Assembly: GCF_038246755.1 (NCBI RefSeq)
Contig: NZ_CP134706.1
Location: 2,914,001-2,978,000, forward strand
Length of the DNA: 64,000 bases
From: Micromonospora sp. FIMYZ51
GTDB lineage: Bacteria > Actinomycetota > Actinomycetes > Mycobacteriales > Micromonosporaceae
Direction of reading: 5' to 3'
The first letter of the stretch is position 1. Each line of letters begins with the position of its first letter. Positions 1 to 64,000 of the stretch are shown here, piece after piece. The translations under genes and the position numbers were made by a program. The notes beneath the pieces are model-generated. The model was not told the DNA's origin, ran no database searches, and worked only from the letters and a program-made list of their open reading frames with translations.

Positions 1-2973
1 CGGGCGAAGCAGCCCGAGGTCGAGACCCTGGTCGGCGCGGTCGCGCAGGCACACGTGCACGGCGTGGCCATCGACTGGCCGGCCTGGTACGCCGGCAGCG
101 GGGCACGTCGCGTTCCGCTGCCCACCTACCCGTTCCAGCGGTCGCGGTACTGGCCGGACGCATCGGTGGTCGGGCGGGCGGCGGCGCTACCGGCCGGACT
201 GGGGGCGACCGGGCATCCGCTGCTCAGCGGCTGGGTGGCCTCGGCCTCCGGCAGCGAGGTGCTCTTCACCGGTGAGCTGTCCCAGGCCGGCCACCCCTGG
301 CTGGCCCACCACGCCGTGGCCGACACCGTCCTCTTCCCCGGCACCGGCTTCGTGGAACTGGCGCTCTGGGCCGGTGGCCACCTCGGCTACCTGGCGCTCG
401 ACGAACTGGCGATCCAGAGCCCGTTGATGATCCCCGAGCGGGGCACCGTGCAGGTGCAGGTCGTCGTCGGAGCCGACGACGAGGGTCGTCGTCCGGTCAC
501 GGTCTTCTCCCGGACGGATGCCGCCGCGGACTGGTCCCGCAACGCCGAGGGACAGCTCACCGCAGAACCGGAGTCGCCACCCGCCGAGGACGTTCTGCCG
601 CGCCCGTGGCCGCCGGTGGACGCCGAGCCGGTCGACCTCGACGGCTTCTACGAGGGCCTGGCCGAGTCCGGCTTCGACTACGGGCCGACCTTCCGGGGCC
701 TGACGGCGGCGTGGCGGCGCGGCGACGAGGTCCTCGCGGAGGTGGCACTGCCCGACGAGACAATCGGCGAGGCGGCCGGGTACGCCATGCATCCGGCCCT
801 GCTCGACGCCGCGCTGCACGCCCTGGCGTTCCGGACGTCCGAGACCTGGACGGGCGGGCCTCGGCTGCCGTTCCTGTGGCGACGGGTCACCCTCAGCCAG
901 CGCGGCAGGGCCAACCTGCGGGTGCGCATCACCGATGCCGGATCGGACGCGGTGGCGATCACGATCGCCGACGACGCCGGGCAGCCGGTCGCCGCGGTCG
1001 ACGCGTTGGTCGTCCGGGAGGCGTCGACCGCGCACCTGCGCCGGGCGGGTGGCCAGCCGGGCTCCCTCTACCGACTGGAATGGACGCCGTCGCCGGTGAC
1101 CGGTAGCGGCGAGATCATCTCGCGGCGCTGGGCCGTGATCGGCGCGGACGACTCCGGGTACGGCGAATTGCCGCCGCAGCGGTACCCCGACCTGGCCGCG
1201 CTGCGCGCGGAGGTCGGTGCCACCGGCGTGGCGCCCGAGGTCGTCGTGTTGCCACTGACGTGTACCACAGGTGAGGACGCCGAAGCCGTGCACGCCGCCG
1301 TGCACCATGCCCTCGGCCTGGTTCGCGAATGGATCGACGACAAGCGCCTCACCGACGCGCGGCTGGTGCTCTGCGGCAGTGGCGCGGTGCAGGTGCGCGA
1401 GGACGAGGGCATCGGCGATCTCGCCGCCGCGACGGCCTGGGGCGTGGGCAGCTCCGCCCAGCTGGAGAATCCCGACCGGATCGTGCTCGTGGACCTCGAC
1501 GACCCGGCCCCGGCCGGCGACGCCGTGCACCGCGCGCTCGCGCTCGCCGAAGCGGCGGCGGAGCCACAGATCGCGGTCCGGGACGGCAAACTGTTCGTAC
1601 CCCGGTTGGTGGCGCTGCCCCGACGGCCGGCTGCCGCCGGGTGGCCGTCGGCCGGCACGGTGCTGGTGACCGGGGCGAGCGGCATGCTCGGCGGTCTCGT
1701 CGCCCGCCACCTGGTCGGCACCCACGGGGTACGGCGTCTGCTGCTCGCCAGCCGGCGCGGCGCGCAGGCACCCGGCGCGCGGGAGTTGCAGCGCGAACTG
1801 ACCGAGGCCGGCGCCGAGGTGCGGCTCGCCGCGTGCGATGTCGCGGACCGCGCCGCGCTCGCCGCCCTGCTGGCCGAGATCCCCGAGGAACATCCGCTGA
1901 CGGCGGTCGTGCACACGGCGGGCGTGGTGGAGGACGGGTTGATCGGGTCGCTCACCGCCGAGGGTGTCGACCGGGTGCTACGCGCCAAGGTGGACGCCGC
2001 GACGAACCTGCACGAGCTGACCGCCGGCTCCGACCTGGCGGCATTCGTCATGTATTCGTCGCTCTCCGGCACGACCGGCGGCGCCGGGCAGGCGAACTAC
2101 GCCGCCGCGAACGCCTTCCTCGACGCGCTCAGCCGACGTCGGCGGGCTGGCGGGCTGCCGGCGGTGTCGATCGGCTGGGGTCCCTGGGCGGAGAGCGGCG
2201 GCATGGCCGCGCAGCTCGCGGGCTCGGACCTCAAGCGGATCGCGCGCTCGGGCCTGCTCCCGCTCGACCCGGCGCAGGGACTCGACCTGCTCGACGCGGC
2301 CGCAGGCGCCGGCGAGGCAGCGGTGGTGGCGTTCCGGTTCGACCCGGCGGCGGGCCGCGACGACCAGGCGGGGAACCTGCCGGGCGTGCTGCGCCACCTC
2401 GCCGAAGGCGGGCGACGGCGCCCGGCGCGGGCCAGCGCCACCACGGGTGGCCCGCTGCGCGACCGGCTGCGCAGGATGGCCGAGCCGGAGCGCGAGGCCG
2501 CGTTGGTGGACCTCGTACGTGCCGAGGCCGCCACCGCCGCCGGACTGCCCTCCACCCGGGCGGTGCCGGCGGGGAAGGCGTTCAAGAACCTCGGCTTCGA
2601 TTCGCTGATGGCCGTGGACCTACGCAACCGGCTGAGCACGCTCACCGGGGTACGGCTGCCCGCGACGCTGGTGTTCGACTATCCGACGCCGCTGGCCCTC
2701 GCCGAACACCTGGGTACGCACTTCGAACCCGAGCCGGTCGGGCCCGCCCTACCGGCGCTGAAGGCGCTGCACAGCCTGGAGAACGCGGTACAGGCCGGAC
2801 CACCCGCCAACGGCGAACGTGGCGCGATGGTGGCCCGGCTGAGGATCCTGTTGGCCAAACTCGAAGACGGTGACGCGGACGCCGGTGACGCGGAGTCCGA
2901 CGATCGTGATCTCGCCTCGGCCAGCGCCGAAGAACTCGTCAGCCTGATCGGCGACGAGTTCGGCATTCACTGA
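1..2973 (+). CDS. Modular type I PKS, 3' part: (AT end)-DH-KR-ACP-docking tail (PKS-A, truncated at window edge)
   Basis: The reading frame is open from base 1, so this is the 3' end of a larger subunit. It begins in the post-AT linker ([12 protein letters not shown], residues about 40-51). A dehydratase follows: its catalytic His is codon 310-312, but the usual Gly of HxxxGxxxxP is Asp (HAVADTVLFP); the second motif [10 protein letters not shown] is normal. The KR has an NADPH loop (TGASGMLGG, near base 1672) and Ser, Tyr and Asn catalytic residues at about 2050-2115. It reads VED where B-type KRs have LDD, so B-type is likely. The ACP has GFDSL, with the phosphopantetheine Ser at 2602-2604. 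The tail ends in an acidic docking segment (SASAEELVSLIGDEFG). A hairpin follows the stop, so PKS-B is probably transcribed separately. The family is certain; the KS and AT of this module lie outside the window. Confidence 0.95.
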   Translation, partial: RAKQPEVETLVGAVAQAHVHGVAIDWPAWYAGSGARRVPLPTYPFQRSRYWPDASVVGRAAALPAGLGATGHPLLSGWVASASGSEVLFTGELSQAGHPWLAHHAVADTVLFPGTGFVELALWAGGHLGYLALDELAIQSPLMIPERGTVQVQVVVGADDEGRRPVTVFSRTDAAADWSRNAEGQLTAEPESPPAEDVLPRPWPPVDAEPVDLDGFYEGLAESGFDYGPTFRGLTAAWRRGDEVLAEVALPDETIGEAAGYAMHPALLDAALHALAFRTSETWTGGPRLPFLWRRVTLSQRGRANLRVRITDAGSDAVAITIADDAGQPVAAVDALVVREASTAHLRRAGGQPGSLYRLEWTPSPVTGSGEIISRRWAVIGADDSGYGELPPQRYPDLAALRAEVGATGVAPEVVVLPLTCTTGEDAEAVHAAVHHALGLVREWIDDKRLTDARLVLCGSGAVQVREDEGIGDLAAATAWGVGSSAQLENPDRIVLVDLDDPAPAGDAVHRALALAEAAAEPQIAVRDGKLFVPRLVALPRRPAAAGWPSAGTVLVTGASGMLGGLVARHLVGTHGVRRLLLASRRGAQAPGARELQRELTEAGAEVRLAACDVADRAALAALLAEIPEEHPLTAVVHTAGVVEDGLIGSLTAEGVDRVLRAKVDAATNLHELTAGSDLAAFVMYSSLSGTTGGAGQANYAAANAFLDALSRRRRAGGLPAVSIGWGPWAESGGMAAQLAGSDLKRIARSGLLPLDPAQGLDLLDAAAGAGEAAVVAFRFDPAAGRDDQAGNLPGVLRHLAEGGRRRPARASATTGGPLRDRLRRMAEPEREAALVDLVRAEAATAAGLPSTRAVPAGKAFKNLGFDSLMAVDLRNRLSTLTGVRLPATLVFDYPTPLALAEHLGTHFEPEPVGPALPALKALHSLENAVQAGPPANGERGAMVARLRILLAKLEDGDADAGDAESDDRDLASASAEELVSLIGDEFGIH

Positions 2974-2989
2974 CGGCAATTCACTCGAC

Positions 2990-3024
2990 TTTACCGGCCA
3001 GGCCGTGGCGGCCCGGCCGGTAAA
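2990..3024 (+). terminator. Hairpin after PKS-A
   Basis: Ten perfectly paired bases (TTTACCGGCC at 2990-2999 with its complement at 3015-3024) enclose a 15-base loop that can itself pair GGCC with GGCC. It starts 17 bases after the PKS-A stop codon. There is no T-run, which is common for actinobacterial terminators. Confidence 0.55.
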
Positions 3025-3045
3025 GCGCCTGCGGCGCGCGACGCG

Positions 3046-3092
3046 CTAGGGGTCACCGCTCGGATAGGGGGACCTGCTCTGGGGGTTACCTG
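3046..3092 (+). promoter_or_regulatory. Candidate promoter/activator region for PKS-B, with TAGGGG repeats
   Basis: This lies in the 301-base gap between PKS-A and PKS-B (2974-3274). It holds TAGGGG at 3047-3052, TAGGGG at 3065-3070 and CTGGGGGTTAC at 3079-3089. The same three elements in the same order precede the tailoring operon at 27647-27692. A possible -10 (CATAGC) lies about 16 bases after the third element. The role as a pathway-activator site is inferred from the recurrence. I see no gene in the rest of the gap, which ends with the PKS-B ribosome binding site (GGGAG at 3261-3265). Confidence 0.45.
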
Positions 3093-3274
3093 AGCACCCG
3101 ACCGGCATAGCCTGCATTTGTGGGTCGCTCCGGCTACGTGTCCGGCCACGCGGCGACTCCACTGTGGACGACTAGCGATCATCTGGGCTCACGACTGGTC
3201 CGCACGGCGTGCGGAGATACGACCGGCCGACTGCACCACGACCTCCCGGTGAAGCGGAAAGGGAGAGCTGACAA

Positions 3275-6200
3275 ATGGGTTCCTCGGTCGCAGAGGTGGT
3301 AGATGCGCTTCGCGCCTCGCTTCTGGAAAACGAACGCCTCCGGCAACAGAATCAACGGCTCAGCAGCGCCGCCACGGAACCACTGGCGATCGTGGGCATC
3401 GGCTGCCGCTACCCCGGGGGCGTACGCAACTGCGACGACCTGTGGCGGCTGGTCGCCGAGGGCCGCGACGCGATGTCGGAGTTCCCCACCGACCGGGGCT
3501 GGGAGAGCTTCCAGGTGCCGACCGCCCGGCAGGGCGGTTTCCTCTACGAGGCCGGCGACTTCGACCCGGCCTTCTTCAAGATCTCGCCACGCGAGGCGCT
3601 GACGATGGACCCGCAGCAGCGGTTGCTGCTGGAGACGTCGTGGGAGTCGCTCGAACACGCCGGCATCGACCCGTTGTCGCTGCGCGGCAGCCGTACCGGC
3701 GTCTTCATCGGCGGCTCCGCCCAGGAGTACGGCACCCTGCTGATGAACTCCGCAGATCCGTCGTCGGCGGCAGGCTACGCGCTTACCGGACTGCCCGGCG
3801 CGGTGCTCTCCGGCCGGGTGTCGTACGTGCTGGGTCTTGAGGGGCCGGCGGTCACGGTCGACACGGCGTGCTCGTCGTCGCTGGTGGCCCTGCACCTGGC
3901 CAGCCAGGCGCTGCGTACCGGCGAGTGTGACCTGGCCCTGGCCGGCGGTGTGCTGGTGCTGGGCACCCCGGCCATCTTCGCCGAGTTCGCGACCCAGGGC
4001 GGCTCGGCCGCCGACGGCCGGTGCAAGTCCTTCGCGGCCTCGGCCGACGGCACCGGATACGGCGAGGGCGTCGGCGTGGTCGTGCTGGAGCGCCTCTCGG
4101 ACGCGCGCCGTAACGGTCACGAGGTGCTGGCGCTGGTCCGTGGCTCGGCGGTGAACCAGGACGGCGCCTCCAACGGTCTGACCGCCCCGAACGGACCCTC
4201 CCAGCAGCGGGTGATCCGGTCGGCGTTGACGAATGCCGGCGTCGCCGCCTCCGACGTGGACGTCGTGGAGGCGCACGGCACCGGCACCACGCTGGGCGAC
4301 CCGATCGAGGCGCAGGCACTGCTCGACACGTACGGTCAGGAGCGTCCCGCCGGCCAGCCGCTCTGGCTGGGCTCGGTCAAGTCGAACTTCGGTCACACCC
4401 AGACCGCCGCCGGCATCGCCGGGGTGATCAAGATGGTGATGGCGCTGCGGGCCGGCGTACTGCCGAAGACCCTGCACGCCGAGGAGCCCACGCCGCATGT
4501 GGACTGGTCGTCGGGTGCGGTCGAACTGCTGACGCAGGCGCGGCGGTGGCCGGATCACGACCGCCCTCGGCGGGCGGGGGTGTCCTCGTTCGGCATCAGC
4601 GGCACCAACGCCCACGTCATCCTGGAGCAGGGGCCCGCCGACGAGCCGACCACCACCGACGCGCCGGGTCTGCCGGTGGTGCCCTGGGTGGTTTCGGGGC
4701 GGGGCGAGGCGGCCCTGGCCGAGCAGGCCGCCCGGCTGGCCGGGTACCTGGCGGACCGGACGGATGCCGCACCGGCCGACGTGGGTCTGTCGCTGGCACT
4801 GGGCCGTGCGGGCCTGGAGACCCGCGCGGTGGTGGTCGGGTCGAGCCTGCCGGAACTGCTGGCTGGTCTGCGGCAGGTCGGGGCCGGTACCAGCGTGGTC
4901 GCGGGCCGGTTGGGGGTCCTCTTCTCCGGGCAGGGGTCGCAGCGGCTCGGCATGGCCCGCGAACTGTATGCGGCGTACCCGACCTTCGCACGCGCCTTCG
5001 ACGAGGTGTGCGGGGAGTTCGACCTCCCGCTCAAGGACGTGATGTGGGGCGAGGACGCCGCGCTGCTGGACCGCACCCAGTACGCCCAGCCGGCCCTGTT
5101 CGCGGTGGAGGTGGCCCTGTTCCGGCTGGTCGAGTCGTGGGGCCTGCGGCCCGACGTGCTGATCGGTCACTCGGTGGGCGAGTTGGCGGCGGCGTATGTG
5201 GCGGGCGTGTGGTCGCTGGCCGACGCCTGCCGGGTGGTGGCGGCCCGTGGCCGGTTGATGCAGCGGTTGCCGGCCGGCGGGGTGATGTGGTCGGTGGAGG
5301 TGTCGGAGGCGGAGATTCGGCAGCTGCTCGTCGACGGTGTGTCGGTGGCGGCGGTGAACGGCCCGTCGTCCGTGGTGATCTCCGGCGCGACGGAGCCGGT
5401 CGCCAGGGTGGTGGCGGCGTGTGAGGGCCGCCGCTGCAAGCAGCTCGCGGTGTCGCATGCGTTCCACTCGGTGCTGATGGAACCGATGCTTGCGGAGTTC
5501 GAGCAGCTGCTCACGAAGGTGGAGTTCCGCCGTCCGGCGCTGCCGGTGGTGTCGAACGTGTCGGGTCGGGTCGCCGCCGAGGAACTGATGACGCCGGGCT
5601 ACTGGGTGAGCCAGGTGCGCGCCGCCGTACGGTTCGCCGACTGTGTGGCGACGGCCGTGGGCCGGGGCGTGTCCTCGCTTGTCGAGATCGGCCCTGGTGG
5701 GCTGGCGGGCCTGGCGGGCGCGTCGGTGGGCGACGCCGACGTGGCGGTGGTGGCGACCCTGCGCCGCGACCGCGGTGAGGCCGAGTCCGTGGTGTCCGCG
5801 ATCGGCGCGTTGTGGGCTCGCGGCATCCCGGTCGACTGGGCGGCGTTCTTCGCCGGCTCAGGTGCCCGGCGGGTCAGGCTGCCGACGTACGCCTTCCAGC
5901 ACACCCGCTACTGGGTGGAGGCCACATTCGACAAGGCGCCGGGCGAGCGCGTGCTCGACGGCGAGTTCTGGAGCGCGGTCGAGCGCGGCGACGCGGACGG
6001 CCTGCAAACCATTGTCGGCGCACCGGGTGCCTGGGACGAGGTGGTGCCGGCGCTGGCGCGTTGGCGACGGTCCCGCGTCGAACGCGGCCTGGTCGACTCC
6101 TGGCGCTACCGGCTGGTCAACCGCTCCGTCAGCGTCGGCTTCGGCGCCACGTTGTCGGGTACCTGGCTGGTGCTGCTGCCCGTCGCCGACCCCGTCGCGC

Positions 6201-9200
6201 ACGCGGACGACGTGGTGGCGGCCCTGCGGGGTGCCGGCGCGGACGTGGTGACGCTTACCGTGGCGGATCGGGCGGCCCTCGCCGGGGCCGGTGAGGTGAC
6301 GGGCGTGCTCTCGGTGGCGTCCGACGACCTGATGGCGTCGGTGGCGGTGGTGCAGGCCCTCGCGGAGGGCGGCGTGACCGCGCCGCTCTGGTTGCTGACC
6401 CGTGGTGCGGTCGGCCCGGACTCGGTCGTTGCGGAGCAGGCGCAGGTCTGGGCGCTCGGCCAGGTCGTCGGCCTGGAACGTCCCGGCACCTGGGGTGGCC
6501 TGATCGACCTGCCGGAGACCTGGGACGAGCGGATCGCCGCCGGTCTCGTCGGCGCGCTCGCCGATGGTGGCGGCGAGGACCAACTGGTGCTGCGCGCGTC
6601 GGGTGTCTTCGCGCGTCGGCTGGTGCGGGCCCCCTTGACCGGTACCGGTCGAGGGTGGTCGCCGCGCGGCACGGTGCTGGTGACCGGTGGCACCGGCGGT
6701 ATCGGTGCCCAGGTGGCTCGTTGGTTGGTGGGCCTGGGCGCGGAGCATGTGGTGTTGACCAGCCGTCGGGGTCTGGCGGCCGAGGGCGCGCAACAGCTCA
6801 GGACGGAACTGGAAGCCAGCGGCGCGCGGGTGACCGTCGCGACCTGCGACGTGGCCGATCGCGACGCGCTGGCGCGGGTGCTGGCCGACGTGCCCACGCT
6901 CACGGCGGTCTTCCACGTGGCGGGCGTGGCGACCTTCGGTGACGTGCTCGGCCTCGACGAGGCGCAACTGGCCGAGGCCGCGCACGGCAAGGTGGCCGGT
7001 GCCCGGAACCTCGACGAGCTGACCGGTGACCTGGACGCCTTTGTGCTCTTCTCCTCGGGCGCGGCGGTCTGGGGCAGCGCCGGCAATGCCGCCTACGCGG
7101 CGGCCAACGCCTACCTCGACGCGCTGGCGCAGCGGCGCCGGGAACGCGGACTGACCGCGACCTCGGTGTCGTGGGGCAGTTGGGGCGGCGGCGGCATGGC
7201 CGAGGGCTTCTCGCCCGAGGAGATGTCCCGGCGCGGGCTGCGGCTGATGGAGCCCCGGCTCGCGCTCGACGTGCTGCACCAGGCGATCGACCACGACGAG
7301 ACGCTGCTGACCGTCGTCGACATGGACTGGGAGAAGTTCACTCCCAGCTACACCATGGCCCGTCGTCGACCCCTCATCGAGGACATCCCCGAGGTCGCCC
7401 GGACGTTGAACGACACCACCGCAAGCGAGCGCGGCGACGATTCGGCCGCTGCCGCGCTGCGGCAGCGACTGGCGGGCCTGGCCGAACATTCGCAGCAGGC
7501 CGCCCTCCAGGACCTCGTGCGAACCGAGGCGGCATCGGTCCTCGGCCATGTTCGGGCCGACGAGATCGGCGGCCGGCTCTTCCAGGAACTCGGCTTCGAC
7601 TCGCTTACCGCGATGGAGCTGCGCAACCGGCTGGCCGCCGCGACCGGCCTGCGGCTGCCCACCAGCATCGTCTTCGACTATCCGACGCCGGTGGCGCTCG
7701 CCGAGCTGCTGCGTACGGAACTCTTCGGCAGCGCCGCCGAGCCGGTCGCGGCGACCCTCGCCGTCCGCGAGGCCGCCGACGATCCGCTGGTCATCGTCGG
7801 CATGGCCTGCCGCTTTCCGGGCGGGGTCGGCTCGCCGGAGGAACTGTGGCAGCTGGTCTTCGAGGGGCGCGACGAGATCTCCGACTTCCCCGCCGACCGG
7901 GGTTGGGAGTCCTGGCAGGTGCCCGGCATCCGCCAGGGGGCCTTCATGTCCGGCGCGGGCGACTTCGACGCGGCTTTCTTCGGTATCTCGCCGCGGGAGG
8001 CCCTGGCGATGGATCCGCAGCAGCGGTTGTTGCTGGAATGTTCGTGGGAGGCGTTGGAACGGACTGGGGTGGATCCGCTGTCACTGCGCGGCAGCCGCAC
8101 CGGCGTGTTCGTCGGCGGCGCCCCCCAAGAGTACGGAGCCCTGCTTGTCAATTCCGCCGAGGCGGCGAGTGGTTATGCGTTGACCGGTGCTTCCGGCAGT
8201 GTGATGTCGGGTCGGGTGGCGTACGTGTTGGGGCTTGAGGGTCCGGCGGTGACGGTGGACACGGCGTGTTCGTCGTCGTTGGTGGCGTTGCATCTGGCGG
8301 GTCAGGCGTTGCGTAACGGTGAGTGTGATCTTGCCCTGGCCGGCGGCGTGACGGTCATGTTCACGCCGAGCGGCTTCATGGAGTTCGACCGGCAGGGCGG
8401 GCTGGCCAGTGACGGCCGCTGCAAGTCCTTCTCGGCCGACGCCGACGGCACCGGCTGGTCGGAGGGGATCGGCCTGGTGGTGGTGGAGCGGCTCTCGGAT
8501 GCCCGGCGCAACGGCCATCAGGTGCTGGCGGTGGTACGCGGCTCGGCGGTGAATTCCGATGGTGCGTCGAATGGGTTGACGGCGCCGAATGGTCCGTCGC
8601 AGCAGCGGGTGATTCGGCAGGCGTTGGCGGTGGCGGGGGTTTCTGCGGGTGAGGTGGATGTGGTGGAGGCGCATGGTACGGGGACGACGTTGGGTGATCC
8701 GATTGAGGCGCAGGCGTTGTTGGCGACGTATGGGCGGGAGCGTCCGGCCGACCGGCCGCTGTGGCTGGGCTCCATCAAGTCGAACATCGCGCACACCCAG
8801 TACGCGGCAGGTGTCGCGGGGCTGATCAAGATGGTGATGGCGATGCGGCACGGCCTCATGCCGCGCACGCTGCACGTCGAGGAACCGACGCCCGAGGTGG
8901 ACTGGTCGACCGGTTGCGTCCGGCTGTTGACCGAGGCGCGCGAGTGGCCCGTCGGTGACAAGCCACGACTCGCCGGCATCTCCTCCTTCGGCATCAGCGG
9001 GACGAATGTCCACGTGATCATCGAGGAGCCGCCGGCTGAACTGGAGCCCGAGTTGGGGTCGGGTGGGGTGTTGCCGGTGTTGCCGGTGGTGCCGTGGGTG
9101 GTGTCGGGTCGTGGGGTGGGTGCGTTGCGGGATCAGGTGGATCGGCTTGTGGGGTTTGTGGGTGGTGGTTCTGGTGTGGGGGTGGTGGATGTGGGTGTGT

Positions 9201-12200
9201 CGTTGGCGGTGGGTCGGGCGGGGTTGGAGTCGCGGGCGGTGGTGGTGGGTGGGGATGTGGGGGAGTTGGTGGGGGTTTGGGGCGGGTGGAGTTGGGTGGG
9301 GTGGTGGGTGATGGTCGGGTGGGGTTTTGTTTTCGGGTCAGGGTTCTCAGCGGTTGGGTATGGGGCGTGAGTTGTATTCGTTGTTTCCGGTTTTTGCAAG
9401 GGTTTTTGATGAGGTGTGTGGTGAGTTTGATGTGTTGTTGGGGCGGTCGTTGAAGGAGGTGGTGTGGGGTGGTGATGTGGGGTTGTTGGAGCGTACGGAG
9501 TTTGCGCAGCCGGCGTTGTTTGCGGTGGAGGTGGCGTTGTTTCGGTTGGTGGAGTCGTGGGGTGTTCGGCCGGATGTGTTGGTGGGGCATTCGGTGGGGG
9601 AGTTGGTGGCGGCGTGTGTGGCGGGTGTGTGGTCGTTGGGGGATGCGTGTCGGGTGGTGGCGGCTCGGGGTCGGTTGATGCAGGGGTTGCCGGTGGGTGG
9701 GGGATGTGGTCGGTGGAGGTGTCGGAGGAGGAGATTGGGGGTTGCTTGTGGAGGGTGTGTCGGTGGCGGCGGTGAATGGTCCGTCGTCGGTGGTGATTTC
9801 GGGGGCGGTGGAGTTGGTGGAGCGGGTGGTGGCGGCGTGTGGGGGGCGGCGGTGTCGGCGGTTGGCGGTGTCGCATGGGTTTCATTCGGTGTTGATGGAG
9901 CCGATGCTTGCTGATTTTGAGCGGGTTTTGGTGGGGGTGGAGTTTTGTCGTCCGGTGTTGCCGGTGGTGTCGAATGTTTTTGGTCGGGTGGTGGGGGAGG
10001 AGTTGTTGTCGCCGGGTTATTGGGTGCGGCAGGTGCGGGAGGCGGTGCGGTTTGGTGATTGTGTGGATGTGGTGGTGGGTGGGGGTGTGGTGACGTTGTT
10101 GGAGGTGGGTCCGGGTGGGTTGGCGGGTTTGGTGGATCGGGTGGGGGTGGTGGTGTTGTCTGGTTTGCGTCGTGGTCGTGGTGAGTGTGAGTCGTTGGTG
10201 GGGGCGTTGGGTGGTTTGTGGGTGCGTGGGGTGTCGGTTGATTGGGGGGCGTTTTTTGCGGGTCGTGGTGGGCGGTGGGTGTCGTTGCCGACGTATGCGT
10301 TTCAGCATCGCCGCTACTGGATCGAGGCCACCATCGACAAGGCGGCCGGCGAGGGCGTGCTCGACGGCGAGTTCTGGACTGCGGTCGAGCGCGGCGACGC
10401 GGACGGTCTACAGGCGATGGTCGGCGCACCGGGTGCCTGGCCGGAGTTGCTGCCGGCACTGGCCCGCTGGCGTCGCTCCCGCGTCGAACGCGGGCTGGTC
10501 GACTCCTGGCGGTACCGGTTGGTCACCCGGCCCGTTCCGGTCGATGCCGACGCCAGGCTCGCCGGGACCTGGCTCACCCTGCTGCCCGCCGACGGCACAC
10601 GGGTAGACGAGATCGTGGCGACTGTTCGTGGCGCCGGGGCCGACGTCGAAGCCGTGGTGGTGCAGCCCGGCACGGATCGTGCGGCGCTGGCCCAGCAGTT
10701 GGCCGAGGTCGGCGAGGTCACCGGGGTGCTGTCCGTCGCCGCCGGTGATCTCATGGCGACGGTGGTGGTGATGCAGGCCCTGGCGGATGCCGGGGTGACC
10801 GCACCGCTGTGGGTCCTGACCCGTGGCGCGACGGCCCCGGGCACGGTCGTCCCGGAACAGGCACAGGTCTGGGCGCTCAGCCAGGTCTTCGGGCTGGAGC
10901 GCCCGGCGACCTGGGGCGGCCTGATCGACCTGCCGCAGGAGTGGGACGAGCGGATCGCCGCAGGCATGGTCGGCGCTTTGGCCGCGCACAAGGGCGAGGA
11001 CCAGCTCGTGGTCCGCCGGTCCGGGATCTCCGCCCGCCGGCTGGTACGCGCGCCGCTGGGCGCCACGGAAGGTCGTGGCTGGGCACCTCGCGGTACCGCC
11101 CTGGTCACCGGTGGTACCGGCGGCATCGGCGCACACGTGGCCCGCTGGCTCGCCGACCTCGGTGCCGAGAGCCTGGTGCTGACCAGCCGTCGCGGTCTTG
11201 CCGCCGAGGGTGCCCAGCAACTCAAGGACGAGCTCGAAGCGGCAGGTACCCGGGTCTGGGTGCGGGCGTGCGACGTGACCGACCGGGAGGCGCTCGCCGA
11301 ACTACTGGCCGACGTCCCCGACCTCACCGCGGTATTCCACGCCGCTGGCGTGGCCAGCTACAGCGAGGTGCTGCACCTGGACGAGGCCCAGCTCGCCGCG
11401 GCGGCGGCCGGCAAGGTCGACGGTGCCCGGAACCTCGACGAGCTCACCGGAGACCTGGACGCCTTCGTCATGTTCTCCTCCGGCGCGGCGGTCTGGGGCA
11501 GCGGCGGCCACGGCGCGTACGCGGCGGCCAACGCGTACCTTGACGCACTGGCCCAGCAACGCCGTGCGCGCGGCCGGACCGCGACCTCGGTGTCCTGGGG
11601 CGGTTGGGCATCCGGCGGCATGCTCGACGACAACGAGGGTGCCGGGGACCAGCTGACCCGGCTCGGCCTGCGGCTGATGGAGCCGCGTCTCGCGCTCCAG
11701 GTGCTGCACCAGGCGATCGACCACGACGAGACGCTGCTGACCGTCGTCGACATGGACTGGGCACGCTTCGCGCCCAGCTACACCATGGCCCGCCGCCGCG
11801 CTCTCATCGAGGACATCCCCGAGGTCGCCCGGGTACTCGGCGAAGACGAGGATTCGGCGCTCCACGAGGCGGCGACCGACGAACTGCGTCAGCGCCTGGC
11901 CGACCGGTCGGCGGCGGAGCGGCACGCGGAGCTGCTCAGCCTGGTGCGCGGTGCGGCGGCCGAGGTGCTCGGGCACTCCTCAGTGGAGGAGATCGCGCCG
12001 ACCAGGCCGTTCCAGGACTTCGGTTTCGACTCGCTCACCGCGATGGAGCTGCGTAACCGGCTCACCGCCGCGACCGGCCTGCGGCTGCCTGCCAGTGTCG
12101 TCTTCGACTACCCCAACCCGGAGAACCTGGCGGCGTACCTGCTCACCGAGCTTTTCGGCGCCGAAGCCGGCACCGACTCGCCGGTCGTGGCGGTCCGCGA

Positions 12201-15200
12201 CGCGGCCGACGATCCACTCGTGATCGTCGGCATGGCCTGCCGCTACCCGGGCGGCGTGGTCACGCCCGAGGAACTGTGGCGCCTGGTCTCCGACGGCCGC
12301 GACGGCATCTCGGACGTGCCGACCGACCGTGGCTGGCAGGAGCAGGGCGTCGGCGGCGGGATGCAGGGTGGCTTCGTCTACTCGGCAGGCGACTTCGACC
12401 CCGGCTTCTTCGGTATCTCGCCCCGCGAGGCCCAGTCGATGGATCCACAGCAGCGGTTGTTGCTGGAATGTTCGTGGGAGGCGTTGGAGCGGGCCGGGGT
12501 GGATCCGCTGTCACTGCGCGGCAGCCGCACCGGCGTGTTCGTCGGCGGCACCTCCCAGGAGTACGGCTCGGTGCTCGCCGCCGCGCCGGAGGCCGCCGAA
12601 GGGTTCGCGCTGACCGGCTCCTCCGGCAGTGTGATGTCGGGTCGGGTGGCGTACGTGTTGGGCCTCGAAGGGCCGGCGGTGACGCTCGACACCGCCTGTT
12701 CGTCGTCGTTGGTGGCGTTGCATCTGGCGGGTCAGGCGTTGCGTAACGGTGAGTGTGATCTTGCTCTGGCCGGCGGTGTCACGGTGCTGGCGACCCCGGG
12801 AGTGTTCGCGGAGTTTGATCGGCAGGGTGGGTTGGCTCGTGATGGGCGGTGTAAGGCGTTTGCGGCGGCGGCGGATGGTACGGGTTGGGGTGAGGGTGTG
12901 GGTGTGGTGGTGGTGGAGCGGTTGTCGGATGCGCGGCGTAATGGTCATCAGGTGTGGGCGGTGGTGCGTGGGTCGGCGGTGAATTCGGATGGTGCGTCGA
13001 ATGGGTTGACGGCGCCGAATGGTCCGTCGCAGCAGCGGGTGATTCGGCAGGCGTTGGCGGTGGCGGGGGTTTCTGCGGGTGAGGTGGATGTGGTGGAGGC
13101 GCATGGTACGGGGACGACGTTGGGTGATCCGATTGAGGCGCAGGCGTTGTTGGCGACGTATGGGCGGGGGCGTCCGGAGGGTCGGCCGCTGTGGTTGGGG
13201 TCGGTGAAGTCGAATATTGGTCATACGCAGGCGGCGGCGGGTGTGGCGGGGTTGATCAAGATGGTGTTGGCGATGCGGGCGGGGGTGTTGCCGAGGACGT
13301 TGCATGTGGATGAGCCGACGCCGCAGGTGGATTGGTCGTCGGGGGCGGTGGAGTTGTTGACGGAGGCGCGTCAGTGGCGGGTGGATGGTCGTCCGCGTCG
13401 GGCGGGTATTTCGTCGTTCGGGATCAGTGGCACCAATGCTCACGTGATCATCGAGGAGCCGCCGGCTGAACCGGAGCCCGACGACGAGAGCCGGTACGCC
13501 GACCCCACGGTGGTCGCGCCCTTGACCGGCGAGATCCCCGTACCGTGGCTGCTCTCGGGCGCCGACCGGGCCGGTCTGCGCGCCCAGGCGGAGCAGATCG
13601 CCGCGTTCGTCGACCGCCACCCGGAGCTACCGATTGCCGACGTGGGCCGGTCCCTCGCGTCGCGCTCCCGCCTGGCACACCGCGCGGTGGTCCTCGGCAC
13701 CGACCGGCCGAGCCTGCACGACGGCCTGCGCAACCTCGCCATCACCGGTACCACAATGGCCGACCCCCGGGTGGCGTTCGTGTTTCCGGGTCAGGGTGCG
13801 CAGTGGGTGGGGATGGCGGTGTCGTTGTGGGAGTCGTCGTCGGTTTTCGGTGGGTCGATGGTGGCGTGTGAGCAGGCGTTGACGCCGTTTGTGGAGTGGT
13901 CGTTGCGGGAGGTGGTGTTTTCGGGGGATGAGCAGTTGTGGGAGCGGGTGGATGTGGTGCAGCCGGTGTTGTGGGCGGTGATGGTGTCGTTGGCGCAGTT
14001 GTGGCGTTCGTGTGGTGTGGTGCCGTCGGTGGTGGTGGGTCATTCGCAGGGTGAGATTGCGGCGGCGGTGGTGGCGGGTGGTTTGAGCCTGGCGGATGGG
14101 GCCCGCGTCGTGGCGCTGCGCTCGCGGGTGATCGGTGAGGTGTTGTCGGGTGCCGGCGGCATGGTGTCGGTGGCGCTTCCGGCGGATGAGGCGTCTCGTC
14201 TGGTGGCGGAGTTCGAGGGTGTCGGGGTGGCCGCGGTCAACGGCCCGGCTGCGGTGGTCGTCTCGGGTGCGGTGGCCGGGCTTGACGCGCTGCTGGCCCG
14301 CTGTGAGCGGGACGGGGTGCGTGCGCGGCGGGTCCCGGTGGACTACGCCTCGCACTCGGATCAGGTCGACGCGCTTGAGGAACAGCTGCTGGCGGCGCTG
14401 GCGGAGGTGACGCCGGGGCCGTCGCGGCTGCCGATGATCTCCTCGGTCACCGGCGAGCTGATCGACACGTCGACCATGGACGCCCGGTACTGGTTCACGA
14501 ACCTGCGCGAGACCGTCCGCTTCGAGCCGGCCGTACGCGCGATGCTGGCATCCGGCTACCGGATCTTCGTTGAGGTGAGTCCGCACCCGGTGTTGGTTCC
14601 CGCCGTGCAGGAGTCGATTGACGCCACCCAGCTGGATGCGGTCGCGCTCGGCACGTTGCGCCGCGACGACGGCGGTCCGGGCCGGTTCCTGGCCTCGCTC
14701 GCCGAGGCATATGTGCGCGGGGCGACCGTCGACTGGTCGTTGTTCTTCGACGGTGCCCGCCGGGTGGACCTGCCGACATATGCATTCCAACGTCGACGGT
14801 TCTGGCTGCGGGGGCAGACGTCGGGGGCGGCCGGCGGGTCGCTCGACGGTGAGTTCTGGACCGCGGTGGAGCGCGGCGACGCCGATGGCCTGGAGACCGT
14901 GGTGGGCGCGGCGGGCCCCTGGGGCGAGGTGGTGCCGGCGCTGGCGCGGTGGCGGCGGTCCCGCGTCGAACGCGACCTCGTCGACTCCTGGCGCTACCGG
15001 CTGGTCAGCCGACCGGTCACGATGGGCGCCCGAAGCGCCCTGACCGGAACCTGGCTCGTGCTGCTGCCCGCCGAAGCCCGTGGCGTGCGCACCGGCGACG
15101 TGCTGGCGACGCTTCGCGCTGCTGGTGCAGATCCGCAAGTGTTTGTGGTGTCGGACCGGGGCACCCTGGCCGGCGAACTGGCGCAGGTGGGCGAGGTCGC

Positions 15201-16863
15201 CGGGGTGCTCACGCTGGCGACCGGCGACCTGATGGCGTCGGTGGTGGCGGTGCAGGCGCTTGCGGACGCGGACGTCACGGCACCGATGTGGCTGATCACC
15301 GAGGGCGCGGTGCCGCCCGGTGTGGTGGTACCGGAGCAGGCGCAGGTGTGGGCGTTCGGCCAGGTGGTGGGTCTGGAGCGGCCCAACACCTGGGGTGGCT
15401 TGGTCGATCTGCCGCCGACCTGGGACGACCAGGTGGGTGCCGCTCTGGTGAGCGTGCTGGCCGGCGGTGGCGACGGCGAGGATCAGCTGGTGCTGCGGCC
15501 ATCGGGTGTGTTCGCGCGTCGCTTGGTGCGTGCTCGGCTCGACGGTGGCGGTCGGGGTTGGTCACCGCGCGGCACGATCCTGGTCACCGGTGGCACCGGT
15601 GGTGTCGGGGCGCATGTGGCGCGGTGGCTGGTGAGCTTGGGCGCGCCGGAGCTGGTCCTGACGAGCCGGCGGGGGTTGGCGGCGGAGGGTGCCCGGCAGC
15701 TCGTAGCGGAGCTGGAGGCCGCCGGGGCGCGGGTGACGGTCGCGGCCTGTGATGTGGCTGACCGGGACGCCCTGGCGCGGTTGTTGGCGCAGATTCCAGA
15801 CCTGTCGGCGGTCTTCCACGCGGCTGGTACGACGGCGTTCCGCCAGGTGGTGGAGAGCACGGCGGAGGACTTTGCGGAGGTGCTGGCGGGCAAGGTGGCC
15901 GGTGCGCGCAATCTTGATGAGCTGGTCGGTGCGGTGGATGCCTTCGTGATGTTCTCCTCGGGGGCGGCGGTGTGGGGTAGTGCGGGTAACGGTGCCTATG
16001 CGGCGGCGAACGCGTTTCTCGACGGCCTGGCGCAGCAGCGTCGTGCGCGTGGTCTGACGGCGACGTCGGTGTCCTGGGGTGGTTGGCAGGACACCGGGAT
16101 GGCCGGTGACCAGACCGGGCAGCTGTTGAGTCGGCTCGGTGTGCGGTTGATGCCACCGAGGCTCGCGCTTGCGGCCCTGTTCCAGGCGATCGACCATGAT
16201 GAGACGCTGCTGACGGTTGTGGATATGGATTGGGAGCGTTTTGCTCCGGGTTACACAATGGCCCGCCGTCGAGCTCTGATCGAGGACATTCCCGAGGCCG
16301 CCCAGGCGATCAGTGGTGACCTCGCCGGGCAGACCCTCGACGAGACGGCCAGCGCCGAACTACGCCAGCGGCTGGTCGACGTCGATCCCGGCGGGCAGCA
16401 CGCCATCCTGCTCGACCTCGTACGGGCCGAGGCGGCCACGGTGCTGGCGCACGACGACGCGCTCGCAATCGACGAACATCGCCCGTTCCAGGATCTGGGC
16501 TTCACCTCGCTGACCGCGGTGGAGTTCCGCAACCGGCTGCGGGCCGCGACCGGCCTGCGGCTGCCCGCCACCCTCGTCTTCGACCACCCCAGCCCCGGCG
16601 CCCTCGCTGTCGAGCTGCGTACGCAACTGCTCGGCGCCGGCTCCGCCGAGCTGGCGAACGCCGTCGACATCGGGCACGAGCTGGCCCGCATCGACCGCGC
16701 CATCCCGCTGGTCGACCTGGACACCCACGCCCGGGACGAGATCGTCGACCGGCTCCGCGAACTCATCAGCAAGCTCGGCGGCACCGCATCGATGGCCGAC
16801 CTGAATTCCGCCTCCGACGACGAGATCTTCGACTTCATCGACCGCGACCTCGGTGTGTCCTGA
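3275..16863 (+). CDS. Modular type I PKS, three modules: (KS-AT-KR-ACP)x3 (PKS-B), reading frame broken in the second AT
   Basis: Starts at ATG 3275 behind GGGAG. A coiled-coil N-terminal docking segment ([19 protein letters not shown]) precedes KS1, whose active Cys is codon 3869-3871. AT1 (GHSVGE, HAFH) predicts malonyl. The KR has a dimerisation element ahead of it ([11 protein letters not shown]), a TGGTGGIG loop, no LDD and a VWGS Trp, so it is A-type. The ACP follows near 7500-7740. Module 2 is KS 7780-9020, AT 9320-10310 (GHSVGE, HGFH; malonyl), A-type KR and ACP. Module 3 is KS 12210-13450, AT 13760-14800 (GHSQGE, YASH; methylmalonyl), A-type KR and an ACP with GFTSL instead of GFDSL. 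The C-terminal docking tail is [16 protein letters not shown]. As read, the frame breaks at homopolymers near 9271, 9325, 9699 and 9737, leaving open frames 3275-9370, part of 9327-9914, and 9697-16863. Adding one base at each site restores about 4,530 residues, so I treat it as one gene. Confidence 0.9.
9011..10325 (+). repeat. Long repeat R1, copy a (KS end and AT of PKS-B module 2), G+T-rich skew tract
   Basis: About 1,315 bases match 22772-24087 with, by my reading, a single T length difference (four T at 9325-9328, five at 23086-23090). The coding strand from about 9050 to 10310 is almost wholly G and T, unlike the GC-balanced flanks. The identity ends sharply at the AT-to-linker border (HRRYWIE). 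Confidence 0.85.
12817..13471 (+). repeat. Repeat R2, copy a (C-terminal half of KS, PKS-B module 3)
   Basis: About 655 bases appear identical to 22148-22802. The tract is strongly G+T rich on the coding strand. A shorter related stretch lies at about 8540-8745 in PKS-B module 2. Confidence 0.8.
13767..14126 (+). repeat. Repeat R3, copy a (N-terminal half of AT, PKS-B module 3)
   Basis: About 360 bases match 18601-18960 with one mismatch that I can see (ACGCCG against GCGCCG, near 13882). G+T-rich tract encoding the start of a methylmalonyl-type AT, through GHSQGE. Confidence 0.8.
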
Positions 16864-16909
16864 ACGCACCGCTGCGGTTCTGATCACTTGTATTGAAGTG
16901 AGGTAACCG

Positions 16910-27610
<10,701 letters not shown>

Positions 27611-27644
27611 GGCCGCGATTCTTGATCTCGCTTAGCGTACGGCG

Positions 27645-27692
27645 GAATAGGGGAGTCAAGGGATAGGGGCCCACAGCCCAATGCTGGGGTTA
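27645..27692 (+). promoter_or_regulatory. Candidate promoter/activator region of the tailoring operon
   Basis: In the 161-base gap after PKS-C, TAGGGG at 27647-27652 is followed by TAGGGGCCCA at 27663-27672 and CTGGGGTTAC at 27683-27692. This is the same order as upstream of PKS-B. The exact ten-mer TAGGGGCCCA recurs on the minus strand before P450-2. A possible -10 (GATACC) follows 18 bases after the third element. Confidence 0.45.
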
Positions 27693-27771
27693 CGGCCCAA
27701 CACGGCACGCCGATACCTTTCACGCAGACGCGCACCGTCGTAACCACCTAGGCGTGGAGGTTTGATTTCCG

Positions 27772-28974
27772 ATGGCAGAAACCGGAACGGTGTCGGACTC
27801 CATCTCGCCGGAGCCGCTAACATCGCTGCTCGAGTGGTGCGAGGAAAAGCGCAATACCGAGCCGGTCAGCCCAGCGGAACTGCCGGGCACCTGGAACGTC
27901 TTCTCGTACGCCGACGTGGCGGCGGCCCTGACGGATCACGCGACATACTCCAGCGACTTTCGGCATCTCATCCCTTCGGACCCTGATCTGGAACTGCTCA
28001 GCAAGGGCATGTTCATCGCCCTGGATCCGCCCGAGCAGCGACGCCTGCGGACCCTTGCGAGCAAGGCGTTCACGCCTCGGCTGATCGCCGGTCTCGAGCC
28101 CCGGATCACCGCTGTCACGGCGGATCTGCTGGACGCGGTAAAGGGTAAAGACCGGTTCGACATGGTGGCGGATCTGGGCTACCCGCTGCCGGTGACGGTG
28201 ATCGCCGAAATGCTCGGTCTGCCGGCCGATACGCGGGGTCAGTTCCTGCACTGGACGGAGACGATTCTCAACAACAACACCAAGGAGCGGTCGCTGCCCA
28301 CCGAGGAGGAGACGGCGGAGTTCAAGCTCCTGGCGCGGGAGATGAACGCCTTCCTGCTCGACCAGATCGGACAGCGTCGTGCCCGGCCGGGTGAGGATCT
28401 GCTCACCAAGCTGGTCCAGGCGAGCGAGGACGGGGAGCGGCTCGATGACGCGGAGATCGTCGGATTCATTGCGCTGATGCTGGTCGCCGGTCACGTGACG
28501 ACGACGGCTCTGCTCGGCAATACGGTGCTGTGTCTGGACCGCAACCCGCACCTGTGGGCCGAGCTGCGCGCCGATCGGGCGCTGGTGCCTGCGGCGATCG
28601 AGGAAGCCATGCGCATGCGGCCACCGACCGTGCGGGTGCCGCGCATCACCACCCGTGAGGTCGAGCTGGGTGGAACGGTCCTGCCGGCCGGGTCCGTGCT
28701 GACCCTGTGGTTCGTGTCGGCCAACCGGGACGCCGAGCAGTTCGCTGAGCCGGACGTGTTCGATGTGCACCGCAACCCCAACCGGCACGTCAGCTTCGGC
28801 CACGGCATCCATCACTGCCTCGGGGCCCCGCTGAGCCGGCTGGAATCCAGGATCGCGCTCAACATGATCCTGGACCGGTACCGCGAGGTGACCGTCGACT
28901 GGGCGGGAACCGACTTCTACCACCCCATGAGCCTGATCGGGCCGAAGAAGCTTCCGCTGGACGTAGCCGCATAG
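27772..28974 (+). CDS. Cytochrome P450 (P450-1), polyketide tailoring
   Basis: A complete 400-residue P450 of the soluble bacterial type. It has the I-helix oxygen-binding motif AGHVTTT (about residue 240), the ExxR motif EEAMR (about 277) and the heme loop FGHGIHHCLG, with the cysteine ligand at about residue 349. It starts at ATG 27772 behind GGAGG and heads the forward tailoring operon. The sugar genes follow 33 bases later. Likely role: hydroxylation or epoxidation of the macrolide. I considered a DesVIII/EryCII-type P450-like helper for the glycosyltransferase. Those proteins usually lack the heme cysteine, and this one keeps every heme motif, so a true oxygenase is more likely. Its electron donor could be the ferredoxin at 35047-35268. 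The target carbon cannot be told from sequence. Confidence 0.93.
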   Translation: MAETGTVSDSISPEPLTSLLEWCEEKRNTEPVSPAELPGTWNVFSYADVAAALTDHATYSSDFRHLIPSDPDLELLSKGMFIALDPPEQRRLRTLASKAFTPRLIAGLEPRITAVTADLLDAVKGKDRFDMVADLGYPLPVTVIAEMLGLPADTRGQFLHWTETILNNNTKERSLPTEEETAEFKLLAREMNAFLLDQIGQRRARPGEDLLTKLVQASEDGERLDDAEIVGFIALMLVAGHVTTTALLGNTVLCLDRNPHLWAELRADRALVPAAIEEAMRMRPPTVRVPRITTREVELGGTVLPAGSVLTLWFVSANRDAEQFAEPDVFDVHRNPNRHVSFGHGIHHCLGAPLSRLESRIALNMILDRYREVTVDWAGTDFYHPMSLIGPKKLPLDVAA

Positions 28975-29007
28975 CACCCACACCCGCGCTGAGTGTGAGG
29001 AGAATCC

Positions 29008-30462
29008 GTGTTCGTTCAAGCTTCGAAGGCCGACGGGCTGCTGCGGACCGAGGACTCGCGGTCGGTGTGCCGGTTCACCGAGTCTTCCCTGGCCACCGCC
29101 CAACCAGCGTTGTCACCGGGGTTGCGCAGCTGGCTGGCCGGCCGTCGCCGGGCGGTGACCCACCAGGTGGAGAAGATTCCGCTCGCGGAGCTTCATGGTT
29201 GGCGGTTCGAGGAGGCCACCGGCAACCTGGTGCACCAGAGTGGCCGGTTCTTCGCCTTCGAGGGCCTGCACGTTCAGACCGATCGAGGGCCCGTGCCGCA
29301 GTGGTGGCAGCCGATCATCAACCAGCCGGAGATCGGGATCCTCGGCATTCTGGCCAAGGAGATCGACGGTGTCCTGCACTTCCTCATGCAGGCAAAGGCC
29401 GAGCCAGGCAATATCAACGGCCTACAGATCTCGCCTACGGTCCAGGCCACCCGCAGCAACTACAGTCGGGTGCACCGCGGCAGCCCGACCAAGTACCTGG
29501 AGTATTTCGTCGAGCGCGCCGCCAGCCGGGTTCTCGTGGACGTCCTGCAATCCGAGCAGGGCTCCTGGTTCCTCGGCAAGCGGAACCGCAACATGATCGT
29601 CGAGACCACCGATGACGTGCCCCCCGACGACGACTTCTACTGGTGCTCGTTGAGCGAGATCAAGGAGCTGCTCCGGTTCGACAACATGGTGAACATGGAT
29701 GCGCGGACCGTCCTGTCCTGCATCCCGTTTGCCGGATCGCAGCCGATGAGCGCCCCGCGGGCCACCGGCGGGGACCACTTCTCGGCCGCGCTCGTCCGGT
29801 CGCTGTCGGCGGTACCCGGCTCGCTGAACTCCGCCACGGACGTGCTGAGCTGGTTCACCGAGGCGAAGACCCGGCACGGACTCACGGCCCGCCGGGTGCC
29901 GCTGCGGGGCCTGCCTCAGTGGCATCGTTCCGAGCACGAGATCGCCCACGAGAGCGGAAGGCACTTTCGGGTCGTCGCCGTCGACGTGACGGCGGACAAC
30001 CGCGAGGTGGCCCGGTGGCGGCAACCGATGCTCGCGCCGTGCGGGCGGGGCGTGGTGGCGATCATCGCCAAGATCATCGACGGGGTTCTGCACTTCCTCG
30101 TCCAGGCGCGGATCCAGCACGGCCACCTCGACACCGTCGAGATCGGGCCGACGGTCCAGTGCATCCCGGACAGCTATACGGCATTCCCGCCCCAGCACCG
30201 GCCGACCTACCTGGACTACGTCCTGGGATCGACCGGTTCCAGCCGGATCCGATACGACCAGGTGCACTCCGAGGAGGGCGGGCGTTTCTACCACGCGGAG
30301 AACCGGTACATGGTCGTCGAGGCCGGCGACGACTTTCCGGTCCAGGTGCCGTCCCAGTTCTGCTGGGTGACGCTGCATCAGCTCATCCGGCTGCTGCGGC
30401 ACAGTCACTACCTCAACGTGGAGGCACGCAGCGTGGTCAGCTGCGTGAACACCCTGTGGTGA
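29008..30462 (+). CDS. NDP-hexose 2,3-dehydratase
   Basis: A 484-residue protein made of two tandem copies of the NDP-hexose 2,3-dehydratase unit. Each copy has the pattern W..P....(P/C)..G(I/V)(L/V).I.AK.IDGVLHFL.QA, near residues 85-140 and 330-375. Family members (EryBVI, TylX3, SpnO, UrdS types) remove the C2 hydroxyl of a 4-keto-6-deoxyhexose nucleotide, giving a 3,4-diketo intermediate. It starts at GTG 29008 with GAGGAGA six bases upstream. The stop overlaps the next gene's start (GTGA), which implies translational coupling. With the next three genes it makes a 2,3,6-trideoxysugar. Confidence 0.93.
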   Translation: MFVQASKADGLLRTEDSRSVCRFTESSLATAQPALSPGLRSWLAGRRRAVTHQVEKIPLAELHGWRFEEATGNLVHQSGRFFAFEGLHVQTDRGPVPQWWQPIINQPEIGILGILAKEIDGVLHFLMQAKAEPGNINGLQISPTVQATRSNYSRVHRGSPTKYLEYFVERAASRVLVDVLQSEQGSWFLGKRNRNMIVETTDDVPPDDDFYWCSLSEIKELLRFDNMVNMDARTVLSCIPFAGSQPMSAPRATGGDHFSAALVRSLSAVPGSLNSATDVLSWFTEAKTRHGLTARRVPLRGLPQWHRSEHEIAHESGRHFRVVAVDVTADNREVARWRQPMLAPCGRGVVAIIAKIIDGVLHFLVQARIQHGHLDTVEIGPTVQCIPDSYTAFPPQHRPTYLDYVLGSTGSSRIRYDQVHSEEGGRFYHAENRYMVVEAGDDFPVQVPSQFCWVTLHQLIRLLRHSHYLNVEARSVVSCVNTLW

Positions 30463-31451
30463 GCGGCGGGCCGGCCGGGCGGCGGATCGGCCTGGGCGTG
30501 CTCGGCTGTGCCGACATCGCCTGGCGTCGGGTCCTGCCGGCGGTCGTCGCCGAACCCCGGCTGCGGCTGGTCGGAGTGGCGAGCCGAACCGCCGACCGGG
30601 CGCACGCCTTCGCCCACCGATTCGGCGGGGACGCGGTCGAGGGCTACGACCGCCTCCTCGACCGCGCTGACGTCGATGCCGTCTACATCCCGCTGCCGAC
30701 GGCGCTGCATGGGCCGTGGGTGATGCGTGCCCTCGCGGCCGGCAAGCATGTCCTCGTCGAGAAGCCCTTCGCGGTCACCCGGGTGGAGGCAGAGCGGATG
30801 CTCGATCTCGCCCGGACCTCGGGGCTGCGGGTGATGGAGAACTTCATGTTCATCTATCACGGGCAGCATGCCGCCGTACGCCAACTCGTCGACGAGGGCG
30901 AAATCGGCGAGGTACGGACCTTCAGCGGGGCGTTCGGCTTCCCGCCGCTGCCCGACACGGACGTGCGATACCGGGCGGAACTTGGCGGCGGTGCCCTGCT
31001 GGACGTCGGCGTGTACCCGATCCGAGCGGCCCAGATGTTCCTCGGTCAGGGGTTGCGCCCGCGCGGCGCCGTGCTGCGCGTCGATCCACGCCACGGGGTG
31101 GACGTGCAGGGAAACGTACTCCTCCAGTCGCCGGACGGCGCTACCGCGGAGTTGTCCTTCGGCTTCGACCACTACTACCGATGCGACTACTCGCTCTGGG
31201 GCAGCAGAGGCCGGATCATCCTGGAGCGCGCATACACGCCGCCTGCCACCCGGCAACCCCTGCTCAGGCTGGAACAGCAAGACCGCGTGCAGGAGCTGCG
31301 CCTACCCCCGCAGGACCAGATCGCCACCGTGCTTGGCGAGTTCGCGGCTGCCGTACTTGACGACGCCGAGCCGCGGGAGACCCCCGCCGACATCCTCCGG
31401 CAGGCGACCTTGCTGGATCAGATCCGGGCCTGCGCCGAGGTGGACCGGTGA
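30459..31451 (+). CDS. NDP-hexose 3-ketoreductase (Gfo/Idh/MocA family)
   Basis: A 330-residue oxidoreductase starting at GTG 30459, which overlaps the previous stop by four bases. It has an N-terminal nucleotide-binding start (GVLGCADIAWRR), the family signature VLVEKPFAV near residue 97-105 and the GGGALLDVGVYPI segment near 180. In deoxysugar pathways this enzyme (TylC1, SpnN, UrdT types) reduces the 3-keto group of the product of the 2,3-dehydratase, with NADPH. Its position right after that gene fits. An upstream extension of the open frame exists but overlaps the dehydratase fully, so the coupled GTG is the better start. Confidence 0.9.
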   Translation: MSGGPAGRRIGLGVLGCADIAWRRVLPAVVAEPRLRLVGVASRTADRAHAFAHRFGGDAVEGYDRLLDRADVDAVYIPLPTALHGPWVMRALAAGKHVLVEKPFAVTRVEAERMLDLARTSGLRVMENFMFIYHGQHAAVRQLVDEGEIGEVRTFSGAFGFPPLPDTDVRYRAELGGGALLDVGVYPIRAAQMFLGQGLRPRGAVLRVDPRHGVDVQGNVLLQSPDGATAELSFGFDHYYRCDYSLWGSRGRIILERAYTPPATRQPLLRLEQQDRVQELRLPPQDQIATVLGEFAAAVLDDAEPRETPADILRQATLLDQIRACAEVDR

Positions 31452-32419
31452 CCGCACCGCTCGCGCTCGTGGTGGGCGGCTCCGGTTTCCTCGGGAAGCA
31501 CATCTGTGCCGCGTTCACCGGTCACGGCTGGCAGGTGATCAGCGTCAGTCGCCGAGCCAGGGCCGTGCCGGGATGTACCTCGGTGGGGGTCCGCCCGCAC
31601 GGTGCGTACGCGCAGTTCCAGGAGCTGATCGACGAGACCTCTCCGCAGGTCGTCGTCAACGCCGCCGGCGCGGTATGGCAACCCACCGAGAACGACCTCC
31701 AACTCGCCAACGTGGAATGCGCAGATGCCGTCACCCGTGCGGTGGCCGGCGGCCGGAAGCCCACCCGGCTCATCCACCTCGGCTCGTCGCTCGAGTACGC
31801 GCCACGGCCCCGGGGGCAACCGACACCCGAGTCGACCCCGACCACGCCGACAAGCGCGTACGGAAGGTCCAAGTTGGCCGGCTCCCGGCTGGTGCTCGCG
31901 GCGGCGCGCGGTCCGGGCATCGACGCGGTCGTCCTGCGGGTCTTCAACGCGATAGGGCCCGGGCAGCCGGCGTCGAGCATGCTGGGGCGGGCCGTGGCCG
32001 AACTCAAGCGGGCGCAGGCGCATGGCGTCCGGGCGCGGCTGGAGCTCACCCACCAGGAGCGCGACTTTGTCGACGTCCGTGACGTCGCCGAGGCAGTACG
32101 CCTGAGCGCGGTGGCCCGCGCGCCGGTGCTGCCTCCGGTGGTGAACATCGGCCGTGGCGAGGCCGCCACCACCGCGACGCTGCTCGGAGCACTTGTCAAG
32201 ATCAGTGGCGTGCCGGCCGACGTCCGCATGGGCGGGTACCCGGATGGGCCGAGAGGCAATGCCCTCAGCTGGCAGCGGGCGGACATCAACCTCGCGGGCC
32301 GGGCGCTCGGGTGGCGTCCCCGCACGGCGTTGCCGACGACGCTGCACGACCTGTGGTGTTCGGCCCCCGGCCATCCGCACGATGACAGCGAGCCAACCGG
32401 AGAGCGGGCGAGTCAATGA
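31448..32419 (+). CDS. NDP-hexose 4-ketoreductase (SDR, NAD-dependent epimerase/dehydratase family)
   Basis: A 323-residue extended SDR. The NAD(P) loop GGSGFLG is at residues 10-16. A Ser-containing stretch (LGSSLEYA) and the YGRSK Tyr/Lys pair follow at about 115-140. The start GTG overlaps the previous stop. In this setting it most likely reduces the C4 keto group of the 2,6-dideoxy or 2,3,6-trideoxy intermediate, the last step before glycosyl transfer (EryBIV, UrdR types). A 4,6-dehydratase is less likely because it lacks that family's usual size and layout. The stereochemistry at C4 cannot be told from sequence. Confidence 0.85.
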   Translation: MTAPLALVVGGSGFLGKHICAAFTGHGWQVISVSRRARAVPGCTSVGVRPHGAYAQFQELIDETSPQVVVNAAGAVWQPTENDLQLANVECADAVTRAVAGGRKPTRLIHLGSSLEYAPRPRGQPTPESTPTTPTSAYGRSKLAGSRLVLAAARGPGIDAVVLRVFNAIGPGQPASSMLGRAVAELKRAQAHGVRARLELTHQERDFVDVRDVAEAVRLSAVARAPVLPPVVNIGRGEAATTATLLGALVKISGVPADVRMGGYPDGPRGNALSWQRADINLAGRALGWRPRTALPTTLHDLWCSAPGHPHDDSEPTGERASQ

Positions 32420-33723
32420 ACAGCGAACTCAAGGAAAGCATCCTCAAAAACGCCCGGTTGTACCACGCCGAGCGCGAAGCCGACGCCGCGTTCGTGCCCG
32501 GCGTCACCCCCATCCTGAGTTCAGGCGCGGTGCTCAGCGAGGACGATCGCGCCGCGCTGGTGGAGGCGGCGCTGGACCTGCGCATCGCCTCGGGGGTCTA
32601 CGCCAACCGGTTCGAGCGGGCTTTCGCCAACTACTTCAAGCTGCGCAAGGCACGGCTCACCAACTCCGGCTCGTCGGCCAATCTGGTGGCCCTGTCGGCC
32701 CTCACCTCCCCACGGCTGCGTGATCGTCGCCTGCACCCGGGTGACGAGGTGATCACCGTCGCCGCCGGTTTTCCCACCACGGTCAATCCGATCGTGCAGA
32801 ACGGTCTGGTCCCGGTCTTCGTCGACGTGGACCTGCGCACGTACAACACCACCGCGGACCGGGTGGCCGCCGCGATCGGTCCGCGGACCAAGGCGATCGC
32901 GATCGCCCACGCGCTGGGCAATCCGTTCGAGGTCGCCGAGGTCGCTGCGCTGGCGCGGGAGCACGGGCTGTGGTTCCTGGAGGACAACTGCGACGCCGTC
33001 GGCTCCTTCTACCAGGGACGGCTCACCGGCACGTTCGGCGACCTGAGCACGGTCAGCTTCTACCCGGCGCACCACCTGACCATGGGCGAAGGCGGGTGCG
33101 TGCTGACCAACAGCGTCGAACTGGCGAACGTGGTCGAGTCCTACCGCGACTGGGGACGGGACTGCTGGTGCGAGCCGGGGGAGGACGACCGGTGCCGGAA
33201 ACGGTTCAACTGGGAGCTGGGCTCGCTGCCGCTCGGTTATGACCACAAGTACGTCTTCTCCCACGTCGGCTACAACCTGAAATCCACCGACCTCCAGGCC
33301 GCACTGGGCCTCAGCCAACTCGCCCGGATCGACGAGTTCGGTGCGGCCCGGCGCCGGAACTGGCAGCGACTGCGGGCAGCCCTGGACTCGACGCCGGGCC
33401 TGATCCTGCCCGAGCCGACGCCGGACAGCGACCCGAGCTGGTTCGGATTTGTGATCACGATCCGGCCGGATGCCCCGTTCACCCGCCGGGACCTCCAGCT
33501 TCACCTGGAACAACGGCGCATCGGCACCCGCCTGCTGTTCAGCGGAAACCTCACTCGGCACCCCGCGTACGAATCGGTGAACTACCGGATCAGCGGGGAC
33601 CTTACCAACAGCGACACGATCACCGATCGTACGTTCTGGATTGGGGTGTATCCCGGAATCACCGAGGAAATGATCGATTACATGAGTCGGTCCATCGACG
33701 AGTTTGTCCGGTCCGCCAAGTGA
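32416..33723 (+). CDS. NDP-4-keto-6-deoxyhexose 3-dehydratase (PLP and [2Fe-2S] dependent, SpnQ/UrdQ/RfbH type)
   Basis: A 435-residue member of the aspartate aminotransferase fold group. The PLP-binding lysine of true aminotransferases is replaced by His in SFYPAHHLTMGEGG (about residues 213-226), the hallmark of the 3-dehydratases. A cysteine cluster follows (CWC, then C about eight residues on, near 250-262), as expected for the iron-sulfur centre. The family removes the C3 hydroxyl with PMP and electrons from a ferredoxin or reductase. The ATG start overlaps the previous stop. With the 2,3-dehydratase it implies a 2,3,6-trideoxyhexose, as in forosamine, rhodinose or amicetose pathways. 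No reductase partner is encoded beside it; the ferredoxin at 35047-35268 or a host protein may serve. Confidence 0.9.
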   Translation: MNSELKESILKNARLYHAEREADAAFVPGVTPILSSGAVLSEDDRAALVEAALDLRIASGVYANRFERAFANYFKLRKARLTNSGSSANLVALSALTSPRLRDRRLHPGDEVITVAAGFPTTVNPIVQNGLVPVFVDVDLRTYNTTADRVAAAIGPRTKAIAIAHALGNPFEVAEVAALAREHGLWFLEDNCDAVGSFYQGRLTGTFGDLSTVSFYPAHHLTMGEGGCVLTNSVELANVVESYRDWGRDCWCEPGEDDRCRKRFNWELGSLPLGYDHKYVFSHVGYNLKSTDLQAALGLSQLARIDEFGAARRRNWQRLRAALDSTPGLILPEPTPDSDPSWFGFVITIRPDAPFTRRDLQLHLEQRRIGTRLLFSGNLTRHPAYESVNYRISGDLTNSDTITDRTFWIGVYPGITEEMIDYMSRSIDEFVRSAK

Positions 33724-33751
33724 ATCCCTACGGAGGGAGAATGGTCTCGCC

Positions 33752-34987
33752 ATGCGCGTCCTGATTGCCACCCATTCCGACAGATCGCATTTCTACAGCA
33801 TGATTCCGTTGGCCTGGGCCCTGCGTACCGCCGGTCACGAGGTGCGGGTGGCCTCCCAGCCGGCGTTGACCGATGACATCACGCAGGCCGGCCTCACCGC
33901 CGTGCCGCTGGGCACGGACCACACCCTGCACGAACAGCTGCGGCAGATGAGCAAGGAGGACTGGTCGGGCGGCTTCTCCCATGGCGACGCGGCGGAGCCG
34001 CCGGCCACCTGGGAGGCGCAGGGAATGCTGTACCGCGCCTTCGTCGAGTTCTACATGAAGGGCGTCAACAACGACTCCTTCCTCGACGGACTGATCGCCT
34101 TCGCTGGTCACTTCAAGCCGGACCTGGTGATCTGGGAACCGTTCACGTTCGCCGGTCCGGTTGCCGCCCGCGTCGTCGGTGCCGCGCATGCTCGGCTGCT
34201 CTGGAGCCCCGACCTGTTCAGCGGGATGCGCGAGACCTTCCTGCGCCTGCGGGACGAACAACCCGCCGATCAGCGGGTGGACCCGTTGGCGGCGTGGCTG
34301 GGGCCGGTGCTGGCCCGGCACGGTCTCGAGTTCACCGAGGACACCGCGGTGGGGCAGTGGACCATCGACCCCACCCCGGAGAGCAGCCGGCCGCCCCTGG
34401 GGCACCGGATCGTGCCGGTGCAGTATGTGCCCTACAACGGCCCTGCGGTGGTGCCGGAGTGGCTCCACGCGCCGGCCGCCAAGCCCCGGGTCTGCCTGAC
34501 CGGCGGCCTGACGCTGCGGGAGCAGATCGGGCGGGACCCGTTCTCGGTGGCACAGCTGGAGATGTTCGCCGACCTCGACATCGAGCTGGTGGCGACCCTG
34601 AAAGCGGACGCGGACGGCGCGCCGCCGGCGATCCCGGCGAACACTCGGCTGGTCGACTACGTGCCGATGCACGCATTGCTGCCCACCTGCGCGGCCATCG
34701 TGCACTACGGCGGTGGCGGGACCTGGAGCACCGCGGTCCGCGCCGGCGTGCCGCAACTACTGATCGCACGCAGCTGGGACGTCGTCTACAAGGCCAAACA
34801 CCTGAAGGAGTACGGCGCCGGGCTGTTCGTCGACAGCGAGTCGCAACTGCGGGACGCGTTGGTGCGGTTGCTGGCGGAGCCGTCGTTCCAGGAATCGGCG
34901 AGCCGACTGCGGGACGAGGTGCTGAGCGATCCCACGCCCAACGAGCTCGTGCCGATCCTCGAGAAGCTGACCGCCGAACACCGGTAG
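33752..34987 (+). CDS. Macrolide glycosyltransferase (DesVII/EryCIII-like, GT-B fold)
   Basis: A 411-residue GT-B enzyme. The N-terminus resembles the macrolide glycosyltransferases of the DesVII/EryCIII group closely (IPLAWALRTAGHEVRVASQP, then WEPFTFAGPVAA near residue 128). The C-terminal donor site has VPMHALLPTCAAIVHYGGGG near 305-325. I chose ATG 33752; GGAGG lies at 33732-33736, a long spacing. The gene follows the 3-dehydratase by 28 bases and closes the operon. It should attach the trideoxyhexose to the aglycone. DesVII and EryCIII need a P450-like helper (DesVIII, EryCII); no gene in the window looks like one. The perfect hairpin 17 bases downstream ends transcription. Confidence 0.92.
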   Translation: MRVLIATHSDRSHFYSMIPLAWALRTAGHEVRVASQPALTDDITQAGLTAVPLGTDHTLHEQLRQMSKEDWSGGFSHGDAAEPPATWEAQGMLYRAFVEFYMKGVNNDSFLDGLIAFAGHFKPDLVIWEPFTFAGPVAARVVGAAHARLLWSPDLFSGMRETFLRLRDEQPADQRVDPLAAWLGPVLARHGLEFTEDTAVGQWTIDPTPESSRPPLGHRIVPVQYVPYNGPAVVPEWLHAPAAKPRVCLTGGLTLREQIGRDPFSVAQLEMFADLDIELVATLKADADGAPPAIPANTRLVDYVPMHALLPTCAAIVHYGGGGTWSTAVRAGVPQLLIARSWDVVYKAKHLKEYGAGLFVDSESQLRDALVRLLAEPSFQESASRLRDEVLSDPTPNELVPILEKLTAEHR

Positions 34988-35003
34988 CACCCGCCGCGCA
35001 CGG

Positions 35004-35033
35004 AAATGGCTCCCGACGGGTCGGGAGCCATTT
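35004..35033. terminator. Bidirectional terminator between convergent operons
   Basis: A perfect 13-base stem (35004-35016 with 35021-35033) and four-base loop CGGG. The stem begins AAATGG and ends CCATTT, so it offers T-rich ends in both directions. It lies between the convergent glycosyltransferase and ferredoxin genes. Confidence 0.8.
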
Positions 35034-35046
35034 CGTCGTCGCCGCC

Positions 35047-35268
35047 TCAGAAGCTCGTGACGGCCTCGCCGGTTTCGGTGTCGACGATGCTGATCGCCTC
35101 GACCGGGCAGGATTCGGCCGCGTCGAGCAGCGTGTCGTCCGGTGCCACCTCGGACCGCAACGGGTGGGACCGCCCGTCGCTGCCCAGGGCGAAGTGCTCG
35201 GGCGCGCTTCCCACGCAGCAACCGGCGCCGGCACAGGTCTGAGCCACGTTGACCCGCCACGTCGTCAT
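35047..35268 (-). CDS. Small ferredoxin, 3Fe-4S type
   Basis: About 73 residues. The cysteine pattern CAGAGCC (first and last as ligands, with an extra Cys before the last), the following APEHF and a distal CP in ESCPVEAI fit the 3Fe-4S ferredoxins that donate electrons to actinobacterial P450s. I placed the start at ATG 35268; an in-frame GTG at 35280 would overlap the P450 stop and add four residues. It is co-transcribed with P450-2 at one-codon-scale spacing, so it is likely that enzyme's donor, and possibly that of P450-1 and the 3-dehydratase. Confidence 0.9.
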   Translation of the reverse strand: MTTWRVNVAQTCAGAGCCVGSAPEHFALGSDGRSHPLRSEVAPDDTLLDAAESCPVEAISIVDTETGEAVTSF

Positions 35269-35273
35269 GGCGC

Positions 35274-36479
35274 TCACCACGTGATCGGCATGGACTCAAG
35301 CCCTCGGATCATCGACGAGGACTTGCGCCTGAGTTCGGATTCGGGCACGGCGAGCCGCACATCGGGCATCCGGCGGAACAGCGCGCTGAGCGTCTCCTGT
35401 AGCTCGACGCGGGCGAGTTGAGCACCCAGGCAGTGATGTATGCCGGCGCCGAAGCCGACCTGGGGGTTGTCGGCGCGGTCGAGGTTGAGCTGGTCCGGGT
35501 TGTCGAAGACGGCCGGGTCCCGGTTGGCGGCGGCGAGCGAGGGGATGACGATCGCACCGGCGGGGATGGTGACGCCGTTCACCTCGACCTCGGCCGTGGT
35601 GATCCGGGGCAGTCCGTCCCCGGTCGCGGTGATCGGGACGAAGCGCAGCAGTTCCTCGACCGCACGGGGAATCCCGTCCGGGTTCGCCCGCAACCGCGCG
35701 AACTCCTCGGGGAACCGCAGCAGCGTGAGCAGGAACATGTTGATCTGGTTAGCGGTCGTCTCGTGCCCAGCGCTGAGCAACCCGATGCCCAGCGCGATCA
35801 ACTCTCGTTCCGAGAGCTTGTCCTCGTCATCCTTGGCCCGGATCAGTGCGCTCAGCAGATCATCTGCGGGGTTGTTGCGCTTGTCGACGATCAGCCGGCC
35901 GAGGTACGCGATGAGCGCGACCGCCGCCTCCTCCTTCTCCTTTGCTCGCGTCCAGTCACCGAGCAGGCCGTTGGACCATTTGTGGAACTCCCCCTGATCT
36001 GCGGCCGGCACGCCGAGCAGATCGCAGATCACCCGGACCGGCAGCGGCAGGGAGAAATTCTGCACCAGGTCGACGGGGCGGGGCAGCGACTCCATCCTGT
36101 CCAACAGCTCCGCGACCATTCGAGCGACCCGTGGACGCATTTCCTCGACCCGCCGCGCGGTGAATTCGCGGGAAACGAGCTTGCGCAGGCGGGTGTGCTG
36201 CGGAGGATCCGTCCCGATCAACGACTCGTTCGTGAGCTTCCCCAGCTCGGATTCGGACAGGGCCATCATGGCGGCGGCCACCCGACTGCTGAACCGCGGG
36301 TCGACCAGCACCTTGCGGACGTCGGCGTAACGGGTCACCAGCCAGGCGCTCGTGCCGTCGGGCAACGTGACTTCGGCGACCGACCGTTCTTCGCGGATGC
36401 GGCTGAGCTCCGGGGAAAGCTCGTAGACAGACGGGGGCTCCGGGAACGGAAACGGGATTGGTGAAAGGGTCTCGGCCAT
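35274..36479 (-). CDS. Cytochrome P450 (P450-2), polyketide tailoring
   Basis: A 401-residue soluble P450. It has the I-helix AGHETT (about residue 240), ExxR as EELLR (about 283) and the heme loop [10 protein letters not shown], with cysteine near residue 350. I chose ATG 36479 (GGAG nine bases upstream) over an ATG at 36515 that adds twelve residues. The gene is read towards the ferredoxin and away from PKS-D, with its own upstream TAGGGG boxes. Likely role: a second oxidation of the macrolide. The substrate and site are not predictable here. Confidence 0.92.
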
Positions 36480-36550
36480 GAGCAACAACTCCGCCCGGTT
36501 GAGGATTGGCGACATGCCGAAGCATAGATAATTTCGAATAATACTGACGT

Positions 36551-36574
36551 TGGGCCCCTATTCTCGACCCCTAA
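36551..36574 (-). promoter_or_regulatory. Candidate activator/promoter box upstream of P450-2
   Basis: On the minus strand TAGGGG (36573-36568) is followed after a short spacer by TAGGGGCCCA (36560-36551). The ten-mer is identical to that before the forward tailoring operon. A TATTAT stretch follows downstream and could be a -10. The boxes sit in the short gap between the PKS-D stop and P450-2, suggesting P450-2 and ferredoxin form their own unit. Confidence 0.45.
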
Positions 36575-36581
36575 TTCGACA

Positions 36582-39500
36582 CTAGATCTGTTCTTTCTTC
36601 GCCAGGGCGAGTTCGATCAGGGCCGCGGCGTCCATCGATTTGATCTCGTCGCTGCGGTCGTCGGAGGTGGGTGTCCCCGAGGCGCCGTCATCGGATTCGG
36701 TGCCGGTCAGGTCGAGCAGCGCGTCAAGCAGATTGGCCGCGCGCAGCCGGGCCAGGGGGATGCTGAGCAACGCCGCCCGGACCTGTGCCTCCTGCGGCTC
36801 GTGCTGCGCCGGTGGCGGGCCCTCGCCGTCGGGGCAGAGCTTCGCCAGGAGCAGCTCGGTCACGGCGCCGAGGCTGGGATAGTCGAAGACGAGCGTGACC
36901 GGCATCCGCAGCCCCGTCACGGCGTTGACCCGGTTGCGCAGCTCGACGGCGGTGAGCGAGTCGAAGCCGAGCTCGCGGAAGGGACGATCGGCCTCCAACT
37001 GGTCGGGTGAGGCGTGCCCGAGCACCGCGGCTACCTGGCCGCGTACGAGCGAGAGCAGCATGTCGTAGCGGTCGGCCCGGTTCATGCCCGCGAGTCGCTG
37101 CTTGAGTGCTCCGGCATCCTGGGCACCGGTCTGCGCGGCCCGCCGGGTCGCCGACCTGACCAGGCGCTGTAGCACCGGCGGCGGCGTGGCCTGGCTGCTC
37201 TGCGTGGTCAGGGCGGCACGGTTGAGGCGCATCGGAAAGAGCACCGCCTGCTTCGAGCGCCAGCCGACGTCGAACAGGGCGAGACCCTCGTCGACGGGCA
37301 GTGGGGCGACCCAGCGCAGCGAGGTCTGTGCCAGGTTCGCCTCGTTGAGCTGGCCGGCCATGCCGCTGCGGGCGGCCCAGAGGCCCCACGCCAGGGAGCT
37401 GGCGGGCAGCCCCTGACTGCGACGATACTGTGCCAGGGCGTCCAGGAAGGTGTTGGCACCGGCGTAGTTGCCCTGCCCGGTACCGCCCAGCGTGCCCGCC
37501 ACCGAGGAGAAGAGTACGAACGCCGAGAGGTCGAGGTCCTTGGTGAGCCGGTGCAGGTGCAACGCCGCGTCCACCTTGGGCCGGAAGACCCGGTCAAGCT
37601 TCTCCGGGGTCAGCGACGCCAGCAACCCGTTGTCGACAGTTCCCGCGCAGTGCACGACCGCGGTCAGCGGATGCTCGGGGTCGATCGTGGCGAGCAACGC
37701 CGCCAGTGCCGCGCCGTCGGAGACGTCGCAGGCGGCGATGCGTGCGTTCCCGCCGAGGTCGTTCAGTTCGCGTTGGAACTCACCGGCGTCCTCGGCCTCG
37801 GGGCCGCGTCGGCTCACCAGCAGGAGCCGGCGCAGACCGTGCTTGCGGAGCAGGTGCGTGGCCACCATGCGTCCCAGGCCACCGGTCGCTCCGGTGATCA
37901 GCACGGTGCCCTCGGGATCCGCGGCGGCCAGGTCCGCCCCGGGCGCGTCGTCGCCGGGAGCCACGTCGGACACCCAGGTGAGGCGGGGGACCAGCGCCGC
38001 ACCGGCGCGCAGCGCCAACTCACGCTCGCCGGTGGCGACGGCGGCCGACAGCGCCGCCCAGGACTCGTCGAGGTCGTCGAGGTCCAACAGGATGATCCGG
38101 TCCGGGTTCTCCGACTGGATCGAGCGGACCAGCCCCCACACGGCGGCTGCGGCCAGGCCGCAGACGGGTTCGTCGTCGCGGGTGGCCACCGCGTTGCGGG
38201 TCGCCACGACGAGGGGACGGTCGGTGAGACCTTCGTCCAGGGTGTCGCCGAGCCACGCGGTGGCCGCGTCGATGAGCTCGATGGCGGCGGTACGAGCCGC
38301 AGCGGCCACGGTCGCGGGGTCGTCCAGCTCGCCCGCCACCGTGGTCAGGTCGAGGACGACCGGGCCGGACAACTCGGCTGCGGCGAGGGCGCCGAGGTCA
38401 CCGGGACTGATCACCGTCGGCGCGCCCACCCCGTGCTCGGCCGGCAGGGGCAGCGGCTGCCACTCCAGACCCAGCAACGAGCCGGGGGCGGCAGTGCCGC
38501 CCGCCGCGACCTCGTCGGCCGTGAAGGGACGCAGGTGCAGTGATTCGACCGAGATGACCGGAGCGCCCCCGGCATCAGCGGCCGTCAGCGAGATGGCGTT
38601 CGGGCCGGCGGGCGCGAGGCGGACCCGCAGCACCGACGCGGCGACCGCGTCGACGCAGACGCCGTTCCAGGCGAACGGCCGCCACAGGGTGCCGGGGGCC
38701 GAGGGAAGCAGGTGGCCCACGCCGATGGCCTGTATCGCAGCGTCGAGCAGTGCCGGGTGCAGCGCGTACTCGCTTGCCTGGTCCTGAAGGGCGGCAGGCA
38801 GCCGGACCTCGGCGTACACCTCGTCGCCGCGCTGCCAGGCGGCCTGTAGGCCGTGGAACGCCGGGCCGTAGTCGATCGCGGTCCCGGCCATCCGCTCGTA
38901 GATGTCGCCCACCTCGACCGGCGTGGCGCCCACTGGCGGCCACGCGCTGAGATCGGCCGGCTCCTGCTGCCGGGCGGAGTTGCTCAGCACGCCGTCACCG
39001 TGGCGCGTCCACGGCAGGTGGGACGGGTCGCTGGTGCTGCTCTCCGGCCGCGAGTGCAGGTGGAAGGCGCGCCGTCCCGACTCGTCGGGGGCGTCGACGG
39101 TCAGCTGCACCCGCACCGCGCCGGTCTCCGGCAGCAGCAGCGGAGTCTCCATCGTCAGCTCGTCGATGCGGTCACCGCCGACCCGGTCACCGGCGAGCAC
39201 CGCCAACTCGACGAAGGCGGACCCGGGCAGGGGACAGGATCCCATGACCCGGTGATCGGCCAGCCAGGGATGACTGTGCAGGGAGAGCCGGCCGGTAAGC
39301 ACCACGCCGTCGTCGTCCGCCATCGGTACCGCCGCACCCACGAAGGGGTGGTTGACCACATCGAGACCGACCGTGGAGACATCGCCAGCCAGCTGATGCG
39401 GTGGCAGCCAGTAGCGCTGGCGTTGGAACGGATACGTCGGCAAACCCACCTGACCACCCACACCCAACAACCCACCCCAACCCACACCCACACCACCCAC

Positions 39501-42116
39501 CCACACCCGCCCCAACGACTCCACCAACCGACCCCAACCACCCTCACCCCGCCGCAACGACCCCACCACCACCGCATCAACACCCACATCATCCACCACC
39601 TCCTGCACCGACCCCACCAACACCGGATGCGGACTCACCTCCACAAACACCCGCCCACCCGCACCCAACGCCGCCCGCACCGCACCCTCAAACAACACCG
39701 GCTCCCGCACATTGCGCCACCAATACCCCGCCCCCAACTCCACCCCAGACACCACACCCCCGTCACCGACGAAAAAACGCCACCGACCCCACCCGCCCAC
39801 ACACCGACCCCAACCCCACCAACAACTCCTCCCGCACCACCTCCACCACCCCCGTATGACCCGCACCATTCGCCCCTCCACCACCCGAGCCCGCACACCA
39901 TCACCCACACACCCCGCCACAAACTCCCGCACCAACCCCACCTCACCCGCCACCGTGCACCCCACCGGCGAATTCACCGCCGCCACCGACAACCCCGACC
40001 ACCCCACCAACCGCCCCTCCAACACCGACCGCGACAACGACACCGACGCCATCGCCCCCAACCCCGCCAACCCCAACCACGCCCGCGACCGCACCACCAC
40101 CACCCGCACCGCATCCGCCAAACTCACACACCCCGCCACAAACGCCGCCGCCACCTCACCCTGCGAATGCCCCACCACCCCCACCGGCTCCACCCCCACC
40201 GACCGCCACACCGCCGCCACCCCCACCATCACCGAAAACAACACCGGCTGCACCACATCAATCCGATCCAAACCCACCCCACCCACACCCCGCACCACAT
40301 CCACCACCGACCAATCCACCCACCGCCCAAACTCCACCGCACACTCCCGCACCGCCACCCGAAACACCTCAGACGACTCCCACAACACCCCACCCATCCC
40401 CACCCACTGCGAACCCTGACCACCAAACACAAACACCACACCACCACTACCCGCGAGCGCACCGGCGGCCCTACCGTCGGCCAGGTCCCGCAAGCCGTCG
40501 AGCATCTCCGCGCGATCGGCGGCCGTCACCACGGCCCGATACTCCAACGGCGAACGCTCAGCGAGCGCTCGTCCGACGTCGAGCAGGGAATGCTCCTCGT
40601 GTGCCGCGGCGAACGTGTGCAGCTGAGCCGCGACCGCACGAAGTCCGGCCGCACTGCGCGCCGACAGGATCCACGGCGTCACCGGCAGGGCGGGGACGGC
40701 ATCGGCACCGGGGACCTCGTCGGTGGCCCAGACCGGCGCCTCCTCGAGGATGACGTGTGCGTTGGTGCCACTGGCGCCGAACGACGAAACGCCGGCCCGA
40801 CGTGGCCGGCCGTCGGCCGGCCAGTCGCGGCCCTCGCGCAGCAGTTCGACGGACCCGGCGGTCCAGTCCACGTGCGACGTCGGCTCGTCGGCGTGCAGCG
40901 TGCTGGGCAGGTGCCCGTTGCGGATCGCCAGCACCATCTTGATCACACCCGCCACACCGGCCGCGTACTGGGTGTGGCCCAGATTCGACTTCAACGACCC
41001 CAGCCAGAGTGGCCGGTCAGCGGGGCGGTTCTGGCCGTACGTGGCGAGCAGCGCCTGTGCCTCGATCGGGTCGCCCAACGTGGTACCGGTGCCATGCGCC
41101 TCGACCACGTCCACGTCAGCGGCGTTCAGACGGGCGTTCTCGAGCGCGCTCAGCAGCAAGCGACGTTGTGCGGGCCCGCTCGGCGCGGTCAGCCCATTTG
41201 ACGCGCCGTCGGAGTTGACGGCGCTGCCGCGTACCACCCCCAGAACGGGGTGGCCGAGCCGTCGCGCGTCGGAGAGCCGTTCGACCGCGAGGACGCCGAC
41301 GCCCTCGCCCCAGCCGGTGCCGTCGGCCTTTTCCGAGAACGCCTTGCACCGGCCGTCGCTGGCGAGGCCGCCCTGACTGGAGAGTTCGGGGAAGGCGGTC
41401 GGGGTCAGCATGACCGAGACTCCGCCGGTCAGGGCGAGATCGCACTCACCACGGATCAGCGCCTGCACCGCCAGGTGCAGGGCCACCAGCGACGACGAAC
41501 ACGCCGTGTCCACGGTCAGGGTCGGGCCCTCGAGACCCAGCACGTACGCCAGCCGGCCGGCGAGCATGCTTCCCGCGCTGCCGGTGAGCAGATGGGTGCC
41601 GTGGCCCAGCGGCGAGGAGCCGAGCAGGCCCGCGAACTCGGCGGAGGTGCCGCCCACGAAGACACCGGTGCGGCTGCCGCGCAGCGCCACCGGGGCGATG
41701 CGGGACCGCTCCAGCGCCTCCCACGAGCATTCCAGGAGCAGTCGCTGCTGCGGGTCCATCGCGAGCGCCTCGCGCGGCGAGATGCCGAAGAAGCCCGCGT
41801 CGAAGTCGCCAGCGGCGTGCAGGAAGCCGCCTTCGAGCGCGACGACGCGCCCCTCCTCGTACCTGTCCGTTTTATACAGGTCGGTCAGATCCCAACCGCG
41901 GTCGGTGGGAAAACCGGCGATGGCGTCCCTACCCTCGGCGACCAGGCGCCAGAGTGCCTCGGGTGAGTCGACGCCGCCAGCGAACCGGCAGGCCATACCC
42001 ACGATGGCGATCGGCTCGTGGGCCTTTTCCTCCACCTCACGCAGTCGCCGCTGGAGTTGTCGCGCGTCGGCGATCGTCCGCTTGAGGTAGTCGCGAAGTC
42101 GGTCCTCCTCGGACAC
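36582..42116 (-). CDS. Modular type I PKS, one module: KS-AT-DH-KR-ACP (PKS-D)
   Basis: The start is the second of two GTG codons (42116; AAGGAG nine bases upstream), 50 bases after PKS-E. The N-terminal docking helix is [20 protein letters not shown]. The KS has TACSSS. The AT has GHSQGE, but when its local frame is repaired the usual YASH position reads GAGH, unlike malonyl or methylmalonyl ATs. The DH has [10 protein letters not shown]. The KR has TGATGGLG and VDN where LDD is expected. The ACP has GFDSL. The C-terminal tail ([18 protein letters not shown]) is of a different docking type from the other subunits. The frame looks open throughout, yet about 40 AT residues are scrambled because homopolymers at 39873-39876, 39772-39777 and 39757-39761 each seem one base short. 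The three shifts cancel. Repaired length is about 1,845 residues. Confidence 0.9.
39430..40445 (-). repeat. Skew tract (GRINS-like) in the AT of PKS-D
   Basis: The plus strand is almost only C and A over about 1 kb, so the coding strand is G+T rich. It covers the AT from its FGGQGSQ start to its end. Edges are approximate. Three probable homopolymer shortfalls lie inside. Confidence 0.7.
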
Positions 42117-42166
42117 CGGCACCAGCTCCTTGGCGGTAGGTCGGGAAGCTTCTCAGTCGGCGGCGG

Positions 42167-53989
<11,823 letters not shown>

Positions 53990-54086
53990 CCAAGCATCCT
54001 TCGCGAGTTCGCTGCCCGGCGACCTCAGCCCGTGCCGGCTCGACGTCCTACTTAATGCGTTCAGTTCGCAACCGGGGGTGCGGTGA

Positions 54087-54323
54087 CTACTCGGCCACTC
54101 GCGTACGCATGCTCCACCGGAAGACGACCGGCCCCGCGTCGTTTCCGGCGCTGTTGTCGATCCGTTCGAAGTGCTCGTAACCGCCACAGTGGGCGATTTT
54201 GATCTTGACTGTGTCGGACTCGGTCCGGCAGCTTCGCTGCTCTGCGGTGATGCTGGCGGGACCGCCTTCGAGGACGACCTCGATGGCGCTCTGGTCCTTG
54301 GATTCGATGCAACGCCCGTTCAT
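54087..54323 (-). CDS. DUF5988-like small protein, function unknown
   Basis: A 78-residue protein starting at ATG 54323 with AAGG eight bases upstream; the frame stays open to 54419 but without a better start. The core [21 protein letters not shown] and [11 protein letters not shown] resembles what I recall of the DUF5988 family, small actinobacterial proteins often found beside polyketide genes. I see no signal peptide or membrane segment. It lies 97 bases upstream of PKS-E on the same strand, probably first in that operon, with one TAAGGGG box upstream. No function is known to me. Confidence 0.75.
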
Positions 54324-54436
54324 CTTTACCGCCTTCGCTGGGAGCATCCGCCCTGTTCGCCGCGCCCCGGTGTTCGGGCTGCGCCCGCACGTCTGAAGGT
54401 CGGGCCGGCAAGCGTCCAAAGCTTCAGCCTTTCTGA

Positions 54437-54450
54437 GGGCCCACCCCTTA
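54437..54450 (-). promoter_or_regulatory. Candidate TAGGGG-like box upstream of the DUF5988/PKS-E unit
   Basis: On the minus strand the sequence reads TAAGGGGTGGGCCC, about 115 bases before the DUF5988-like start and just past the AarF stop. It is a looser match to the TAGGGGCCCA element and is single, not tandem. Confidence 0.3.
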
Positions 54451-55764
54451 GCCGACCGGGGCGAAGCCCGGCAGCCACCGGTGGACGATCGCCTGGAACG
54501 GTGCCCGTGCCTCGAGTTGGCACAGCACCCCCATGGAGCCGCCCATCACCCGGTGCACGAACAGGTACGAGGTGGGCAGGGTGAGTTTCGCCCCCGGTGC
54601 CTTGCGGTCCGACATGTGCGCGGCCGAGGTGCGCATCCAATCGCGGGTGAACTTGAACTCTGCCACCGAGAACGGCTCGATCATCGGCAGCAGGAAGGCC
54701 AGTAGCGCCGGGGCTTCGACGTCGCGATTCTTCTTGAAGAAGCCCTCGTCGCGCAGGCCGGCACGGACGGTTTCGGCGTCACCGTCGAGCGCCGCCCGGA
54801 TGAGCCGGCCGATCGGCTTCGGCAGCCCGCCCGGCATCTGGGCGGCGGCACCGAAATCGAGTACGCACAGGCGCCCGTCCGGCATCATGCGGAAGTTGCC
54901 CGGGTGCGGATCGGCATGCAGCAGCCCGGCCCGGGTCGGCGCGGAGAAATGGAACAGGGCCAGCAGCCGACCAGCCTCGTCACGTTCCTGCTGGCTGCCG
55001 GAGGCGATGACCTTCGACAGCGGCGTGCCCTCGGCCCACTCGGTGACGAGCATGGCGGGAGTGCTGGCGAGGACGCGCGGTACGTAGATCTCCGGGTCAC
55101 CCGCGTAGGCCTCGGCGAAGCGGCGCTGGTTCTCGGCCTCGCCGGTGTAGTCCAACTCCTCCAGGATGCGCTCACGCATCTCCGCGATGAGTGCCTTGAC
55201 GTTCGTCGACGGCTGGAGCGTCTTGAGCATGCTGCCGAGGCGGGCGACCTGCTTGAGATCGGAGTCCAGCGCCTCGGCGGTGCCGGGGTACTGCACCTTG
55301 ACGGCGGCCGGAACAGTGCTGCCGTCCGGCAGCCGCCACCGCGCCTTGTGGACCTGGCCGATGCTGGCCGCCGCCGCGGCCACGTCGTCGAACTCGGCGA
55401 ACCGGTCGCGCCACCGCGGTCCCAGTTGATCGGCGAGCACCGCGTGTACCTCGGCGGGCGGCATGCGCGGCGCGTCCTCCTGCAACTTGACCAGGGACTC
55501 GGCGTAGGCGGCGGCGGTCTCGTCGGGCATGACGGCCTGGAAGATCGATAGCGCCTGGCCGAGCTTCATCGCACCGCCCTTGAGTTCTCCCAGGACTTGG
55601 AAGATCTGCTCGGCGGTGCGGGCGTGAATCTCGGCGGTGACCTCGGCGGACGATCGGCCTGCGACGCGTTTGCCGAGGCCGACGGCCTGACGTCCGGCGA
55701 AGCCGAGTGGCAGGGACGCGATCCTGGCGGCTCGCGAGGAGGCTCGGCGGGGAATCTCAGTCAC
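54448..55764 (-). CDS. AarF/ABC1/UbiB-family atypical kinase-like protein
   Basis: A 438-residue protein with all marks of the ABC1 (UbiB/COQ8) group. These are the KxGQ motif in AMKLGQALS (about residue 65), the Ala-rich nucleotide loop AAAASIGQVHKA (about 130), HADPHPGN (about 280) and LDFGAA in place of DFG (about 297). It starts at GTG 55764. Members act in quinone synthesis or lipid-linked metabolism as ATPases or kinases; actinobacterial forms are little studied. It may be a cluster-border gene rather than a tailoring gene. It is transcribed towards PKS-E and ends 124 bases before the DUF5988-like start. A pair of GGGG boxes lies just upstream. Confidence 0.9.
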   Translation of the reverse strand: MTEIPRRASSRAARIASLPLGFAGRQAVGLGKRVAGRSSAEVTAEIHARTAEQIFQVLGELKGGAMKLGQALSIFQAVMPDETAAAYAESLVKLQEDAPRMPPAEVHAVLADQLGPRWRDRFAEFDDVAAAAASIGQVHKARWRLPDGSTVPAAVKVQYPGTAEALDSDLKQVARLGSMLKTLQPSTNVKALIAEMRERILEELDYTGEAENQRRFAEAYAGDPEIYVPRVLASTPAMLVTEWAEGTPLSKVIASGSQQERDEAGRLLALFHFSAPTRAGLLHADPHPGNFRMMPDGRLCVLDFGAAAQMPGGLPKPIGRLIRAALDGDAETVRAGLRDEGFFKKNRDVEAPALLAFLLPMIEPFSVAEFKFTRDWMRTSAAHMSDRKAPGAKLTLPTSYLFVHRVMGGSMGVLCQLEARAPFQAIVHRWLPGFAPVG

Positions 55765-55795
55765 TCGTTCATCGTGGCCGGGCCACCGTTACCAC

Positions 55796-55830
55796 ACAGC
55801 CCCTGATCGCGCGGGCCGGACCCCTATCCC
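55796..55830 (-). promoter_or_regulatory. Candidate tandem box upstream of the AarF gene
   Basis: Read on the minus strand: GATAGGGGTCC (ending at 55819), then CAGGGGCTG, with starts 21 bases apart (two helical turns). It begins about 32 bases before the AarF start. It resembles the boxes before PKS-B, the tailoring operon and P450-2. Confidence 0.35.
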
Positions 55831-56380
55831 GGCGCTCGCGGTTCGGGGATCTTGGCGTGGTCAGCAGCCTGCTCCACCGGGGTCCAGGTAGCGGCTGACG
55901 GTCTTTAGCGGCCGTCCGCGAGCAGTTCGCCAACAGGGGTCGCTCGTCGGCGACCTGCCGCGTAGTCACGCCGAGTCATCAAGGCAGCAAATTGGTGCTG
56001 ATGGATTCCGTAATGGTCCGGTGCCACGGGTGCCGACGGCAAGAGCGCAACTACTGAAAAGTGTCTGTGAATCTAGGCGGCGTTAACGGACCCGCAATTC
56101 ATAGGTGTCGTGCTCGCAATCTCACCCCCGGCGGACCCGGGCCGCCGACGGCATCGCGGGATGCGCAGATTGAGGCTTTTGTTGGGAAAAGTCCCTTGCT
56201 GGCGGTGGTGACGCCGTCGCGCTCGGTGCGGGCGAACGGCTGTTGCCTGTGGCGATAGTGCTGGTACATTGGCCATCGGCAGTGGATTGAGGGCCTCGTG
56301 TTCACCGATGTGCCGGTCGTGCGCGCAGGCGCTCATCAGATGTTCGGAGCTGCCGACGGGGATTTCGGGGAGGCAACCTA
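55831..56380. other. Non-coding region between the divergent AarF and LAL genes
   Basis: The divergent gap runs 55765-56380 (616 bases). I see no convincing gene here: short open frames lack coding character and good starts. It is less GC-rich than its surroundings. It holds a CAGGGGTC sequence near 55932 and a plausible promoter near 56243-56270. The rest is unassigned. Confidence 0.5.
56243..56270 (+). promoter_or_regulatory. Possible promoter of the LAL regulator
   Basis: TTGCCT (56243-56248) and TACATT (56265-56270), 16 bases apart, resemble a vegetative sigma promoter. They would leave a leader of about 100 bases before the LAL start. Weak evidence from sequence alone. Confidence 0.3.
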
Positions 56381-59164
56381 ATGGCGCTAGTCGGACGTGC
56401 GAATGAACTGTCGAAGCTAGCGAGAATGTTTGCCGACAGTCAACAAAAAAGGGGACGTGTCGCGCTAATATCGGGACCGGTTGCCACCGGAAAAACGGCG
56501 TTGTTGCGCGCCTTTTCCGAGTCGGCGGTTCGGGACGGCGCCGTCTTCGTCGGTGCGGTCTGCTCCCGCGTCGAACGGGCGGTGCCCCTCGGCGTCGTCG
56601 CGCAGTTCGCGCAGAACTCGTCACTGCCGACCGAGTTCCGAGAACGAATGTCGGCACTGCTGGACCGAGAGCCGTTCGGCGGCTCGCCAGCCATCGATGC
56701 GCAGGCGGCGGCGGCCGAACGGCTGCGGATGGCGCAGGGCCTGTGCGCCCTGTTGCTGGAGCTCAGTGAAAGCCGACCCGTGCTGATCGGCGTGGATGAC
56801 GTCCAATTCGCCGATGCCCCGTCGGTATTCTGTATCCAGTACCTCATCCGTCGGCTCACCTCGGCGCGGGTGCTCGTCGTGTTCACCGAGTCCGAGGAGG
56901 CCCAGCGCCTCCAGCCGCTCTTTCGAGCGGAGCTGTTGCGCGAGCAACACTGCGAACGGCTGCACCTCTCGCTGCTGCCCAGGGCGAGCATCGAGGAGTT
57001 CCTCAGCAACCGGCTGGATCGCGCAGCCGCCCGCCGGCTGGCGCCGCACTACGACGCCATCACCGGTGGCAATCCCCTGCTGCTTACCGCGGTACTGGAG
57101 GATTCCGCCGCCCGCCCCGACCGGGTCGTCGCCGGCAGCTGCTTCGGGCAGGCGGTGATGACCTGCCTGTACCGCGGCGGGCACATGCTGTTGGCCGCGC
57201 GGGGTATCGCGGTGCTGGGCGAGAACGCCACGCCGGCACGGGTGGGTGAGTTGCTCGGGATCGACGCCGTCCTGACCGCACAGACAATGCGCAACCTGGA
57301 GCAGACCGGTCTGATCGAGGCGGGCCGGTTCCGACACGACGCGACGGCAAGCGTGCTGTTGAACGAGTTGACGCTGCACGAGCGTGATCGCCTGCACCGC
57401 CGGGCCGCCAGGCTACTGCACCACAATGGCGCGCCGGCCCTGTCCGTGGCTCGGCACATCCTTGCCGCCGACCAGAACAGCGACCCCTGGATGCTGCCCG
57501 TACTGATGGAGGCGGCGCAGCAGGCGCTGCTGAGTGACGACGTGCAGCTGGCCACCCAATGCCTGCGGCTGGCCGCGTGCAACTGTGGCGACGACGAGCA
57601 GCGGGCGCAGATCACGGCGAGGCTTGCCCAGGTCGAGTGGCGGGTGAATCCTTCGGCCGCCACCCGTCACCTGACGCCGCTGACCGACGCGTTCCGCCGG
57701 GGACGTCTCGGCGGTTTCGGGACATCGGCGCTGATCCGCATGTTGCTGTGGCACGGCCGGACCCGAGAGGCGGCCCGTACGCTGGAGCTGGCCGGTGCGA
57801 CCGTCAGCGATCCCGACGCCGAGGCGGCGGCGGAGATGCACATCACCCGGCAATGGCTGCGTTCGGTGTATCCACCGCTGCTGGCGCACGTCGGTGAAGA
57901 GCCGAGCCAGGAGGAGGTGACGCCCTGGGGCGGCGGGATTTCAATCATCTCCTACCAGTGCATGCAGGCGGTCAGCCTCTTCACCCAGGTCGTGACCCGG
58001 GGCGGCGACGACGAGGCCGTGCGGGAGGCCGAGCGGATCTTGCAGCGTACGCGGCTCGACGACAAGACGACCGAGCCGATCGAGGCGGCTCTGCTCGCCC
58101 TGACCTACGCCGACCGCCCAGATCTTGCGGCGCTGTGGTGCGAGCCACTGCTGAAAGAGGCCGCGGCTCGCGGCGCGCTGACCTGGCAGGCCAAGCTCAC
58201 CGCCATCTCCGCCGAGACGGCCCTGCGGCTGGGTGATCTGACCGCGGCCGAGCGTCTGGCACGTGCTGCCCTGACGCACCTGCCGCCCAGCGGCTGGGGG
58301 GTGGCGATCGGCTCGCCGTTGTCCACCCTGATCCTCGCCACGACGGCCATGGGCAAGTACGACGCGGCGGTCGAGCTGCTCAAGGAACCGGTCCCGGAGG
58401 CGATGTTCCAAACCCGGTTCGGGCTGATGTACCTGCACGCACGCGGTCACCACTACCTCGCCTCCGACCGCGCCTACGCGGCCCTCGCCGACTTCCTCAC
58501 CTGCGGCGAGCACATGCGCGCGTGGTCGCTGGACGCCCCGTCCCATGTGCCGTGGCGCAGCGACGCGGCCAGCGCCTACCTGCGACTGGGGCAGTCCCAG
58601 CAGGCCCGCAAACTCGTCAAGGAACAGCTGTCACGGCTGGGGTCGCGCCGGACCCGGACCAAGGGCATCTCCCTGCGACTGCTGGCGGCCACCGAGGAGC
58701 GGCAGCACCGGCCGGGGCTGCTGCGGCAGGCGATCGACCTCCTGCAAGACAGCGGCGACCGCTTCGAACTCGCCCGCGCCGTGGCGGAACTCAACGGGGC
58801 GCACTGCGAGCTCGGCGAGCCGGGCAAGGCCCGCACGATGGTGCAGCACGCGCTGCGGCTGGCCAAGGAGTGCTCCGCCGAGCCACTGCGCCGCACACTC
58901 GTCGCGCATGCACCGACGGTGGAGCCGGAGGTCACCGAGGCCGCGCAGTCCGCGCACGCGGGGCTGTTCGCGCTCAGCGACGCCGAGCGTCGGGTCGCGG
59001 CCCTGGCCTCCAGCGGTTACACCAACCGCGAGATTTCCAGCGAGCTCTACATCACGGTGAGCACGGTGGAGCAGCATCTGACGCGCGTTTACAAGAAGCT
59101 GAGCGTGCGTAGCCGTGCCGACCTGCCGGCCGAGCTCAACCTGAACATGGCGAAGACGGCGTAA
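56381..59164 (+). CDS. LuxR-family transcriptional regulator of the LAL type (large ATP-binding), probable pathway activator
   Basis: A 927-residue regulator. The N-terminal Walker A is GPVATGKTA (about residues 31-39) and a Walker B-like VLIGVDDVQFAD lies near 127. A long helical repeat middle follows. The C-terminal LuxR helix-turn-helix (about 862-920) includes LSDAERRVAALA and TVSTVEQHLTRVYKKL. It starts at ATG 56381 behind GGGGAGG. LAL proteins (PikD, NysRI, RapH types) usually activate the PKS cluster they sit beside. It lies at the right end of this cluster, divergent from the AarF gene. The TAGGGG boxes before several cluster operons are candidate targets, which is inference. A four-base UUCG-type hairpin (CCGC/GCGG) follows the stop. 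Confidence 0.93.
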   Translation: MALVGRANELSKLARMFADSQQKRGRVALISGPVATGKTALLRAFSESAVRDGAVFVGAVCSRVERAVPLGVVAQFAQNSSLPTEFRERMSALLDREPFGGSPAIDAQAAAAERLRMAQGLCALLLELSESRPVLIGVDDVQFADAPSVFCIQYLIRRLTSARVLVVFTESEEAQRLQPLFRAELLREQHCERLHLSLLPRASIEEFLSNRLDRAAARRLAPHYDAITGGNPLLLTAVLEDSAARPDRVVAGSCFGQAVMTCLYRGGHMLLAARGIAVLGENATPARVGELLGIDAVLTAQTMRNLEQTGLIEAGRFRHDATASVLLNELTLHERDRLHRRAARLLHHNGAPALSVARHILAADQNSDPWMLPVLMEAAQQALLSDDVQLATQCLRLAACNCGDDEQRAQITARLAQVEWRVNPSAATRHLTPLTDAFRRGRLGGFGTSALIRMLLWHGRTREAARTLELAGATVSDPDAEAAAEMHITRQWLRSVYPPLLAHVGEEPSQEEVTPWGGGISIISYQCMQAVSLFTQVVTRGGDDEAVREAERILQRTRLDDKTTEPIEAALLALTYADRPDLAALWCEPLLKEAAARGALTWQAKLTAISAETALRLGDLTAAERLARAALTHLPPSGWGVAIGSPLSTLILATTAMGKYDAAVELLKEPVPEAMFQTRFGLMYLHARGHHYLASDRAYAALADFLTCGEHMRAWSLDAPSHVPWRSDAASAYLRLGQSQQARKLVKEQLSRLGSRRTRTKGISLRLLAATEERQHRPGLLRQAIDLLQDSGDRFELARAVAELNGAHCELGEPGKARTMVQHALRLAKECSAEPLRRTLVAHAPTVEPEVTEAAQSAHAGLFALSDAERRVAALASSGYTNREISSELYITVSTVEQHLTRVYKKLSVRSRADLPAELNLNMAKTA

Positions 59165-59257
59165 CCGCTTCGGCGGCGTGGCCACGTGATCCATCGCCGC
59201 GCAGCCGCGACCGCCGACCACGAAACCACACGCCGCGCCAGCGAGCCAGGCGTGGCC

Positions 59258-60085
59258 TCACCGGAGCCATCTGCTGGCAGCGAGCGTGCCCAGCAACCGC
59301 AGGGCCTCGGCGCTGCGGCTGTGCGGTTGTGCGCGGTACACGAGCAACTGCTGGCCGGGGGCGTCCCGCACGTCGAATGCGTGGTAGGACAGCGTCAGCT
59401 CGCCTACGGCACGGTGCCGGAACGTCTTTGCTTCGTGTGTCTTGCCCTGCACGTCGTGCCGTCCCCACCGGCGGCGGAATTCCGGGCTTGCCGTGCTGAG
59501 TTCTTCGACCAGTTCCCGCGCCTGCCGGTCGTGCGGATCATGACCGAGGGCCAGACGCAGGTTGGCCACGCACGCCTCGGCGGCGCGTCGCCAGTCGGCG
59601 AAGAACATCGCGCCGGCCGGATCCAGGAAGGTCATCCGGACGAGATTGTCCGCCTCGGCGAAGTCTGCGTAGAACGCGTCGGCCAGGGCGTTGCGGGCCA
59701 GCAGGTTGAGCCGCCGATCGAGGACGAAGGCGGGCGTGTCCGGCCAGGCGTCGAGCAGGTCCCGCAGGCTCTGCCCGACCTGAGGGTGGGCGGGTGTCGA
59801 CGCGCCGCCGGATGGTAGTCCGGCGAGCCGGAAGAGGTGGTCTCGGGCGTCCGGTCCGAGGTCGAGGGCGCGGGCGACGGCGGCCAGCACCGACGTCGAC
59901 GGGCTGCGCTCCCGGCCCTGCTCCAACCGGGTGTAGTAGTCGACGCTCACCCCGGCGAGCACCGCGACCTCCTCGCGTCGCAGCCCCGCGACGCGCCGGG
60001 TGCCACTGGAGACGAGACCGACATCGTCGGGCGTCAACCGGGCACGTCGAGCGGTGAGGAACGCCCCGAGCGCAGTGGTCGGCAT
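59258..60085 (-). CDS. XRE-family regulator with MmyB-like ligand-binding domain
   Basis: A 275-residue protein. The N-terminal XRE helix-turn-helix (about residues 8-75) has the typical RR.GLRREEVA.LAGVSVDYYTRLEQGR. A MmyB-type PAS-like domain follows (about 100-265). Members sense small hydrophobic ligands and often repress neighbouring genes. It faces the LAL gene. A perfect dyad lies 35 bases upstream of its start and could be its operator. It probably belongs to the chromosomal flank rather than the cluster. Confidence 0.92.
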   Translation of the reverse strand: MPTTALGAFLTARRARLTPDDVGLVSSGTRRVAGLRREEVAVLAGVSVDYYTRLEQGRERSPSTSVLAAVARALDLGPDARDHLFRLAGLPSGGASTPAHPQVGQSLRDLLDAWPDTPAFVLDRRLNLLARNALADAFYADFAEADNLVRMTFLDPAGAMFFADWRRAAEACVANLRLALGHDPHDRQARELVEELSTASPEFRRRWGRHDVQGKTHEAKTFRHRAVGELTLSYHAFDVRDAPGQQLLVYRAQPHSRSAEALRLLGTLAASRWLR

Positions 60086-60119
60086 GCCACCAACGGTAGC
60101 CGTGCGGGCGGTGGCCAGG

Positions 60120-60138
60120 CAGGGTGCGGCGCACCCTG
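60120..60138. promoter_or_regulatory. Dyad upstream of the XRE regulator, possible operator
   Basis: Nine-base perfect inverted repeat CAGGGTGCG / CGCACCCTG with one central base. The spacer is too short for a hairpin, so a dimeric protein site is more likely. It lies 35-53 bases before the XRE start, in the divergent gap 60086-60378. A second perfect palindrome (GCCCGGCC, four-base loop, GGCCGGGC) at 60144-60163 could form a hairpin. Confidence 0.4.
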
Positions 60139-60378
60139 GTTGCGCCCGGCCCGCTGGCCGGGCTCGCCGCCCCCGATGCCGGCATCACCCACGTTGCTGG
60201 ACTTCTCGCACCACTCCCGTACGGCGGTGGCCACGACATGACCTCGGCGGGGCGGCTTCGTGCTCCGCCCGACCGGCCTCGCTGGTGTCTTTCCGTGTGC
60301 GGGGGATTGACGGAAGGTCACGGTCATGATGTGCTCGGGCGGTAATGAAAGTGACAACCGTGATCGTTAAGGAGAAGC

Positions 60379-60771
60379 ATGTCGCTCACCGTGCCGCCTG
60401 ACCTGTTGCGGGCCGCCGAGTCCGGGCCCGTCGACGACGAGGAGTTCGTGGCCTGCGTACGTGAGTCGCTGCCGTACGCCTGGCAGACCGTCAGCCGGGT
60501 GGCGTCGGACCTGGCCGCCTCCGACGCGGAGTTCGCCGACAACGTGGTGCCGCCGCCCAGTGAGGCGGAGCGGGGCCAGTTGTTGCGGGCGTTGGCCAGC
60601 GACGCCATCCGGTCCAGTCTGGAACGGCACTTCGGCATCAGGCTCGCCTTCCAGAACTGTCACCGGGTCGCGGCGTTCCGACCGTCGGCGGTCGACTCCG
60701 ACAGCTACCGCGAGTTCGTCTCCCTTCGTGGGCAGTTGCTCAACCAGTCGCCTGAGCTGCGCGACTGCTGA
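60379..60771 (+). CDS. SCO5389-family conserved actinobacterial protein
   Basis: A 130-residue cytoplasmic protein starting at ATG 60379 behind AAGGAGAAG. It matches what I know of the SCO5389 family: an FADN motif followed by PPP, GQLLRALASDAIRSSLERHF, LAFQNCHRVA and the closing LLNQSPELRDC. The family is widespread in actinobacteria and has no established function. No signal peptide or membrane segment is visible. Flank gene, not clearly part of the polyketide cluster. Confidence 0.8.
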   Translation: MSLTVPPDLLRAAESGPVDDEEFVACVRESLPYAWQTVSRVASDLAASDAEFADNVVPPPSEAERGQLLRALASDAIRSSLERHFGIRLAFQNCHRVAAFRPSAVDSDSYREFVSLRGQLLNQSPELRDC

Positions 60772-60913
60772 CCCGGTCGAGGCCCGGCGGGCGGGAGGGG
60801 CAGGCGTGCCCCGCTGCTCCTGGCTGCCGGGTGCAACCGGTCGGTTCTGGGCGCCCGGTGCAATCGGCGGGTTCGGTGTGCCGGGCTCGATCGAGGCGGC
60901 TACCATGCCCACA

Positions 60914-60934
60914 TGGAAACGATTTTCGTTAGCA
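60914..60934 (+). promoter_or_regulatory. Zur-box-like dyad before the CooC-like ATPase
   Basis: A 21-base interrupted palindrome with TG and CA ends, inner arms AACGA and TCGTT and a TTT centre. It matches the layout of actinobacterial Zur boxes (TG-N2-AATGAT-N2-TCATT-N2-CA), with C/G in place of T/A at one symmetric position. It ends 20 bases before the GTG start, where a repressor would block transcription. Confidence 0.5.
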
Positions 60935-60953
60935 TCAACGTGAGGTGGTCGGG

Positions 60954-61931
60954 GTGAAGGTCGCGTTCGTCGGCAAGGGGGGCAGTGGGAAGACCACCCT
61001 CACCGCGCTCTATGCCCGTCATCTCGCCACCGCGGCCCGGCCGGTGCTGGCCATCGACGCCGACATCAACCAGCACCTGGCGGTCGCTCTCGGTGGGCCG
61101 CTGCACGCCGGCACCACGATGCGACCGCTCGGCGTGCACCTGACGGCGATCAAGGAGTATCTGCGCGGGGACAACCCACGGATCGGCTCCACCGCCGAGA
61201 TGGTGAAGACCACTCCGCCCGGATCAGGTTCCCGCCTGCTGCGGGTGGCCGAGGAGAACCCGATCTACGCGGACTGCGTCGGCACCATCGGTGCGGTGCG
61301 GATGGCGGCGACCGGCGAGTTCAGCGCCGAGGATCTGGGTGTGTCCTGCTACCACTCCAAGGTCGGCGCGGTGGAACTGCTGCTCAACCACATGCTCGAC
61401 GGGCCCGGCGAGTACGTGGTGGTGGACATGACCGCCGGCGCCGACTCGTTCGCTTCCGGGCTGTTCACCCGCTTCGATCACACCTTCCTGGTCTGCGAGC
61501 CGACCGTCCGCGGAGTCAGCGTCTACCAGCAGTACGCCGGTTACGCCCGCGACTACGGGGTGGCCCTGTCCGTGATCGGCAACAAGGTCGAGGACGGCGT
61601 GGACGTGAAGTTCCTACGCGAGCACGTCGGCGACGATCTGTTGACCTGGATGAGCCGCTCGGCGTACGTGCGTCGGGCGGAACGAGGCACGGTCGGGCCG
61701 CTCGACGAGCTGGAGCCGGAGAACCGTGCGGCCCTGGGCCGGCTGGCCGAGGTCGTCGACGACACCGTCCAGGACTGGGCGGCCTTCACCCGCTGGGCGC
61801 ACGAGTTCCACAGGCGTAACGCCGCCGCCTGGGCCAACGAACGCACCGGCGTCGACCTCACCGCGCAGATCGATCCGGATTTCCGGATGGGGCCAGCAGC
61901 CGTCGACGTCACGCCGACGGCCACTGCCTGA
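60954..61931 (+). CDS. CooC/MinD-like P-loop ATPase
   Basis: About 325 residues with the deviant Walker A GKGGSGKTT at residues 6-14, IDADINQHL near 36-44 and VVVDMTAG near 159-166. This is the pattern of CooC-type ATPases, which help load metals into enzymes, and of the wider SIMIBI group. I placed the start at GTG 60954 (GAGG eight bases upstream); a GTG at 60945 would add three residues. Its partner is unknown. The Zur-like dyad just upstream hints at zinc-dependent control, which is inference. Confidence 0.85.
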   Translation: MKVAFVGKGGSGKTTLTALYARHLATAARPVLAIDADINQHLAVALGGPLHAGTTMRPLGVHLTAIKEYLRGDNPRIGSTAEMVKTTPPGSGSRLLRVAEENPIYADCVGTIGAVRMAATGEFSAEDLGVSCYHSKVGAVELLLNHMLDGPGEYVVVDMTAGADSFASGLFTRFDHTFLVCEPTVRGVSVYQQYAGYARDYGVALSVIGNKVEDGVDVKFLREHVGDDLLTWMSRSAYVRRAERGTVGPLDELEPENRAALGRLAEVVDDTVQDWAAFTRWAHEFHRRNAAAWANERTGVDLTAQIDPDFRMGPAAVDVTPTATA

Positions 61932-61972
61932 GCAACCGACGTGCAGCTGCCGGAATCCGGACCAGCGGGCGA

Positions 61973-62599
61973 TCAGGCCAGGTGGTCGACGTCGTTGAGG
62001 TGGACGATCCAGCGGTTGTGGAAGTAGTCGTCCTCGCGCAGCTGGGTGATGCCCCCGGCGGAGAAGCGGATGCCCACCAGGCCCGCCGCGTCGAGGGGCA
62101 TGCCGATCCAGGCCGCGATGAGGAAGGTGGCTGTGCCTCCGTGGGTCACCACGACCTGATGTTCCACCCTCGACCGCAGGATGCGGTCCAGCGCCGCGTA
62201 GGCGCGCACGGCCAGTTCCCATTTCGTCTCAGCACCAGGTACGCCCTCGTCATGGCGCATCCGTTCACCCACGGCGGGCGGCGGTACGAACCGTTCGTCC
62301 AGCCACGCCTGCGGTCGTCCGCCTGCCTCGCCGTACGACTTCTCGCGCAGGTCGGCGTCGAGCAGCACGCCCACTCCGAGCCGCTTCCCGAGCACCTCGG
62401 CCGTCCGGCGGGCGCGTAGCAGGTCGGACGAGAACAGCTCGACGGTGGCGGTAGCCGGAAATCGGCCGGCCAGCGCCTCCGCGATCTGCCCGGCGTGCGC
62501 CGCGCCCCGGTCGGTGAGGTCGGCGTCGAACCATCCACCGACCAGCCCGTCGACGTGGTGCGTCGCCTCCGGATGCGTGACGACGTACAAGTTCCTCAC
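61973..62599 (-). CDS. Histidine phosphatase superfamily protein (phosphoglycerate mutase-like)
   Basis: A 208-residue protein. The catalytic motif reads THPEA rather than the usual RHGE near residue 8-12, so the His is kept but the Arg is not. The C-terminal VVTHGG (about 148-153) holds the second His. An inner SSDLLRARRTAE matches the family. It starts at GTG 62599. The substrate is unknown. Convergent with the CooC-like gene, with about 40 bases between them. Confidence 0.85.
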   Translation of the reverse strand: MRNLYVVTHPEATHHVDGLVGGWFDADLTDRGAAHAGQIAEALAGRFPATATVELFSSDLLRARRTAEVLGKRLGVGVLLDADLREKSYGEAGGRPQAWLDERFVPPPAVGERMRHDEGVPGAETKWELAVRAYAALDRILRSRVEHQVVVTHGGTATFLIAAWIGMPLDAAGLVGIRFSAGGITQLREDDYFHNRWIVHLNDVDHLA

Positions 62600-62702
62600 T
62601 CGGGTAGACCCTAGCGGCGACGGACGCCGGTAGGGTCTCCGGCCTGGCCGCCCCGGATTGGCGCGACGACACCCCGGACAGCTGTCCGGCGGCGGAGGCG
62701 AA

Positions 62703-63191
62703 TCAGATCAGCCCACGCTTGGCCATGAAGGCCCGCAACGTCTCGCCGTCCTCGGCGGACATCAACCGACGTGGGATCACCGTGGCCGGCATTCGGCCGA
62801 CGTACACGATCCAGAACTCGGGGGTGTCCTTCACCTGGGCGACCCCGTCCCAGGCGATGCCGCCGGACTCCGAGCCGCTTCGCATCATGATGTTCTCGTC
62901 GGTGATCTCGTAGGCGCCTTCGACGGCGTAGCCGCTGGACCGGCGCCGGGCCCGCCACCGTACCCACGGCCCGTAGCACGCCGCCAGCAGGCCACCGAAG
63001 ATCATCGCCAACCACAGCGGCGAGAGTTGCTCGCCCCACGCGGACCCGCGCGAGAGGGTGAAGGCGATCGCCCCGACGGCCGCCATGGCCACCCCGATAT
63101 AGCCGTGCCGGCGTAGCCGGACACTGCTGAGCGCGGCGGCCACCCGGCCGGGGTAGGCGGGATCGGCGGGAACGTCAAAGCGGATGTGCAC
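62703..63191 (-). CDS. YcxB-like membrane protein
   Basis: A 162-residue protein with two predicted membrane helices (YIGVAMAAVGAIAFTL near 30-46 and LWLAMIFGGLLAACY near 57-72). A C-terminal soluble domain of YcxB type follows (YEITDENIM, then W..V..V..T..FWI.Y). Function unknown. Starts at GTG or ATG near 63191, without a strong ribosome binding site. 103 bases separate it from the phosphatase gene; I see nothing notable there. Confidence 0.75.
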   Translation of the reverse strand: MHIRFDVPADPAYPGRVAAALSSVRLRRHGYIGVAMAAVGAIAFTLSRGSAWGEQLSPLWLAMIFGGLLAACYGPWVRWRARRRSSGYAVEGAYEITDENIMMRSGSESGGIAWDGVAQVKDTPEFWIVYVGRMPATVIPRRLMSAEDGETLRAFMAKRGLI

Positions 63192-63307
63192 GCCGAAACG
63201 ATAGTGCCCCCACCGGCGCCCGGCGCCGCCTGACGTCAGATCCTCGATCTACTATCTGCCCACCGAGTTGGAAAGGCAGTGGCTCGCCGGCCGAGCCCAG
63301 GTGCCCG

Positions 63308-63928
63308 ATGACCGACAAGACGGACTTCAAGAAAACCCTCGACGCCTACCAGGCACAACGGGATCGGTTCCGGGTCGTGGACGTGCCGGACCTGCAATAT
63401 CTCATGATCGACGGCCACGGTGACCCCAACTCCTCGCCCGCGTTCAGCCAGGCGATCACGGCGCTCTATCCGGTGGCGTACAAAATCAAGTTCGCCAGCA
63501 AGCGGGAGCTCGGCCGCGACTACGTGGTGCCGCCACTTGAAGGTCTGTGGTGGGCCGAGGACCTGACCGCCTTCACGGTGGCCCGGGACAAGTCGCGGTG
63601 GGACTGGACGCTGATGCTGATGGTCCCGGACTGGATCGACCCCGCCATGTTCGGCACCGCTGTCGAGCAGGCCGGGGCGAAGAACCCGCAAGCGCGCCTG
63701 GCGGACGTCCGCCTGGAGACCCTCGCCGAAGGGCGGTGTGTGCAGACGCTGCACGTCGGTTCCTTCGACGCCGAAGCAGCGGTGCTCGCGCAACTGCACC
63801 ACGAGTTCATCCCCGCCCATGGGTTCCGCATGATCGGCAAGCACCACGAGATCTATCTCAGCGACTTCCGCCGGGTCGCACCCGAGAAGCAGCGAACCAT
63901 TCTCCGGCAGCCGGTCACTACCGCCTAG
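63308..63928 (+). CDS. GyrI-like small-molecule-binding domain protein
   Basis: A 206-residue protein consisting of one GyrI-like (SOUL/AraC effector-type) domain. It has YLMIDGHGDPNSSPAF near 31-46, LEGLWWAED near 77-85 and HHEIYLSDFRR near 179-189. Such stand-alone domains bind or hydrolyse hydrophobic small molecules. Starts at ATG 63308. A strong hairpin follows the stop. Confidence 0.85.
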   Translation: MTDKTDFKKTLDAYQAQRDRFRVVDVPDLQYLMIDGHGDPNSSPAFSQAITALYPVAYKIKFASKRELGRDYVVPPLEGLWWAEDLTAFTVARDKSRWDWTLMLMVPDWIDPAMFGTAVEQAGAKNPQARLADVRLETLAEGRCVQTLHVGSFDAEAAVLAQLHHEFIPAHGFRMIGKHHEIYLSDFRRVAPEKQRTILRQPVTTA

Positions 63929-63929
63929 C

Positions 63930-63968
63930 GACCGGGCGTGCGGGTGGCATCCCACCCGCACGCCGGTC
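63930..63968 (+). terminator. Strong hairpin after the GyrI-like gene
   Basis: A 13-base GC-rich stem (63935-63947 with 63952-63964) and loop CATC, extended outward with one bulged base. It lies directly after the TAG stop. Confidence 0.75.
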
Positions 63969-64000
63969 ATGGGGTGCTGCGCGTGCCGTGTGCTGGTCAG

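Follow-up and report, generated by a model that had tools for sequence, protein, structure and literature searches.

Genetic repeats of intense nucleotide skew (GRINS) entered the literature in 2021 through a PNAS paper that reportedly left both their origin and the reason for their skew unexplained. As described in the relevant passages of PMC9899208, PMC10394414 and PMC11907408, GRINS are regions of ~0.5-2 kb in cis-AT polyketide synthase (PKS) genes of actinobacteria, mainly in AT and KS domains, that have high identity with another region of the same PKS and strong GC and TA skew; excerpts of two further papers (PMC10661043 and PMC11915812) mention GRINS once. Promotion of module recombination by GRINS has been proposed in the literature. 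Skew polarity is not discussed in the passages of the three former papers, where skew enters as an absolute value or is just called "high", a statement that does not extend to the defining 2021 paper.

We analysed a 64,000-nt stretch (hereafter the window; bases 2914001-2978000) of the single-contig 7.05-Mb genome of Micromonospora sp. FIMYZ51, which has a completeness rating of 99.99%. The window contains the terminal part of a plus-strand PKS arm, with a thioesterase at the arm's end, a minus-strand PKS arm and a P450/deoxysugar block (27772-36515). This block comprises two P450 genes (27772-28971 and 35277-36515), an NDP-hexose 2,3-dehydratase-like stretch, an epimerase-like protein and an RfbH-type dehydratase (score above the model cut-off); the P450 and deoxysugar genes suggest that the product is a glycosylated polyketide. 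Other genes encode a relative of the macrolide-binding ATPase MABP-1 model (54451-55764, minus strand; full-length match of 461.7 bits, below the cut-off of 800), a large protein with a LuxR-type DNA-binding region at its C-terminus (56381-59161, plus strand; weak model match) and, at the cluster edge, a ParA/MinD-like ATPase (60945-61928, plus strand; weak model match). P450 relatives reach at most 65% identity among the best 80 of 192 for one query and 56% for the other, and these searches returned no orthologous cluster for comparison. No PKS entry exceeds 53% identity among the 120 listed of 6879. A second assembly of the cluster was not found in the searched set, outside which records of the same or very near genomes may lie.

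An earlier note on this DNA had listed seven stretches in the two PKS arms with coding strands almost free of A and C, normal flanks and conserved protein, and had interpreted them as GRINS of high density. All seven are strongly skewed (300-nt windows), with coding-strand GC skew of ~+0.32 to +0.77 and TA skew of ~+0.24 to +0.82, compared with a window mean near 0.05. Skewed spans are 9001-10350, 12751-13350, 13801-14250, 18601-19050 and 22051-24150 in plus-strand genes, and 39301-40500 and most of 45901-47700 in minus-strand genes. On the chromosome, tracts of plus genes and tracts of minus genes are opposite in polarity even where just a few kb separate them. The tracts and weaker duplicated regions of the window are as follows.

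7921-8460, plus strand: weaker duplicated KS region (mean absolute skews 0.21 and 0.32)
8999-10331, plus strand: tract A, KS-AT linker and AT, G/T-rich coding strand; frame changes at ~9270-9741
9327-9704 and 9751-10113, plus strand: AT pieces of tract A, in two frames (Pfam AT search)
12796-13481, plus strand: KS C-terminal half and linker start, G/T-rich coding strand (5 substitutions in 686 columns against 22127-22812)
13766-14133, plus strand: first part of AT, G/T-rich coding strand (6 substitutions in 371 columns against 18597-18967)
15751-16410, plus strand: weaker duplicated region, KR end and ACP (mean absolute skews 0.21 and 0.23), partner-like to 20611-21240
18597-18967, plus strand: first part of AT, G/T-rich coding strand, skewed partner of 13766-14133
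20611-21240, plus strand: weaker duplicated region, KR end and ACP (mean absolute skews 0.20 and 0.26)
22127-24093, plus strand: tract B, KS C-terminal half (22127-22812), linker and AT (22760-24093), G/T-rich coding strand; frame changes at ~23031-23503
39407-40453, minus strand: tract D, whole AT in two pieces, G/T-rich coding strand; at ~39798-39871 the frame differs from that of the surrounding AT
42943-43476, minus strand: catalytic KR, C/A-rich coding strand (mirror polarity); Pfam KR match 42938-43465
45912-47198, minus strand: tract C, linker and AT, G/T-rich coding strand; frame changes at ~46397-46779
47298-47692, minus strand: KS C-terminal part adjoining tract C, coding strand G/T-rich; differs from an inverted plus-arm KS by 7 substitutions over 395 columns
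49237-49770, minus strand: catalytic KR, C/A-rich coding strand, copy of 42943-43476; Pfam KR match 49235-49759

The contrast with the flanks was borne out at fourfold-degenerate sites (2566 tract codons and 10501 outside codons of the same genes, frame-broken zones and the KR pair being excluded from both): tracts have 71.5% G, 18.0% T, 10.1% C and 0.5% A, compared with 43.9% G, 7.1% T, 44.1% C and 4.9% A outside. Amino acids are shifted too (e.g. Val is 17.1% in tracts and 8.9% outside). With both fourfold sites and residues shifted, the recoding acts at the DNA level. The 400 kb of genome examined holds 28 skewed tracts, while the unique KS, AT, DH, ER and KR domains of the same genome (120 of 120 pieces, one KR structural piece excepted) are without strong skew.

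We then applied the recipe given in the PMC9899208 passages (150-nt windows, step 30, >80% identity over five windows, at least 500 bp and mean absolute skews >0.15), with identity partners sought across 400 kb and not restricted to one PKS. This gave 35 duplicated regions in 360 kb, 29 of which pass the skew criterion. Thirteen duplicated regions of at least 500 bp and >80% identity lie in the window, and 12 of them, 540 to 2370 bases long, pass as GRINS, so the identification made in the earlier note stands. Nine of these 12 exceed 0.25 in both means, the level of the stronger definition in the PMC10394414 passages (skews >25%, ~1 kb); the three weaker regions are 7921-8460, 15751-16410 and 20611-21240. 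Coding-strand polarity is not uniform across the set: the KR pair is C/A-rich and the other strong window tracts are G/T-rich. Among 150-nt windows that are at least 95% identical to DNA elsewhere, 227 are skewed and 17 are not, against 61 skewed and 1824 unskewed below 95%; at 99% identity or more, skewed windows outnumber the others by 211 to 13, and odds ratios run from 60 to 399 across identity thresholds. This coincidence of skew and repeat identity is far beyond chance, and the tracts, which match the definition in the passages of PMC9899208 and PMC10394414, belong to a known element type, GRINS. Their absolute density is high, though within what is usual in the genus: near-identical DNA, skewed or not, makes up 3.0 to 29.3 kb per 60 kb in 12 relatives, so the window is rich, not exceptional.

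Copy relations were examined in near-identical segments, defined by a minimum identity of 96% in 100-column windows and a minimum length of 200 columns. There are 32 such segments, with 226 substitutions and 46 gap events in 25268 columns, and at this threshold partners lie within the same PKS island or are mutually adjacent at 2.986 Mb. The main copy pairs that involve the window have 1 to 9 substitutions per 534 to 1334 columns, and shorter side segments (200 to 395 columns) have 3 to 8. Some partners are on opposite strands, up to ~87 kb away. The partners of tract C are three plus-arm tracts in inverted orientation, ~78 to 88 kb away, from which it differs by 7 to 9 substitutions over alignments of 966 to 1121 columns. 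Tract D pairs with a plus-arm AT, also inverted and ~46 kb away; their 1051-column alignment has one substitution and two gaps, of 3 and 4 bases. Between tract C and the next island, 56 kb away, the listed matches around frame breaks reach at most 87%. Tract edges lie near domain edges: the KR pair coincides with the Pfam KR match within ~15 bases, tract D with the AT, and tracts A, B and C with the AT plus ~270 to 330 bases of linker. Near-identity is limited to the tracts, as would fit a part of GRINS in gene conversion or in the diversification of related clusters. Because a crossover between inverted copies would flip the intervening DNA, non-crossover conversion would be the simplest reading. 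The sequence supports past gene conversion between tracts, as distinct from a causal role of skew in recombination.

We also analysed the polarity of the tracts. The earlier note had placed the skew across KS, AT and KR domains; skewed KR tracts do exist, but the strongest (42943-43476 and 49237-49770) were absent from its list and are C/A-rich, with reverse polarity. These two KRs, from two minus-arm modules, share 526 identical bases and differ by 4 substitutions in 534 columns. Coding-strand skew of the pair is -0.53 (GC) and -0.31 (TA). In the 356 codons of the pair, fourfold sites are 88% C, and Thr (17.4%) and His (10.7%) together make up 28% of residues, compared with 5.6% and 1.9% outside. 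Both match Pfam KR with E ~1e-56, and what we take to be the KR active-site and LDD motif residues are readable in the translation. The G/T-coding tract C is located between the two C/A-coding KRs, and its KS part (47298-47692) shares one open frame with the upstream KR (49237-49770). Both KRs and tract C are probably in one gene, with the frames 42167-46393 and 46721-54187 split by assembly errors. GRINS of both polarities beside each other, probably in one gene, are one of two additions made here, the other being the frame breaks within tracts.

In the same genome, the near-identical pieces include 23 of AT, all G/T-coding, and 15 of KS, of which 13 are G/T-coding; C/A coding is absent from both and occurs in 2 of 4 KR entries (a broken domain contributes several pieces to these counts). 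Searching the genus with the KR tract as query returned loci of 29 relatives, 8 of them strongly C/A-coding there, and among eleven relatives chosen by the AT tract none is C/A-coding, both sets having been selected by queries that themselves carry a polarity. In the regions of five C/A relatives, repeated domains are C/A-coding for AT (18/19), ER (4/6), KR (13/14, from four of the five) and KS (1/17, the other 16 being weak), and none is G/T-coding. Clusters of G018, G110, G116 and G107 have C/A-rich coding strands in every repeated AT, ER and KR domain. Twelve other single-contig relatives (hand-picked for AT-dense islands, 60 kb each, the G064 stretch being already known to match) have 89 G/T-coding repeated domains and one C/A-coding, so the C/A form looks rare. 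A rule by which domain type sets polarity (AT always G/T, KR always C/A) was rejected because of G/T-coding KR tracts in G137; it is also contradicted by the C/A-coding AT tracts of the KR-selected relatives.

Protein conservation, also claimed in the earlier note, holds piecewise, but the frame changes within the AT tracts at ~9.27-9.74, 23.03-23.50, 39.80-39.87 and 46.40-46.78 kb. Elsewhere in the genome, frame changes are found at 2.873, 2.876, 2.881, 2.907, 3.017, 3.026, 3.033 and 3.046 Mb. Frame-tolerant alignment of 42 KS(-AT) stretches in 400 kb gave changes in 12 of 20 stretches with a tract (30 changes) and in 3 of 22 without (one each); the reference proteins themselves come from three of the 42 stretches (two tract-bearing, one tract-free), which can therefore show no break, and with these removed the counts are 12 of 18 and 3 of 21. 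Thirty of the 33 changes are in tracts, and 11 of the 12 affected tract-bearing stretches hold 2 to 4 changes each. By eye, the three breaks outside tracts are a boundary of two genes and two repeat-like linkers. Ala-, Thr- and Pro-rich linkers of this type, with an apparent frame change, connect PKS domains at 2.8919-2.8921 and 2.754 Mb of the genome, outside the window. Pfam searches return ten AT domains and two KS domains, all from two neighbouring islands, as separate pieces.

The nature of the changes was followed in a first run on 21 chosen stretches, which gave 31 changes, all in near-identical skewed DNA: 24 are the loss of one base, and 4 and 3 are of other kinds. For 29 of the 31, the DNA around the site has another copy that is at least 99% identical and differs by 0 to 2 substitutions; for one of the remaining two the best copy is at 96%, and for the other the four matches listed reach 79%. 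Single-base gap events in near-identical pairs occur mostly (32 of 41) in runs of 5 or 6, 29 of these being G, in a count where one site may enter through several pairs. For one run-bearing break site the genome also holds intact copies, whose flanks are almost identical, and several sites are altered alike in all copies. The 109 G or C runs of at least 5 in unique domain DNA show no changes. Miscounting of G runs by composition alone was considered and is insufficient: repeated skewed domain DNA holds 164 G or C runs of at least 5, and the near-identical pair at 2.731/2.737 Mb has ~ten G runs of 5 per copy, with no gap and no frame change.

Relatives served as controls. One of 55 stretches is changed in 11 relatives that match tract C, and one of 129 in the other 12, for which two references were used, not three; the breaks are in G008 and G149, respectively, the latter in a context unskewed by eye. 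No single-base gap in a long run was found in the 11 relatives (up to 8 segments per genome), and none in runs of at least 5 in near-identical pairs of the 12. Two forms of a run-bearing motif have 5 and 3 copies in this genome and 0 and 2 in the other 159 genus genomes, too few for an assembly comparison. According to the passages of PMC6923854, PacBio-only and Illumina-corrected assemblies of three Streptomyces genomes differ mostly by single homopolymer bases. The frame changes are most likely assembly errors confined to near-identical repeats, and the simplest reading is that run errors in the consensus were left uncorrected where short reads cannot be placed. The modules are thus, for now, not to be called broken. 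GRINS could be an assembly blind spot, with 12 of 20 tract-bearing stretches broken despite a single contig and 99.99% completeness; if the changes are artefacts, annotation would label probably working modules as broken.

We consider it highly probable that the tracts are GRINS that have been gene-converted between modules, and that the frame changes are most likely assembly errors. Domain-sized blocks in type I PKS genes would be driven to a G/T-rich strand and kept near-identical by repeated gene conversion among modules of one cluster, oppositely oriented ones included, and small run-length assembly errors would arise in repeats where short reads cannot be placed. More speculatively, the G/T-rich strand, whichever strand it is, may be a good substrate for a strand-exchange protein, which would account for the rare C/A-coding form beside the usual one. 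It is very unlikely that the skew is ordinary codon bias, or mutation bias tied to the transcribed or replicated strand, and that the repeats are just conserved domains. Most skewed tracts in the genus are indeed G/T-rich on the coding strand, as transcription-linked bias would give; however, the same genes are unskewed outside tracts, unique domains of the genome are almost all without strong skew, plus- and minus-strand tracts a few kb apart are opposite in chromosome polarity, and polarity relative to transcription is reversed in the KR pair, whose amino acids are shifted too. Skew both ways in one arm, probably in one gene, argues against replication- and transcription-strand explanations, and the outcome that the earlier note had named as refuting, a codon bias common to all the genes with no link between skew and repeat identity, did not occur. 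Recent module duplication with incidental skew has somewhat more in its favour and is still improbable: modules of one PKS are related, and an end-to-end alignment of 4 kb contains tracts A and B, but its identity averages just 85%, against 5 substitutions in 1334 columns for the tracts themselves, which leaves the flanks less similar. The partners of C and D, moreover, are inverted and only domain-sized, and windows of at least 99% identity are overwhelmingly skewed. Duplication could be the source of some copies.

That the frame changes are real, with modules decayed or rescued by G-run slippage and the changes spread by gene conversion, seems no more credible than codon bias. The changes are present in the assembled sequence, the same site recurs in several copies, as conversion of a real change would produce, and the unbroken pair at 2.731/2.737 Mb indicates that runs are not always miscounted. 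Yet the affected stretches mostly hold several changes each with almost no substitutions between the same copies, a dozen domains are hit across two neighbouring islands, unskewed stretches give only the three single candidates at a gene boundary and in linkers, and relatives with such tracts are nearly free of changes. Assembly error is accordingly the reading that we prefer, although the unbroken pair, the 7 of 31 changes that differ from plain loss of one base and the sites altered alike in all copies count against it.

Tracts of both polarities have one strand with 67-70% G+T. Measured against single-base shuffles, which do not control for coding, TGGTG occurs in tracts at two to three times the shuffle level (~13 to 14 per kb for both polarities; unskewed domains have 1 to 2 per kb), and alternating GTGTG stays at the shuffle level (181 against 205; 173 against 131) and is not clearly enriched. 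G-quadruplexes were considered as a common feature and are a weak candidate (1.33 motifs per kb in G/T-coding tracts, 0.55 in C/A-coding tracts and 0.02-0.06 in unskewed domains). As both forms share one G/T-rich strand, a replication or transcription bias fixed to one strand is insufficient alone to produce the skew. By analogy, a recombinase preference for G/T-rich DNA might explain it, and the G/T-rich strand as a recombination substrate would then be the testable explanation left for GRINS skew. A broader and tentative idea, to which we give clearly less than even chances, is that GRINS come in two polarities, possibly within one gene, and that the G/T-rich strand rather than the codons is conserved; the tracts would then be a DNA-level substrate of the strand-exchange machinery that imposes amino-acid changes (e.g. 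the Thr/His-rich KR) as the price of interconvertible modules.

Compared with known systems, the tracts resemble GRINS, as described in the available passages of PMC9899208, PMC10394414 and PMC11907408, in size, in their setting in cis-AT PKS genes of an actinobacterium, in high identity with another region of the same PKS, in strong GC and TA skew and in a location mainly in AT and KS. They differ from the GRINS of those passages in that one KR pair is opposite in polarity to an AT tract of the same arm. The second likeness is to the GT repeats or GT-rich DNA favoured by RecA and Rad51 (cited in passages of PMC5948810), which both tract polarities recall through a G+T-rich strand with abundant TGGTG. 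It is an analogy of mechanism, not of family, and with GTGTG at shuffle level the tracts differ from the GT repeats of that cited work.
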